The translations under genes and the position numbers were made by a program. Of a stretch of DNA of 64,000 bases, positions 1 to 64,000 are shown piece after piece (the first letter of the stretch is position 1; each line of letters starts with the position of its first letter). This stretch comes from Lepidostoma basale (taxonomy: Eukaryota > Arthropoda > Insecta > Trichoptera > Lepidostomatidae): positions 248,001-312,000 of the forward strand of contig JAHDVF020000937.1 of the NCBI GenBank assembly GCA_022606425.2, in the 5' to 3' direction. The notes beneath the pieces are model-generated. The model saw only the letters and a list, made by a program, of their open reading frames with translations. It made no database searches and was not told where the DNA came from.

Positions 1-250
1 TTTAAACCGTTAATTATTTTGTCCACAATGCTTTCATTCACTTCTTATATCTGCACTCGGTACTCTATCATATACAGATAACTAATTTGAACCGAATTTA
101 TTCCATTTTCGTTCTTCTTATGTTAATTCCATGTTTAACTTAATTAATTAGTTTCATGTTTCACTTCCACACATATGGGCCGATACAAGAACACCGTCGT
201 GCACTGGCATCTTAGCTTTTTCAATACACTTTTGCTTACGATGACAACAT
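1..250 (-). mobile_element. RTE-a LINE fragment, coding part
   Basis: Read on the minus strand this matches the interior of the best RTE-a copy at 13.8-14.4 kb: the VHNGVLL-type block, the GSEAW region and the region of the YDRVSNENIRSE block. It is degenerate, with no open frame across it. The 3' part of the same family appears on the same strand at 1.5-1.67 kb, so both may be one old insertion split by the foldback element at 0.43-1.04 kb. Confidence 0.6.
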
Positions 251-529
251 TATTTATTATACAAAACACACTTATAAAAATATTTTCATTTCAACATCTG
301 ATCTAATATCTAAAGCAATCATTTAACGTTAATTCTTCTATTCCACGCTTCACTACTGTAGGCATTGGTTAGTCGATTTATTTGTATTGGTACTGTACCA
401 ATCTTGTGACCAACTATCCTGTAACTAAAAATATGAAGCACTTACTTTGTGATTAGCCATTTGAAATTACTATATATACTCGTACATATAAAATAACACA
501 TTGAATATTAACCACGGAATTCAAATTAC

Positions 530-568
530 GCCAAATAGTTTCGTTTATACCCAAGTTTCATCAGGGCA
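530..568 (-). ncRNA. hammerhead-like motif, F1, left arm
   Basis: On the minus strand: stem I TGCC, core CTGATGA (rc of 558-564), a weak stem II, GAAA (rc of 539-542), then CTATTT and GGC closing stem I. Stem II has lost pairs and the family's CTAGTT became CTATTT, so this arm is probably weak or inactive. Assignment rests on core order and on the better copies at 945 and 48.48 kb. Confidence 0.45.
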
Positions 569-940
569 ATATAAAGAACAGAATGAAACTACAGATTTAC
601 ATGAATACATATAGACCATGGTGTTCAATTGAACATTTTAAATAAAGTAATTGCATTTTCGCTCAGAAGCGCATACTCGTATAACTATTATAGCGCCATC
701 AGTAACTTCAATGAAATAATTAAAGAAAAATCAATTTTGCCTTTATAACTTTACAAATTATAAATAGTTTTATACACTTTTGACAGCTGCTAAAATGGCG
801 ATTGCTCAAAATAGTCTGAAATGTCAATTGAACAAAATAGCTTAAAATAAAAATGGAAGAAAATAATCTAAAACGCCAGTTGAACAAAATAGTCTATATT
901 TCTATAAAAAAATCTGTATTTTTATTAGGTTTTTTTAAAT

Positions 941-980
941 TGCCCTGATGAAACTTGGGTACAAGAGAAACTAGTTAACA
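941..980 (+). ncRNA. hammerhead-like motif, F1, right arm
   Basis: CTGATGA at 945-951, stem II CTTG/CAAG with loop GGTA, GAAA at 967-970, palindromic ACTAGT and cleavage triplet GTT ending at 976. Core, stem II and stem III are intact. Stem I is damaged: the 5' strand is TGCC but the 3' strand reads AACA where other copies have GGCA. Confidence 0.55.
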
Positions 981-1497
981 TAATGAAAATTCCGTGGTTA
1001 ATATAATATATTAAATGTTATTTTATCTTATATAGGTAATAAAAAAACGAGTTCATATATTTCTTTGGTACGTTTTACCAATATATAAAATTGCATGTTT
1101 TCGAATTCCTAACATCACTCTGTAATCCTTTGAAGAGGGTAAGTGCGTTGTGGGAGTATCCTTGGGCTTTTCTATTTCACATTTACGAACAGATATTTAC
1201 AACATGACAGGACAGACACTTGACACTAACGACTAGGATATTTGGAATCATAACATCGAGCATATCCCGCGTCATCTCCGGAAACGGTTTCTGCATAATT
1301 CAGAGGAGGAAGAACCAAATACTGATACAGCTTTAAGAAATGTCTACTAGCAGAATTTGATTTTCATCCGTGGCGAATGTCGTTCCAATAAATGGGAAAT
1401 GGCAGTTTCAATGTATAAAACTGATACAAAGAAATTATATGAATATGTTTAAGTGACAAAACTTATGATAGAATACTTCTATATTTGTATATGGAAC

Positions 1498-1675
1498 TAA
1501 CTAACTAATCATCGCGTCGTCTCTCCAAAGGGGTAGGCAGAAATAATGGACTGCCGCACATTTCTTTCCTGACATACTTCTCTCGATTCCTAAACATTCA
1601 TACACCGTGTCATGCACGCACGTCGATTTTGAATATTTGATTTATTTGATCGTGCTACGTTTTTCTCGGTTTTAT
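1498..1675 (-). mobile_element. RTE-a LINE 3' end
   Basis: Starts with the reverse complement of the (TTAG)n tail and a diverged GACGGCGTGATGG terminus, then the block coding for MNVEEAREICQER-like and RACMTRC-like residues in the complete family. Many substitutions and no open frame. Confidence 0.65.
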
Positions 1676-1940
1676 GACTTATGGGACCTGTATCTTTTGG
1701 CATATCGAATTTCAGGTCTGCTGGACATATTAAAATCTATTTAACCCTTTTACAATACATTCTACCCTCCTTCTGAACCAAAATGTTCATTTTAACTAAA
1801 ATCTTTATAAAAGTTTTAATTGGAGCTACAGCGCTCTTGAGATGATTAATTCATAAAAATGGCGCTCTATAAATCATCCAATTTATTATTATTATTATTT
1901 ATTACAAACGCAAAAATGAAAAAAAAAACTGTTTTATGTA

Positions 1941-1982
1941 GTGTCCTGATGAAGCTCGTTACAGAGTGAAACCGGTTGGCGC
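1941..1982 (+). ncRNA. hammerhead ribozyme-like motif, F2
   Basis: All parts are present in order: stem I GTGTC (1941-1945), core CTGATGA (1946-1952), one extra A, stem II GCTC/GAGT with loop GTTACA, GAAA (1968-1971), palindromic stem III ACCGGT, triplet GTT with predicted cleavage after 1977, and stem I closing strand GGCGC (1978-1982). Stem I gives five pairs, two of them G-U. A related copy lies at 54.31 kb. Activity is inferred. Confidence 0.65.
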
Positions 1983-2159
1983 TCGTTACTCAAAATAAAG
2001 TGGTTTTATAAAATGTGTTTAATTCAATTTTTAAATATGTCAAACCACTGAGTATTGGCTTCTTACCAAAGTGTTATAATTAATTTAAATACTATAATTA
2101 CGAAATTCCAAAGGTTTTATATATTTGATAAAAAATTAACACTTCATTAAATACAAACT

Positions 2160-2500
2160 GTCTTCTTCTTCTTTCTCTTTGCCATTTCCCATCATCTGGG
2201 GTCGGCCCTCCTCGTACGAAGACGCCAAACTTTCCTATTTTCACTCATTTCCACTGTCAGGTTTTCGCGTTAGAGCTCCTTTTCCATGTTGGCCCACCAT
2301 GTTGCCATTGGGCGACCTCTTCTTCTTGGTTTTGTGGGAATGCTGAGGGCTTTTTGGATAATATGCTCGTTGTCTCTTCGCATCACATGACCGTACCACC
2401 GGAGTCGAGATTCTCTTAATTTTTCCGTTATTGGGGCAACCTTAAAGCTACCCCTCACGTATTCGTTCCTTACGTGGTCGAGAACTGTATTCAATTATAA
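2160..2500 (-). mobile_element. RTE-like LINE C-terminal fragment, (GAA)n tail
   Basis: A 74-residue open frame (2270-2494, minus) contains SRLRWYGHVMRR and RRRGRPMATW, the hallmark RWxGHVxR and GRPxxxW motifs that follow the reverse transcriptase in many arthropod RTE-type elements. The 3' side runs into an AAGAAAGAAGAAGAAG tract at 2160-2176, the family's tail. RT and endonuclease domains are missing (5' truncation). Confidence 0.7.
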
Positions 2501-3222
2501 TATATTTAAATGTATATTGTTATGGCTAATAACGAAGGGAAAAGTACTTAAAAATAAATTGTGTAATACGAATATATCATTTTTCCAGAGTTTATTTTTA
2601 ACCGTCAACATACTTTTTACCATTGTCTAATTTTGTTATAAAATTATTAAACTGTTTATGCATATGAAATATATTTTCATTATTCACACCCCGAAACTAA
2701 AAAAATGTTAACTTGTATTTAGAGACGTGATATATTATAATATCACAATCAAATTAATCGTCTAAAACGTACGTGAAATCGATTAATTTATTCGATTATT
2801 TATGGATGTGCGAAGCTGACGCGGGTAAATTCGATTTGGCACGCCCGTCCCTAAACTGCAGCTTGGACCAGCTCACGGCAGATGTTCGGGTAAAAATAAT
2901 AAAGTGGGCAATGTAAACGGTCGTCGCGCGTTGGGTCCTCTGTTTGCCTCGCTCCGTGCACCCTGTTCCAATGCCCTCTACCCGCTATGCACACGGACTT
3001 TAGCAAACAGGAGCCGCTTCTGTGATTTGTCGCGATTAGAGGCAGCTCGTGGCGTCACGCAATTTTTTTATAATAATAAAAAAAAGTAAGAAGTATGAAA
3101 ATATAATAAATGCAGTAGGAATGAGATCAGTGCGGCTCGCGGGCCAAATATGGCTCATTGGCTATTTGAAAGCGACTTTCGAACGAATGGCGTCTTAAAA
3201 TACATAAAAAATATAATAAACT
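2501..3222. other. no gene recognised
   Basis: AT-rich sequence with a moderately GC-rich patch at about 2810-3060. A 61-codon open frame in the patch has no recognisable domain and I do not call it a gene. Confidence 0.4.
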
Positions 3223-3375
3223 GTTAAATTAAAAAAACTTTGTTTTATGTATGACAATTGTATTTTTATTTTTCGCGACAGCTGTTTCGTCAACTTATGT
3301 TGACATTTATTACTATTGACTATTATTATATAAGTATCATAGTGTTTCGGCCAAAACAATGGACTATTTAAAAAA
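3223..3375. repeat. F3 foldback remnant with half hammerhead
   Basis: Minus-strand half motif at 3274-3305: stem II GTCAAC/GTTGAC, GAAA, ACAGCTGT, GTC. The CTGATGA half is absent. The right end carries the family terminus GTGTTTCGGCCAAAACAATGG. AAAAAATAT-type sequence lies on both sides and may be a target duplication. Confidence 0.6.
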
Positions 3376-3398
3376 TATTAATTTAACAGTGATGCCAT

Positions 3399-3455
3399 TC
3401 GTGGCAGAGTGGCTATGACTACCACACCGAAGGTCCTGGATTCAATTCACGTATA
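3399..3455 (+). repeat. tRNA-derived SINE head, possible
   Basis: TGGCAGAGTGG resembles a pol III A box and GGATTCAATTC, 25 bases downstream, resembles a B box. No acceptor stem is visible, so this is a tRNA-like relic and not a tRNA gene. Confidence 0.35.
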
Positions 3456-3643
3456 ACATTATTATTAAAATTAATATTTTGTTAAATCGCTCATAAGCGA
3501 TTCGTCTTTTAAACGAGGTAGCAACCTCTTTGGATGCAATTATGGCGAATTCGTGAATACCCTTACGACAGCAAGGCTATAAATGGCATATTCCTATTCA
3601 TAAGGTTCTATGAATATTTCCTTTGATATTCTTTTTTTTTACA

Positions 3644-3748
3644 CTTTACATCGATTTGGCTCGCGCTGTAATGATGTGAGGAGTTTTTTCAACAAAATAA
3701 TAATAATAATAATTACACCATTACAGCGCGAGCCAAGTAGATGTAAAG
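3644..3748. repeat. hairpin MITE, 30-bp arms
   Basis: Arms 3644-3673 and 3719-3748 are near-perfect inverted copies (core GGCTCGCGCTGTAATG), separated by a 45-base loop rich in AATAAT. No coding capacity. Confidence 0.7.
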
Positions 3749-4029
3749 GGTATAGCTATCATATGTTTCTCGCGACATGTGATAGGTAGCTAATCTATCG
3801 TCATTTTATTGTCACGTGAATTCTACACCAGGCCAAAGAAAGTGTGACAATGACACTACCATCGCCGAAAACCGAACGCGGGGCCTTCATCCAATGTCAT
3901 AAGAATCAATATAATATTGTAAGTAAAACAATTTGTACAAAATAATTGGGTTTAAACGATCTATTGTATACGAAAAAAAACTTAATGGTAAATAGTAGCA
4001 GAGTAAAATATTTATAATAATCCAAACGT

Positions 4030-4240
4030 GTAATCATTAAAGTGTTGTACATGTTGGAAAATGAGCAGCTTCCTGGCCCACAGAATCGGCGCTCGTCTCG
4101 GTCGAGTGCGTTAATCCAATACGGGACGTGAGCGCGCGGAGGGCGTCTGGCCCCAGTTGGGGTAGTGGTCCTAATGCGACGGGAAAGTCGCCGGGGGCGA
4201 GGTCTGTAAGACGGAGAGAAATGTTTAAATTTCGAACCCC
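4030..4240. other. GC-rich patch of unknown origin
   Basis: Locally GC-rich with overlapping short frames on both strands and no recognisable domain. I do not call a gene. Confidence 0.3.
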
Positions 4241-4477
4241 AACTGTCAAAAATATTACTAGATCTTTCTTTCTTGACATAGGTACATTTATATGTGACTC
4301 ACTTGACCATATGACATTATTTATTTGTTTTTAATATTTTGCATTAAAATATGCAAAAAAAAAAAATTGTGTTATGAGACAATGATTGTTTCTAAATAAA
4401 TCCGCATATTATAATCTTATACGACAAAGTTTTTCAAATCATATTATTATATTTTAATAAAAAAAAAAAAATTAAGT

Positions 4478-4642
4478 TTGATCACTGCGCTGGTTTGGAC
4501 ATACGGAACGCATGGATGAAGGAAGAGTTGTTTAGAAAGTAAACGTTAACGGTACGAATGGGGTACGGAGTCGTGGAAGGCCGAGGAAACTTTGGCATGA
4601 CCAGTTTAATCAAATTTTAATGTTAGAAGTCGGAAGAATCGT
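4478..4642 (+). mobile_element. RTE-a LINE fragment
   Basis: Codes in broken frames for the RWFGHTERM, NDVNGTRNRGRPRK and HDQINQIL blocks of the RTE-a domain. Truncated at both ends. Confidence 0.65.
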
Positions 4643-4824
4643 AACTTTTACCTTGTTTAATATTATTTTTAGTTGTGTTTCTCCATCATATGTCGATACT
4701 GGCGATGACATATTTAATTACTATTTATTCAAAAATAAAATTCTTCACTTCTTGTAGACTTTAAGGGCAATCTAAGGAAGGCTGATTTCGTATAAACATT
4801 GGTTTATTAATATTTTTTGTGAAT

Positions 4825-4880
4825 GTATACTTATACTTGTACACGAATACTGGATTTCACCCATGGTGGGTGATTAATTC
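4825..4880. repeat. partial arm of hairpin MITE J
   Basis: ACGAATACTGGATTTCACCC matches arms of the complete hairpins at 14.41 and 28.18 kb. Only one arm is present. Confidence 0.5.
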
Positions 4881-5151
4881 ATGAAATTTAATTGTATTTC
4901 AATAGAGACGAAGATGCAAACTGGAAATTGAATATGGTTGATCAAGGTAATTACAACATTCCCCATTCCACCTATTTCTTTATGAAACTGACATGTGAAG
5001 TTAAGTATAGATTTGTAACATATATACAACCTCCAAAAATTCTTACATGGTCATAAAGAAATAGGTGGAATGGGGAATGTTGTAATTACATAAAGCGTGC
5101 GCTTAACCCAACCAATGACAGGTCATAAGTCCTGTAAACACCTTGATCAAC

Positions 5152-5333
5152 GAAAAGAAAATAAACGAAAGTTGTTTAAAAATAGAAGAACTAAAAATTC
5201 TATAAGTGATAAAAAATATTCAGCACACTCGAAGATGTCCTCATAAGACGAAACATGTGTCGTGAATATTTTTTATCACTTATAGAATTTTTAGTTCTTC
5301 TATTTTTAAACAACTTTTGTTTATTTTCTTTTC
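5152..5333. repeat. long foldback with 71-bp arms
   Basis: Arms 5152-5222 and 5263-5333 are almost perfect inverted repeats, so this is a young or sequence-homogenised palindrome. The 40-base loop carries the hammerhead-like motif listed next. Confidence 0.75.
5225..5264 (+). ncRNA. hammerhead-like motif with altered core
   Basis: Stem I CAC/GTG, core TCGAAGA (expected CUGAAGA), extra T, stem II GTC/GAC with a 7-base loop, GAAA at 5250-5253, then CATGTGTC with predicted site after 5261. C3 and U4 of the canonical core are changed, so activity is doubtful. Confidence 0.4.
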
Positions 5334-5664
5334 ATTATAGAATTCTATACACTCAATCATACATCGATTAATACCTTGATCAACCATATTCAATTTCCAG
5401 TTTGCATCTTCGTCTCTATTGAGATTGGTTTAATAAATTTGCTGTTAACGACCCACAGCGTCGCGACGTGGTGTATCGGAAAATTCGCAGGATTAATATT
5501 AGTGGCTAGACACGTTAATTACATATAGGCAGCTTTAGACGTATCGGCGATCAGCGAGGCGTCCACAAGATGGCGAAAATATATCGGATGCCGAGCTTTT
5601 ACCGCAAGGCGTATGGTACATCTACGGCAATATAAAATCATTTAGTACAATTCAAATTCCAAAA

Positions 5665-5813
5665 CTAACTATCTTACCATCACGCCGTTTCCCCGGAGGG
5701 GTAGGTAGAGGATGGATCGCCACATTGTTCTATCCTGATATAACTCTCGCGCATCTTTCACATTAACACACCGTGACAAGCACGCTCGTCGATTGTTCCT
5801 ACTTCGAACATGA
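5665..5813 (-). mobile_element. RTE-a LINE 3' end
   Basis: Begins with the reverse complement of the GACGGCGTGATGG terminus and covers the last roughly 45 codons of the family domain. Confidence 0.7.
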
Positions 5814-5822
5814 CCGCAATGA

Positions 5823-6214
5823 ACAGCAGTGAACAGACTGGAAGCATTTGAAATGTGGCTCCATCGCCGAATGCTCAGAGTTCCCTGGACAGACATGGTT
5901 ACCAATACCGAAGTTCTGAGGCGAGCTAGAGTTGACAGGGAATTGTTATCAACTATCAAGGTTCGAAAGATCTCACAACTGGGTCATATACTGCGTGGGG
6001 AAAGGTACCACCTTCTCCAATTGATATTGGAGGGAAATATTAAGGGACGCCGAGGGCCCGGAAGGGGACAAATGTCCTGGCTGCGAAACGTGAGGGAGTG
6101 GACTGGCATCCGAAGTGTGGAGGAGTTGTTCCGAGCGGCGCAGGACAGCGACAGGATCGCCGAGGTGATCGCCAACGTTGGGGGACCCGACAGGGCACTT
6201 GAAGAAGAAGATTC
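5823..6214 (+). mobile_element. RTE-b LINE C-terminal domain, (GAA)n tail
   Basis: An open frame through 6263 reads NRLEAFEMWLHRRMLRVPW, then LGHILRGERYHLLQLILEG, GRRGPGRGQMSWLRN and LFRAAQDSDRIAEVIANVGG. These are the successive motifs downstream of the RT in RTE-type elements of arthropods and other animals. The 3' untranslated part is short and ends GGCACTTGAAGAAGAAG. Endonuclease and RT are missing, so it is a dead 5'-truncated copy. Relatives: 6.22, 27.94, 36.4, 41.23 kb. Confidence 0.8.
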
Positions 6215-6217
6215 GCA

Positions 6218-6405
6218 ACGTAATATACGGTTTACTGTACTTTATCACGAAAGGAAAGATTGAAGATAATCGCGGTGCGGGAAGACGGCAGATGTCCTTG
6301 CTGAGAAACATCAGAGTGGCCCGCAATCCAGAGGGTGGCAGAGTTGTTCTGGCTAGCACAGGATAAATAAGCCTACGCCAGGGTGACGTCGGGGGGTCCT
6401 GACAT
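6218..6405 (+). mobile_element. second RTE-b fragment, decayed
   Basis: GRRQMSLLRNIR repeats the GRRKMSWLRN motif of the upstream copy, followed by a degenerate 3' part and AAGAAGAATAAA. Probably an independent insertion of the same family. Confidence 0.6.
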
Positions 6406-6489
6406 GCCAATTTAAGAAGAATAAATTATAATAAAATCAACAATGTCTTTGAAAATGATGAAATACCGGTTTGTCTCATAAGAAAGGTC

Positions 6490-6950
6490 TACGACATGTA
6501 TACTGCCCACGATGACATACGGACTAGAGACGACAACTCTTACAGCAAAAAGTGTCCACAGGCTCAAAAGTGTACACAGAGGTCCATGGAAAGACAGATA
6601 CTTGGTGTGAGCTTGCGTGACCGCATAAGGAATGAAGAAATCAGACGCCGCACTAGGGTTGCTGACTTCATGGACCGAGTGGGAAAATTGAAATGACAAT
6701 GGGATGGACACTTGGCTAGACAGGGTGGCAACAGATGGGCACCCAGGATAGGACAGCAAGTTGGAGACCATGGGCAAATAGGCGAAGTATCGGAAGGCCA
6801 CCGATGAAATGGACCGATGATACTGTCAAAAGGGTTGGAAAATCTTGGATACAGCGGATAGAGACGAGTGGAGGAAATTGGAAGAGGCATATATCCAGCA
6901 GTGGAGGGAAGAAGGCTAGCAAAGAAGAATAAGAAAAAAATCAACAAAAT
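6490..6950 (+). mobile_element. RTE-c-like LINE C-terminal fragment
   Basis: Frames in succession give QRSMERQILGVSLRDRIRN, RRRTRVADFMDRVGKLK, then after an in-frame TGA (6694-6696) QWDGHLARQGG, and in another frame KWTDDTVKRVGKSW. This is the SLRDRIRN...WxGH...RWTDD layout of the C-terminal domain. A frameshift and a stop show decay. It ends near AAGAAGAATAAG at 6919. Confidence 0.75.
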
Positions 6951-7329
6951 GATCAAAGCTAAGCAGGTTTAAGCAAATTAAGCTCACAGTACTTGTGAAA
7001 ATACATAATTTATTACCATATATCTAATAGAAACGCGTAAGATGTTAACGTTAACTTGGTTGCCAAAGCAAATTCACGCATGAAAACATCAAAATAGCGA
7101 GTGTGATAAATCTTCATCACTCTTGGCTAGGACTGAAGGGTTCTGGGGCTACTTAAGCTGTAGATAATTGAGAACAGCAATATGCTTCACTACTGTGCGC
7201 CTACAAACTTCAGTAACGCGAAAACTAAAACATGGCGGACGTATACTGGAACCATTTTAACCTAATCGAACCCGGAGGTGACAAAAATGTTCATAAACAC
7301 GACATGACACGTGTTTGAACATTTCGAAA

Positions 7330-7450
7330 ACAAAATATATATATATATTTTTTTTATGAATTAAAGCACTGTTTTTTCCACTTTTGAGTTTATTTTTCTT
7401 GATATTTCGAAGGCTCGTAAAACAGTGTTTAATTCATAAAAAACGTTATT
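7330..7450. repeat. F5 foldback remnant with (AT)n
   Basis: Contains the family blocks CACTGTTTTTTCCACTTTTGAG and a degenerate ATATTTCGAAGG hammerhead 3' half on the minus strand, flanked by an AT microsatellite at 7335-7348. An inverted AACAGTGTTTAATTCATA lies on the right. Core missing. Confidence 0.5.
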
Positions 7451-7559
7451 ATGGAATTCCAGTGTTAATTTTATCAAACATTATTTTAATTTGCCACATT
7501 GTATATGATTCGAATAAAATTAAACAAAGATTAGATTTTGCCAATAAAATAATTAAAAA

Positions 7560-7916
7560 TGCCATGGAAAGAGCCATGCTTAGAATAACCTTAAGGGACA
7601 GATTTAGAAACGAACTTATTCGTCAACAAACCAAGGTGACTGAGGTGGATCTGAGGATGGGCGGGCTGAAGTGGTGATGGGCTGGCCATATCTGTCGGAG
7701 AACCGACGGCCGATGGGGGAGACGGGTTCTGGAGTGGAGACCTCGTATAGGATTCCGCAGAGTTGGACGTCCCCCTGCCCGATGGACCGACGATCTGAAG
7801 AGGATTGCTGGACATAGATGGATGGGAGCGGCAACGGATAGGGGACGGTGGCGTGCTTTGGGAGAGGCCTACGTTCAGCAGTGGATGACAGACGGTTGAT
7901 GATGATGATGAAGAAT
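7560..7916 (+). mobile_element. RTE-c-like LINE fragment with (ATG)n tail
   Basis: Reads ERAMLRITLRDRFRNELIRQ, TKVTEVDLRMGGLKW, an in-frame TGA (7675-7677), WAGHICRRTDGRW, GRPPARWTDDLKRIAG and EAYVQQWM. The tail is GATGATGATGATGAAG. A single stop in an otherwise readable domain marks a moderately old copy. Confidence 0.75.
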
Positions 7917-7989
7917 AAAAAAAAAATTATAAGTAGGTCTTCAGCACGGACCCTAAATCTTCCATCAACCTCTTTCGGAGCACTTCGGG

Positions 7990-8910
7990 CCACATATCTA
8001 GCCCCTAAATAAAACAGCCACCCAATTACGTTTCAAATAATGTTTCCAACAGACATAAGAAGAATAACCATTGGAGATGGACCTCTGTCCAATTCCAAAT
8101 AATATCCAAATTCGCTAGTATTATATAATGCTTTCCTCCCATCACAAATAAAATACATTACATTAGATGTTTCAATGAGGACCATTTCCAAAATATTCCA
8201 TTATTTCCATTAAAAGATGAATTCATATTTAGACTCATGAAAGGTCCCAGATCACAGGGTATCGTGTTCGCAGATCTTTAATTAATATAATACATAACCG
8301 GCTTAGAGGAGATAACAAGGGAAGCTGAGAAATGCGAAATCACGTAAGGAGAAACTTGATCACGGGAGGGTACATAAGGGTATGATGATCTTTGTGATTA
8401 AGGGCAGCCAACTAAATTAAACGATAACAAACAATGTTCATACGGGATGGTTCGTAATTCTGGTGGACAATAGAGGGTCTCATACGTAAGCGGAAAAGAT
8501 TGTACCAATTACATGAAATTTGTGAGAAGAAAATTACTTTCATTTATTTATACAATACTTAGCTTTTGTTGGGAAAATACTATATCAGTTCTGGAATAGA
8601 AGAATACTTGAAAATTTTCGAATGAAAATATCACTTGATGTAAGCAACTTGTAACTAAAAAAATTGTACAAATGATATATTTGGAAAATTTATCTGATGA
8701 CATTAAAGATCACACTGTTACCGAAAAAGTGAAGAAGATTTTTCCACCATGCACGCACGTTGATTTTCCCGATTGTAATATGGTTAATAACACAATATTT
8801 TATTTATTTGGTTGTATCATGTTATGATTTCATTTTCCATTCACGAAGTTGATGTCTTTTCATTATCTGTTTACATTTATCCAAATCATAATTACATTAG
8901 TGGTCTTTTA
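7990..8910. other. intergenic, nothing recognised
   Basis: AT-rich single-copy-looking sequence. I see no open frame with a recognisable domain, RNA gene or repeat arm. Confidence 0.35.
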
Positions 8911-8911
8911 A

Positions 8912-9300
8912 TTCTTCTTCTTCTTCTTCTTCTCCCCTCAGCCTATTCCCGTCCACTCCTAGACAAAGGCCTCCTCCATTCGCTTCCATGTCACTCTGTC
9001 TTGTGCAGACTGCTTCCAGGTTATTCCGACGTGTCTGTTCAGATCATCCTTCCACCGTAGTTGCGGTCGCCCTGCACTTATTTTTGCCGTCCACGGTCTC
9101 CAAGTCAGCAGTCTTCTTGTCCACTGAGCCTCTGACACATCTGAGCCTCTGACTACGTGACCTGCCCATTGCCATTTTAGAGTCGCCACCCGGTGGATGA
9201 TGTCAGTGATCTTTGTTTTTTCTCTCACCGTATCGTTTCTGACTCTGTCTCTTAGACTTATTCCTAACATGGCTCTTTGGGTCACTCGTAGTTCTATTGA
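8912..9300 (-). mobile_element. RTE-c LINE C-terminal domain
   Basis: 108-residue open frame (8959-9285, minus): TQRAMLGISLRDRVRNDTV, TKITDIIHRVATLKWQWAGH, GRPQLRWKDDLNRHVGITW and QDRVTWKRMEEAF. Copies at 43.1 and 52.4 kb are clearly the same family. The 3' tail is the (GAA)n tract complementary to 8916-8935. No RT or endonuclease remains. Confidence 0.8.
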
Positions 9301-9499
9301 TTAGTTTTTTTCAAAATGCTTTAGTTCGCCTCCATTATGTAAAACAGAGAGTTTATAAGACAAATTGCAAAAATTAAAACCCCAGCAGCGAGACACTACC
9401 AGGAAGGCCGACGAAGAGATGGAGGGATGGCTGGAGGTCCCCATCCCAGGACAACTCACCATACGGATTGTGCCAAGTAATCGACATGATTGTAGCGAC

Positions 9500-9890
9500 T
9501 AGATACTTTTGAGAGAAGGGTGCTGCGCAGAATTCTGGGACCTGTGAATGACGGTGAAGGCTGGAGAGTGCGGCATAATGACGAGCTGTACAATATTTAC
9601 AAAGCTCCCAGTCTCTCCACACAGGTCAGACTGAATAGACTGAGATGGGCCGGTCACGTGCAGAGGATGCCGTCATCGCGAACCCCAAAAAGATTGCTAG
9701 AGTGGTACCCAGATGGTAGAAGACCAATTGGACGACCAAGGCTGCGATGGGAGGATGAAGTTGGGAGAGATGGGGCAAGATTGTTAAGAGTGTCAGATTG
9801 GAGGGTCGAAGCGGAGGACAGAAGGAGTTGGAGGCGAAGAATAATGGAGGCTAAGGCTCGATATGGGCTGTAGGGCCATCGAAGGACAAT
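9500..9890 (+). mobile_element. RTE-d LINE C-terminal domain
   Basis: Open frame reading RRILGPVNDGEGWRVRHNDE, YKAPSLSTQVRLNRLRWAGH, RMPSSRTPKRLLEW, RPIGRPRLRWEDEVGRD and MEAKARYGL before TAG. Near-identical to 62.52-62.95 kb (minus), so the two copies are young relative to the other families. A decayed copy is at 29.81 kb. 5'-truncated. Confidence 0.8.
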
Positions 9891-10089
9891 CGACATGATT
9901 ATTTTAATTTCTTGTAACTAAATAAAATTTTAAATGTCGTGGAAATGGGTGGAGTCGGAATAATCAACGCCGTATGAATTTTGAGTGCTGAATATACCCC
10001 GCTAAAACAATCTAGTTTAAAAAAATCAACTTCCTAAATGACCTGAAGAATGACGCCCTTACAACGAAAGTAACAAAACGATTCTTGAA

Positions 10090-10345
10090 GGCCAGCGCGA
10101 GGTGTGAGTTCCTACCGGGGCGAGCGATCTAATCTCAGATTGCTTTTGTCATTTGGCGGGTCGGCGTACGATTCGCTAATAAAGCCCGGCGTTAACTGGC
10201 CTGGATCATGGAGCGCGGCCGCGTGGCGTGCAGGGCGGGCGGCACGCGAAGGGCCCCCGAAACAAAACTTGGAACTTCACGGATTAGTTCGAGTTGGTCC
10301 GTTATTTGTTAAGGCGGAGAACCGCGCAAACACACAAGGGTCTAG
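10090..10345. other. GC-rich single-copy island
   Basis: Strongly GC-rich with CpG-containing motifs against an AT-rich background. The 95-codon open frame (10104-10391, +) has no recognisable domain. No other copy seen in the window. Confidence 0.35.
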
Positions 10346-10509
10346 GTTACGAGTTATGGGTGTAACAATAGCCGCGTCGAGAATCCCTTAAAACGTTTAC
10401 ACGCACTGGAATCTTGTAAATGAACAGAAAAAACTAAAATGCAAATTGCACGAAGCCCCATACTATCTGGGCATATATCTCCAGCGTCATACGATATCAT
10501 GCACGTACG

Positions 10510-11120
10510 TTGATTCGGGGCAGACTCGAAAGTGGTTCTGTGATATGGAGTCCACACGAGGCGAGATATTCCGTTATGCTGGAGAAGGTTCAGAAAAAAG
10601 TTCTGAGGTATCTCTACACGAGGGAGTATGGTAGTTATCCGTGGCTTTATCCCACGGCATTTCTTTTAGGAATGCTCGGAACCAATTCTTTATAGTTTCG
10701 AAGAGATGTGCATCTCATTACCCATTTCTTTAAATTAATCAGGGGATATTTCGAGAACTCGGCCGTGCTAGAGGGTGTTGGTCTCTTTGTCCCTGATAGA
10801 TTTCTCCGTCAGCGGCAGCACAGATTGTTTTACCTACCGGCCACCAAAACCAATCTGCCTCTGGTGACACCGGTGGGAAGAGCAATTAGTCTGCTGAACG
10901 CGGTCTCCTCGGAGATCGACGTCTTTTATATTAGTGAAGGTACGTTTAGGAGACAAATACTCTTGACTTTAGAAAGTATCTTGTCTTCCTAATGTCGAAC
11001 CATCTCTAATGCGTTCCTGTTATTATGTTGTATTTTTATAATATTTTTATTTTAAAAAATTTGCTATTTGCAATGTATTTTGAGTTAATAAACTGATTTG
11101 ATTTGATCTGATTTGATTTT
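10510..11120 (+). mobile_element. LINE 3' end with (TTTGA)n tail
   Basis: Translates SGSVIWSPHEARYSVMLEKV, QKKVLRYLYTREYG, a TAG at 10693, then HLITHFFKLIRGYFENSAVL, RFLRQRQHRLFYLPATKTN and LLNAVSSEIDVFYISEG before TAA at 10990. The SVIWSP...LEKVQKKVLR region is the usual segment after the RT palm and thumb in Jockey, I or Loa-type LINEs. The tail at 11087-11120 repeats GATTT/TTTGA. A second copy is at 21.32-21.82 kb, minus. Confidence 0.75.
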
Positions 11121-11159
11121 TCCGACATTTAAAATAAAATGATACACTTTTCCAGTTCT

Positions 11160-11400
11160 AAATCGATTACAATATCGATCTCCCGATGATGAAGGTGGAA
11201 AACCTTCCATAGTTTATCTAAACTTAAAAAAATGTTATGGTATGGAAATCCACAGTGTTAACGCTTTAAGTTTATAAAATAAAAAGATGACAATACAGTT
11301 TATATTTATATTATCCAACTGATGATGCAGGTTAAAATGAACGGAAAACAAAGTTTCGGGAAAATAATAAAATCCTAGCTGGAGAATAGTTGACTTACAA
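11160..11400. repeat. F5 foldback remnant
   Basis: CCGATGATGAAGG with its stem II partner CCTTC is present at 11184-11206, but GAAAC has become CATAG, so the motif is dead. The family terminus TATGGAAATCCACAGTGTTA follows at about 11240. A weak CTGATGATGC occurs at 11319. Confidence 0.45.
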
Positions 11401-11589
11401 AACAACATCACTGTTTAGTGCTAAAAGTAAAAATAGACAGTATATTATTGTCCAACCTCCTATAGGAGAGGACCAAGAAGAAGAAGGAAAAAATAATAAT
11501 ACGTAGATATTATTAAATTTTAATTAGTTAATATAATATAATATGTGTTAACTCTATCAAAAAATCCCTAAAACCAAAAATAATCTATT

Positions 11590-11862
11590 TAATATAAATA
11601 TTCAGGTAAAATGATAGAGAAAGTATGTGTAAATGATGTAACAAAACAAGAAATGGAGGAAGACCGAGGAAAACGTGGCATGATCAAATCAATCAAATAT
11701 TAAATGCTGGCCACGTGAGGAGTCTGAGAAATCAACGTGCGTACATGATACGATAAATGAATGTTGTAGCGAGAGAACATGTCAGAAAAGAACAGTGTGG
11801 CGGTCCATTCTTTCTGCAAACCCCTTTCGGGGAGATGGCGTGATGGTTAGTTAGTTATTTAG
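11590..11862 (+). mobile_element. RTE-a LINE 3' end
   Basis: Encodes broken TRNGGRPRKTWHDQINQIL and MNVVAREHVRKE-like blocks and ends GATGGCGTGATGGTTAGTTAG. Inactive remnant. Confidence 0.7.
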
Positions 11863-12348
11863 TAACTCCATTTCAGCCACTGATTGTCCCTATTTCGCTT
11901 TTGCATGATTCGGGAACAGTCCTGTACATATGTTACATACAGTGTTCTGTATGTCGCTTTCTCCATTACAATATGAGTGTTATTTTTATTTTTCTTTCCT
12001 AAATTTTCATTTTCAAAGCGACATTGAAGAATGTTCCTGGCAAATTTTCGTTTAACTCACACGTCGGGAAAAATGGTTGTCTCATGAATATTTTCGTATT
12101 TTGTATTGTCACATATATATTATGTGTGCTGTTATTACCAATTTATTATCGTAGAGGGAAACTCGAACACATAACAGGATCGTGAAACCCGTTTTCGTTT
12201 TTCTTTGAAGCGAAACTATATAATTCACAGATATTAAATAAAATATCGATTGTTAACTATTCCCGAAACTTCCATCTGGGATCGGTGGCCGTATTGTGAA
12301 GAAGAGCGTCCTGTGATGTATTCTTATCTCATTTTGACCTACGCTAAC

Positions 12349-12482
12349 TGACCATTACGCCGTTTCCCCGCAGGCAGAGAGAATGACCCGCCATACTGTT
12401 CTATCCTGACATAATTCGCGCGCTTCTTCTACATTCAAACACCGTGACACGCACGCGCGTCGATTGTTTCGCTTTCGAGAAG
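12349..12482 (-). mobile_element. RTE-a LINE 3' end
   Basis: Reverse complement of the RTE-a terminus and last codons, truncated where it meets the next element. Confidence 0.65.
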
Positions 12483-12720
12483 AGTGGCAGCGTAAAAATG
12501 GCGCTGGGCGGGCCATGACGTTCGCAGCTTTGACGATAGATTATAAAAACGCCTTATTTGATGACGTTCTAAGATGGCGATCCGAAACCCAGGACGTGGG
12601 ACGATATTGAAGAGACCGCTAGAAAGAAATTCATGCGTGTTGCCCAGGATCGACAGACAAGGAAGCAGATGAAGGAAGCATACGGCCAGGAGTGGACGGC
12701 TTCAGACTGACGAATAATGA
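12483..12720 (+). mobile_element. RTE-like LINE C-terminal fragment
   Basis: Last 42 codons readable in one frame: PRTWDDIEETARKKFMRVAQ, DRQTRKQMKEAYGQEWTASD, stop at 12708-12710. RWxDDIEETA...AQDRxxWxxMxEAY is the terminal motif of RTE-c-like families. The upstream part is frameshifted. Confidence 0.7.
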
Positions 12721-12779
12721 TAGTATAGAATGCAATTAAATGAGAAAAAAGCAGCAAAACTTAAACTCAAATGTAGAAT

Positions 12780-13320
12780 AAAAATTGCTGGCGTATGAAT
12801 AGATTGTAAAGTACCAAAATTCATGTTTATACTGTTATTATTGTATATTGTAAAAAAAACACAATGCATGAAATATGATCGTTATAAAAATGAGAAAATT
12901 TTGAATAGCGATCGCGCGTCCAACTACCCTTTGTTGAAAAATTTTACCATACGAGTATTTCTATTATATATTATAGCAGTCGACTGCCTGGTAGATTAAT
13001 TGTACGTCTTTTGAATAGAGCACATTGCGAATTCTAAGTTAAAATAATAATCGTGCTGTAATTTATCGAAAAACATAAATTATATAAGAAACGAAATACG
13101 TGGGATCATTATTTAAATATGTTAATTATAAAAGTGTGTATACCTAAACCGCCCTTTACGTAAGGAAAAGTATTTTTTACACGAATTGTTTTTTTAACCT
13201 ACTTAACTGGTGTACTCGTATAAGCTAACAAAAAAATCAATATTTACAGAAAGTCAGAAATGTATTAATGCTTTAGAAAATCTAATTAAAATCTATCAGT
13301 ATAAAATAAAATCTTCTCCC
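12780..13320. other. intergenic, nothing recognised
   Basis: AT-rich, with no domain-bearing frame and no repeat arm recognised. Confidence 0.35.
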
Positions 13321-13329
13321 TTTCCTTTC

Positions 13330-13690
13330 TATTGGTCTAGGTCGTTTGACCTGTTTGTGACAGTGAGTTGGTCCTAGGATAAAAATGTCCAGCAATCCCT
13401 TCATTTCTTCGGCGGCATTTCGTCTCTAGCTGCTGTTGAGGTTTCCTTTTTTTTAATCTGCTAGTTTCGTATCTTCCTTGAGTTCCCATGGTCTCTCCGA
13501 GAGTGCAGTTTTCTTCCTTCCCCCTCGCTATTTCTTCAACACAACAGACATACCTTATCATATCATTTTTGATTCGATCTCTGAGATATATGCCTGCGGT
13601 GTAGCGCAGGGTTTTTATATCTGCCACTCTGAGAAGGTTAGTCCTGTTGGTATCGGCTCTCATTTATTTTCCATACATCATTATTGGGAG
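13330..13690 (-). mobile_element. RTE-like LINE C-terminal fragment
   Basis: 108-residue frame (13337-13663, minus) with RVADIKTLRYTAGIYLRDRI and KNDMIRY, matching the LRxxAGxxLRDRxRND motif. The downstream part is frame-shifted and unusual in composition. Confidence 0.6.
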
Positions 13691-13818
13691 AACGCATGCC
13701 CTCTACACCCTGACCTTACTTTCGATTAGCATGTATTTGTTTCTGTATGAGCAAGCAGCTACAGCTGTCGCTTTAGTGGTTTGTGCTCGCACTTCACTAT
13801 ATAGGTCTTTTTAAAAAA

Positions 13819-14400
13819 AACTAACTAACTAACTAACCATCACGCCGTCTCCCCGAAGGGGTAGGCAGAAAGAATGGACTGCCACACCTTTCTTTCCTGA
13901 CATATTTCTCTCGCTTCCTCAACATTCATACATCGTGTCATGCACGCGCGTCGATTTCTCTGACTCCTCACATGGCCGACATTCAATATTTGATTTATTT
14001 GATCGTGCCACGTTTTCCTCGGTCTTCCTCTATTTCTGGTTCCATTTACATCATTAACATATAATTTTTTTACCATTCTTTCTTCATTCATTCTTTCCGT
14101 ATGTCCAAACCATCTTAATGATCCTTTCATTATTTTGTTCATGACACCATCATTCGCACCGCATTCACTTCTTATATTTTCATTCGACACTCTATCATAC
14201 ACAGAATATCCACACATTCGTCTAAGAGATCTCATTTCTACTGCATTTATTCTACTTTCATCCTTCTTTTGCCAGTTCCATGCTTCGCTTCCATACATAA
14301 GGGTCGGTAGAAGAACACCATTGTGCACTGCCATTCTAGCTTTTTTGGATAGGTTTTTGTTTGCGATGACAACTTTAAGTGCACCATTCACTTTTTTTCA
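13819..14400 (-). mobile_element. RTE-a LINE, best-preserved C-terminal domain
   Basis: A 183-residue open frame (13840-14391, minus) runs KKARMAVHNGVLLPTLMYGS, EAWNWQKKDESRINAVEMRS, LRRMCGYSVYDRVSNENIRS, GSLRWFGHTERM, RNRGRPRKTWHDQINQIL, RACMTRCMNVEEAREICQER and ends just before the (TTAG)n tail. It is the reference copy for about 25 RTE-a fragments here. The very short 3' UTR and tetranucleotide tail are typical of the RTE clade. The element is 5'-truncated, with no endonuclease or RT core, so it is not autonomous. Confidence 0.85.
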
Positions 14401-14409
14401 TTTTTTTAA

Positions 14410-14515
14410 TGTATACAAATACTGGATTTTACCCATTACGGGTGTATTAATCATTAAGAATCAATACACCCGTAATGGGTAAAATCCAGAATTTGTCTAC
14501 AAGTATTTGTATACA
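14410..14515. repeat. hairpin MITE J
   Basis: Arms 14410-14450 and 14463-14515 are inverted copies with core TGGATTTTACCCATTACGGG. The left arm lacks about 12 bases of the right arm. It abuts the 5' end of the RTE-a copy. A complete relative is at 28.18 kb. Confidence 0.75.
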
Positions 14516-14560
14516 TAAAAAAAATGTTGTATAAAAATTGGTCAAAATTAAAAAAAAAAA

Positions 14561-15400
14561 TCATATAAAAATTGGAGAGTTTTCTCCTGGCCTTATCTAG
14601 TAATATGTGATAATTTGGTTGATAGCCTTTCACATTACATCAATAAAAAAATTCTGCTTAATTGGTAGAAATAAAATCATTGTTCATAATTCGACCACTG
14701 AGACCAAGGACAATTTAATAAAAAAATACAGTGTGAGCAGAAATAACTCATTATTATACAGAAAGAACCAGGTCGTGTTCAGGATTGTGCACATGGATGG
14801 GGAGCCAAGCGTTATGTCCCCTAAACCACCACTGGAAGCTATTTGATCTACAAGATTCCTGAATTTAAAGAACTATTGATTCTTGAAAACGCACTTTATC
14901 ATTCTGCGATAAAACAATAAAATATATATTCTCCAAAAAAAGTAAAAACAAAGATGTTTATGAATATACCTACTTTTTTATTATTTTGCTTGTTGTTTTT
15001 CAAAAGAGATGATATTTTTTTAGACACAAATTTTAAGGATTAATTGTATCTCAATAGAGACGAAGATGCAAATTGGAAACAGAATATGGTGATCGAGGTG
15101 TTTACAGGACTTATGACCTGTCATTGGTTGGGTTAAGCGCACGCTTTATGTAATAAAACATTACCCATTCCACCTTTTCTTACGACCACCATGTCTGACA
15201 AATTTTTGGAAGTTGTATATATGTTAATATGTAACACCAAACTTCACATGCTAGTTTCAATCTACACACTAGTGTCATCTATGAATATTGGATTTAAGCA
15301 TTAAGCAGAAGATCTTTTTATTTATTAACGCAATGTGAAAGGCTACCGCCATTAACGTATTGCTAGATAACGCCTGGAGATGTCACTCCAATTTATATGA
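14561..15400. mobile_element. TIR DNA element, non-autonomous, about 840 bp
   Basis: Inverted termini of about 100 bases at 14561-14660 and 15300-15400 share TAGCCTTTCACATT and TTCTGCTTAAT. Inside lies a D-family unit starting near 15040 (CAATAGAGACGAAGATGCAA). No transposase frame. A right-end fragment recurs at 28.06-28.15 kb. Confidence 0.65.
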
Positions 15401-15756
15401 AGGATTATCGTGTAAAAATAAATTTAGTATTGTGTACAATTTAAAAGTAATATATGCCACAAACCAAAACACAACATAAATTGTTTCAACATCTAGCGAG
15501 TGGTTTTATGTAATTCCACAAATGTGAACATATTCGTAAATATTTTAGTATGAAACGTAAGTTTGAATGTTCAGATAAGGCGAGGAAATCTCGTTCCTAA
15601 AATATACGAATCGTGCTTGGTCGAAATAAATTATTCAACGAAATACTTTGGATGTAAACGAAAAAAAACTTAATAGTCATATGGATCTTTCGAAGAAATT
15701 ACGATCACACATGAACATTTTGTATTTTGTCATAACATTAGCAAACACAATAATAC

Positions 15757-16042
15757 ACAAAAGTCCGGATCGTCCAGCCTACAACATATGCACTATCTAA
15801 ATGAACATTATGTGTTATATTGTATTTTATATTATTTGTTTTAGATTTATTTTGTGGACGTTGGACGATCGATGTGTGCTCGGGAGATGCTCATTGGTGG
15901 CGATGAGGTTCGCAACCCATCACACTGCGTCTCCCGCGGGGGCAAAGAGAAGGAGTGCCGCATCGGTTTAAGTGTGGCAGTCCATTCATTCTGCCTAACT
16001 CTTCGGAAGGACGGCGTGATGGTTAGTTAGTTAGTTAGTTAG
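15757..16042 (+). mobile_element. SINE ending in the RTE-a tail
   Basis: Starts near CACAAAAGTCCGGATCGT, carries GAGGTTCGCAACCC (close to a pol III B box), CGTCTCCCGCGGGG, and ends with the RTE-a 3' terminus GTGGCAGTCCATTCATTCTG...GGCGTGATGG plus (TTAG)4. Sharing a partner LINE's 3' end is the normal way SINEs borrow LINE machinery. Other copies: 37.63-38.04 and 41.80-41.94 kb. Confidence 0.75.
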
Positions 16043-16049
16043 ACAAACA

Positions 16050-16800
16050 AAACAAACGTATTATCTAAAAAAATAATTCTTCACAGTGTTTTCTGTATTA
16101 ATTTAACATACTTCTTAGGTTTAATTATACACAGAGTTCAAAAAGGATAATGTGTTGCAGCCTTCCTGAAAACTTTCCTAAAGTCCAAGCTTCTGTCCAG
16201 AAACATCAAGCCGTGCATTTAAATATAAGCTAGTGTTGACATATTGCTTTTGAGTTAAGGACAATGACTCTTAAATAATAATAATGAATCTAGTGTTTTG
16301 AGAATGTGATCCTAAGATTGATCCTGGTACCCATACCTGATGTCGCAGCGGAAACTTGAAGACATAAGAGCAACCAAGAAACCCATAAGCCAGTTATAAC
16401 GAGCACCATGAAAGATGGTAGGCATTGGTCACGTATGTCGAACCGATGAGACTAGAGCAAACACGACCTTGTACGTGTCAATGATGTAATAATAACGCGT
16501 CAATAATCAACCGGACTAAGAATTCTAAGAAGGCCTAGTGAGCACCTAATGGATAATGTTCTGGCTGGTCTGGCTAAGCTGAGCGAAAGGGACTGCTAGG
16601 AGCAAAAGGTGCAGAATCGAGGAGCTTAGAATAACATCAACAAAGAGGCTAAAACCGTTCAAGTGTTGAACAATCATCTAAATAAGTATCGGGTTTTTCA
16701 TTAAGAGCGCTCGAACTTTAAAATGAAATAAAACCACCTGTCTAAGTGACATTGCCACAATTTTTACATTTTTTTAAAGGATATTTAATGACATTACGTA
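16050..16800. other. intergenic, nothing recognised
   Basis: No coding domain, RNA gene or clear repeat arm found. Short frames only. Confidence 0.35.
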
Positions 16801-16841
16801 TGGAATATAATTTCGGCCAAATGGCCGCTGTGGCTTCGCTA

Positions 16842-16962
16842 CATGTCGCCTTGCGAGGGTAGTTTGAAAATTACCCTCACAAGGCGAAACAAATTTGTCA
16901 CTATTTATACAATTTATAAGCTGTTTGAGAATGCCCTCGCAACGCGAAACAAATTTTTCACT
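16842..16962 (+). repeat. F6 foldback with two tandem hammerhead-like motifs
   Basis: A minus-strand half (GTCGCCTTGCGAGGGTA) faces a plus-strand motif at 16857-16906, which is followed about 61 bases later by a second motif at 16925-16959 with core TTGAGAA, GAAA at 16946-16949 and a mutated triplet TTC. Confidence 0.5.
16857..16906 (+). ncRNA. hammerhead-like motif, F6, 7-bp stem I
   Basis: Stem I GGGTAGT (16857-16863) pairs with ACTATTT (16900-16906): four Watson-Crick and three G-U pairs. Core TTGAAAA (16864-16870), stem II CCT/AGG with loop CACA, GAAA (16886-16889), perfect 10-base palindrome ACAAATTTGT and GTC ending at 16899. C3 and G8 of the canonical core are T and A, which can still pair. 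Confidence 0.5.
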
Positions 16963-17215
16963 ACACTACACTACAATTTATATAAATTAAATCAAGTAAA
17001 ACCACTAAACAATCATGTTTACTATTATAAATTAAGTTCGGAGTTGTCTATTTTGAAGACAACTCCGATTAATATTAAAATATCATATTTTCCTAACCTT
17101 TTTATCTATTCACACTGCTTGCTATTCATTCGTCCAAACCATCGCAGTGACCCCCTGATGAATACAAAGAGCAATGCTATTGTTTCACACTACATTTTAT
17201 CACGCCTTATAGTAA

Positions 17216-17419
17216 GGCCACGAACACAGTGAAGCTATGAGCAGAGCGTTAGGGAGCTTACGATTCGCTTCACTGTGTGCACTCTCATATGATTATACCT
17301 ACGTGTGCAGTTTTGTAGCTGTCCAACGCTTTGAGCACCGCTTTGCGCAACGCTTTGCGCACCGCTTAGCGCACCGCTTTGCGCACCGCTCCGCTTATAG
17401 CTTCACTGTGTTCGTGGCC
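17216..17419. mobile_element. PIF/Harbinger-like MITE, TAA target duplication
   Basis: 204 bp with 20-bp inverted ends GGCCACGAACACAGTGAAGC, flanked by TAA at 17213-17215 and 17420-17422. The 3-bp TAA duplication and GGCC ends fit the PIF/Harbinger group. No transposase. It contains the minisatellite listed next. Confidence 0.75.
17324..17395. repeat. 12-bp minisatellite, 6 units
   Basis: Six units of consensus CACCGCTTTGCG with few changes (CAACGC, TTAGCG and a diverged last unit). GC-rich inside an AT-rich MITE. Confidence 0.85.
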
Positions 17420-17877
17420 TAAGGTGAAATATGTTATTCTCATTAAATATTATATAATAAAATGTTTCATTAATATTAATTATAATATTTAAATTTATTC
17501 CCGTTTGAGATAAAACTAGTTTGAAATCTATATATTTTTTTATTCATTGATTGTCAACCATTGACGCTTCCACCCAACAACCGAATTTTCCCAATTCACG
17601 CGAAATTACCTTCTCCTTTTAACGTTTCATATAAACGCGATGTTTGAATACACAGTTTGCTTTATTTTACGATGCGAAGTAAAGCAAGATGTCCGATCGA
17701 TATCTCCAATAGAACAGAATAAATATTATGAATAATAACATTATTTTATTTGCCCTGCCTTGTTTACTTCGTGAGCCCTTTGCAGGCTTAAGTTAGCTTT
17801 TGATTAAATTGAATACTTATATTTCAGGGTGGATATTAATATTTGATGTAAAGTTACCAGTACACGGTGAATAATAA

Positions 17878-18110
17878 GAAATGTAACATAACATGTTAAA
17901 TTATTAATACGAATAAAAACATCTGTTTTCTTTACGTTTATCGCCAATTAAATGTAACATAACATAGTAACATATTAAATCAATAATACGAATGAAAACA
18001 TCTGTTTTCTAAACGTTTTATTATATTTTATGGGACATGTTTAGTTTTGCTTATTTGATAATGCCTTTGCAAGGCGAAACATATCATTCCCGTAAACTAC
18101 GAGTATAATA
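17878..18110. repeat. F6 element with duplicated end
   Basis: The block AATACGAATGAAAACATCTG followed by TTTTCT occurs twice in direct orientation (about 17910 and 17985), preceded each time by ATGTAACATAACAT. The hammerhead-like part follows. Confidence 0.6.
18052..18090 (+). ncRNA. hammerhead-like motif, F6
   Basis: Core TTGATAA (18055-18061), extra T, perfect stem II GCCTT/AAGGC with loop TGC, GAAA (18076-18079), ACATAT then C. The usual ACATGTC has become ACATATC. Stem I has two pairs. Confidence 0.45.
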
Positions 18111-18129
18111 TAATATAACTTCTAGAAAC

Positions 18130-18320
18130 GTTGTAAACGGAACAAGATACAGAGAAATGCCGAGAAAACGTGGTATGATCAAATCAATCAAATATTAAAT
18201 GTCGGCCACGTGAGAAGTCTGAGAAATCGACGTACGTGCATGACACTATGCATGAATGTTGAGGAAACAATACGTCAGGAAAGAACAGTGTGTCAGTTCA
18301 TCCTTTCTGCCTACTTCTCT
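18130..18320 (+). mobile_element. RTE-a LINE 3' end
   Basis: Codes broken EMPRKRGMIKSIKY/HDQINQIL and CMNVEETIRQER-like blocks. The terminus is diverged and the TTAG tail lost. Confidence 0.65.
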
Positions 18321-18436
18321 GATTAGAGAGGCTGATTATGTAGTGAAATAAAGGGGAATCCGTTGGTGTCCATTATTTGAATATGACTACTCGAATGTGG
18401 AAAAGATAGTGATTAATTAAACAAACAAAAAAAAAT

Positions 18437-18950
18437 CGCCAGTACGGAATTCTACACTGTTAACGCCTTAAGATATTTAAAAAAAAGAGAAATGTAGGTG
18501 TAAAATAGCAGGCAAGACACTGAGAGATCGCGCGAGGAACACCAGAATAAGAGAGATGTGTGAAGCTGAGGATATTATAAGATGGAGTGGACAGCGAAGG
18601 AGGGACTTGTACGGACATGTTCAAATAATGGACACCACCAAACACCTTACATATTCTTTCTCACGGGACTCGCTCGCGAGGAAGACCTCCTAAAATATGG
18701 GAGCAACCCTCTGGAGAACAGACCACACATATCTACAGCAAGGAAGAAGATAAATGATTTACTATCCCGAATACGTATATATAGTAATAACGTCCAAATT
18801 GGACCACGTCTCTATAATCTGTTGTCGAACGTTCTGTCGTCTGGATCACTATCAACATCATAATAACATTTTTTGATCTATAATAAAAAATCATACAAAA
18901 ATGTTAACTTTTTGAACGCTAAGGCATTAACACTGTGGAATTCCATAGTA
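18437..18950. repeat. F5 foldback arms enclosing an RTE-e fragment
   Basis: Inverted termini GGAATTCTACACTGTTAACG (about 18445) and CATTAACACTGTGGAATTCC (about 18925). The interior, about 18490-18750 (+), is a degenerate RTE-e piece reading CKIAGKTLRDRARNTRIREM then LYGHVQ. Confidence 0.6.
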
Positions 18951-19012
18951 ATATACTTGGGAAAATGAGAATGACTTTGTTTAATTCACTAATTATTTAA
19001 AAAAATTAAAAA

Positions 19013-19051
19013 ACACGACATGTTTCGGAGGATACCTATGTCTTCAGGTGT
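19013..19051 (-). ncRNA. hammerhead ribozyme-like motif, F4, left arm
   Basis: Minus strand: stem I ACAC/GTGT (4 bp), core CTGAAGA (rc of 19041-19047), stem II reduced to AGG/CCT, GAAA (rc of 19023-19026), ACATGT and GTC (rc of 19017-19019). Core and cleavage site intact. Stem II is weaker than at 36.97 kb. Confidence 0.55.
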
Positions 19052-19236
19052 AAAAATATAATGAAAACTAAAGAAAGAAAGACTAATATAAAAACGCATT
19101 TAAAATTCGATACAATAATTCAAATTTAAAAATGAAAACAAATAGCCCAGGTTAATTTTTAAATTAGAATTATTGTATCGAATTTTAAATGCGTTTTTAA
19201 ATTAGTCGTTCTTTGTTTAGTTTTTATTATATTTTT

Positions 19237-19524
19237 ACACCTGAAGATCAGTGGCGGTACTCCCATAGAAGCCCGGCTTGCGTAAGAAATTTTGAATCAA
19301 AACCTCTTCTGACTTACAGAGGTTCAGCTCTTGTGGCTATTCCTCTTGCGTTTGATAGGAACATTGTTGGAAGGTGATTTGGTGGATTGTTGGTTTATGC
19401 GGGGGCATGATAACTCAGATTTGGGGGTTTTGATTCAAAATTTCTTACGCAAGCCGAGCTTCTAGGCTTCTATGGGAGTACCGCCACTGCTGAAGATGGA
19501 GGTATCCTCCGAAACATGTCGTGT
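19237..19524 (+). ncRNA. hammerhead-like motif, F4, split by hAT MITE
   Basis: Stem I ACAC and the first CTGAAGAT lie at 19237-19248. After the MITE the duplicated CTGAAGAT (19490-19497) continues into GGAGG/CCTCC stem II, GAAA (19511-19514), ACATGT, GTC and GTGT. Removing MITE and one duplication gives a fully canonical F4 motif, so this insertion disabled it. Confidence 0.6.
19249..19489. mobile_element. hAT-type MITE with 8-bp target duplication
   Basis: 241 bp, ends CAGTGGCGGTACTCCC / GGGAGTACCGCCACTG, flanked by perfect CTGAAGAT at 19241-19248 and 19490-19497. CAGTGG-type ends and 8-bp duplications are diagnostic of hAT. The inverted ends extend about 50 bases. The middle (about 19310-19420) matches the 3' part of a Jockey-like LINE also seen at 31.7, 39.0 and 60.9 kb. 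A solo left end is at 38.18 kb. Confidence 0.85.
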
Positions 19525-19646
19525 TTTTTAATAATTAGTGGATTAAACAAAGTAATTTTCAATTTCCTAAATACTCGTATATTAAAAACGTTAATAACTG
19601 TTAATGAAAAAACTTTGTTTTTATATCACAATTGTATTTATTTTAC

Positions 19647-19682
19647 GACAGCTGTTTCATCAACCAATGTTGACATCATCAG
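19647..19682 (-). ncRNA. hammerhead ribozyme-like motif, F3, left arm
   Basis: Minus strand: CTGATGA (rc of 19676-19682), extra T, stem II GTCAAC/GTTGAT (6 pairs, loop ATTG), GAAA (rc of 19655-19658), palindrome ACAGCTGT and GTC (rc of 19647-19649). All invariant core residues are present. Stem I is short: two pairs next to the core, then mismatches. Confidence 0.65.
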
Positions 19683-19699
19683 GTGTTTGATGATCATAA

Positions 19700-19732
19700 T
19701 GATGTCAACATTGGTTGATGGAACAGCTGTCG
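19700..19732 (+). ncRNA. inactivated hammerhead-like motif, F3, right arm
   Basis: Same layout as the left arm, but the core reads ATAATGA for CTGATGA (C3 and G5 lost) and GAAA reads GGAA. Stem II and ACAGCTGTC remain. Expected to be inactive. Confidence 0.55.
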
Positions 19733-19841
19733 TAAAATAAGTACAATCGTGATATAAAAACAAAGTTTTTTCATTAACAGTTATAGAATGTTAAAGTATC
19801 TTAGTGTTTCGGCCAAAACAATGGACTATTAAAAATGTTAA

Positions 19842-20354
19842 CTTATAAAATATTGTACGCAAAACATTTGTTGTATATTATAGATTAAATGTTTTAAAGA
19901 CACAAAGTAAATAAAAACATTATTGTTATGCATTCAAACAGCGTAACGTAGCCTGTTCGCAGAATTGGTTAGTGCCGCGGTTACGGGCGAGATAGGCCGA
20001 CAACGCGCAAGAGTAAACAAACAAAAGACTGCGTTGTGTTTCTTTTTTCGAATATATTATGATTCGGGATGAATGGACTGCTGAAAGTTTACGTTCCTGT
20101 GTCTCAGACACGCGGACTGAGCAAACAAGGCGAGGCTGGCGGATCGATCAGGGGGCCATATGCAATTAATCTCCCTCATCCGGGCTCATTGGCTAGAGCG
20201 CCATACACGGACGAATAAAATACAAATAAAAAAAATATTAAATAAAATATTCGTTCAATAGTTACAGCTTATACCAGCTTTTAAATGTATTTAAAAAAAA
20301 ATAATGAAGACGAATAAAAACGTCTGTTTTCTAGAAGTTTTATTATAACTAGTA
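19842..20354. other. single-copy-like sequence and F6 end fragment
   Basis: Mostly unremarkable. GC-richer around 19940-20180 without a recognisable domain. At about 20300-20345 an F6 end (GACGAATAAAAACGTCTG) is present without its ribozyme-like part. Confidence 0.35.
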
Positions 20355-20835
20355 ACATGGTGTTCTTCTACCGACCCTTATGAATGGAAGCGAAGCATCG
20401 AACTGGCAAAAGAAGGATGAAAGTAGAATAAATGCAGTAGAAATGAGACCTCTTAGACGAATGTGTAGATTCTCTGTGTATGATAGAGTGTCGAATGAAA
20501 ATATAAGAAGTGAATGGAGTGCGAATGATGGGTGTTATGAACAAAATAATGAAAGGATCATTAAGATGGTTTAGACATATGGAAAGAATGAATGGTATAA
20601 AAATTATATGTTAACGATGTAAATGGAACCAGAAATAGAGGAAGACCCAGGAAAACGTGCCAGGATCAAATAAATCAAATATTGAATGTCGGCCATGTGA
20701 GGAGTCAGAGAAATCAACGCGCGTGCATGACAATATTGAGGAAGCGAGAGAAATATATCAGGAAAGAAAAGTGTGGCAGTCCATTTTTTATGCCTACTCC
20801 TTCGGGGAGACGGCGTGATGGTTAGTTAGTTAGTT
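20355..20835 (+). mobile_element. RTE-a LINE fragment with tail
   Basis: Covers MNGSEASNWQKKDESRINAV, EMRPLRRMCRFSVYDRVSNE, a frameshift, then GRPRKTCQDQINQIL and the terminus GACGGCGTGATGGTTAGTTAG. Frameshifts and deletions at several points. Confidence 0.75.
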
Positions 20836-21194
20836 TGTTACAACCCATGAAATATTCAAGGAAGCAAAGATTCTCTACACTTTAAGAACTTGGTTCACTG
20901 TACAATCGTAATTAGTTTTAACTTTGAATGTATTTTTTTTCATACAAGTTAAATATTTCACAATTAACAACACCAAATTGTTCTCCTTTTGTTTTCTACA
21001 CTACTGTCATACAACAATATTTAGAACAAAATTCAAAATAATCCAGTAACGTTGATAGGCATGCGCATTCGTGTGCATTTCGAATTACTTTCGGAGAGAA
21101 TCGAAGTATTTCCCTCTCGCTCTCATTGTATTCAAAATATTCTCGTACTCTTTCTTGATGACATTCGAGTTTTTGTCAATTTATATTATGATTT

Positions 21195-21300
21195 ATGAAT
21201 GACATGTTTCGCATTTCTAAGGAATTCATTCCTATAAATTATAATAAAACTTCTAGAAAACAGACGTTTTCATTCGTATTAATTATTTCGGTAATATGTA
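21195..21300 (-). repeat. F6 element fragment
   Basis: Minus-strand GAAACATGTCATTC with a degraded stem II, followed by the family end AAACTTCTAGAAAACAGACG. The core half is lost. Confidence 0.5.
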
Positions 21301-21319
21301 AAGTAAAAAAAAGGTGTTG

Positions 21320-21820
21320 AAAGTTAAATCAAATCAAATCAGTTTTTAACTCAAAAGACATTAAAAACAGCAAAATGTTTAAGGCATCTATTGAGTACAG
21401 GTAAAATATTTAAAAAATACAATGTAATACCAGGAACGCATTAGAGACGGTTCGACATTAAGAAGACAAGATGCTTTCTAAAGTTAAGAGTATTTGTCTC
21501 CTTCACTAATATGAAAGACGTCGATCTCCGAGGAGACTGCGTTCAGCAGACTAATTGCTCTTCCCACCGGTGTCATCAGAGGCAAATTGGTTCTGGTGGC
21601 CGGTAGGTAACACAATCTGTGCTGTCGCTGTCGGAGAAATCTATGAGGGACAAAAATACCACCACTTTCTAGCACGGCCGAGTTCTCGAAATATCCCCTG
21701 ATTAATTTAAAGAAATGGGTAATGAGATGCCCATCTCTTCGAAGGTATAAAGAATTGGTTCCTAGCATTCCTAAAAGAAATGCCGTGGGATAGAGCCAAG
21801 GTGGTATGACCAACGATGTA
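21320..21820 (-). mobile_element. LINE 3' end with (TTTGA)n tail, second copy
   Basis: 109-residue frame (21484-21813, minus): WLYPTAFLLGMLGTNSLYLR, RDGHLITHFFKLIRGYFENS, DRFLRQRQ-type block HRFLRQRQHRLCYLPATRTN and LLNAVSSEIDVFHISEGD. It lacks the internal stop of the 10.5-kb copy, so that TAG is copy-specific. The tail lies at 21330-21346. Confidence 0.75.
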
Positions 21821-22256
21821 TGGTTTGCTAATGCACCACTGATTCAACATGGTTAATTTAGTGCCAATATTCAACACGCCTTTGTTAGATAATCTGGAAA
21901 GTGGTGGTCGGTAGACATTTGAAAAAATAGATTATAAAAATAATGAAAAATTGTCTTACTTCGGATGCGAATATTCGATGAATAAAATATTACATCCATT
22001 TACGATTTTAATATAATAGTTTTGTGTTTATTTTAATATGAAGTATTTATTATAATATGCAATAACAGAACGCTACTGTCTGTTGGAAACTTTGGCACAG
22101 GTACAAGCGATGAGCAACAGATAATGAAAAACGCGTAAATTTCTGAGATTTAATGGTATGCAAATAAATACAATTAATTCTAATCCGATGAAAGATCTAT
22201 CAGAACCACACAAAAAAAAAATAGTTGGCAAAATATTTACAAGACTAAAAAAAAAT

Positions 22257-22535
22257 AGGATGCGTGATCCAATACTAGGCAGTATCCAATAATTAGCCAA
22301 ATGTCAATGTGGATAAAGTAATAGGCATACAAATGATACATTTCATATGTTACATCCGGTTAGTGGCTAAGGGTAGATAGACACAAGGCTCCAGATCAAC
22401 AAGACATGGGGTATGCACCGGAAACCAAATACATACCTGACATGCTATTAATAGAGCACGCGATTCAATACTAATAACTAACCAATAATTAGCGAAATGC
22501 GATTGAGGGAATTTTTTTACAAGCATACAGTACAT
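22257..22535. repeat. diverged tandem duplication, about 190-bp period
   Basis: CAATACTAGGCAGTATCCAA/TAATTAGC near 22272 recurs as CAATACTAATAACTAACCAA/TAATTAGC near 22465, followed both times by GAAATGCGATTG- or CAAATGTCAATG-like sequence. No coding content. Confidence 0.4.
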
Positions 22536-22624
22536 ACGCAAAAATCGATGAGTAGCCTATAAGAAAGAACACTCGACACTTGATTTCTAGCGAGTAATTC
22601 GTCATGTTTTCGTCATACCCAATT

Positions 22625-23140
22625 ACTATTATTTTGATGACTTATATTTTAAGTGCGCCATTTTGTAAAATCAATTACTCCAAGGGCGCACTAGGAAATG
22701 ACTGACCGAACAGTGCAGTCTTTAGAAGTTTCTTAAATTTAACGTCGCTATCCTCATACTTAATACTTAATAGGGTATTCCACGCCAACGGACCCGCAAC
22801 GCTAAAAGCACGATCACAGAAACTTGTTTTATTGGCTCTGACTGGAATTGTTATGTTGTTTGCACTTGTTTCTACTAATCGGAGTGAACGTTGCCTTTCC
22901 GTTGGCCTGGGTGTAACGCAGAGGTCCGATATATACGCTGGCGCTCTCTGGTGTCGAGCCTTAAACACTGTCAAACACCATTTGTATTTTATTCGCTCTC
23001 GGATTTTAAGCCAGTGAAGTTCCTTCAAGAGCGGCGTGATATGACAGTATTTTTGTTGCCCCATAATCAATCGGGCATTGAATACGCTTTGTTTTCTGCT
23101 AAATTAATTATTTGGCAATCTAGCGTACGTTCAGTTGCAA
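22625..23140 (-). mobile_element. CR1/L2-like LINE C-terminal domain
   Basis: 131-residue frame (22675-23070, minus): MGQQKYCHITPLLKELHWLK, IRERIKYKWCLTVFKARHQR, APAYISDLCVTPRPTERQRS, DRAFSVAGPLAWNTL and FKKLLKTALF. LHWLKIRERIKYK...APAYISDL...RAFSVAGPxxWN is the classic C-terminal signature of the CR1/L2/Rex1 group. 5'-truncated. Its sister copy is at 47.35 kb. Confidence 0.85.
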
Positions 23141-23149
23141 TGCTGTAAA

Positions 23150-23925
23150 TTAAAATATTTGTTTATTTAACATTAGTTGAGGAATAGGATAAAAATAAAT
23201 CCGATAACTTCGGGCCACACATCTAGACCCCTGATAAAACGACCACCAAATCATATTTCCAACATATTTAAGATTAACAGACATTAATGCTGAACCTCTC
23301 GATGCCAGAAGATCTCAGTTCGTCCAGATTAAATCCTTGATAAAATATATAAAAAAGGTTTCTGTCGTTGAAAAGCATCTAGTTTATTTGATTATACGTT
23401 AAGCCCGACGAGGCTTTTCAAATATACAACATGAAGTGGACCTGCTAGTTAGTGGACATTGCCTATAACTGGATCAGTCACCCTAATCACGCATAAAATA
23501 AAGAGTAACTCTAAAGTACAAATTGATTTGTATGTTTCTCTTAGCATGACCGTTGATTTCGGCACGTGGGAGGGATACGAAACAAGGGTAATTCAGGCAT
23601 GAAACAGACCAACAAACTAATTATTTGTATTCACGGTACAATTATAAGTTCCCGTAGCGTCCTCTTGAGTGTTACCAAAGGATACGCAGGCGTGTTATAT
23701 TAACGATAAAGGTACGTAAGTACTTCGTTTTCATTATTGTTTCGTTATAATCCCTTTAATCTTGGATCACTTTCCATTTCCTTCAGGAATAAGTGTATAA
23801 ATCAAAACAAGTGTATAAATAAAATAAACTATAAAAATACGAATAAGCATCATCAGCTATTAAAATCAACAACACAAAAACGTCGTTTGTAACACCCGAT
23901 ATAGGTTGGTGAAACCGCTGTCAAT
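23150..23925. other. intergenic, nothing recognised
   Basis: No domain-bearing frame or clear repeat arm, apart from short AT-rich runs. Confidence 0.35.
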
Positions 23926-23929
23926 TCGT

Positions 23930-24265
23930 TAACTAATTTTAACCATCGCGTCCTGTTTCCAAAGGGGTAAGCAGAGAGGATGAACAATACTGCTCGAATT
24001 CTCGGGATCCCTCTATATTCATGCATCAATACACACGCTCGTCGATTTTTCCGATATAGAATGCCGTGTGTTCCTACGCGGGCCTTGACTTCGATTTCCA
24101 TTCACACTGTTGTTTGTATACAAGTTTTTATATGTTCTTCTCTTATCCATTCGTTCCATATGTTCAAACTATCTAAGTGAACCATTTTTAATTTTCTTAG
24201 CATGCAATCATCTGGCTTAAATAAATTCTTTATTTCGTCGTTCGGTATTCTATCACACATAGGTT
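23930..24265 (-). mobile_element. RTE-a LINE fragment, diverged
   Basis: Starts with the reverse complement of a diverged RTE-a terminus and extends to the region of CVYDRIPNDEIKNL-like residues. It stands head to head with the next copy, both cut in the same part of the domain. Confidence 0.6.
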
Positions 24266-24274
24266 TTCAGCATT

Positions 24275-24705
24275 CAACTCAGTGATGGAGATCTCTAAGA
24301 CGAATGTGTAGCAAATCTGTATATGATAGAGTGTCAAATGCAAGTATAAGAAGTGAATGTGGTGCGAATGAAAGTGTAATGAACAAAATAATGAAAGGGT
24401 AATTAAGATGGTTTGGACACATGGAAAGAATGAGTGAAGACAGAATGGTAAAAAAGGTATATGTAAACTGCATGAACGGAGCTAGAAATAGAGAAAGGCC
24501 GAGAAAAACGTGGCACGATCAAATCAATCAAATATAAAATGTCGGCCACGCGAGGAGTCGGAGAAATCGACGTGCGTGCATGACAAGATGTATGAATCTA
24601 AGGGAAGCGAGAGAAGTATGACAGGACAGAACAGTGTGGCGTTCCATTCTTTCTGCGTACCCCTCCGGGGAGACGGCGTGATGGTTAGTTAGTTAGTTAA
24701 AACGT
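24275..24705 (+). mobile_element. RTE-a LINE 3' end with tail
   Basis: Reads RRMCSKSVYDRVSNASIRSE, a stop, RWFGHMERMSEDRMVKKVYV, KRGTIKSIKYKMSATRGVGE-type frameshifted part, and the terminus GACGGCGTGATGGTTAGTTAG. Low divergence in the 3' UTR. Confidence 0.75.
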
Positions 24706-24774
24706 GGCGGAATAAGAAATGTATGAATGTAGATATAATAATACGTACGTGATTCATGCTGAGAAAAGTATAAT

Positions 24775-25110
24775 CTTTGAGAAGCGTAGCATTGCCAAAA
24801 TATCACATTAACGCCAGAAAGCGGAGAAGAGAGCAAAACAAAAAAAAACTACACATAACCATAGCAACACGTCTCCGCAGTTTGACGACTCGAGACTGGA
24901 AACGGATTCCGAGAAATGTAATATGGTACGACCTCCGCAATCCCCGGAACAGGCCGGGAGGATGAGACGCGGCGGTGTACGGTAGGAGTAATAAAGTAGT
25001 CTGGATAATGGACCCAGACGTTCAGACACTCGCGTCTGTCGCCCGGCTGAGGTCCGTGCACTGCCAGAGATCGTAGGGGAGGCTGCGTTCGTCTAGGTGG
25101 CGGGCCAAAC
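24775..25110. other. GC-rich patch of unknown origin
   Basis: Overlapping frames on both strands (24777-24965 +, 24808-25112 -) without a recognisable domain. Elevated GC from about 24880 to 25090. Not called as a gene. Confidence 0.3.
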
Positions 25111-25222
25111 ATTTATACATATTAGGTGTAATATTGATGAAAACATGTGTTTTCTAGAATATTGATTATAATTCGAAAATTGTTTTTATTTTTGTAAATT
25201 TACTTTGATTTGTTAATATATA

Positions 25223-25335
25223 TTAATACTAACGTAAGTCCCGCACGGACGAGGGACGGGCTTAGAGATTGTATGAGCGAAGCTGACGAAAGGACGTCGC
25301 TGCGTCCTATAACAGCTTCGGGTAAGCGGTGGATT
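25223..25335 (+). repeat. unclassified interspersed repeat, copy 1
   Basis: TAACGTAAGTCCCGCACGGA and TAACAGCTTCGGGTAAGCGG occur in the same order and spacing at 60.06-60.16 kb. The GCTT...AAGC pieces could form a hairpin. Family unknown. Confidence 0.65.
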
Positions 25336-25402
25336 AGCCTATGTTTCTTGAACAATCATGTAAAACTCCATATTAGATAAATGATACGAATGAAAAAGTT
25401 TG

Positions 25403-25785
25403 TAGGGGAGAGGGGGGCAAAGCGGGGTCCCGATGCAACCACACCCATGTTATTGGACAAATTAACGGTCGCATCTAAATTCAAATGACCCTCGGTGATT
25501 GGTCTGTAGTCGGTTCATACCCTTGACCGCCGTCGCACGCTGCCGCAAGCCGTATTTTTTACCCCGCTTTGCCACACATACCGAGGCAAAGTGGGGCAAA
25601 TGCCACTTTTCATAAAATTGCTCATAGAGCCAAAATTTACAATATTAAAATGAAAATTAAATTCAAAATTATACAACAGATATCAAATTATAAATTTCAG
25701 CTTAAATGGGATATGTAGATCTTCAATAGCCGATTTTAAGAGTCACCAAACCTTAAGGACCCCACTTTGCCCCCCCCCTCCCCTA
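25403..25785. mobile_element. TIR MITE with polypurine ends, inserted in F6
   Basis: 383 bp with inverted ends TAGGGGAGAGGGGGGCAAAG / CTTTGCCCCCCCCCTCCCCTA extending about 28 bases. It interrupts an F6 element (left AATGAAAAAGTTTG, right TAGAAGTTTTATTATATTTT). A TA duplication is likely. The interior repeats GGGGCAAA-type motifs and codes nothing. Confidence 0.75.
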
Positions 25786-25907
25786 TAGAAGTTTTATTAT
25801 ATTTTATATTAATAAAATGATTTCACTGAAATCTCTTGATGGAAGTTCATTTCAAATAATAATTGAATAAAACTATGTTTTTAACTACTTCCACTTTTGT
25901 CGTTATA

Positions 25908-25955
25908 TCGACAGCGACCGGTTTCGCCAGGCTCGCTGGCATCGAAAGACTGGTG
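25908..25955 (-). ncRNA. hammerhead-like motif, F2 type, core G5/A6 lost
   Basis: Minus strand: stem I CAGT/GCTG (4 pairs, one G-U), CTTTCGA in place of CTGACGA, extra T, perfect stem II GCCAG/CTGGC, GAAA, palindrome ACCGGT and GTC. Everything but core positions 5 and 6 is intact, so it is probably an inactive but recent relative of the 54.3-kb motif. Confidence 0.45.
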
Positions 25956-26639
25956 ACACTATTGCAAACCGAGTCCTTTATATACATACAGATCGGGGGT
26001 GGTAAACATGATTCTTTAAAAAATAATGTTCAAATATGTATGTAAAATTTACTGAATTTAAATATCGGTATTACATGTATTCAAGAAGATTCATATTCAA
26101 TACAATGGATTTTAAATTTTATTATAGCTCTTGTATTATATTTCATAGTACATAATCTCGAAGTTTAAATGAAAAAGTCACATATTTTTTTTTATCACAG
26201 TAGTATATGTATATGACGTAACTTAATGATCCTTAGATATCGGTTTAAATGTTGTGAATTAGTCTGACGATACTGATACTCAAAGTTCACGTACCTCCAA
26301 GGCTCGACGCGGAGGAAGAGGTCGGACAAAGGAAATTGAACAGGGGTGCATAATGCTCACGGCTTACGGGGAAGTCGAGACGGCCCTAGGGGATGCTCCG
26401 ATCCCTCATACCCCATCTTACTATCGATCGTATCGGTCTACCGAGGAGTAATTAACCATTCATTTATGTCACATTCAGACGCGCCTTCCAGGAATTTTGC
26501 TTTCCTTTCATCTCTAAATATATTTTCATTAGAAACCAGATTTATTATTTTTATATTACACAATTTTGGCTTGACACAACAGAAAAAAACAAAAACAAAA
26601 TAATAATAAGAGAATTCATTTAACCAACATTAATGAAGT

Positions 26640-27005
26640 ATTTAATAATAAATAAAATGTCCGTTTTTTAGAAGTTAAATAACATTTTATGGGATTGACA
26701 TGTTTCGCCTTGTATGTATAATATAATAAACATTTTTAGGATTAATTGTATCTCAATAGAGACGAAGATGCAAATTAGAAACAGAATATGGTGGTCGAGG
26801 CGTTTACAGGGCTTATGACCTGTCATTGGTTGGGTTAAGCGCACGCTTTATGTAATACAACATTCCCCATTCTGCCCTTCTTACAACCACCATGTCTGAC
26901 AAATTTTTGGAAGATGTACATATGCTACAATGTTGCACCACACTTCACATTTTTAGTTCAATCTACACTAGCGCCATCTATTAAGATTGGATTAAGCATT
27001 AAAAA
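26640..27005. repeat. F6 fragment followed by D-family unit
   Basis: About 26640-26730 is an F6 end with a minus-strand GACATGTTTCGCC remnant. From 26746 the D-family motifs CAATAGAGACGAAGATGCAA, GACCTGTCATTGGTTGGG and CATTCCCCATTC appear in the same order as at 15.05 kb. Confidence 0.55.
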
Positions 27006-27473
27006 TAATTTTAGTGGGTGTAGACGTCATTAAAGAGCTCCTGTTACAGTTTGTGTATTTTATTGTGTTTTCGTTGTTTAAACTTGGTGATTCGATATTA
27101 ATCTTCAACTTTATGTGTTTTATATCGATGTTTTTGTGATTTGGTGTTAAAAATTAATAAAATGTGTGTTTTTTAAAGATTTTTAAAATTTTCTTCGAGC
27201 GGCCGCGAGCCGCGAGGCACGCGAGTGTTCATGTTTAAACTAATGTTATAATAAATGGGTTTTTTGTTGTGTTACTAATATATTTAGCCATCTGCCACGT
27301 GGTAGATGATGTTTTTTGTGCAAGTGTTTAAATTTCGATGATTTTGGTCCAATATTTATTAAAATTAAATCGTATGTGAAGAAATTTTTTACAAATTTAC
27401 AAGTGTCAAACTAAAACAATGAAATTTGGAACTGTTTAAAATTTTTCTCGCGAACGTTCTTACCGAAATTATT

Positions 27474-27545
27474 AGTTAGTTAGTTAGTTCTAACGGGTAG
27501 TAGGGCTACTAACGGGTAGTAGGGCTACGATGGGGTATACTTTGC
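27474..27545. repeat. (TTAG)4 and two tandem units
   Basis: An RTE-a or SINE tail without its body, directly followed by two copies of TAACGGGTAGTAGGGCTAC. Confidence 0.6.
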
Positions 27546-27599
27546 TGTAAAGTGTACTTCTATAAAATTTCGTAATGCGCCATGTTGCAATAACACCCG

Positions 27600-28046
27600 C
27601 AACACTACTACCAAGTCCAACTCATTAGCGTCCTCGAGTGGTCTCTCAGGCCCCGCGAACCCCGGGCAATGTGGCCACTGACATTACCATCAGTGTCATT
27701 GCGGATAATGAGTGGGCGAATGGCGAATGTCCGGCGCCATAAAGCCGGACCCCCCCAGCTAAGGGAAGGTGACCCCTACAGAAAAACCCATCAGAGAAGG
27801 CAACGGGAAACCACTCTGATTACCTTTTCCCAGGATATTCACTATGGCGAGAAACACAACGATGGACCCTAATCCCGGGCAGCCCTTCAATGGGCAGGGG
27901 GTGCGAAGAATCTCCCGGCTCAAAATAGTGAAAGCGCATTGAAGTGTTGAGGAGCTGTTCCGAGCGACGCAAGACAGGGACAGGTTCGCCGAGGTGATCG
28001 CCAACGTTGGGGGGACCCGATAGGGTACTTGAAGAAGAAGAAGAAA
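27600..28046 (+). mobile_element. SINE-like unit sharing the RTE-b 3' end
   Basis: A GC-rich non-coding body with CCGGACCCCCCCAGCTAAGG and CAACGGGAAACCACTCTGAT is joined at about 27945 to the RTE-b 3' end (GAGGAGCTGTTCCGAGCGAC ... GATCGCCAACGTTGG ... GGGTACTTGAAGAAGAAG). The unrelated body plus a LINE-like tail suggests a SINE mobilised by RTE-b. A chimeric or 5'-divergent RTE-b copy is the alternative. Confidence 0.55.
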
Positions 28047-28061
28047 GCATTAAACGTATTA

Positions 28062-28150
28062 ATATTTATTAACGCAATGTGAAAGGCTACCGCCATTAAC
28101 ATACGTTGCTAGATAACGCCTGGTGATGTCTCTCCAATTTTTATGCTATT
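28062..28150 (+). repeat. right end of the 14.6-15.4 kb TIR element
   Basis: AACGCAATGTGAAAGGCTAC and GCTAGATAACGCCTGG match 15.33-15.40 kb. Separated from the D-family unit at 26.75 kb by the SINE-like insertion. Confidence 0.6.
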
Positions 28151-28178
28151 TTTAACTTGTACCAGTTTTTTTTTACAA

Positions 28179-28305
28179 CATTTTGAATGTATACAAATAC
28201 TTGTAGACGAATACTGGATTTTACCCATTGCGGTGCATTAAATGATAACCCGCAATGGGTAAAATCCAGTATTCGTCTACAAGTATTTGTATGCATTCAA
28301 AATGT
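28179..28305. repeat. hairpin MITE J, complete
   Basis: 56-base arms (28179-28234, 28250-28305) nearly perfectly inverted, including ACTTGTAGACGAATACTGGA. The loop is 15 bases. Confidence 0.8.
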
Positions 28306-28319
28306 AATAAACATTTGAT

Positions 28320-29800
28320 TATGTAGTGTTATAACAAGGCGAAACGTGTCACAACCATAGAATATATCAAAATCTTTCATTAATATTGAATATTCAACAA
28401 CACTTTTAAAGCAGCTTTCTCTGTTTAATATTTAACAAAGAAAATTGTGATAATTTTTTAAGCAAGTGGAAATAATGATACTTAAGCGTATTGGTTACTC
28501 AGAAATAAGTTTTAAGTTAATGTTGTTTATCAGCTTCGCGATTGTTTCATTATGATTATATTTTAGATACAGTGCTAAAAAATCGCTCGATGGAACATGT
28601 TAACACAGTTCGAAGGTATAAAAACCATTAGTAAGATAAATGATTAATAAAATAAATGAATAAAGTACTGAATATTATTCGCTCTAGCATATCGTTCGTA
28701 CCAATCCTGCATAGAATTCAATAAAGAATTTATTATACAATGAACCTAATTCTTAAACAGATGAATAAAAAAAAAACACCCACAAAGTAATCAATTGTTA
28801 ATTCCGAAATTTTTATCGATTTTAAATCACGGGGGGGGCATAGACGTAAAAAGAACCGCGTTTCGTTTAACTTTCCCGCCTGAATCACGTGTTTTATTAT
28901 TAACAACAATGAAGGGAGGTTTATTCGAGGGTAATATATTCAGCGCAAACCCTTTATTGCGATCGCTTTGCGGGACCTTGAAAAAATAACAACCTGTAAT
29001 TTTCAGGGCACACTGCTCTGGACATTCTAAAGCACACGAGCGATTCTTTACTGTTCAATTATATTGAATCAACAATATGTATTTACATGTCTACTTATCG
29101 GGTAAGCAACTTATACCCTACTAAAGAGAGCAAAAATGAATAATACAATCCTCAAACGGTAAAACGTAGAGTTCTTATTACGATTCGGTAAGGCATGCTT
29201 TTAACCTTACGGTGCTAAAATAAAAACGTGCGTTCCGGTGTAGGGTACGCGTTAAAAAATTAGCGATTTTAAATCGGAAAAAATAGGAACATTCATAGCT
29301 AATCCCCTTATATAATTATAATTGAAGTAAAAAATTATAATAATTGAGATTTGATTGCTAAAAACATGAAAAAACCATCTGGCAACGCTCACGGAACGGG
29401 CATAGACCCGTTCTGGTTGCAAGCCCGAAAGCGACTTCCGCCGGCGCGGCGGGACGGCGAGAATGAGAACATTGAGCTATAACATATGCAAGAGTGAGAT
29501 GCGAATATAGTGTCGCGTACTCAGCGTTACGAATTTTGTTTCCTATGTTCACAAAATACCTCCAATGTACCCGATGAATTCTGATTATTATTAATATTAT
29601 TTTTTTAATCAATGCGCAAATATATTATGGAGGAATACCTAAAATCTTAACCTTGCATTTATTAAATGTATAGAGATATTGATGGTTATTAGAAGCAACG
29701 TGTAGAAGATACCCATTACAGGGAAGGGAGGGTTAAAGAAAACAAAATATAGTTTTTCATATAAAGCACTCACTTTGTGGTTAGACATTTTAAACTTATA
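28320..29800. other. intergenic, little recognised
   Basis: Contains an F6 scrap (AAGGCGAAACGTGTC, 28334-28348), a homopolymer G run at 28831-28838 and a GC-rich patch at 29385-29470 with no domain. An F1 outer end (AAAGCACTCACTTTGTGGTT) lies at about 29763-29810, cut by the next element. Confidence 0.4.
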
Positions 29801-29811
29801 GATATAAAATG

Positions 29812-30145
29812 ACATTGAAGGCTGGAGAGTGCGGCATAATGAAGAGCTGTACAATATTTACAAAGCTCCCAGTCTCTCCACACAGATCAGACTGAATAGA
29901 CTGAGATGGACCGGTCACGTGCATAGGATGCCGTCATCGCGAACCCCAAAGAGGATGCTGAAGTGGCATCCAGGTGGTAGAAGACAAATTGGATGACCAA
30001 GGCTGCGATGGGAGTGAAAGTTGGGAAAGATAGGGCAAAATTGTTACAATTGTCAGATTGTAGAGTCGAACTGGAGGACAAAAGGAGTTAGAGGCGACGA
30101 ATAATGGAGGTTAAGGCTCGATTGAAGAAGAATAAGAAGATATAA
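29812..30145 (+). mobile_element. RTE-d LINE fragment, decayed
   Basis: Same motif order as 9.5 kb (GEGWRVRHNEELYNIYKAPS, LNRLRWTGHVHRMPSSRTPK) with frameshifts and stops after GRRQIG. Ends TTGAAGAAGAATAAGAAG. It sits between two pieces of an F1 element. Confidence 0.7.
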
Positions 30146-30270
30146 AATAAATAAAAAACACTGTGTATATAACCACGTATGGTTATTATAATTGATGCCA
30201 ACTAGTTTCGCTTGGACTCAAGCTTCATCGGGGCAATAAAATAACTGTTATTATATTGCCCTGATGAAGC
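30146..30270. repeat. F1 foldback core, truncated right arm
   Basis: The left arm has a full minus-strand motif. The right arm stops just after TTGCCCTGATGAAGC (30256-30270) and is joined directly to an F6 element. Confidence 0.6.
30196..30235 (-). ncRNA. hammerhead-like motif, F1, U4C core
   Basis: Stem I TGCC/GGCA, core CCGATGA (rc of 30225-30231), stem II GCTTG/CAAGC with loop AGTC, GAAA (rc of 30206-30209), ACTAGT, GTT. One core change (U4 to C), everything else intact. Confidence 0.5.
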
Positions 30271-30365
30271 TTTTATCAAATGGTAATGCCTAAGCATAGC
30301 GAAACATGTCATTCCCCTAAAAGTAATATATCTTCTAGAAAACAGACGTTTTAATTCTAAGTAGT
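30271..30365 (+). repeat. F6 element fragment with GAAACATGTC
   Basis: Core degenerated to TGGTAAT. GAAACATGTCATTCC (30303-30317) and the end ATCTTCTAGAAAACAGACG remain. Confidence 0.5.
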
Positions 30366-31027
30366 ATCTTGGAGTCAAAAAACAATAAATAATTATATTA
30401 AAAGTCCTTTCTTATATGCTTAATTCAATTGTGGTATGGTGTTATAGCTATTATAGTATAAAAACAAAGTACATATTTGTTAATTATGTATACATGTGCA
30501 CACTTTTACATATGTGTACATTCATAATAAATAGTTGTGCTTTCAGAGGGAACTAGAATAAAATATTCATGCCATGCAGAAATTAAGAAAGTTTCCTCAC
30601 AAAGCAATTTCACTGCAGAGCTCGGAATACAATCATAACTTGGTTATTTGTTTTCGTTCTTTTTATTATACCTTTCTTCGGGTTGATTTTCATTCCGATG
30701 TAATATAATTTTTCACGACTCCTCTTTTATTGAGTTCGCAAGTACCAACATCTCTTATATGGATTCGAAGGTTTTATTAATATACACACATTTCAGAAGT
30801 TGGTGGAAAACCTACGCATATAAAATTATGTGCCTACAACATATATGAAAATAAACCGCATTTGTAATGAACCATATAGTTGTTATTGCTATTTTTCATT
30901 TTGATTGGTTTCTATATATTTAATCCCAGATCTTTAAATGAACTAAAATATGATAATATGTATTCATTAACTTTATAATTGTATAGTTATTGTATGCTAA
31001 ACAATGATGTAAAATTCTATACTAAAT

Positions 31028-31320
31028 TATAATAACCATTGTTTTGGCCGAAACTCTATTATACTTCAACATTAAAAACTGTTAAATTATAAACTTTGTT
31101 TTTCTGTATCACAATTTTATTTTTATTTTTTTGCGACAGCTGTTTCGTCAATCTATGTTGACATTTTCGTCAATTTGAAAAATCACGAATATTTAACACT
31201 TGATATATTATTGTAACACCTGATGATGCCAACATAGGTTGACGAAACACCTGTCGCGAAAAATAAAAATAAATTGCGATACTTAAAACCAAAGTTTTAT
31301 AATTTAACAGGTTTATAATT
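31028..31320. repeat. F3 foldback element
   Basis: Here the family terminus CCATTGTTTTGGCCGAAAC is on the left, the mirror orientation of 3.3, 19.6, 34.7 and 46.7 kb. The left arm retains only the 3' half of the motif (31134-31163, minus). The right arm is complete. Confidence 0.65.
31216..31258 (+). ncRNA. hammerhead ribozyme-like motif, F3, right arm
   Basis: CTGATGA (31220-31226), extra T, stem II CAAC/GTTG with flanking mismatch and G-C closing pair, GAAA (31244-31247), ACACCTGT (one change breaking the palindrome) and GTC ending at 31255. Stem I short, as in the family. Confidence 0.6.
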
Positions 31321-31475
31321 ATATCATATAAATTAAATAATTAATACGAATGAAAACGTCTGTTTTCTCCATTTGATAATGACTTAGCAAGGCGAAATAT
31401 GTCATTCTTATAGGAGTATAATAAAACTTCACGAAAACACACGTTTTCATATGTATTAATTATTTAAAATTGTAA
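31321..31475. repeat. F6 foldback element
   Basis: Left end AATACGAATGAAAACGTCTG and right end AAACACACGTTTTCATATGT are inverted around the motif. The AT-rich boundary abuts the F3 element. Confidence 0.55.
31371..31405 (+). ncRNA. hammerhead-like motif, F6
   Basis: Core TTGATAA (31373-31379), extra T, stem II GACTT/AAGGC (one mismatch), GAAA (31394-31397), TATGTC ending at 31403, stem I AT/AT. U3 and A8 replace C3 and G8. Confidence 0.45.
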
Positions 31476-31669
31476 TTAGTATTATTTATTATTACCTCTT
31501 TATTTGTAATACCTACGAAAAGTCTACTGTGTTCGGTTTATCTCTTATTGAGCTGACTCAGTCAAGCTCTTTGGTCTGTGGTATATCTTAAGATATTCGG
31601 ACACATGCTTTACGGCTGAGGAAAACCATGGAAAACCTCAACCGGAACATTTCAGTTGTTATTTGGATT

Positions 31670-31980
31670 GTTAGTGGACTAGGACTTGGATTTTCTGAAT
31701 AATGGAGGTTCTGCTCTTGTGGTTATACCTCTTACGTCTGATGGGAACATTGTAGGAAAGGTGATTTGGTGGGTTGTTGGTTTATGCGGGGGCATGATTT
31801 GTGTAGCCCTGGAATGTTCCTCTGAAGGAGGATCGATTTTGGGCGCTTGTGGCTGCTGAAAGTTTTTGGATTGTAATTTGAGGTCTTTTATTTGATTGAA
31901 GTTTTGGTGCCAATTATTACAAATGAGAACAAACACAATTGGTATCTGGTGATTCTTTTCCAGCATTCCTATCAAATAAT
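31670..31980 (-). mobile_element. Jockey-like LINE fragment
   Basis: 98-residue frame (31679-31975, minus) with HKPTTHQITFPTMFPSDVRG and ITTRAEPP. The same segment follows the RT C-terminus at 38.7-39.15 kb and is captured in the hAT MITE at 19.3 kb. Function of this stretch is unknown. Confidence 0.5.
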
Positions 31981-31984
31981 GCCC

Positions 31985-32825
31985 ACAAAGCCGCTGTGGA
32001 GTGAATAAATTAATTTGCCAGTCTCTTGCTTCAATAGCCTTGAAATGTCAATAATAAGTAAAGCAGAAATGGTTATAAAATAAACATGATTATTTCATAT
32101 ACTAATTTCGTTTTTATAATTCTCTTCGTATTTTTCATACGAAGTTTTGATAACAGCTTCAAATACGAACAAAATATTGATACGTTCGAATACGTTGTTG
32201 TTGCTCGCAAACAAAACACTCCATTTTTTTATTGTTCGAATGTTTGTATAAGAGTAATTAATTATTCAGCAGTGTAATACAGCAATAACTTAGTAAGCCT
32301 GCCGAGAACAGCGCCAGACATTAATTTAAATTAAAAAATGAAGTGTCTACCCGTGAAGGAGGAACGAGTTTTAATTAGAAGAACAATGAAAAGAAGAAAA
32401 AACAAGACAATTATTCAACACGAGATAACAGTAGCCATTTACATTTCGGGGGTCTAAACATTCAAGCAAATATAAAGTAGCCCATATGTGGATGTGCATT
32501 CCGCACGGAAAGCGAAACTCCTATTGTATTCACTGGAAAGCTACCGTTTATGTCGTTCCCAGTATTATATACCATGGACAAATACATAAATATAATAATT
32601 TTCTATACCATTCTCAGGTCTCTCTTTAGCTGCAGCCTGGAGACAGACGGGTGACAGGAGCGCATGGCGTGTCATGGTCAAAAGTTTACAGGATGGACAC
32701 GACCCTCAATCATGAGATAAAACTAAATATATTTCATTTAAAAAAAAAAATTCTACAAAGAGACACTCCTTATCAAAGTGAGTGTCTCTGTGTCAGCATC
32801 AAAAACAAATTTATAGTTGAATAAT
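31985..32825. other. intergenic, short hairpin only
   Basis: AT-rich. A small hairpin AGAGACACTC/GAGTGTCTCT is at about 32759-32788. No domain-bearing frame seen. Confidence 0.35.
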
Positions 32826-32829
32826 TTGT

Positions 32830-33015
32830 AACTATTCCCGGAGGAGTAGGCAGAAAGAATGGACAGCTACGTCCATTTCTTGTCCCTCCACATTCATACA
32901 TCGTGTCATGCACAAGTATAATATATTTCTTTGACTCTTTACATACTGGGCGACATTAAATATTTGATTGATTTGATCGGGCCACGTTTCCTCAGTTTTT
33001 AAAATTTGCAAAAAA
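32830..33015 (-). mobile_element. RTE-a LINE fragment
   Basis: TWPDQINQIFNVAQYVKSQR and CMTRCMNVEG readable on the minus strand. The terminus retains part of CCCGGAGGAGTAGGCAG. TTAG tail lost. Confidence 0.65.
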
Positions 33016-33354
33016 TCAATCAATGTTAGGAAAGTAGGGGTCCATCACATAACATAAAAAATCGTCACGTGGTCTAACATGGTCTAATGGACAACTATGT
33101 TTGGGGACCTCTGATGTACAAGATTACTAAAATAAACTGTAATGAAAATACTACAACTGCTATTTTACGAGAAAAACAACCTATTTAAACAGAATAAGCT
33201 TTATCTTACGCAAATTTATTTAATGAAAAGAAAGATATGTAAAGGATAAAATTAGCAATAAAAACGTTTAAAAATGTTATGTTATTTCGTTGGAAATAAT
33301 GCTAACCAATGGGCTGTTTTTTAATATAAAAATTCGTCGAATAACCACCGACGT

Positions 33355-33500
33355 AAAAGGGTGGGCGGCCGGTTTTCCCGGACACCGAGGAGCCCCGTGA
33401 AAGGCCCGGGCCAACAAAAAACAACTTTCCGCAAAGGAAAACAAAATGTAACAAATACCCCCGATCTCAGGTGTTCACTTTCGAGCGTAAGCTTCCAGGA
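33355..33500. other. GC-rich single-copy island
   Basis: Contains GGGCGGCCGGTTTTCCCGGA and CCCGGGCC and no frame with a recognisable domain. Confidence 0.35.
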
Positions 33501-33779
33501 AATGTTAAAACTTTCCGCTGGAAAAACCTTTGGAACGTAATTTAATATTTTTCAATAAATTTGAATGTTACTACGACGAAACGCTACGGGAAATGTGCAG
33601 ATATTAGAATTTTACAAGTAAATATATGGGGAACCCGCAGGAATTCGGTTAACTTAGCATGTTATTACGGTGAATAAATTCTGTTGACGTAGAATGTGGG
33701 CGTTTATTTTAAAATTCAAAAGTTAGAATGGAGACACAAGAAATCTATTGGAAAAACATAATATTATGTATTAAATAAA

Positions 33780-34206
33780 TCTAGCAAGGTACGCATCTAT
33801 AAGACCTGTGTGCGACCAATCCTCACATATGGCATTGAATAGAGGGCAGACACTGTCAAGACAAAGAGCTTGCTCAGGACAACCGAGATGAAAACACTCC
33901 GCGCTATAGCTGGCAAGACTCTACGTGATCGAGTTAGGAATACAGCAATCCGAGAAATCTGCGAGGTCGAAGATGTGGTCAGATGGGGACGTCAAAGACG
34001 GCGATACTGGCATCAATCAACACGTAGAAAGGATGAGCTCAAATAGGATACCACACATAGCTCTCCATGGAACGCCAAACGGACAACGCCGACCAGGAAG
34101 ATCCCCGAAACGGTGGAGAGAAAGCTGGAGTTCAGCGTTTCAAGAGAACCCGCCTGAAATAACAGACTCCTGAGTCTACCAAAAGTGAAGAAGAAGAAGA
34201 AGAAGA
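33780..34206 (+). mobile_element. RTE-e LINE C-terminal fragment, (GAA)n tail
   Basis: Reads VRIYKTCVRPILTYGIE, a stop, TTEMKTLRAIAGKTLRDRVR, NTAIREICEVEDVVRWGRQR and a frameshifted GRSPKRWRESW block before (GAA)n at 34186-34206. The TCVRPILTYG and LRDRVRN motifs are diagnostic. Related pieces: 18.5, 45.0, 59.2 kb. Confidence 0.75.
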
Positions 34207-34213
34207 AATAAAT

Positions 34214-34620
34214 CTAACTAACCTTAATGCCGTTTCCTCAAAGGGGTGGGCAGAACTAAAAGACCGCTTTTTTTATAGTCCGAGTCTACTTTACTTTTGT
34301 TTATTATTGGCGTTTCCGCTAGGCATTTCAGGAAAAGTAATTCTATGTTGCCTTTGAGAAAAATGATTGTTTTATTTTACGTTACCATTCATTTCGAAGC
34401 CTGACCCAATCTTTCATTCAATATCCCTCTCCACTGGCCCATCCCATGTAAACATGCTTCCTAATTAAAATAATTTATCAACTTGTTACAGATTTTCACA
34501 ATCACTGAATTACGTGAGTTCTTCTGTTTCGACAATCATGATCATTCCACATTTTCTTCGGTCTTCTTTAATATTCTTAACAAACCAACTAATTGAACCA
34601 TTCATTATTTCTTTTCAATA
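34214..34620 (-). mobile_element. RTE-a LINE, degraded
   Basis: The diverged terminus (CCGTTTCCTCAAAGGGGTGG) is followed by scattered matches to the longer 51.0-51.7 kb copy (TGTAAACATGCTTCC, CACATTTTCTTCGGTC). Heavily rearranged. Confidence 0.45.
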
Positions 34621-34698
34621 AATTAATCAAAATTTTGACATTTAAAATTTATAACACTGTTATAATATAACAATTTATTTTTATTCACTGAGTGTCGC

Positions 34699-34734
34699 GA
34701 CAGCTGTTTCGCCAACCGATGTTAGTATCATCAG
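34699..34734 (-). ncRNA. hammerhead ribozyme-like motif, F3, left arm
   Basis: CTGATGA (rc of 34728-34734), extra T, stem II CTAAC/GTTGG with loop ATCG, GAAA (rc of 34707-34710), ACAGCTGT, GTC (rc of 34699-34701). Core complete. Stem I pairs G-C next to the core, then C-A mismatch, then G-C. Confidence 0.65.
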
Positions 34735-34783
34735 GTGTAATAAACTAAGTTTTTTTTTCTAAAAAAAATGTTTATTGTAACAC

Positions 34784-34819
34784 CTGATGATTTCAACATC
34801 GGTTGGCGAAACAGCTGTC
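34784..34819 (+). ncRNA. hammerhead ribozyme-like motif, F3, right arm
   Basis: CTGATGA (34784-34790), extra T, stem II TCAAC/GTTGG with loop ATCG, GAAA (34808-34811), ACAGCTGT and GTC with predicted site after 34819. Complete core, same weak stem I as its partner. Confidence 0.65.
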
Positions 34820-34929
34820 GCGACATTCTCAGTGAATAAAAATAAATTGTGATATTATAACAGTGTTATAAATTTTAACAGTTATAATGATGTAGTATAG
34901 TAGTGTTTCGGCCAAAACAATGGACCAAC

Positions 34930-36230
34930 ATTTTAACATTCAGAGCATGACTGGTTTCGATGAACAATCAATAGCACTCTTTAATGCTGATACTACAATA
35001 TTTTAATGATGTCTGAACCAATTATTTGAAAAACAATCTATGTGATCGACATTGACTCACACCACTTTATGAAGCTCTTTGAGTCTAATTAAATAACTCG
35101 TATAAAAATTACGTCAAAAATAAGATTAAGTGCAGACAGCCTTCGGCAAATAATATATATCGGAAACCTGTGTCGGAATTAAAGTACTACTCGTTTGCAG
35201 CAGCGGGAAATGGGGTGTTACATCGCTATATATGTGTGTATATCAATTATACATAAAGTCGAACCTTTAGAAAGTCACCCCTTGTCTAGACGAAACTTCA
35301 TATGCCCTTCCCCACTCGCATGAACTTGAAAAATACGTAACGCGCAGTAGGCAACGGATATTCACTTTTGTGTGTAACATATATAAAAGCCTACGTAAGC
35401 TACCCTAAATTTACCGATGTGTAGTGATTTTTTCTTCTTCCCACACTTCGACGATCCTCTATTTTGCCCTTTATGATTAGATGCAGCAGTTCGTACTTAT
35501 CTTTTCTACAGGTCTGCCGTGCTTACGATAAACGCATCAACTAAGGTTTTTGTCGAAATTGAGTTATTACATTATCTAGTATCAGGAAAACGAGATCTAC
35601 AACTTTCTCAAAGTGACATTTCACGATTTCTTCATTTTCTCGGTTTTTCAGTTTTCATAAACGCATTAACTAAGACTTCGAGTGCAGTTTTACTTATCAA
35701 GAACGCACTAGCTGTAGTTAGTACAGACTTGTTTTCTAGCATTCAATAGCTTCTTAGTCATAAATGCACTATGTTTGAGGAATCACACTAATTTTACAAG
35801 ATTTTACAATATTTGTATTCAAATAGCTATTTTCCTTAAAATAAATGCATTATGTGACGTAGTTGCACTTATCATATGTATTGTTGAAGAATTGAGGTAA
35901 AGGGTTACTATATAAAATGCAATAAATTAATTTACTAAGCATAAATGAATCAAGTAGGGTAGTTGATGCGTTTATGAGTAGTTATTATGGCCTAAAAGTT
36001 TTAAAGGCTGCTAGCGATAAGTATTTTTTTAATTATATGTACACTATATTTTATTTTTATATATGTTTGTATTTTTTAGTATTCTTAACCCTTTTCTATT
36101 TGTTTTGGTACAACTTTCATGTTGGTATCTTATCTAGTTCTTGAGATATAAGCAAAATAAAAAGTTTATACGCGTTTTTCACGAAAAGCGTTAAACCCTA
36201 GTTAATAGATTTATCTTAAGTGCGGCAGAG
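34930..36230. other. intergenic with scattered ATAAACGCAT motifs
   Basis: No gene recognised. Variants of ATAAACGCATYAACTA occur near 35527, 35656, 35760, 35842 and, inverted, near 35960. A 76-codon frame at 35519-35749 arises from this motif and shows no domain. Confidence 0.4.
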
Positions 36231-36267
36231 GGTAGGACACCACCAGGACCTTGATGTCAGCCAGCAA

Positions 36268-36540
36268 TTGTCTATCAACTCTTGCTCTTAGTAGCACACT
36301 TACATTGTCGACCATATCGGTCCATGGAATTCGTAGTAGGTATTCTACGATGCGTCAACATTTCGAATGTCTCTAACCTGTTCATAGTGCTGATTTTGAG
36401 GATCCATGACTTCGTACAACATACGTGATTGGATGGGGATTAAAACAGTCGAGGCGCTGTGTAGAACTGCGCAAGACAGGAAAATGTACTCTCAAGTGAT
36501 AGTCGACGTCGAAGGGACCCGGCGTGATACATGAAGAAAA
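36268..36540. mobile_element. RTE-b LINE remnant with inverted 5' part
   Basis: 36400-36540 (+) is a decayed 3' end (GAACTGCGCAAGACAGGA ... GTCGAAGGGACCCGG ... GAAGAAAAA). The adjacent 36268-36385 is the upstream coding region on the minus strand (NRLETFEM-like). A 5' inversion of this kind is expected from twin priming during target-primed reverse transcription. Confidence 0.5.
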
Positions 36541-36929
36541 ATATGAAAGTAGTGATTTGAAGTTGCTTGTACGTAAATCTGGTACAAACACAACAAAACT
36601 ATAGGCGGGAGAGGGGCACCTGTACAAACAAAGCTATGCACACTCGAGAAAAGAACGATCCAAAAATTATGGTATTATTGTATGTCTTGGCACGCGTAAA
36701 CAATGCCCTGTTAAAAAACTGTGCTACCCAAATACTTGAGTCAGAAATTAACGAGATAATAATCCTATCGAGCTTATGTAAAGCGTAAACAGCGGATAGT
36801 TAGGAACTCGCCATTTAAAAGTTATTAATAATATTTACGTACGCATTAAAGATATAATGTGTCCGATAGTTAGCAAACATAACATGTATCATTTAATTAT
36901 TAGTATATTTATGCTTAGGAAATTGAAAA

Positions 36930-37110
36930 TAACTTTGTTTAATACACAAAATATTTAAAAACTGGTTAAAAAACACGACATGTTTCGGAGGATACCTCCA
37001 TCTTCAGGTGTAAAAATATAATAAAAACTAAACAAAGAATGACTAATATAAAAAAAAGGCATTTAAAATTCGATACAATAATTTAGATTTAAAAATTAAC
37101 CTGGGCTGTT
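36930..37110. repeat. F4 element, left arm only
   Basis: Matches the left arm of 18.97-19.15 kb over ACTTTGTTTAATACAC, the hammerhead-like part and TAAAATTCGATACAATAATT. No right arm found downstream. Confidence 0.6.
36973..37011 (-). ncRNA. hammerhead ribozyme-like motif, F4, best copy
   Basis: Minus strand: stem I ACAC/GTGT (4 bp), core CTGAAGA (rc of 37001-37007), extra T, perfect 5-bp stem II GGAGG/CCTCC with loop TAT, GAAA (rc of 36983-36986), palindrome ACATGT and canonical GTC (rc of 36977-36979). Every invariant hammerhead residue is present. The motif is type I-like, open at stem I, with stem III too short for a monomer loop, so dimer formation through ACATGT is the likely active form. 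Confidence 0.7.
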
Positions 37111-37629
37111 TGTTATAAGAACTTATAATTTTTTTATCAGTAAGAACTTATGAATAATATTAAAAAATAAAAATATATTATGATAATATAAAAAACATAA
37201 AATTGTAATTTAGAAAAACATACATTCATATTATTCTGATTTTGAAAATTTGGTTTCGTTCATGTGGTACTCCCGTGAATTTGGAGAAATTACGCGTATA
37301 AGTGAATTGTTTTGGTCAATTTGATTGTTGCCGCACTTTAAAATAGTTAATTGTGAGACGTTATACGTTTGTACTGTTGTGATGTCAAAATTATACAAGT
37401 TTTTTCGTTTATATAAAGAATTTTGACAGGTGTAAAAATAAAATTTTCATTTGTTCCAATGACAATTTGAATAATTTCTTCAATATTCTTTTAAAGTTCT
37501 TGCTGGTGTTGGTTGGTTTTAAGTGCCTAATTACTGCCAAATAAAAAAAGTGGATACGTGGAACATTAATTAAATCATATAACAGCTAATTTAAAGAACG
37601 GTGGATACGTGTAACCTAAATTAAATAAA

Positions 37630-38042
37630 CACAAAAGTCCGGATCGTTCATGTCAACATGTGCAACATCGGAAAACATTATGTGTTATTACATTATGTGC
37701 TAAATTTAAAAAACGGTGGATTCGTGGAACATATATTAAATAGACAAATGTGCACCATCTAAAAATAACATTTTGTATTAAATTATTTTTATTTTGTTAT
37801 TTTATTTTATATCATTGTATTTTATATTATTTGTTTAAGATTTATTTTGTGGATGTTGGAAGATCGAAGTGTGCGCGGGAGATGCCTATTGGTGGCGATG
37901 AGGTTCGCAACCCATCACACCACGTCTCCCGCGGGGCGAAAAGAGAAGGATGGAGTGCCGCATCGGTTAAAGTGTGACAGTCCATTCTTTCTGCCTACCC
38001 TTTCGGGGAGACGGCTTGATGGTTAGTTAGTTAGTTAGTTAC
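37630..38042 (+). mobile_element. SINE ending in the RTE-a tail, with internal repeats
   Basis: Same start (CACAAAAGTCCGGATCG), B-box-like GAGGTTCGCAACCC, CGTCTCCCGCGGGG and RTE-a terminus with (TTAG)4 as at 15.76 kb. It is longer because of added AT-rich repeats. The unit ACGGTGGATACGTGGAAC also occurs at about 37550, 37600 and 37713, before and inside it. Confidence 0.7.
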
Positions 38043-38177
38043 ATTTGAAATGACATAATTTATATAGAAATTAATAAATGATTAATTTGCATATGATTGT
38101 GAATGGGAGCTTGTGAGATTAAAAGTAGAAGTGTGAATTTTGTGATAAAAACGCTAATCGACTGCGTCAGGTACAGT

Positions 38178-38312
38178 CAGTGGCGGTACTCCCTTAGAAG
38201 CCCAGAAGCCCGGCTTGCGTAAGAAATTTAGAATCAAAACCTCTCCCAAATATACTTTTCGAACTTTCACGCTCGACAACAGCACTCTATTGGCTCTGGC
38301 TCTCTGTGAATA
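38178..38312. mobile_element. hAT MITE left end joined to RTE-b scrap
   Basis: CAGTGGCGGTACTCCC and CCCGGCTTGCGTAAGAAATT match the 19.25-kb MITE. From about 38266 the sequence is RTE-b coding (ACTTTCACGCTCGACAACAG, minus strand). No right terminus found. Confidence 0.65.
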
Positions 38313-38719
38313 TTTGCTGTTAAGATGCGAATAATTAATACTTCAATTTCCAAAGTAAATTATTATTTATACTAGTTAGTTATGAAGATTAACAAATAGC
38401 TTTGGATAAGACCTTTTGAAGCACAATGAATTCACTGCATACCTAATGAATGTATGTTTTAGTTTAGATGCACACAGCACGCGGGTAAGTGTGAGGTGTA
38501 GAGCCTCACAATAGGCCGGAAACAGACCGCAAGAATGACGATTGTGCACCTACCCTCGCCAGTTAATTACCAGACAACAATACCACAGACTCTGTATGCA
38601 AATAACGGCCGGTTCAGCGCCATTCTTCTAACAAATCCCGGCGACAAGAATAATACCACACTTCTAATAATTCACGTGACGTCTGCAATCCATTTTTGAA
38701 TGCTGGGTCTTGATTTAAT

Positions 38720-39165
38720 CATTTGTTCTCGGAAGAGGTTGGTCGAAATACAAGAATCAGAGTCACACACGCACACTCCAAATCCTGCAAAATAAGGCTT
38801 TCCAAAGGATTCATGAACCATGATCAAATAACTGCACCTATAATCAGAAATCTCTATGATACAATAGATACATTCATTCAGAAACTCGCCAAACCTTTTT
38901 TACAAGCCTCTTCACATCCTAACCTCACAATAAAAAATCTCTCAAATTATGACCCAACACATCTAACCGTCTCAAGCGCCCAAAATCGACTTTCTTTCAT
39001 TGGAACACTTCGAGTCACACCAATAAAAAGCCCGGATAAACCAACAACCCACCGATTCACCTTTCCAAAAATTTTCCTATCAGACGTAAGAAGAATAACC
39101 GCAAGAGCTGAATTTCCGAAAGCCAGATATCCAAGTCCAAGCATTTCACCATGGAAATGATACTA
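38720..39165 (+). mobile_element. Jockey-like LINE C-terminal fragment
   Basis: 145-residue frame (38723-39160) reading IRNLYDTIDTFIQKLAKPFL and QASSHPNLTIKNLSNYD. FIxKLAxxFxxxASSHPNxxI is a hallmark near the C-terminus of Jockey-type reverse transcriptases. The downstream FTFPKIFLSDVRRITARAEF recurs in the 31.7-kb fragment and in the hAT MITE. RT catalytic core absent. Confidence 0.6.
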
Positions 39166-39300
39166 GGAGCTGGCAAAAAAGAATGAAAGTAGGATAAATC
39201 CCGTAGAAATGAAATCACTAATAAGGATGTGAGAGAAAATTATGTATGATATAATACCAAACGAAGAAATAAGGAAATAATATAAGGCAGGCGATTGCAT
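39166..39300 (+). mobile_element. RTE-a LINE fragment
   Basis: GAGCTGGCAAAAAAGAATGA and the ATAAATCCCGTAGAAATGAA block match the WQKKDESRINAVEMRS coding region, degenerate. Confidence 0.55.
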
Positions 39301-39374
39301 ACCATTTTCATTAATTCACTTCTAATAAAATATGCTGTTTAAATATATTTTGTCATTTTAAATAATTAAATAAA

Positions 39375-39545
39375 TAGTCCATTGTTTTGGCCAAAACACT
39401 ATGATACCTTAACATTTTAAACTGTTAAATTAAAATAACTTTGTTTTGTGTATCACAATTTATTTTATTTTACGCGATAGCTGTTTCGTCAACCTATGTT
39501 GACGTCTTAATCTATGTTGACATTAAATAAATATTATATTATTCT
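39375..39545. repeat. F3 foldback remnant
   Basis: Terminus CCATTGTTTTGGCCAAAACAC on the left. The minus-strand motif keeps stem II and GAAACAGCTATC, but the core reads TTAAGA and the triplet is ATC. Inactive. Confidence 0.55.
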
Positions 39546-39639
39546 GCTCAAATTCTCGTGATCTTACACCGATGTAAAAAATCACATTGAAAATAGTGAT
39601 TGATTAACGGAAAATTATATTATTTTAAATGACGAATTT

Positions 39640-39785
39640 GTTATGAATTAATACACTGTTTTTTCCACTTTTGACTTTATTTTTCTCAACATGTTTCGAA
39701 GACTTTACACCTTCACCATCGGGAGAACTTATTAACCATATTTCTTACACTGAGGTGTCCTCTGTGGTTTTGCGAAACGATATCT
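39640..39785. repeat. F5 element
   Basis: ACACTGTTTTTTCCACTTTTGACT leads into a minus-strand hammerhead-like motif at 39683-39727: stem I TTCTC/GAGAA (5 bp), core CCGATGG, stem II GAAG/CTTC, GAAA, ACATGT, GTT. U4 and A9 differ from canonical. Confidence 0.55.
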
Positions 39786-40189
39786 GTGGCATATTATAAA
39801 TTGATACCGATTATGTATATTTTTATAAGAGTAATCTTATGCGGTTTAAACAGACATTAAATAAACAATATTATAAAAAAAACATCCTTCTTTTGTTATG
39901 ATTTAACCACACAATTGCGCAGTGGTTTTGATTATATTAATCAATAGGGCATTCATTGCGAACGAAATGTGCATTATATTAGCGTCTGTGCCTGCCTTGG
40001 GAGTGATACTTTGTAGTTCAACACTTGTTATACGACACCGTCTGGAAGTGAATAAGAAATACGATATTATAATGCTGTAAACTCGCTCACGAATCAGACA
40101 ACTAAGCACCAATCGCACGCTATAGACATTTAAAACAAAACGACAGTAAACTCATTTCTACATACAATTTAAACAAAAAAAAATGCGAT

Positions 40190-40290
40190 ATTTTTATGAA
40201 TAAAACTTTGTTTTTTTTTCCACTTTCGAGTGTATTTTTCTCACCATCTTTCGAATGTATACCTTCATCATTGGAAGAATGATATAAACT
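40190..40290. repeat. F5 element, decayed
   Basis: TTTTTTTTCCACTTTCGAGT followed by a minus-strand CCAATGA, GAAGG, GAAA, GATGGT series at about 40240-40275. The cleavage triplet is lost. Confidence 0.45.
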
Positions 40291-40703
40291 AAGCAAAATT
40301 ATTTACGAAGTAAAAAAATGTTCAAAATTATTTTAAACAAACTATAAGAAACTAAAAAAACATGTAACTTGTACTATTTAACTTAGGAAGAGTATCTATC
40401 AGGGACATAATAATAGCCTTAAGTTTATCAAAAAAAAAAAAATAATAATAACGCGATGAATAAAACCGTTAAATACTCAACAGGTTCTGTTTTTATTTTA
40501 TTTTTAATTAAAGTATTCTAAAAATTAGCCGCTTTGAAAGATCTAGAAAAACAAATTATCAATATCGTAAATTTCATTACAATTTCTTTAGTTGTATCCC
40601 ATGGAATGGTTTGCAGCTAAGTCTTGTACCTCGTCCTACACGACTATAGTTCTTCACCTCAACATATGAGACGCAGTTCATCTATTCACACACCTGTTTC
40701 ATA

Positions 40704-40891
40704 TACCGTATTTTGCGGACGATAAGACGTATCGGACTATTAGACGCATTTTCTTACTCTGAATATTCGTTTAATATACCGTATTTTGCGGACGATAAGA
40801 CGCATTTTTTACTCTGAATATTCAACCGGACCAAAATTCGGTTGAATATACAGAGTAAAAAAATGCGTCTTATGGATCGAAAATTACGGTA
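40704..40891. mobile_element. TIR MITE plus tandem partial copy
   Basis: Complete element at 40777-40891 with ends TACCGTATTTTGCGGACGAT and its inverted partner (AAATTACGGTA), inner TAAGACGCATTTTTTACTCT inverted. A partial left end (40704-40760) precedes it in direct orientation. TACCGTATTTTxCGGACxATAAGxCGCA ends resemble MITEs widespread in animals. Superfamily not assigned. Confidence 0.65.
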
Positions 40892-41168
40892 CTCCCGTCG
40901 AGGACACCCTCTGTAATTTGTCCCCTCAACCATCTCTTCTATTATGTCATGTAGGAGACCTTCAAGGCCCATAATGTGGGCGATCCATTGGATTCGCCTC
41001 TCTAAGTTACTTCATTATTTTCAATGAACTTCAAGAAAGAAATTTCAATTAAAAATTGTAATTGAAAGTTAAGCAATTCCATTGTAATTTGGAATTAGTA
41101 AAACAACACTGTTTTTTTCCACATTAATTTATTAAATATCTTTAAACAATACTAATAAAAATATTAAA

Positions 41169-41208
41169 ACACGGCAATGTTTCGGAGGTGTCCTCCATCT
41201 TCAGGTGT
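41169..41208 (-). ncRNA. hammerhead-like motif, F4, lost cleavage triplet
   Basis: Minus: ACAC, CTGAAGA (rc of 41198-41204), extra T, perfect GGAGG/CCTCC stem II, GAAA (rc of 41180-41183), but ACATGTC became ACATTGCC. The facing right copy at about 41711-41750 has GAAACATTGTCGTG with a ruined core (CTAAATA). Confidence 0.5.
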
Positions 41209-41226
41209 AATTATACAACAGTTATA

Positions 41227-41690
41227 TCTTCTTCTTCTTTCAGTGCCGTATCAGGTCCCCCCAACGTTGGCGATCACTGCAGCAAAGCCATCTCTATCCT
41301 GCGCCACTTGGAACAGGTTCTGAACTCTTGTTATTCCTGTACACTCTTTGATGTTTCGCAGCCAGGACAGCTGCCTTCTACCAACTCCCCGACGTCTCTC
41401 CACTCTACCCATTAATATCAGTTGAAGGAGGTGGTATTTTTCTCCCCTTAGCACATGACCCAAATATGATACCTTTCTAATTTTCACACTCGACAACAGC
41501 TTTCTATTAGCTCTGGCTCTCTGCAGTACGTCTGCATTACTGAGCCTATCGGTTCACGCTATACGGAGCATTCTGCGGTATATCCACATCTCGAACCCTT
41601 CCAACCGGTTCGTTACATTCACTTTCAGAGTCCAGGTTTCGCAGCCATATAGTAGAACATACCATATATAACATTTAATCATTCTTTGTC
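41227..41690 (-). mobile_element. RTE-b LINE C-terminal domain
   Basis: 81-residue frame (41251-41496, minus): SSVKIRKVSYLGHVLRGEKY, HLLQLILMGRVERRRGVGRR, QLSWLRNIKECTGI and LFQVAQDRDGFAAVIANVGG. Upstream RLEGFEMWIYRRML-like sequence continues in other frames. (GAA)n tail at 41227-41239. Confidence 0.8.
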
Positions 41691-41794
41691 GGAGTTATAC
41701 CTGTATACTTACACCTAAATATGTAGTTCACCTCCGAAACATTGTCGTGTTTTTTATTTTTTTATTATTGTATAAAGATATTTAATAAATTTAA

Positions 41795-41938
41795 GTGATG
41801 AGGTTCGCAACCCATCACACCGCGTCTCCCGCGGAGCGAAAAGAGAAGGATGGAGTGCCGCATCAGTAAAAGTGTGACAGTCCATTCTTTCTGCCTACCC
41901 TTTCGGGGAGACGGCGTGATGGTTAGTTAGTTAGTTAA
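41795..41938 (+). mobile_element. SINE, 5'-truncated copy, in F4 arm
   Basis: Begins GATGAGGTTCGCAACCCATC and ends GGCGTGATGG with (TTAG)3. Flanked by TTTAAGTG and TTAAGTG, a short target duplication. It interrupts the F4 right arm, so it is younger than that element. Confidence 0.75.
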
Positions 41939-41984
41939 GTGAAAAATACAGTGTTGTTCTTCAAATTCCAAAAATTGTATTATT

Positions 41985-42640
41985 TTTAAAATTATTTTAT
42001 ACTTCGAAAACCTTAATATACCAGTAGTTTGCGAGCAGTATTTGTGTATGAGGCCTAACGCAGGCAGATAGAGATATCAGAAAAAAATGAAGAAGCTCAA
42101 AAAGAATTTTAAATAATAAAAACACAACTGTCCGTGTAATGCGATTAAGACACGAAATAAAACATTCATATTGTGTCAGAAAAATTTCGCTTTTTGCATG
42201 TAAAATTACAATTTGGCAGAATTTCCCCATCAGACATTCTGAACTGTTGAAATAATAATCCCACCTGTCTTGCGCATAAAAGCGGTACGTTCAGTGCCGT
42301 CTTAACTGCTTTGGGGGGCCTGAATTGCAAATGCTGAATGTTCGAACCGCTTTCAATGTTATCCCTCCATAAAGAAAACACCCGCTATTTAAATTTCGTA
42401 AAAAGGACTCGCTTAAAATAATAAATAATGAGAAGGTATGATTTTAAAATCGACGGGAATAAAAATTGTGACAATTTCCTTGTTTAGGCAGACTTTTAAT
42501 TTATATAAATATAATAAATGACTACGATAATAACCAATTTTTTAACACGTTACTATATGTGTCATCGCTACGTGGTACATTCGTCGTCGACGCATTTTGA
42601 ATAAAATGTCAAGTTAAAACGATATTTTCATACAAATCAA
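41985..42640. other. intergenic, nothing recognised
   Basis: Frames of 70-77 codons on the minus strand without domains. No repeat arm seen. Confidence 0.35.
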
Positions 42641-42649
42641 ATCATTGGT

Positions 42650-42800
42650 TAGTATTACTTTCTACCGCATTTATTCTGCTCTCATCTTTCTTGTGCCAGT
42701 TCCATGCTTCGCTTCCATACATAAGAACTCAGGACCAGAACTCCATTGTGAACGACCATTTTGGCTTTCATTGATAAATTCTTGTTTCCAATAAATATTT
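42650..42800 (-). mobile_element. RTE-a LINE fragment
   Basis: Minus-strand match to the KARMAVHNGVLV...SEAWNWHKKDESRIN coding region. Degenerate, truncated at both ends. Confidence 0.65.
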
Positions 42801-43019
42801 GCATTGCATTCTATTCTTCTACAGTCGAACATGGTTCTTATGACGAAGATGGGACCAACTAAATTTGTTCGTTATAAGGATTACTCGTTATATCAGAGAA
42901 TATGTAGTTATAAATGCTTATAAAATACCTATCGCATAAAGACATTAAGTATCTATTTAAACGTTACATCCGAGATCTTGCTATTTCTGTGATCGTAATA
43001 ACCAAGTTCCACTGTATTT

Positions 43020-43462
43020 GTGTTTGATATTCTATAATAGATCAACCTAAAACGAAAAGTCTATGAAGCCTGCGTTCTGCCAGTTTGTACTTATGGTCTT
43101 GAAACTGTAACATTGTCCATACAAAGTGCCGAGTAACTACGAGTGACCCAAAGAGCCATGTTAGGAATAAGCCTAAGAGACAGAGTCAGAAACGATACGA
43201 TGAGAGAAAAAACAATGGTCACTGACATCATCCACCGGGTGGCGACTCTAAAATGGCAATGGGCAGATCAAGTAGCCGGAAACTCAGATGAAAAATGGAC
43301 AAGAAGACTGCTGACTTGGAGACAACTACAGTGGAAGAATGATCTGAATAGACACGTCGGAATAACCTGGATTCAGTATGCACAAGACAGAGTGATATGA
43401 AAGCGATTGGAGGAGGCCTTTGTACAGTAGTAAACGGGAATAAGCAGAGGAAGAAGAAAATT
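43020..43462 (+). mobile_element. RTE-c LINE C-terminal domain
   Basis: Upstream broken frames give KRKVYEACVLPVCTYGLETV. The 85-residue frame (43143-43400) reads TQRAMLGISLRDRVRNDTMR, TDIIHRVATLKWQWADQVAG and WKNDLNRHVGITWIQYAQDR to a TGA. Compared with 52.4 kb it lacks the GRPxLRW stretch (small deletion). GAAGAAGAA tail at about 43450. Confidence 0.75.
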
Positions 43463-43489
43463 CTATGATATACAGATTTACCACATATT

Positions 43490-43640
43490 CGTCAAAGGAT
43501 CTTATTTCTACTCAATTTATTCTACTTTCATTCTTGTTTTGCCATTTCCATGTTATAATTTCATACATATTGGTCGGTAAGGATCACCATTGGGCACTGT
43601 GCCTCTTTTTATATTCTTTTTACAGCTCTAAGCTTTAATT
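43490..43640 (-). mobile_element. RTE-a LINE fragment
   Basis: ATTTCTACTCAATTTATTCT and CTTGTTTTGCCATTTCCATG match the SRINAVEM and WQK coding stretch on the minus strand. Confidence 0.55.
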
Positions 43641-44020
43641 TTTTACATAAATAATTAAGATTTATACCGTATGGAGGCCCCACTCCGTAGCACGCTAAGA
43701 CGCAGCCTTGAGACGGCCCTGAAGAAAGTAGTGCAAAGTTTTTTTTACGCACTTGAAGAAACCTGAACCGGTTGTTCTGTCAGAGCTAACCGGCGGCTCT
43801 GCCGTAATGTAAACATAAGGCCGGCATTATTCCGGTGAAAAATGCGCCACTATTTTCCTATTTTGTGAGTCAAGTTCACTCCCGCCAGCGGAATAAATTA
43901 GGGAACGCGCCATGATTATGCCGGAGTGTTGACTTTTCCTTGAAAACAGGGAAATTGTTTATGCAAAACGTTTTTGCGCGCTTTTTTATTCCGCATATAA
44001 GGTGTATATGTATGCGTATG
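43640..44020. other. GC-richer single-copy segment
   Basis: Moderate GC around 43750-43940 with CCGG-rich motifs. A 99-codon minus frame (43876-44175) has no domain. Confidence 0.3.
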
Positions 44021-44035
44021 TAAAGTGTACTGTGT

Positions 44036-44257
44036 ATGAGAATGTGTATAAATGAAACAGTACATGAAGGTACGCAGTATTTTGAAGCACAGCGCAGATA
44101 TGATGCCGCAGACAGGAGGATGAGACGAAATAAGAGACCATCAGGAGATGGTGGTGGTTTTACTGCCGACGTCATCTCTTGTTCTAGTCACCCCAGAGTA
44201 AGTGGGTCCAGAATTGGATTCTATAGCCACATGAGGACCCACAACCACGAAGGATAG
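44036..44257 (+). mobile_element. LINE-derived C2H2-like C-terminal fragment, possible
   Basis: 73-residue frame ending SCSSHPRVSGSRIGFYSHMR then THNHEG. The pattern SRIGxxSHxRTH is the C-terminal finger of several animal LINE ORF2 proteins; the paired cysteines are partly lost (CSSH for CxxC). No RT sequence upstream. Confidence 0.4.
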
Positions 44258-44259
44258 TT

Positions 44260-44760
44260 TTCTTCGGATACAAGGAAGAGCTGATCATATATCGCACGCT
44301 TAATAGAACACTGGCTTAACTAAAAAAATCAAGTTTTGCTCAATCTGACATGAGTCGGTGTTTTAACAAAAACAGTAAAAAAAACACGTACGAATGAAAA
44401 AGACCGATATAGTGTAATGAAGGTCAATCGGCGGAATTTTGACTTAATTTTAACGCGAAACGATGGATAGCGTTAACACAAGCCTCTGTCTAATGTTACC
44501 TCAATTATGACCTAAACCATAATCGGTCAGTTTACTATTAAGCGTGCGATATATCAAATACATAGAGTTTTGTATATTGGTGTATTTTAACCCGTTAACT
44601 GAGTAATTAAAAACATTGCAGTCAAAGATGTGGCGAGTACGTTGAACTCGATGTCTAGATCATCTACTCAATCAAAGGGTAATTTTGGAAAGCTCTTAAC
44701 GAAATTTTTCACCAAGGAAAGGGTTTTGTATTGTTATAATAGATATTTTAATAAACGTAA
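44260..44760. other. intergenic, nothing recognised
   Basis: AT-rich. No domain-bearing frame or repeat arm recognised. Confidence 0.35.
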
Positions 44761-44764
44761 GAAG

Positions 44765-44900
44765 TTTTGTTAATACTATGGAATTTCATAATGTCGAATT
44801 AAAAAAAAAACATAAAACTGTTTTATTCACTTTTTGAGTTGATTTTTCTCGGCATGTTTCGAAGACTCACATCTTCATGCATTAATGAGAACATTGAGAC
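44765..44900. repeat. F5 element, left arm
   Basis: ACTATGGAATTTCATAAT terminus, CTGTTTTATTCACTTTTTGAG, then minus-strand GAAACATGCCGAGA with decayed core. Faces the right arm at 45.2 kb across an RTE-e piece. Confidence 0.5.
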
Positions 44901-44969
44901 CTATTGTGGGGAGAACCCTTATAGATACCCAATGAAGAAGTTCGCAAATCCTGCAAAATTTAACATATA

Positions 44970-45195
44970 GTGAGATGGAGTAGGCAGAAAAGACGATTCT
45001 GGAGGGACCACATCGAGAGAATGGATCCAGCAAGAATTCCTAAGATCATGATGCACGTGACTCCAGAGGGCCGTCGACCACCAGGACGACTACCAAAGAG
45101 ATGGAGAGAAGGCTGGTCGTATTCATCACAGGAAGAAAGTTGATATCCTGCATAAAGAGATCGCAAGATCTACAATCAGAAGAAGAAGACGATAC
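44970..45195 (+). mobile_element. RTE-e LINE fragment
   Basis: RRRFWRDHIERMDPARIPKI then GRRPPGRLPKRWREGW in one frame (about 44990-45120), stop, and AGAAGAAGAAGAC tail. Motif RDHIxRM...GRPPxRW matches RTE-e. Confidence 0.65.
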
Positions 45196-45199
45196 AAAC

Positions 45200-45670
45200 T
45201 ATCGATTTCCCGATGATGAAGGTGTAAACCCTCGAAATATCGTCACCTGAGAGTAAGAAGGTGCCAACTATTAAAAGTAAAAAGCTGAGAAAAATGAAGT
45301 CAAAGTTTTGATGGTTTCGGGTGTGTACTCGTACGAGTATCTTGGAATACAAGGTTTCTATCTAAAGCAAATGAAACTCTTTTACCGAGAACCGTGTAAA
45401 TTTTCTCTGGCGACGCGACAGTTGGAATAATAAAGTTCTAAGTGTAAATGAATCCTTCTTCAGTGAATCGTGTGTTTTGAATGATCAGATGGAACTTGAT
45501 TCTTTTCGTAACATCAAAATGACGATACTATTACATGTTTTTTTAAGGTTAGTAAGAACCCTTTTCACGAAAAAAAGCCAAATGTGAAATTTTGTTAGTT
45601 GGAACCCTCTTACTCTCGGGTGACGATATGTCGAGAAAAATAAATTCTAAAGTGTTAAAAAAAGTGTTTT
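45200..45670 (+). ncRNA. hammerhead-like motif, F5, split by TIR element
   Basis: TTTC stem I, core CCGATGA (about 45210-45216), GAAGG/CCCTC stem II, GAAA then TAT at 45233-45240. After the insertion, ATGTC GAGA continues at 45628-45636. Without the insert the motif has paired stem I (TTTC/GAGA), stem II, GAAA and GTC, with C in place of U4. Confidence 0.5.
45241..45625. mobile_element. TIR element inserted in an F5 hammerhead
   Basis: 385 bp with inverted ends CGTCACCTGAGAGTAAGA / TCTTACTCTCGGGTGACG. Flanked by ATAT on both sides (45237-45240, 45626-45629), a possible 4-bp or TA-type duplication. Non-coding, superfamily not assigned. Confidence 0.65.
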
Positions 45671-45740
45671 AATTAACTAAAAAATGTTATTGTTAGATAA
45701 GATATTGTCTCGTCGTTGAATTTCATTACGGCAACACCTT

Positions 45741-46140
45741 TTGAACGTGTGCGCGTCACCTTACCTCATTATTGCACAAGGATTTGCACGGCCAAATCTG
45801 GAGAATGTCCTTTCATGTTTCGCGAAGGAGGGCTTTCATATTCGCGTCACGTCACGCCGTCTTCCTAACTTGAGCACGTCACGCGTGCCCCGGAAGGCGG
45901 CGCCGAGATTCAAGACGTTTTCTTGGTGCCGACTGCCAGCCACGCCGCGCCGGACGCCGACTACACGCTCAACACATCAATTGCGGGAGCCGCATAAACG
46001 CGTCTCTGCAATAATTTCGATAGAGCACGGAAGATGCCAAAACGTGTTTCTGTATACATTAAAAAGTTACAAAGTTAATTTTATACGAAACGCAATTTCG
46101 CGGGCAAATATATACAAATATAAAAAAATAATACGATAAA
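45741..46140. other. GC-rich island with orphan frame
   Basis: 132-codon frame (45741-46139, +), GC-rich in its middle (45840-46010), no recognisable domain, basic and low complexity. Could be a host regulatory or exonic relic. I do not call a gene. Confidence 0.3.
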
Positions 46141-46182
46141 TGGAAGTAAAAATGGCCATTCACAATGTAGTTCTGGTTTTTA

Positions 46183-46570
46183 TACGAGGGTAATTCGTAA
46201 AGTAAGGTTCCCTATGCTGTCAATAAAGACAAATTTCGGCTGGACTGTTTTGCCGAACCCACCCTACAGTCCGGACCTAGCCCCTAGTGATTACCACTTA
46301 TTCCCAAAATTAAAGGAACACTTGGGTGGAATGCGCTTCCATACCGATGATGAAGTCAAGGAAGAGGTTATTCGATTCCTCAGAGGAATGGCGGCAGAAT
46401 TTTATGACTTGGGGATACAAAAGTTGGAGCATCATGTTTAGACAGAAACGTCGATTATGTAGAAAAAAAAAAAGTTTTAAGCTTTAAAATGATGTACAAT
46501 GCTAAGGAAAAAAATAAAGCTGCATATTTAAAAAAAATATGGGAACCTTATTTTACGAATGACCCTAGTA
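46183..46570 (+). mobile_element. internally deleted mariner (Tc1/mariner)
   Basis: Inverted ends TACGAGGGTAATTCGTAAAG and TACTAGGGTCATTCGTAAAA (rc) bound 388 bp. The frame 46214-46441 codes the last 75 residues of a mariner transposase: NPPYSPDLAPSDYHLFPKLK then EHLGGMRFHTDDEVK. YSPDLAPSDYHLF contains the third catalytic Asp of the D,D34D triad. The DNA-binding domain and first two Asp are deleted, leaving a non-autonomous derivative. Confidence 0.85.
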
Positions 46571-46649
46571 TTTATGCATGGAAGCGAAGCATGGAATTGG
46601 TAGAAGAAGTATAAAATCAGAATAAATGCGGTATACCATAGATGAGGTT
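46571..46649 (+). mobile_element. RTE-a LINE fragment, left of F3 insertion
   Basis: GCATGGAAGCGAAGCATGGA and AATAAATGCGGTAT belong to the GSEAW...RINAVEM coding block. The continuation (RFLRRICGRTMYRRI-like) resumes at 46934 after the F3 element. Confidence 0.65.
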
Positions 46650-46933
46650 AATTAACTGTTGAATAAAAACACTGTTATATAATATAAAAATTGTCAAAAT
46701 TGATTTAAATTCTATGAAATGGTCGCGACAGCTGTTTCGCTAATTAATGTTAACATCATCAGGTGTTACAATTAATTTGATTGTAACACCTGATGATGAT
46801 TACATTGCTAGGCAAAACGGCTGTCACGGCAATTTCATACAAAATAAATCAATTTTGATAATATATAACAGCGTTTTAATTAAAAAGGTAATAATGTTAT
46901 AAAATCAAAGTGTTTCCACCAAAACAATGGATT
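46650..46933. repeat. F3 foldback with 12-bp target duplication
   Basis: Inserted in an RTE-a copy, flanked by ATAGATGAGGTT at 46638-46649 and 46934-46945. 284 bp, arms with AACACTGTTATATAATAT and hammerhead-like parts. The right end TTTCCACCAAAACAATGG is the family terminus. Confidence 0.75.
46727..46762 (-). ncRNA. hammerhead ribozyme-like motif, F3, left arm
   Basis: CTGATGA (rc of 46756-46762), extra T, stem II GTTAA/TTAGC (five pairs, one G-U), GAAA (rc of 46735-46738), ACAGCTGT, GTC (rc of 46727-46729). The facing plus copy (46790-46825) keeps CTGATGA, but GAAA became AAAA, removing G12. Confidence 0.6.
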
Positions 46934-47010
46934 ATAGATGAGGTTTCTAAGACGCATTTGTGGTAGAACGATGTACAGGAGAATTTGAAAAGCTAAAGAA
47001 GAATGTAGAG
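46934..47010 (+). mobile_element. RTE-a LINE fragment, right of F3 insertion
   Basis: AGATGAGGTTTCTAAGACGC through GAATGTAGAGC continues the coding block interrupted by the F3 element. Confidence 0.6.
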
Positions 47011-47345
47011 CACAATATTTTTCAACAAAAAATTAAGCACACATATTAAAAAAAAAAAAAAAATACCACAGCAATGACATTTAACAAGGATAAATAAATA
47101 ATACCAAAAAGACCGATGTTAAGAAATAAATAAAACTTTTGGGATTTACTTATTTTGATATAAAATAGATTTTCGAAATCTTTATAACCTTGGTAAATCT
47201 CTTGAATTCTTATTCAATAAGTAATCAAGTATTTATAATTACCATTCTAGTACATTTTGCAATCGGTACTGTAACGGATAGAAAATATAATTTACACCAG
47301 AAAACAAGTTTATTTATTCTAAATATTTTTTGAATTTCCTGTGAT

Positions 47346-47960
47346 TTAATAACACTGGGTACGGAGATGTTTACCTGTTGGTGAAGCTAGGACCCTCGTA
47401 AATTCTTTTGTAGTGTCACGGTTAGATTATTGCAACGGAATGTACGCTGGATTGCCAAATAATCAATTAAGCAGAATACAAAGCGTATTTAATGCTGCTG
47501 CCCGATTGATTATGGGGCAACAAAAATACTGTCATATCACGCCGCTCCTGAAGGACCTTCATTGGCTTAAAATCCGAGAGCGAGTAAAATAGAAATTGTG
47601 TTTGACAGTGTTAAAGGCTCGACACCAGAGAGCGCCAGCGTATATATCGGACCTCTGCGTGACACCCATGCCAACGGAAAGGCAACGTTCACTCCGATCA
47701 GTAGAAACAAGTGCAAACAACATAGCGATTCCAGTCAGAGCCAATAAAGCATGTTTCTATGATCGTGCTTTCAGCGTTGCGGGTCCGTTGGCGTGGAATA
47801 GCCTCCATGTTAGTATTAAGTATGAGGATAATGACGTTAAATTTAAGAAACATCTGAAGACTGCACTGTTCGGTCAGTCATTTTCTAGTGCGCCCTTGGA
47901 GTAATTGATTTTACAAAACGGCGCACTTAAAATACAAATCATCATAATAATAAATAAATT
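47346..47960 (+). mobile_element. CR1/L2-like LINE C-terminal domain
   Basis: Reads SRLDYCNGMYAGLPNNQLSR, IQSVFNAAARLIMGQQKYCH, ITPLLKDLHWLKIRERVK, a TAG, then LCLTVLKARHQRAPAYISDL, DRAFSVAGPLAWNSL and FKKHLKTALF. SRLDYCN...AGLP and LHWLxIRERxxYK are signature motifs of the CR1/L2 group. More complete at its 5' side than the 22.7-kb copy. One stop. Confidence 0.85.
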
Positions 47961-48417
47961 AAAACGTGTTTGAGAAACGTTTCCCGCACACAATGTGTTA
48001 ACATGAAAAGAGCGAACCTAATGAGATTATACCATTGACGAGCGAAGTTGAATTACGCTGCTAAAACCGAAAGTGAACAACGCAGGGAAATATGTTTGAT
48101 CGACAGAATAAACAATAGAATCTATAAATAGCGTAGGAACTTAATTCTGGGAATGGTATGCTGTCCTCAAACGTGAGAATTTTTTTCAGTAAATTCGATT
48201 TGCATTCTGTCAGCGTCATACGTCATACTAAGCACTAAGACTTGGTTTGATTCGTAGATATAGTGTATATTTTATCAGTTTTATCACATCTGAATGAAAA
48301 ACATAAAATTTTCGCAACACTTCTTTTTTTTAAATAGATATAAAATAACAAAACACTTTGAATGCAACCACGAATTTAATATTACTATATAATCATCTAA
48401 AAAATTTAAAAAAATTA

Positions 48418-48457
48418 TGCCAACGAGTTTCACTTGGACCCAAGCTTCATCAAGGCA
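48418..48457 (-). ncRNA. hammerhead-like motif, F1, C3U core
   Basis: Stem I TGCC/GGCA, core TTGATGA (rc of 48447-48453), stem II GCTTGG/CCAAGT, GAAA (rc of 48428-48431), ACTCGT, GTT. One core change, at C3. Confidence 0.5.
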
Positions 48458-48479
48458 ATATAATTAGTTGTTATTTTAT

Positions 48480-48519
48480 TGCCCTGGTGAAGCTTGGGAC
48501 CAAGTGAAACTAGTTGGCA
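48480..48519 (+). ncRNA. hammerhead-like motif, F1, A6G core
   Basis: Stem I TGCC/GGCA, core CTGGTGA (48484-48490), stem II GCTTGG/CCAAGT, GAAA (48506-48509), perfect ACTAGT palindrome, GTT with site after 48515. A6 is G, otherwise canonical. Confidence 0.55.
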
Positions 48520-48829
48520 TCAATTATAATAACCATACCGTGGTAAAATACAAAGTGTTTTATTATTTTATATCTACAAGTTTAAAATTGTCTAACCACA
48601 AAGTGAGTGTCATATGAAAACTTTTTATTTTATTTTCTTCCTTTTTAAGTGTTTTGTGAAAATGCAACGCAAGAGTTATTATAATTGTAAAATAGAAAAT
48701 ATATGAAAGTAAACAAGCGATGCGAGAAAAACCGGAAGATTTTCAGTTTAGTAATAATAAATACAAACTTTGATAAACTTAAGGCCAAAATGTCGATTTT
48801 TGTGTGTATTAAATACTGTTTTTTCCACT

Positions 48830-49095
48830 TTGGTGGAAAGAAGGCATCTGCTCTGTCTTGACATACCTTTCGAGATTCCTCTACATTCATACATCGTAAC
48901 ACGCACGCTCTTCGATTTTTTCGACTTATGTAGTTCATTTTTTGTATTTGATTATTTCGGTCATGCCAAGATTTCGTTGGTCTTTCACGGCTTCTCTTTC
49001 CACTCACACTGTTTGCATACAACATTTTAACAATTCTTCTCTCATCCATTCGTTCCATACGTCCATTCGTACTCTCACAGACATTAATGTACATT
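48830..49095 (-). mobile_element. RTE-a LINE fragment
   Basis: NGRMERMDERRIVKMLYANS, VSGKRSRERPTKSWHDRNNQ and RACVLRCMNVEESRKVCQDR readable on the minus strand. Diverged family member. TTAG tail missing. Confidence 0.7.
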
Positions 49096-49599
49096 AATAT
49101 TAAATAAACAATTCTTCCCGGAGCTTTTGGAACATTATACTATGTATGTAGATATTAAACATTCCAGACTTGGTAATAGAAATTTCGCGCATGGAGTGAA
49201 TATCAAGAGTAACTTAAACAGTAATAAAGGAGAGATACAAGAAGAATTTTTATGAGCTTTCTTATAGATATTGTAACATTATATTGTGACACGATGAGGA
49301 ATAAAATGGTTTCGGGAAATGATATACTATATTATACCTAATACAATACACGCTGAATACTCGAGGCTAACAGAAAAAAACAAAGGAAAGTAGTAAATTA
49401 TGTTGTACTTTTTTTTTACAATAGGAGCAATGTTAACTCTTCTACCTTACGACCATATTGGCTTAATCAAAATAAATTTTATTCTATTTCTTCTATATAC
49501 GCCATACTTAGTGTTGTTATGATGGTTTATTTATATTTTTCTTTTTTGTACAATTTGTATATACTACACATTCATTAAAAAAATAAAAATTATATTGAC

Positions 49600-50113
49600 A
49601 TGAGTTCTGGTCCCAACCCTAATGTATGGAAGCGAACCATAGAACTGGCAGAAGAAGGATGAGAGTAGAATAAATGCGGTAGAGATGAGGTCCCTAAGAC
49701 GTATGTGTGTTAGAACGATATACGACAGAATCTCAAATACTGATTTATATCAGTATTTGAGATTCTGTCTAAGGAATGTAGAGCGGAAGAAGGTATTATG
49801 AACAAAATAATGAAAGGATCGCTGCGTTGGTTCGGACATATGGAACGCATAGATGGAGAAAGAATGGTTAAGAAAGTATACGTTAATGATGTAAATGGGG
49901 TACGAAGTCGAGGCAGACCGAGGAAAACATGGCATGACCAAATTAATCAAATTTTAAAGGTTGGTCATGTTAGAAGTCGGAGAAATCGACGTGCGTGTAT
50001 GCGACTCGTTGTATGAATGTGGAGGAAGCTAGAGAGGTTTGCCAGGATAGAGTAGTGTGGCGGTCCATTCTCTCTGCCTACCCCTGCGGGGAAACGGCGT
50101 GATGGTTTATTTG
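49600..50113 (+). mobile_element. RTE-a LINE fragment with internal palindrome
   Basis: GSEP-type block, LRRMCVRTIYDRISN, the palindrome at 49724-49771, then a 72-residue frame (49798-50016): NKIMKGSLRWFGHMERIDGE, DVNGVRSRGRPRKTWHDQIN, GHVRSRRNRRACM. The terminus GGAAACGGCGTGATGG has lost TTAG repeats. Confidence 0.75.
49724..49771. repeat. short palindrome inside RTE-a
   Basis: GACAGAATCTCAAATACTGAT and its inverted copy separated by about 3 bases. The left half is RTE-a coding, the right half a local inverted duplication of it. Confidence 0.75.
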
Positions 50114-50121
50114 TTTGTTTG

Positions 50122-50165
50122 ACATGTTTTGGACCAACAGTCCTTCAGTAAAGATACATATTTAT
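50122..50165 (-). ncRNA. hammerhead-like motif, decayed
   Basis: Minus: CTGAAG, stem II GGAC/GTCC, AAAA for GAAA, ACATGT, GTC. A9 and G12 changed or deleted. A separate family from F1-F8 by stem II sequence. Confidence 0.35.
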
Positions 50166-50584
50166 AAAAATATTATAAAATTGTTGTTGTTTACATGATC
50201 TGACAGATGTTATCGCATTTTCGGTAAGACAAGGGCATAATTGTTAAAAATTCTCAAAATGAGTTTTAAGTATGCGAACGTATTTTAAAAACATCCCTTT
50301 ATCTGGAGGAACAAAGTTGCTTATTAAGTTCAGTCTCATTTAGCCAGAGGGCGATAGTGTATGATCAATATAGCCAGAATAACACGATTAATATTATTTA
50401 TTTAATATTAATAGTCTCTAATGAAAAATTACAAAACGTGCGATTGTGTCCTTGTCTTACCGAAGGTGCGATATATTAAAATAAAATAAATTACAATTTA
50501 AAAAACAAATATAGTGTAACGTGTACTAGATTCTAATAGTAACAATTAATAATGTTTTAATTAGACAATATGAATATGGTCTAG

Positions 50585-50640
50585 GGTACGGAACGATTGG
50601 CATCTGATTCAGGGGATGAAGGTTCAATCTTAGAAATTAC
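50585..50640 (+). repeat. tRNA-like SINE head, possible
   Basis: GATTGGCATCTGATTCAGGG followed by GAAGGTTCAATCTTAG resembles A- and B-box spacing. A similar unit (GATTGGCACTTGATCTAGGG ... GGGTTCAAGTCTGG) is at 50855-50912. No full cloverleaf. Confidence 0.35.
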
Positions 50641-50995
50641 AAATGTTGATAAAAACAACTAAGTAATAACGATTTTTGTATTATATTGTATTTATTACAT
50701 AATGTTCACATTGTTTTTATGGAAATCGTCAAAAGATGAAAATATTTCCGAAAAAAATAAGCATGAAGTTGTTTATATCAATCACTTTATTGTAAAGAAG
50801 AAGAAGAAACAAAATAAAAACGGGATTCAGGAGTCGGGTGGTATTCTGGGGGGCGGAATGATTGGCACTTGATCTAGGGAAATAGGGTTCAAGTCTGGAC
50901 ACAATCCCATACCTTTTTCATATTAATAAACTATTGTAGTTTCAGCTTATATTGGGAATTGAAATCCTTGGCGAAAGTATTTATTTAAAATAAAA

Positions 50996-51720
50996 ACTAA
51001 CTAAAAAACCATCACGCCATTTCCCCGGAGGGGTAGGCAGAGAGGATGGATCGTCACAATGCCCTGTCCTGGCATACCTCTCGGGCTTCCTATACATTCA
51101 TACATCGTACCATGCACGCACGTCGATTATTCCGACTTCGAATGTGGCCGCCTTTTAGTAATTCATTAATTTGGTCATGCCATGTTTTCCTCGGTCGTCC
51201 TCGGCTTCTTTTCCCACTCACGCTGCTTGTGTACAACTTTAAACCATTCTACTCTCATCCATTCGTTCCATATGTCCAAACCATCTCAGGGATCCTTTTT
51301 TTAATTTTAATCATGATGCAGTCATCTCTGCCTTACATTTTTTTCTTATTTCATCGTTCGGTATTCTCTCCTGCAACGTTTTCCCGCACATTCTTCTTAG
51401 TGATCTCATTTCTACGGCGTTTATCCTGCTTTAATCCTTCTTTTGCCAGCTCCAAGCTTCACTTCCATACATGAGGGTTGGCACTAGAACTCCATTGTGT
51501 ACTGCCATCTTCGCTTCTGTGGATATATTTCTATTTGCAGTAATGACTTTGAGTGCGCCATTTATTTTATTCCCAGCACCAACCCTTCTTTCGATGTCTT
51601 TCTCCATTTTTCAGTCTCTTGTAAACATGCTTCCCAGATACGTAAATTCAGTAACTTGCTCCAATTTCTCGCCCATCGCACTTATATCACAAATCGTCAT
51701 ACATTCTTCTTTCTCTTTAA
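50996..51720 (-). mobile_element. RTE-a LINE, longest copy in the window
   Basis: Minus strand from the terminus (CCATCACGCCATTTCCCCGG) through the MNVEEAREVCQDRAL-like, GRPRKTWHDQI, RWFGHMERM, VYDRVPNDEIRK and QNGVLVPTLMYGSEAW blocks to an upstream region coding roughly ERRVGAGNKINGALKVITAN. About 700 bp, with many frameshifts. No RT core. Confidence 0.75.
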
Positions 51721-51721
51721 A

Positions 51722-51790
51722 ATAATAGTAATAATAATATTTTGAATGATATTTTTTTTTGTTAATTTAATCAAGCATTTTGGATGGCCT
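51722..51790. repeat. AT-rich repeat, copy 1 (copies at 53.31, 53.43 kb)
   Basis: AGTAATAATAATATTTTGAA then TGATATTTTTTTTTG and AATTTAATCAAGCATTTTGG recur at 53306-53375, and the first half at 53427-53470. Copies 1 and 2 are in direct orientation 1.58 kb apart. Confidence 0.7.
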
Positions 51791-52045
51791 TGTGTACAAA
51801 TACAATGTACGATCGGCCAAAGAATCCCACGAGTCGGGCGGAGTTTGCGGCCGAATTGGCTATTTACCCGAGACAGAACTTGACCGGATGTCCCGCGCAA
51901 GTTTTCTATTTCAATTTCCTGCCGCTTCCCGCCGTAATGGCAGCCCGGGACAACCGTCGCTACGACTTAATGCCCGCTACGAGACTTGAATAACGCCCCA
52001 TCCGCGTACCAGCCGCTCCGTGGGACATCTTCGGTGGCCAACAGA
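51790..52045. other. GC-rich single-copy island
   Basis: Sharp rise in GC with CpG. Two overlapping 69-codon frames without recognisable domain. Confidence 0.35.
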
Positions 52046-52194
52046 CGGAAATGTTCTGATATTGTTACAGACAAGTGAACAATTATTGTTCTTACATATG
52101 GGTACTGCAGAGAAAAATAAACAAAAACATCACTGTAATAAAATAATTAATTTAAAATATTGTTGATTTGGCGTTAACACCATGGAATTTCATA

Positions 52195-52345
52195 ATAACA
52201 TATTTTTATGAATTAAAACGTTACCATGACATTTCAAATAAAAACATTTATATTTTGCATTGTATCAACTATTCTATATAACTTTTAGGCAAACTATTAT
52301 ATATGTTCCATTCTTTGTACTTTGCGTTATAAAAGTACATATAAT
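52195..52345. repeat. left arm of 150-bp inverted repeat
   Basis: TACTTTGCGTTATAAAAGTA, TATTTTGCATTGTATCAAC and CATGACATTTCAAATAAA match the reverse complement of 53850-54000. The arms enclose 1.5 kb including RTE-c and F5. Confidence 0.65.
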
Positions 52346-52369
52346 AAATACTCAAAGAATTGAAATGTT

Positions 52370-52825
52370 GATCCACTTTTGAATTCAAACAATGTTAAGC
52401 CAGTTGGTACTTATGGTCTTGAAACTGTTACATTGTCCAAACAAAGTGCCGAGAAACTACGAGTGACCCAAAGAGCCATGTTAGGAATAAGCCTAAGAGA
52501 CAGAGTCAGAAACGATACGGTGAGAGAAAAAACAAAGGTCACTGACATCATAAACCAGGTGGTGACTCTAAAATGGCAATGGGCAGGTCACGTAGCCAGA
52601 AGCTCGGATGAAAAGTGGACAAGAAGACTGCTGACTTGGAGACCGTGGACGGCAAAGAGAAGTGCAGGGCGACCGCAACTACGGTGGAAGGATGATCTGA
52701 ACAGACACGTCGAAATAACCTGGATGCAGTCTGCACAAGACAGAGTGACATGGAGGCAAATGGAGGAGGCCTTTGTCCAGGAGTGGACGGGAATAGGCTG
52801 AGGAAGAAGAGAAGAAAGAATCCAC
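52370..52825 (+). mobile_element. RTE-c LINE C-terminal domain, open
   Basis: 140-residue uninterrupted frame (52379-52801): PVGTYGLETVTLSKQSAEKL, RVTQRAMLGISLRDRVRNDT, TLKWQWAGHVARSSDEKWTR, SAGRPQLRWKDDLNRHVEIT and EEAFVQEWTGIG, then AGGAAGAAGAGAAGAAAG. Best RTE-c copy. 5'-truncated. Confidence 0.85.
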
Positions 52826-52839
52826 TTTTGAGGTTACTT

Positions 52840-52883
52840 TTCTCGAAGTGTTTCGAAGGTTTACACCATCATCATCGGGAGAA
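52840..52883 (-). ncRNA. hammerhead-like motif, F5, left arm
   Basis: Stem I TTCTC/GAGAA (5 bp), core CCGATGA (rc of 52872-52878), extra T, stem II partly paired (GATGG/CCTTC), GAAA (rc of 52851-52854). The triplet region ACATGTC is altered to ACACTTC. Confidence 0.45.
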
Positions 52884-52899
52884 CGACAGAATTTTTTTT

Positions 52900-52942
52900 T
52901 TCTCCCGATGAAGTTGTAGGTGCCTTCGTAACATGTCGATAA
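52900..52942 (+). ncRNA. hammerhead-like motif, F5, right arm
   Basis: Stem I TTCTC with GATAA, core CCGATGA (52905-52911), weak stem II, GTAA for GAAA (52928-52931), ACATGT, GTC. Complementary damage to the left arm. Confidence 0.45.
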
Positions 52943-53049
52943 AATTGAACTCGAAAGCGGAAAAACCGTGATATGAAAAACCCGAATAATTACTGTTCTT
53001 ACGTGAGTACTGGAGAAAATTAAAAAAATATAAATGTAACAAAAATTCA

Positions 53050-53115
53050 AATGAAGCACTCACTTTGTGGTTAGAAAGTTTAAACTTATAGATATACAAA
53101 CTTTCATTAATATTT
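53050..53115. repeat. F1 outer end fragment
   Basis: GAAGCACTCACTTTGTGGTT and TTTAAACTTATAGATATA match 29.77 kb and the inverse of 48.58 kb. No hammerhead-like part attached. Confidence 0.5.
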
Positions 53116-53305
53116 AGATTTACAATATAGAATTTTTGAAATGTGCATTTTAATAAGTAAAAGAAGAGCTTGTATATTCTGAAATTTTGTTTAAAAAATA
53201 CATACAATACATTTTCATGAATGTGGTCAGTTTTGACAGATTCCAAAAAAAATTGTTTCAATATATATTTTGTATAAACAAAAACTATAAAAACACTGAT
53301 TTAAA

Positions 53306-53470
53306 ACAATAGTAATAATAATATTTTGAATGATATTTTTTTGTTTGTTAATTTAATCAAGCATTTTGGATGGCAATAATCAAATGACTTCTGTGTCCGA
53401 AACATATTCGTTTTTTTTTTAAATAATAAAAGTAATAATAATATTTTGAATGATACAATTTTTTGTTAAT
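53306..53470. repeat. AT-rich repeat, copies 2 and 3
   Basis: See 51722-51790. Copy 2 (53306-53375) is full length, copy 3 (53427-53470) has only the first half. Confidence 0.65.
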
Positions 53471-53849
53471 TGTGAATGATATTTTTAAGTCAGTGTTGTT
53501 TATAAAATAATAAACATTGTTCATAAAGTATTTTGTTCATGTTTGTCTTCAGACGGATTTTTTTTGTATATCTTACATAGTTTCCACATTGTACTATAAT
53601 ATATGTAGAGATTGAAGTTCACGCGCGTGAAGCGATATTATCAAAAGAATTCACCGATTGCACTGGCATAAAGCACGTCGAGAGCTTAGCAAGTTCGGAA
53701 AGCGGGAAATGATGGTACCGACTGCGGAATCCATTATGCAAATCTCACGGAGCCATTAGCGCGCCTATATGAAAACTCGAATTGAATATAGATTATCATT
53801 CAAACGTGTTCTGAAGCATAGATGTTCATCCGATTGTATTAAGAAAAAC

Positions 53850-54005
53850 GAATGAACCGCATGACATTTCAGTATTTATTGTATGTACTTTTATAACGCA
53901 AAGTAGGGAGAATGGCACATATAGTTATCCTAAACGTTATATAAAAGGGTTGATGCAATGCAAAATAGTAATGTTGTTATTTCAAATTTCATGGTATAAG
54001 TTCAT
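53850..54005. repeat. right arm of 150-bp inverted repeat
   Basis: Inverted match to 52195-52345. Continues into the F8 foldback. Confidence 0.65.
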
Positions 54006-54039
54006 TGTAAACAATGAAAATAAAACTTTTTAGAATACA

Positions 54040-54150
54040 TTTACTTAGGTTTATACCTTCGACTCGTTTCGGCACCTTGCTGCCATCTTCTGGTGAACGA
54101 CCAGAAGATGGTAGCAAGGTGCCGAAACAATCGGCTGAAGCCGAACCGAT
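54040..54150. repeat. F8 foldback with hammerhead-like arms
   Basis: Minus motif 54061-54092: core CAGAAGA, extra T, stem II GGCA/TGCC, GAAA, ACGAGT, GTC. Plus motif 54102-54133: same core and stem II, GAAA, ACAATC. Arms are separated by 9 bases. U4 is A in both. Confidence 0.55.
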
Positions 54151-54312
54151 TATTTTTTATTTCATTGATATGATGCGCTTAATCATAGGCTCCCAACGGG
54201 GTTGATAGCAGGTCCATAGCACTAATTATTTAACATACTCGTACTTTCGTATGAAGCTCTTAATTTGTGGTGTGGCATTATTAATAATAATTTTACGGCC
54301 AGTTTGTTTTTG

Positions 54313-54354
54313 TAGTCCTGACGAAGCTCCGATGGAAGCGAAACCGGTTGGTTC
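54313..54354 (+). ncRNA. hammerhead ribozyme-like motif, F2
   Basis: Stem I AGTC/GGTT (pairs include two G-U), core CTGACGA (54318-54324), extra A, stem II GCT-CC/GG-A-AGC (5 pairs, one bulge), GAAA (54340-54343), perfect ACCGGT palindrome, triplet GTT with site after 54349. N7 is C, which the consensus permits. All invariant residues present. Confidence 0.6.
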
Positions 54355-54399
54355 GATGCAACAAAATAAAGTGTTGTTAAAACAAAATAAAAGTGTTTG

Positions 54400-55590
54400 A
54401 AATGATTTTTAAAAACGAGTATTTAACACTTGGACCCTAGTAAGTTAACCACAAAAACTATTTTTTTTAATAAATTTTCTATTCTCACAACATTTAGCGT
54501 ATTTGAAAAATAAAAATAAAATGATACAAAATCGATACTTTTATACTAAATGAAAAGGGGTGGACTAAATAAAGTCTAGAGATAAGGGTTTATTAATATT
54601 ATAATTGTGGTGTGAACATAGGGTAAGGAGAAAAATTTATAATTGAGTTGTTTATATTATGTTTATTTATAATTCAAATATAAATAAACATAATAATTCA
54701 AATTTGAAGACAAATCACAAAATGATAGCTAATATATAATAGAAGTAATGAAACCAAACTCTTTGGAAACGCGAATCTCAAAACACATAATTTTAAAAAT
54801 ATCATAATTAAAGACACTTTCATGCTCTGTTTTCACACCATTTTATCTTGTTTTAAAATAACAAAGTGGTTTCCTTAAAAAAAAATAAAGTTGTGTAAAA
54901 ACAAATTATAAACGTGTTTGTAATTATTTTTAATAATGCTACACTACAAATTAAGTGCAACATACGAAAGCATATTTAATTTTAACTGATTTCTTAGGTA
55001 ATATTGATTTTTTTTCTATCTTCAAATACCATTGCATCAGATAACAAAAATGTAACACAATAACTTGAAAACAAGTATAAAAGTACAAAGCCAATATCTT
55101 AATAAAGTAATTTTTGAAAGTTGTTGGCAATTTCTTTAAAGAACTCCAAGTAGTTAGTCCATTTCTTCTTTTCCGCAGTTCCAACCGTGAAAATCTTTGA
55201 AATATCGGTTTTACAGAAGTATTATTCCCTCGGGGGTAAAATATGCGCAATCGTACCGAAACAGAGACAATAAATTATAAATTAAATTACGTATTATCAG
55301 ATTTCGATGGGTAACTTTAATACGATATTGTAACGCGGGTCGCGCGAGCCTAGTGCGCCGGAAAACTGATCTTCGCAGTTTGACGCGGAAAGCAGTGGGC
55401 AATAAAAATATGCTTGAATATTTTTTACTGCGCCTTTTATAATGTGAGGTCTTCTTGAATATTCGGGATCGGGGTTAAGGGTTGACAGGGTATGAAAAAA
55501 GATGTGACGCAAGGCGGTACGTATATGTATACGAGTATGTACGTAAAATATTATATCAATATTAATAATAAAAATTGCAATTGAAAAAAC
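54400..55590. other. intergenic, small palindrome only
   Basis: AT-rich. A palindrome around TATTATGTTTATTTATAATT lies at about 54650-54705. Frames up to 103 codons (minus, 54951-55608) have no domain. The 55320-55450 part is GC-richer. Confidence 0.35.
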
Positions 55591-55599
55591 AAAGCCGTT

Positions 55600-55815
55600 T
55601 TGATCCACTTCAATTTATTAAATATCTTTATAAAATAAAAATATAAACCACGACATGTTTCGGAAGTGAACTTCATCCTTAGGTGTTTATATATTACTAT
55701 TATATGACCGATAACGGAGGTCACTTCTGAAACATGTGGTTAATATTTTTATTTTATAAAGAAATTTAGTAAATTAAAGTGGAACAAATACAGTGTTGCT
55801 TTTTCAATTTAAAAG
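55600..55815. repeat. F4 foldback, decayed
   Basis: Arms TTTATTAAATATCTTTATAA and inverse. Minus motif 55652-55682: core CTAAGGA (G5 changed), stem II GAAGT/ACTTC, GAAA, ACATGT, GTC. Right copy (55725-55738) retains only GAAACATGTG. Confidence 0.55.
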
Positions 55816-55929
55816 TTTTTACAATGGAATTCCACAGTATTAACGCCTCAACTTTCAATAAAGTCAATATTAATAGAAAATGTGTGGCTTTCAAAATGAA
55901 CCAATAAAATTACACTTTATTTCACTTTT

Positions 55930-55972
55930 GCAGACAAGTTTCAGTTGCGACACAATCTTCTTTAATGCACAA
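55930..55972 (-). ncRNA. hammerhead-like remnant
   Basis: Minus: AAGAAGA, stem II TTG/CAA, TGAAA, ACTTGT, GTC. Core C3 and U4 not conserved. Weak evidence. Confidence 0.25.
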
Positions 55973-56159
55973 ATTTACACTTTGTGCCTTGTTCAAATCT
56001 GTCTTAACCACCGTGGGTCATATCGGCCAAAAAATCACTTCAGACTTTATTGCTTTTAATTACAGATACATAAATAAAAGGGGATTAGTACATAGCAGAA
56101 ATAGCACAAAAGAGTTTACAAATGTAAATGATCTAAGCGCCAAGCTTATTATCTGAATG

Positions 56160-56410
56160 GATGGGCAGAAATAACAAATTGCCACTGTTATTTCGTAACA
56201 CATTCTTTCGCTTCGTCAGCATTCATACATTGTGTTATGCTTGCACATCGATTGCTCCGACTCCGCACGTGGCCGGTATTGAATATTTTATTGATTTGGA
56301 CGAGCCACATTTTCCTCTATTTCTTGTTCCGTTTACATTGTTAGCATGTACTTTCTTTATCGTTCTATTTTCATTTATTCTTTCCATGTGTCCAAACCAT
56401 CTTAATGACT
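56160..56410 (-). mobile_element. RTE-a LINE fragment
   Basis: Minus strand: ATTAAGATGGTTTGGACACATGG region, MxNENRTI, NVNGTRNRG and CITQCMNADEAKECV-like blocks. The terminus at 56160 is diverged. Confidence 0.7.
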
Positions 56411-56719
56411 AATATGTTTAAAACAATTGAATAAGATAATGAAGATCACGCACCGCAACTGTTGTGAAGGGCAGGGAACCAGGCCAGAAAATCGATCAGG
56501 ACAAAGCGAGCCCTCAGCCAGAGGTGAGATGCTCGAGTCATGAGATAAAATAGCTAATGGCTGCTGTGTATGGAAAGATGAAAACAACCCCTTTTCAAAA
56601 TATAGTTTCCTGTTATAGAGAACAATGACGCGATCGTGAGACGGGGAAATTGTGGGGTGGTTACTTGGAAATAGGGAAAAGTCCACAAAAAAAGGAACAG
56701 ATTATTTCATAAATTAAAC

Positions 56720-56860
56720 TAATTAACCAACAGGCAGTTTCCCTGGAGGGTGAGTAGAGAGGATGAACCGCCACATGTTTATATCCTAGCACACTTTTCG
56801 AGCTTTCTCTATGGTATACTCGTACGTCTTGATACACACGTTCGTCGATTTTTAATGGCT
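56720..56860 (-). mobile_element. RTE-a LINE 3' end, decayed
   Basis: AACCAACAGGCAGTTTCCCT and GGATGAACCGCCACATGTTT match the RTE-a terminus on the minus strand. Confidence 0.55.
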
Positions 56861-57563
56861 TTTTTTAACATTTAATATAAAATATGTTGATAGAGATATT
56901 TTTACGATTTTTTTATTAACTATAAATGAATACATAGCGTACTAAACATACTTTTATTTATTTATTTATTGAATAAAATAAAATAAAAACATGTTTATTA
57001 GAAGATAAAACGAAAAAATAATTGTGAAAAAATTGAAAACCTATGAAAAATAAATCATTCTCCTCGACACGTGTATTTTTAAGGAGAATATGATTTAATA
57101 AGTAGAATTTTCAGCGACGGAGGCTTAAAAATATATAATATAAGGGAAAATATTCCTTAAATACTTGACTTAGAAGCACAGTTACTTACTTGTCAAGAGT
57201 ATATAACAGTCGACGTGAAAACATTATGTAGATTCCTCTTTCGGAATACGCTCTTCACTCTGTAACACCATTTTACTTTATGAATTTATAAAGTATTTAT
57301 GTAAACAATTTAACAAGTCGCCTGCCTTCACTAGTGCAAATACAATATTGTGACAGCCCCATTGACAACGGGGTGCGAGGACTTTTCGCAATATTTGTCG
57401 AGGAAAAGGCACAGGAAAAACAGCGATATCCAGGATTTCAATAATCTAAACTCATACGTAGGAAATTAAATGATATACGTATATAAAATATGTTTAATTC
57501 ACAAACGTTATATTCTCCTAAAGAGCGTTTAATTTTAAATATTCACTGAAAATAGTATTTATA

Positions 57564-57760
57564 TTGAATTTGCCGAGGAAAACATGGCATGACCAAATTA
57601 ATCAAATTTTAAAGGTTTGTCATGTTAGAAGTCGGAAGAATCAACGTGCGTGTATGACATGCTGTATGAATGTGGAGGAAGCTAGAGAGGTGTGCCAGGA
57701 TAGAATAGTGTTGCGGTCCATTCTCTCTGCCTACCCCTACGTGGAAACAGCTTTATTATT
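57564..57760 (+). mobile_element. RTE-a LINE 3' end
   Basis: 83-residue frame starting LPRKTWHDQINQILKVCHVR, then RACMTCCMNVEEAREVCQDR and ILSAYPYVETA. The tail is replaced by a TTATTATTATTATT run. Confidence 0.75.
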
Positions 57761-57794
57761 ATTATTATTTGGCATAGAGCACACGCAAATATCA

Positions 57795-58075
57795 TGGCAA
57801 ATGAGAGCTACATAAACAAAATAATGTAAGATTCACTAAAATGGTTAAGACACCTCATAAACTAAGAAAGAATGGTAAAAAAAGTTCTATATAAATTAAC
57901 GATGTGAACGAAACAAGAAATAAAAGGAGACATATGAAAAAATCGACATATGTGCATGACACGACGTACAAATATTGAGGAATCGAAAAAAGTACGTAAG
58001 GAAACGATGTAGCGGTACATTCTTTCTGCCTATCTCTTCGGAGAAAAGGCGTGATGGCTATTGAGTTTTTAAGTT
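57795..58075 (+). mobile_element. RTE-a LINE fragment, decayed
   Basis: AACAAAATAATGTAAGATTC (NKIM block) through CATTCTTTCTGCCTATCTCT and GGCGTGATGG. A second, older copy in tandem orientation with the preceding one. Confidence 0.65.
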
Positions 58076-58079
58076 AGTT

Positions 58080-59155
58080 TTGATAAACAGTCATTTTTTA
58101 AAACCGATTTGTCAACTGGAGTCCAAATGATTGAAGAAATACGTCTTTACACAATTTACAATTAACAACAATAGATGGCATCTTTTAACAATTGAATTAA
58201 AAATAATCTTGTTAAATTCGTGTAATTTACGTTTGCCCATTATACATTAAACTAAATTAATAAATATGTTACTAAAATAAAGATGCTTGCAAATGGATTT
58301 CGCTAAAAAAAAAAACTCGAGAACTACACTCAAACCAGCAACCCTGGCTTTTCACGTGTAACGCTGTTCCAATGTGGTATTACCGAGTATATGATTTAGC
58401 GCGTATTTTAGAAAAAAGCCATTCGAATCAGAATCATAAATATAAATTCCATAAGACATGTTTACACTGGGTTACCTTTATGATTTATTTTTATTTTTCC
58501 CTTTGCACCAAAAGAGAAAAAGCTCAGAAAAAAATTTGTTATTTAAGTACTTTCTCTTTATCGTTGCGGTAAAGGGTTCACAATACGTATAGTACAGCTA
58601 ACTCTCGATTATTCGGGATAGATGGAAAAAAATAATAATCTGCTATAAAAAAATTATTTTAGCTTGAAATTTTCACTGCAGATGGCGCTGATATTACAGT
58701 AATCGATTGAGAAAAAAACGCGAATGCTGGATTTAAACAATAATTGAAGCGTGCGTAAAACTTACAATTCGTAACTATCAAAAACTGGGACTCATTACTA
58801 AAGGTGACAAGTTGATGAAAGTAAAATATATTTTCTACTATATTCTGAATTGCAATGATAGCTCATTATTTTATAAAGGTTAAACAGCGGGTTATTTTAA
58901 TATAAGAATAATAATAACTTTTCGGAATTTGCTAACCACCCGAATAAAAAGACAATTGGTTTAATATAAAAGCGTTGAAATTTTACACGTTTTTCAAGAA
59001 ACATAACATTAAATAAAATCGAACTTTAAGAAATTAAAAAATACAATAAAAAAATATTTGTAACCACTGTCCTACAATCTTAATGTAAAACAAAAAAGCT
59101 ACCACTACCTCTGGACTTAATTTCATCCCTTCCCCTTTCATATATAGTAAGTAAT
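58080..59155. other. intergenic, nothing recognised
   Basis: AT-rich. One 66-codon frame (58372-58572, +) without domain. No repeat arm recognised. Confidence 0.35.
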
Positions 59156-59159
59156 AAAA

Positions 59160-59560
59160 AAATATGCTAAAGGAGAGCAAAATACGAATTTATAAGACTT
59201 GCGTTCGTCCTATAATGACATGTGGAATCGAAACGAGGGCTGACACTCTCCTAAGAACCACATAAATGAGGACTCTACGCTCCGTTGCGGGAACGGCACT
59301 CCGAGACAGAGTAAGAAATTCCGAAATAATAAAGATCTGCAATGTGGAGGATATCGTGTGATAGGGAAGACTGATAACACGCTACTGGAGAGAGCATGTT
59401 CTGAAATAGTGATAAGTAAAGCAGCAAATAAAGTACCAACAGGAAATCGACCTCCAGAAATACCACCCAAGATGGCGAGACAGTTGGACATTTACATCCC
59501 AGGAACATGCTCTGAGAAATAACAGGACACAGTTCTAAATAAAGAAAAAGAAGATGATAC
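59160..59560 (+). mobile_element. RTE-e LINE fragment
   Basis: SKIRIYKTCVRPIMTCGIET, RADTLLRTT, stop, MRTLRSVAGTALRDRVRNSE and CNVEDIV readable in one frame, with frameshifts after. Ends near AAAGAAAAAGAAG. Confidence 0.7.
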
Positions 59561-60055
59561 ATATATTTTAACTCCGGTAGGGTAACTATTGTGGAAAACT
59601 GCCGCAGAGGCACCCGAAGCGCAGAGGGAAGATTGGCGGAGACGTAGAGAAATGTGGTTGAAACAAACATTCGGGAATTTATAGAGGAAAGCAGAAATAC
59701 GCGGTAGAGTTAAGCGAGAAATAAATAAAAGGTAGAACCGTTTTACCGCGGAAGGCAAGAGTACAACGATTTATCATAGGCGAGCGAAAAAAAAAAGGAT
59801 AAAGTACCCGACGGTAAAATTATATTTCCGTTCCAATTTTTTAAAACGGAATTACTTTTTCCAGAATACACTATTTTCCGGCGATATCTTGTTTTGACCA
59901 TGGTAACATTAGTGAGATTAATTCAACATAATAAATATAACTCCAGTTGGGTAACCATACCATATTATGTAGGTCATAGAGGATAGACAGACATAGAGGA
60001 AAATATGAGTAGATTAAATGTGGCCTGAGTCCCTCTTGATTTCTTACATATTTTT

Positions 60056-60165
60056 TAACGTAAGTCCTGCATGGACGAGGGAGGGGTCTAGGGATTGAAT
60101 GAACGAAGCTATCGAAAGGCGCCGTTCGCCTATAACAGCTTCGGGTAAGCGGTAGGAATCCTCTT
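60056..60165 (+). repeat. unclassified interspersed repeat, copy 2
   Basis: TAACGTAAGTCCTGCATGGA ... TAACAGCTTCGGGTAAGCGG as at 25.22 kb. It is preceded (59984-60050) by GATTAAATGTGGCCTGAGTC, which has a relative at 63.94 kb (TTAAATGTGGTCTGGGTCCC). Confidence 0.65.
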
Positions 60166-60279
60166 TGTCTTCTGTAGATAATTATTGTATCTAAATTGTA
60201 GAAAATAATTAATAAATACAATAATATTTCATAATTTCCCCGTACTTACTATCACTCTTCGATATATAATAAGAAATGG

Positions 60280-60545
60280 AGAAATTGACACCGAATCTAA
60301 GTTGCCGACATCATGGATCGTAGAGTTAAATTAAAGTGGCAATGGGCTTGACATACACCCAGACAGGGCAGTACCAGATGGAAGCTCAGAATACTCTAAT
60401 GGAGGCCTAGAACAAGGGACATGAGTTCTCCTAAACGATGGACTGCTGACGTCGCCCAAATAGCTGGGAAGACCTGGATATAGAAGGAACAAAAAGGGGA
60501 CGATAAAATAGAAGATGGCTAAAGAATAAGAAGAAGATTTGATAC
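60280..60545 (+). mobile_element. RTE-like LINE fragment
   Basis: DRRVKLKWQWA, stop, then SPKRWTADVAQIAGKTWI in one frame and AAGAATAAGAAGAAG at the end. The KWQWAGH...RWxxDV layout is RTE-c-like. Confidence 0.6.
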
Positions 60546-60659
60546 AATTGAAGTGATTGTATATCATTTTAATTATTTTGCTGACCTAAAAAAATTAAAT
60601 AGAAACTACAGTTATTATTGAATTTTTTATAACCCGCCGTGAATTTTTTTTATGAAATA

Positions 60660-60760
60660 CAAAATCTAACGCGCATGACACGATTTATGAATGTTGTGGA
60701 ATCGAGAGAAGTATGTCAAAGAACTGTGTACCAGTACATTCTTAGCTTGGTACAAGGAAG
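60660..60760 (+). mobile_element. RTE-a LINE fragment
   Basis: CGCGCATGACACGATTTATG and GAATCGAGAGAAGTATGTC match the last coding part (MTRFMNVVESREVCQ). Tail lost. Confidence 0.55.
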
Positions 60761-60764
60761 TTAA

Positions 60765-60885
60765 TGAATAAACTTTGTTTTTTGTATCACAAATATATTT
60801 TATTTTACGCGACAGCTGTTTCATCAACCAATGTTGACATCATCTTATTGATGAAGATCTTATTGTAATTTATCAAAACATTGAT
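60765..60885. repeat. F3 foldback remnant
   Basis: Minus motif 60811-60846: stem II GTCAAC/GTTGAT, GAAA, ACAGCTGT, GTC, but the core reads AAGATGA (C3, U4 lost). Right arm absent, joined to a Jockey-like piece. Confidence 0.55.
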
Positions 60886-61075
60886 GGACTAGGACTTGGA
60901 TCTTCTGGCTTACAGAGGTTCAGTTCTAATGGCTATTCCTCTTACGTCTGTAGGAAACATTGTTGGAATGTGATTTGGTAGTTGTTTTATGATGGGGCTA
61001 AATGTATGGCCCGGAGTGTCCCTCCATTTGGTTTTAGTTTCCTTAACAAATTATCTAAATTTTTTAATGCACTCT
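60886..61075 (-). mobile_element. Jockey-like LINE fragment
   Basis: ACTAGGACTTGGATCTTCTG and TTACGTCTGTAGGAAACATT match the non-catalytic 3' coding segment at 31.7 and 39.1 kb, degenerate. Confidence 0.5.
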
Positions 61076-61079
61076 GTAA

Positions 61080-61835
61080 TTTACTGTTAGTTTTGTATTC
61101 GTAATATGCTGTAATAAACACAGCAGATTTATTATTTTATTCTAACATAAAAAAATGGGAACACACTATACTATAAATGAATGTGAGTACTATTCTTTTC
61201 GAAACACCGCACCGGCTAGAAAAACGTTTAGTAGTAACCGGAGTTTTATAGCCTAAGCCAGAAACGGGTCAAACTAAGAATAGGTATAAAAATAATGTAG
61301 TAGGGATCATGAGATATTAGGGCGAAAATTTACTACCTACGAGGAAAATTTATCTGCGTACCGTCTGCCGTAATTCCGAGGAAGAGATACCCCCTGATAT
61401 TTATCCGTTCTAAAAGTCCACTCACGAAATTCTTCCGATATACCGGATACAAGACAAACAACAGTTTGAAGACACGATCTCCGAGTGGAGTCTCTACAAT
61501 ATTAACGCGAGGTACAGAATTTTCCACACCTTCCGAGATCGAAACTGTCCTCAAAGTACTCGTGAAATAATTCAATATGTTTTAGAGGTTACCAATAAAG
61601 TTTAGTTTCAAAATATAATGTTTGAATAAGGAGTTAATTTTCTAAGAATGTAAAAAAGTTCTGATAGATTTACGATAACTCTTTTAAACTGATAAAAAAA
61701 TTATTCTCGAAAATGGTTGATTCAATTTATACTACGAAAATTGCCGAAGGAAGTCAGCACGTAATTCATCAATTGACGAATCAAATATAGATTCAGTATA
61801 ATTTTAAGCTTGATTCATTCACATAAATCAAATAT
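61080..61835. other. intergenic, nothing recognised
   Basis: An 80-codon minus frame (61333-61575) lacks a recognisable domain. No repeat arm seen. Confidence 0.35.
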
Positions 61836-61839
61836 TATA

Positions 61840-61968
61840 ATAAATGTCGGTCCCGTGAGGAGTCAGATTAATCGACGTGCGCGCATGACACGATTTATGA
61901 ATGTTAGGAAAGAACTGTGTGGCAGTCCATTCTTCACAATGGCGTGATGATTAGTTAGTTAACTAACT
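61840..61968 (+). mobile_element. RTE-a LINE 3' end, tail-to-tail partner
   Basis: Diverged last coding block, GGCGTGATGATTAGTTAGTTA, then directly the inverted tail of the next copy. Confidence 0.7.
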
Positions 61969-62475
61969 AACTAACTAACCATCACGCCGTTTCCCCGGAG
62001 GGATAGGCAGAGAGGATGGATCGCCACATTGTTCTATCCTGACATAACTCTCGCGCCTCTTCTACATTCACACATCGTGACATGCACGCTCATCGATTGT
62101 TCCCACTTCGAACATGGCCGCCTTTCAGTAATTGATTAATTTGGTCATTCCATGTCTTCCTTGCCCTTCTACGACTTATTTTTCCCTTCACACTACTTGT
62201 ATAGTGTTTATCTTTTTAACCATTCTTCCTTCATCCATTCGTTACATATGTCCAAACCATCTTAGTGACCTTTTCTTGATTTTATTTATAACGCATTCAT
62301 CCGCTTTACATTCCTTTCTTACTTCATCATTAGATATTCTATCATACATTGTTTTTCCGCACATTCTTCTTAGTGACCTCATTTCTACGGCTTTTATCCT
62401 ACTTTCATTCTCTTCTGCCAATTCTAAGCTTCACTTCCATACATATGGGTCGGCACTAGAACTCCCGATTAGTTA
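61962..62475 (-). mobile_element. RTE-a LINE fragment
   Basis: Minus strand from AACTAACTAACTAACCATCA through the RRRKGKTWNDQIN-like, RWFGHMxRM, MYDRISNDEVRKEC and SELRIGRRE coding blocks. About 510 bp, frameshifted. Tail-to-tail with the preceding copy, making a TTAGTTAGTTAACTAACTAA palindrome. Confidence 0.75.
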
Positions 62476-62514
62476 GTTTTTTTACTGATTGCTTAATTAA
62501 TCTTTCTTCTTTCT

Positions 62515-62990
62515 TCGATGGCCCTACAGCCCATATCGAGCCTTAGCCTCCAGTATTCTTCGCCTCCAATTCTTCCTGTCCTCCGCTTCGACCCTCCAAT
62601 CTGACACTCTTAACAATCTTGTTCCATCTCTCCCAACTTCATCCTCCCATCGCAGCCTTGGTCGTCCAATTGGTCTTCTACCACCTGGGTGCCACTCCAG
62701 CAATCTTTTTGGGGTTCGCGATGACGGCATCCTCTGCACGTGACCGGCCCATCTCAGTCTATTCAGTCTGACCTGTGTGGAGAGACTGGGAGCTTTGTAA
62801 ATATTGTACAGCTCGTCATTATGCCGCACTCTCCAGCCTTCACCGTCATTCACAGGCCCCAGAATTCTGCGCAGCACCCTTCTCTCAAAAGTATCCAGTC
62901 GCTCTGCAGATTTCGCTGTCATTGTCCACGCCTCACACCCATAGGTCACTACTGTTCGGATGATTGTTTTATACAGGGTGATTTTGGTTT
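62515..62990 (-). mobile_element. RTE-d LINE C-terminal domain, open
   Basis: 141-residue uninterrupted frame (62524-62949, minus): MTYGCEAWTMTAKSAERLDT, FERRVLRRILGPVNDGEGWR, LNRLRWAGHVQRMPSSRTPK, RPIGRPRLRWEDEVGRDGTR and EAKARYGL. The MTYGCEAWTMT start continues the post-RT region. Sister of 9.5 kb. 3' flank AAGAAGAAAGAAGAAAG. No RT core, so inactive. Confidence 0.85.
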
Positions 62991-63054
62991 TCCAGTGTAC
63001 GTTTCTTGATTTGAGCGCTGGTAGTAGAGAGAAGAATGTTTTGTTACCAATTGC

Positions 63055-63150
63055 TTAATTAATACGAATAAAAAAGAATATTTTCTAGAAGTTATAGTAT
63101 AACGTATGAGAATGATATGTTTAGCTTTTCTAAGGCATTATCAAACATTT
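63055..63150 (-). repeat. F6 element with dead hammerhead-like motif
   Basis: Minus: core TTGATAA (rc of 63138-63144), extra T, stem II GCCTT with AAGCT, TAAA for GAAA, ACATATC. Family end GAATATTTTCTAGAAGTT present. Confidence 0.5.
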
Positions 63151-63394
63151 AATTATTGCATATGGAGTTTTATCGTCAATTTCTCCCACTCATGAATTTA
63201 TCAGTATCTTCCTCTAATATCATAGAATCAATAAACAACTACTTGAGATCCTGAAGCGCGCGACTTATAAATCTTGCTGAAGTCAGTCGTAGCGGGCAAT
63301 GATTTGATTAAGATATTTCAAACACTTGTTTTTATTAATTCGTTTTTTTGTGATTCGATTTGAAAACGCCCAACGCGATTGAATTTGATTTCTT

Positions 63395-63545
63395 CCATTA
63401 GGAACGCATGAAAACCTTCCGGTCATTAGGGCCGGCTTGCCCGACTGCGATGAAAGATTAAGTCTACAGCGCCCGGGGTAATATGGAGGTGCCGATACGC
63501 CCTCGTCACTACAATTCCTCCACCGCATTAATAAGTTTCCTCCGC
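63395..63545. other. GC-rich single-copy island
   Basis: GGGCCGGCTTGCCCGACTGC and CAGCGCCCGGGGTAATATGG in an AT-rich setting. The 81-codon minus frame (63283-63528) has no recognisable domain. Confidence 0.35.
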
Positions 63546-63761
63546 GCCAAACTCCTTATCAGCATAGTATGTTAATTAGGGATTAACATGGCCAGAGTTC
63601 CACCTTAATACATACGAAATTCTACGAAATTTTTCTTAAAATATGTAAATTGTCATGATGTATTTAAATAAATATGGCGCACTTTGAGATTGGACGTCGA
63701 GATTAGTACAATATTAAAATCGTTAAAAAAGACTCTTCCAAGATTGCGAGGATACTTTATA

Positions 63762-63815
63762 ACTAACTAACTACCACAACGTAGGGTCCTAACCACTAGA
63801 CGAACACGGCCATCC
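63762..63815 (-). repeat. tRNA-derived SINE head with TTAG stub
   Basis: Minus: GTTCGTCTAGTGGTTAGGAC resembles the A-box region of an insect tRNA-Glu or tRNA-Asp, then CCTACGTTGTGGTAGTTAGTTAGTTA. The B box is missing, so this is probably an internally truncated SINE using the RTE-a tail. Confidence 0.45.
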
Positions 63816-63975
63816 CCTGCTGTGCATTATTTCTTTTTTATTCTTTCTCTAACATATGTTATTTATGTTTCAATTGTGTATTTTCTTTTGCTGTTGTATT
63901 GCTATGTGTGTACGGCGGGACATCGAGGGAGAGTAGCGTAGCTTAAATGTGGTCTGGGTCCCCCTTGGTTGCAAA

Positions 63976-63994
63976 TATATATATATATATATAT
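63976..63994. repeat. (AT)n microsatellite
   Basis: About nine AT/TA units near the window's end, following TGGTCTGGGTCCCCCTTGG, which has a relative at about 60.03 kb. Confidence 0.85.
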
Positions 63995-64000
63995 AGCAGA

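Follow-up and report, generated by a model that had tools for sequence, protein, structure and literature searches.

Hammerhead-bearing elements of the window

The window is a 64,000-nt stretch of the Lepidostoma basale genome (GCA_022606425.2, contig JAHDVF020000937.1, positions 248,001-312,000, forward strand). About 36 hammerhead-derived copies were counted in it by eye, many of them mutated or truncated, and it is of such derived copies that the "more than 20 places" of the initial annotation hold true. They belong to families A, B, C, D, E, G and H, in line with the at least seven families proposed at that stage; a family F (54061-54133) is doubtful. The facing arrangement of motif pairs, also noted initially, was seen in the foldbacks described below, where strands are given as (+) or (-).

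In foldback A1 (18911-19582), a left tail (18923-18946, -) reads M E F H S V N A, and the right of the two arms is interrupted by a hAT-like insertion (19249-19489). The flanking target duplication is exact over 14 bp (18897-18910 and 19831-19844), its right copy having been displaced by foldback B2. A2 (36900-37111, -) is a single pseudo-LTR (pLTR) with a hammerhead core at 37007 (-). Foldback A3 (41061-41969) has a shortened left tail, a core at 41204 (-), a centre of unrelated sequence, a SINE-like insertion (about 41799-41937) in its right arm and an exact 10-bp duplication (41051-41060 and 41970-41979). Foldback A4 (55568-55863) has the core CTAAGGA at 55682 (-), a truncated right arm, a right tail (55824-55863; M E F H S I N A S) and an exact 12-bp duplication, TCAATATTAATA (55556-55567 and 55864-55875). 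Family C is represented by a solo pLTR, C1 (1941-1984, +), with core CTGATGA at 1946, a 6-bp stem I, stem II GCTC/GAGT, stem III ACCGGT and H17=T; its tail (2037-2063, +; ATGTCAAACCAC...) meets a stop at codon 5 in the frame as read. C2 (54238-54418) has the core CTGACGA at 54318 (+) and a short left arm bearing the tail M P H H K L R A S (54254-54278, -).

In family B, foldback B1 (34643-34925) shows facing cores at 34734 (-) and 34784 (+), a right tail (34902-34925) and an imperfect duplication (34628-34642 and 34926-34940). B2 (19595-19826) has a core at 19682 (-), a right arm truncated in the core, a tail at 19803-19826 (+) and a duplication with one mismatch (19580-19594 and 19827-19841). 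The hammerhead of B3 (46650-46933) at 46762 (-) faces a damaged copy at about 46790 (+); a right tail (46909-46933) and an exact 12-bp duplication, ATAGATGAGGTT (46638-46649 and 46934-46945), complete the element. B4 (3205-3368) consists of a truncated left arm (-) and, on the right side, a few bases plus a tail (3341-3366, +). B5 (31036-31315) has a left tail (31036-31057, -), a truncated left arm and a right-arm core at 31220 (+). B6, one arm with a tail at 39379-39400 (-), lies within 39379-39730 (-) beside a family H hammerhead at 39722 (-) with a 5-bp stem I and the core CCGATGG. B7 (60762-60845, -) is a single arm with a degenerate core region, AAGATGA at 60846 (-).

Foldback D1 (436-1040) carries a left tail (436-460, -), cores at 564 (-, left arm) and 945 (+, right arm) and a 352-nt centre, and D2 (48333-48615), whose arm subtypes differ, has hammerheads at 48453 (-) and 48484 (+) and a right tail (48588-48612). 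D3 (30150-30380) is chimeric: a family D left arm with core CCGATGA at 30231 (-) is followed by a right arm that is D from 30261 (+) and then family E. Family E itself forms foldbacks at 17978-18128, with the U3-A8 core TTGATAA at 18055 (+), and at 31336-31464, with TTGATAA at 31373 (+); another copy (63054-63150, -) has the same core at 63144 (-). A family G relic (25830-25953, -) has the core CTTTCGA at 25948 (-) and the tail ATGAACTTCCATCAAGAG; its motif recurs with a CTGTCGA core in loci L030, L031 and L033 of Penelope-like elements (PLEs). Family H further comprises a solo pLTR (11175-11270, +), in which a hammerhead relic is followed by the tail ATGGAAATCCACAGTGTTAACGCT at 11242, and a pLTR at 44763-44890 (-) with the tail ATGAAATTCCATAGTATTAAC (44766-44789, -).

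Reality and covariation of the hammerhead motifs

Using a window-independent descriptor (exact CTGANGA, stem II of at least 3 bp, GAAA, palindromic stem III of at least 3 bp, H), we found 10 exact-core motifs as compared to a mean of 0.09 and a maximum of 1 in 100 dinucleotide shuffles, which bears out the initial description as minimal type I motifs. With the criteria tightened to one spacer and a stem II of at least 4 bp, and with 200 shuffles as control, there were 5 exact-core sites, against 0 in all 200 shuffles, and 10 sites when two core mismatches were allowed (shuffle mean 0.295, maximum 2). The core CUGANGA...GAAA with three stems, as in type I hammerheads, is present, and so is a covarying stem II. 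Core and stems I, II and III are all intact in only two window copies, 37007 (-) and 1946 (+), to which 54318 (+) is added if a 3-bp stem II is allowed. In the window families, an unpaired base separates A9 from stem II.

Stem II covariation had been claimed from the sequence, and it stood. Among 17 copies of our choosing, 73 of 85 own cells were paired, versus 459 of 1,040 cross-family cells (44%). Within family B, pair 2 of stem II is U-A in 42, C-G in 25 and otherwise in 9 of 76 genome rows; it pairs in 35 of 40 distinct sequences, a figure reached in 4 of 5,000 shuffles, with the relatedness of the sequences left in. Genome-wide, the core pattern of families A and B has 13,069 exact matches and the reversed pattern 0. 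In a PLE lineage, the U3-A8 core is fixed, with 2,177 exact matches versus 3 for C3-G8, 32 for U3-G8 and 29 for C3-A8. This compensated change from C3-G8 is reported for several natural examples and stated to be active in vitro (PMC3088659, in the part available); family E shares it, and here it is fixed in a lineage.

Overall, these data confirm the window motifs, which are predicted ribozymes, as genuine. The notion that they arise by chance or homology, the "hammerheads" being merely conserved repeat sequence, could appeal to the damage in most copies, to the failure of Rfam to match the window and to the misfolding predicted for several motifs taken alone. Against the shuffle counts, the covariation between and within families and the compensated U3-A8 core, it is highly improbable. 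As for folding, A2 alone is predicted to form stem II (0.99) and not stem I (0.02), stem I of family B is weak, and C2 and 3 of 6 foldback motifs are predicted to adopt other folds; foldback RNA is predicted to mask the ribozyme.

The Rfam scan suggested in the initial annotation missed these motifs. Whether the window was scanned whole or as three 81-base pieces, it gave no hammerhead at the gathering score or at E<=10, and in the 769-Mb genome RF00163 gave one match above cut-off among the 73 scored of 94,533 candidates. Caution is needed with a model that yields one match where the genome has thousands of such motifs.

Tails, target duplications and resident PLEs

The tail of a unit has an ATG and up to about 13 codons, read outward, on one outer end, and is here about 40-50 nt long. 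Judged by eye, exactly one outer end is tailed in all 10 window foldbacks whose two ends can be read. The left/right flank match summed over 11 window elements was not attained in 20,000 re-pairings, the flank windows being set by eye; comparison of the window flanks gave no clear target duplication at B4, B5, D1, D2 and D3. Head-to-head inverted order, a target-site duplication and an optional tail with first codons on one of the inverted pLTRs (30-40 bp in known elements), all features of pLTRs, were found.

The genome copies agree. Foldbacks of the TTGANAA type bear tails, such as MEFYKTNTSTIN, that match the PLE ORF start MEFYQTKTSTINK, with E<=0.01 in 20 of 26 distinct loci. An arm of these foldbacks stops at one of two places, 220-222 (9-11 nt short of the ATG) or 256-274, and in 8 of 8 loci whose two ends could be aligned each place was used once. 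A duplication adjoins both ends in 6 of these 8 loci (score 9-14; cross mean 6.6, maximum 11), being exact over 13 (L038), 12 (L057) and 9 (L043) and imperfect at L039, L042 and L049; none was clear at L050 and L061. At L039 and L042, a second tail-like stretch on the opposite side, beyond the duplication, is taken for a neighbouring copy. Compared by eye, the family A tail MEFHSINASTFNK agrees with MEFYQTKTSTINK in no more than 7 of 13 residues, the tails of families B, C and D could be tied to no ORF here, and the tail motif begins none of 149 public PLE proteins. An AC-rich stem-loop has been reported for the start site; tail folding (z-scores -2.37 to +1.22) did not support it.

By comparison with the 149 PLE proteins, the window lacks PLE coding sequence (best E 0.14). 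Since the window has no RT + GIY-YIG ORF, we term the units PLE-derived rather than PLEs; the lack of such an ORF is expected of non-autonomous copies. The genome has at least 55 PLE protein matches (55 scored of 597 candidates). At L004, a facing hammerhead pair occurs, of which the direct one (core CTGATGA, stem II GGAGGCC/GGCCTCC) overlaps the start of an 822-codon frame. L026 holds a 434-nt palindrome (97%) that has a motif in each arm and from which two PLE frames run in opposite directions. The hammerhead and tail anatomy of the window units recurs at L004 and at the MEFYQ-type loci. Close pairs in the genome are head-to-head in 10 of 10 cases within 2.5 kb and 7 of 7 within 1 kb, and close opposite-strand PLE matches are minus/plus in 6 of 6 (by eye). 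The initial annotation, partly supported overall, was right about the motif type, the several families, the covarying stem II and the facing pairs; the elements do not form a separate class of inverted-repeat DNA, as they are PLE pLTR pairs and L004 and L026 carry the same facing pair.

Two other classes of element were considered. One is a MITE or foldback DNA transposon that a DNA transposase would move, the hammerhead-like sequence being a chance or captured part of the terminal inverted repeat; the units, which are short and non-coding and have inverted repeats and flanking duplications, would suit it. However, a tail that is present on one end alone and reads outward from a start codon does not fit such a transposon; furthermore, truncated arms have one 3' end in common, duplications vary in length where fixed length and symmetric termini would be expected, and PLEs share the anatomy, making this explanation most unlikely. 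Animal retrozymes, non-autonomous circular-RNA elements, are likewise small, non-coding and AT-rich with type I hammerheads, but the available text of PMC7229834 presents them as direct tandem repeats of 150-450 bp, whereas the pairs here are head-to-head. No such array was found by a tandem repeat search of the window, and the unit ends are PLE start-codon tails; we regard a retrozyme origin as highly improbable.

Thus the units are very probably short non-coding insertions derived from several hammerhead-bearing PLE families, made of two facing pLTRs, copies of the PLE control region that each begin with the hammerhead motif, with one tail and a duplicated target. The motif, the facing order, the one-ended tail, the target duplications and the presence of PLEs with the same anatomy in the same genome are the observed basis of this reading. 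Minimal type I hammerheads in metazoan genomes and PLEs were reportedly described by Cervera and de la Pena in 2014.

Known systems and insertion of the units

The arrangement had initially been thought undescribed, and this must be corrected: in the available text of PMC3846280, EN-containing Penelope of Adineta vaga has solo pLTRs and inverted pLTRs, most often head-to-head, with an optional 31-bp tail on one (the first 12-22 codons lie in pLTR plus tail) and 8-10 bp target duplications. There, copies are few and an ORF or captured sequence lies between the paired pLTRs, whereas short ORF-less pairs are abundant here; "hammerhead" occurs 0 times in that text. PLE pLTRs with minimal type I hammerheads are also in print (PMC7761336, PMC11167929, as far as available). 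Like ours, those of PMC7761336 have a reduced stem III, may need dimers and are dispersed by thousands in non-coding DNA; the families here differ by the unpaired base after A9 and are often facing. PAc, a Poseidon PLE of Anolis carolinensis, also has a hammerhead at the ORF start; the text seen of PMC11167929 describes tandem direct copies and no head-to-head short units, in contrast to the facing pairs here. Head-to-head pLTRs and PLE hammerheads are thus each known; new to us is their union in abundant short units and the one-tail rule (10/10 in the window, 8/8 readable genome loci).

According to the same text, PAc primes on both target strands, unprocessed RNA is the main substrate and two adjacent internal reverse-transcription start sites account for the tail. 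In vitro, the two strands showed no difference in start site, from which one tail per insertion, as seen here, is not predicted. Each unit reads [inverted pLTR][direct pLTR], joined at the 5' ends where the hammerhead sits, one outer end halting just before the PLE start codon and the other extending about 40-50 nt into the first codons. The PLE protein may cut both target strands and prime reverse transcription on each, starting downstream on one strand and upstream on the other; both cDNAs would reach the RNA 5' end through an uncleaved hammerhead and be joined there. We give about even chances to two such priming events per unit, with a strand-specific start site and joining at the RNA 5' end. 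The hammerhead would have its role in the RNA cycle of the PLE; a foldback transcript is predicted to lock it in a long hairpin and keep it silent. More tentatively, and less likely than not, every head-to-head unit might result directly from two ordered primings by one PLE complex, the first strand being primed at the tail site and the second at the upstream site. Short pairs would then be a normal PLE end product that spreads as a MITE-like class of its own, and the facing arms, by pairing, would hide both ribozymes, the foldback serving as an off-switch.

The units offer a readable record of insertion by poorly understood PLEs, bearing on the insertion mode, the frequent pLTR inversion and the hammerhead role left open in the available texts of PMC7761336, PMC3846280 and PMC11167929. 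With many short paired units having a tail, a duplication and readable arms, two primings and self-priming make countable predictions. By self-priming, a single cDNA of the same PLE elements would fold back at its end and be copied into a hairpin, as the author of PMC3846280, in the part available, proposes for A. vaga Penelope with an antisense template, arguing from junction palindromes. This route is possible though doubtful here. In B1, B2 and B3 the two arms are sisters in a tree, an outcome that self-priming would also produce, and the centres of B3, D2 and D3 are near-palindromic with short loops. However, the right arm of A1 clusters with A2 (83/85 support), D3 combines two families, and the right arm of D2, from which a stretch present in its partner is missing, is nearer to the left arm of D3 (87%) than to that partner (81%). 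A simple hairpin copy also predicts tails at both ends or neither, whereas exactly one was observed in 10/10 window foldbacks and 8/8 genome loci.

Hammerhead motifs and their cores

The initial annotation had described many hammerhead-like motifs in foldback families. Indeed, the window held 10 exact-core motifs whereas 100 shuffles averaged 0.09, with four families contributing motifs and copies of the same family not being independent. A stricter descriptor gave 5 motifs in the window and none in 200 shuffles. Hammerheads are characterized by CUGANGA, GAAA, the A15.1-U16.1 pair and H17, and the descriptor used these parts. In the copies compared, A9 and stem II are separated by a single unpaired base; the CChMVd viroid has an extra base at this place. 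Stem III is palindromic in families A (ACATGT), B (ACAGCTGT), C (ACCGGT) and D (ACTAGT). Almost no stem III would form within a single RNA molecule, in agreement with the reduced hammerheads, possibly dependent on dimers, that PMC7761336 reports for Penelope-like elements (PLEs).

Covariation of stem II, also proposed from the sequence, was borne out. In a table of 17 chosen copies (row B3R read one base off, 5′ flank of A1R being insertion sequence, A3L moved one base by hand), stem II pairs in 73 of the 85 own cells versus 459 of the 1,040 cross-family cells. The corresponding values for stem I were 52/85 and 467/1,040, and stem I is weak in family B. The Rfam check that had been suggested did not recover the motifs: no hammerhead was returned for the window and three short pieces, the matches being mostly of microRNA type and located on foldbacks. 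MAFFT did not align the hammerheads well enough to support a covariance model, and none was built. A foldback of CCAGAAGATGG and AAGGTGCCGAAACGAGTC at 54061-54133 is hammerhead-like apart from core position 4 (CAGAAGA); it is perhaps another PLE family.

In the 769-Mb assembly of the same genome, the A/B core pattern with stem II left free had 13,069 exact matches and its reversed control had none. Among the 76 family B rows listed, pair 2 of stem II was U-A in 42, C-G in 25, U-G in 3 and mispaired in 6. The single RF00163 match of the genome lies in locus L003, which carries ACACGTGT-type and family H motifs at 712 (-) and ~1477-1519; further families therefore exist. Viral and prokaryote contigs scanned with the pattern gave 0, 0 and 2 matches, the two on bacterial contigs being without stems and taken as chance, and a search for PLEs in viral contigs and in phages found none.

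Family E (core TTGATAA) was at one point considered as a dead hammerhead. This reading was dropped, its core being a compensated U3-A8. In the lineage of family E and of PLE frames starting with MEFYQ, U3-A8 replaces C3-G8. The TTGANAA pattern had 2,177 exact genome matches (reversed control, 0); with the other motif parts fixed, the counts were 2,177 for U3-A8, 32 for U3-G8, 29 for C3-A8 and 3 for C3-G8. The change from C3-G8 is compensated between families and merely fixed inside the E/MEFYQ lineage. Several natural hammerheads with U3-A8, for which in vitro activity is cited, are reported in PMC3088659.

Foldback plan and parent elements

The inverted-repeat search of the window gave 35 inverted pairs in total, 25 of them among the matches listed. 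A common plan was observed in A1, A3, A4, B1-B5, D1 and D2: two pseudo-LTRs stand head to head, with the 5′ sides of the hammerheads central and the 3′ parts of the pseudo-LTRs outward. One outer end carries an extra ATG-bearing sequence, the tail. It reads ATG GAA TTC CAC AGT RTT AAY GCC in most family A copies, ATG TCT AAC CAC AAA GTG AGT GCT, with changes, in family D, ...GTGTTTCGGCCAAAACAATGGAC in family B and ATG AAC TTC CAT CAA GAG in family G. Over 12 tails, second codon positions were the least variable within groups; third positions were not the most variable in group A (0.34, 0.10, 0.21), and the pairs compared throughout are not independent. An AC-rich hairpin looked for in the tails was not supported.

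Parent elements were searched with 149 PLE proteins, drawn from 44 plus the 120 listed of 1,736. The set contains the reverse transcriptase, its alignment consensus has a GIY-YIG-type C-terminus, and it includes an Anolis carolinensis member (P0079). None matched the window (best E 0.14). In the own genome, protein P0055 gave at least 55 matches (55 of 597 candidates scored). Locus L004 has an 822-codon frame with a hammerhead over the frame start (CTAACACC-CTGATGA-T-GGAGGCC..GGCCTCC-GAAACGTT-GGTGGAGC) and a mirror copy upstream. The frame opens with MEFYQTKTSTINK in 10 of the 30 fetched PLE loci (L017-L022, L026-L029) and with MEFYKTKTATINK in L024. Upstream of the four inspected, L017, L018, L024 and L026, reading by eye showed a motif whose core is TTGAAAA and whose stem I is CAGT/ACTG; the scripted scan missed it because two core positions deviate and stem III exceeds the allowed length. 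At L026, two MEFYQTKTSTINK frames diverge from a 434-nt palindrome with one motif per arm. The family G motif stands beside PLE frames in L030, L031 and L033, as a facing pair in L033. Close opposite-strand PLE matches at C219, C308, C502, C652, C753 and C848 were all minus then plus. Finally, the family A tail and the MEFYQ start share 7 of 13 residues.

Tails, arm ends and target duplications

As judged by eye, the tail is confined to one end in all ten window foldbacks with both ends readable, a count that leaves aside D3, the E foldbacks, B6 and B7. It is on the left in A1, A3, B5 and D1, and on the right in A4, B1, B2, B3, B4 and D2; C2, with its tail on the left, agrees with this plan. 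If tails occurred independently at each end, a single tail would be expected in no more than half of the foldbacks, and by our arithmetic the probability of 10/10 is then at most about 0.001. The tail scans tolerate 7-8 mismatches, so that more divergent tails would escape them; the shortened tail of A3 was found by eye. In four family B arms (3205-3306, 31060-31166, 39405-39510, 60762-60845) similarity breaks off at the foot of stem II or close to it, and these break points resemble one another more than might be expected of random truncation.

The same arrangement was observed genome-wide. Neighbours within 2.5 kb were minus/plus in 10/10 cases among the 100 TTGANAA matches listed, and those within 1 kb in 7/7 cases for the 76 family B rows among the matches listed. 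The 24 rows outside the B set held, by eye, two more minus/plus pairs, as well as one plus/plus neighbour whose families differ. Of the 26 distinct TTGANAA-type loci (30 fetched), 20 gave a tail match with E<=0.01. Aligned to one PLE locus, arms have two kinds of end, the short one at 220-222 (9-11 nt ahead of the ATG) and the long one at 256-274, and all eight loci with both ends aligned (L038, L039, L042, L043, L049, L050, L057 and, in pieces, L061) have one short and one long arm end. Target duplications adjoin both ends in six of these, exact at L038 (13), L057 (12) and L043 (9) and imperfect at L039, L042 and L049; none was found at L050 and L061. A second tail-like stretch at L039 and L042 lies outside their duplications.

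In the window, comparison of ~40 bases at each end of 11 elements gave a summed flank match of 105, reached in 0 of 20,000 re-pairings. Exact duplications were observed for A1 (14 bp), B3 (12), A4 (12) and A3 (10), and B2 is placed within the right duplication of A1; this comparison showed no clear duplication at B4, B5, D1, D2 and D3. A hAT-like element with ends CAGTGGCGG...CCGCCACTG (19249-19489) lies inside a hammerhead core, in the right arm of A1, with an 8-bp duplication, CTGAAGAT, seen by eye. A SINE-like repeat ending in (GTTA)n is present at 41799-41937, 15897-16037 and 37897-38037, with an end similar to repeats near 11800, 13820, 50995 and 61965; by eye, the copy at 41799 splits foldback A3 with a 7-bp duplication.

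Origin of the head-to-head join and other window content

In the PLE in vitro system, according to PMC11167929, priming occurs on both target strands, two adjacent internal start sites define the tail, and hammerhead mutants leave insertion unaffected, unprocessed RNA being the main substrate. The observed foldback unit would result if a single target were primed twice, once from each start site. The arms retain the hammerhead, showing that the templates were uncut there, and none of the arms read by eye starts at the cleavage site. Self-priming, proposed for Penelope elements in PMC3846280, is a possible origin of the join. The arms are sisters in B1, B2 and B3, and the remaining foldbacks other than D2 and A1 gave no clear grouping of their arms. 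They are not sisters in D2 (identity) and A1 (tree), and D3 combines two families, which favours two templates at least sometimes. MITE and retrozyme origins were considered and rejected. In the literature covered, which included few subscription papers, we found no description of hammerheads in head-to-head PLE units or of the one-tail rule.

When whole foldbacks were folded as RNA, the stem II probability was 0.00 in 6/6 entries; for the same six motifs folded alone it was 0.71-1.00 in three and 0.00-0.01 in three. With stem II lost in these predicted folds, a foldback transcript should be silent, without self-cleavage.

The window, 64 kb of animal DNA, has 30-44% GC per 2 kb and no tRNA. 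A Pfam search of 20 of its 62 ORFs of at least 90 aa showed no PLE domain and one weak match below cut-off. Among ORFs reaching 150 aa, just one has a usual start, a LINE-type reverse-transcriptase fragment (13840-14397, -). Its identity is up to 72% with unnamed database proteins and about 60% with those of moths, and its named relatives are from moths and butterflies. A near-perfect hairpin family devoid of hammerhead (28172-28311 and 14410-14501) gave half-matches to Rfam plant microRNAs, the lowest E being 1e-13, with scores that stayed under the gathering threshold.
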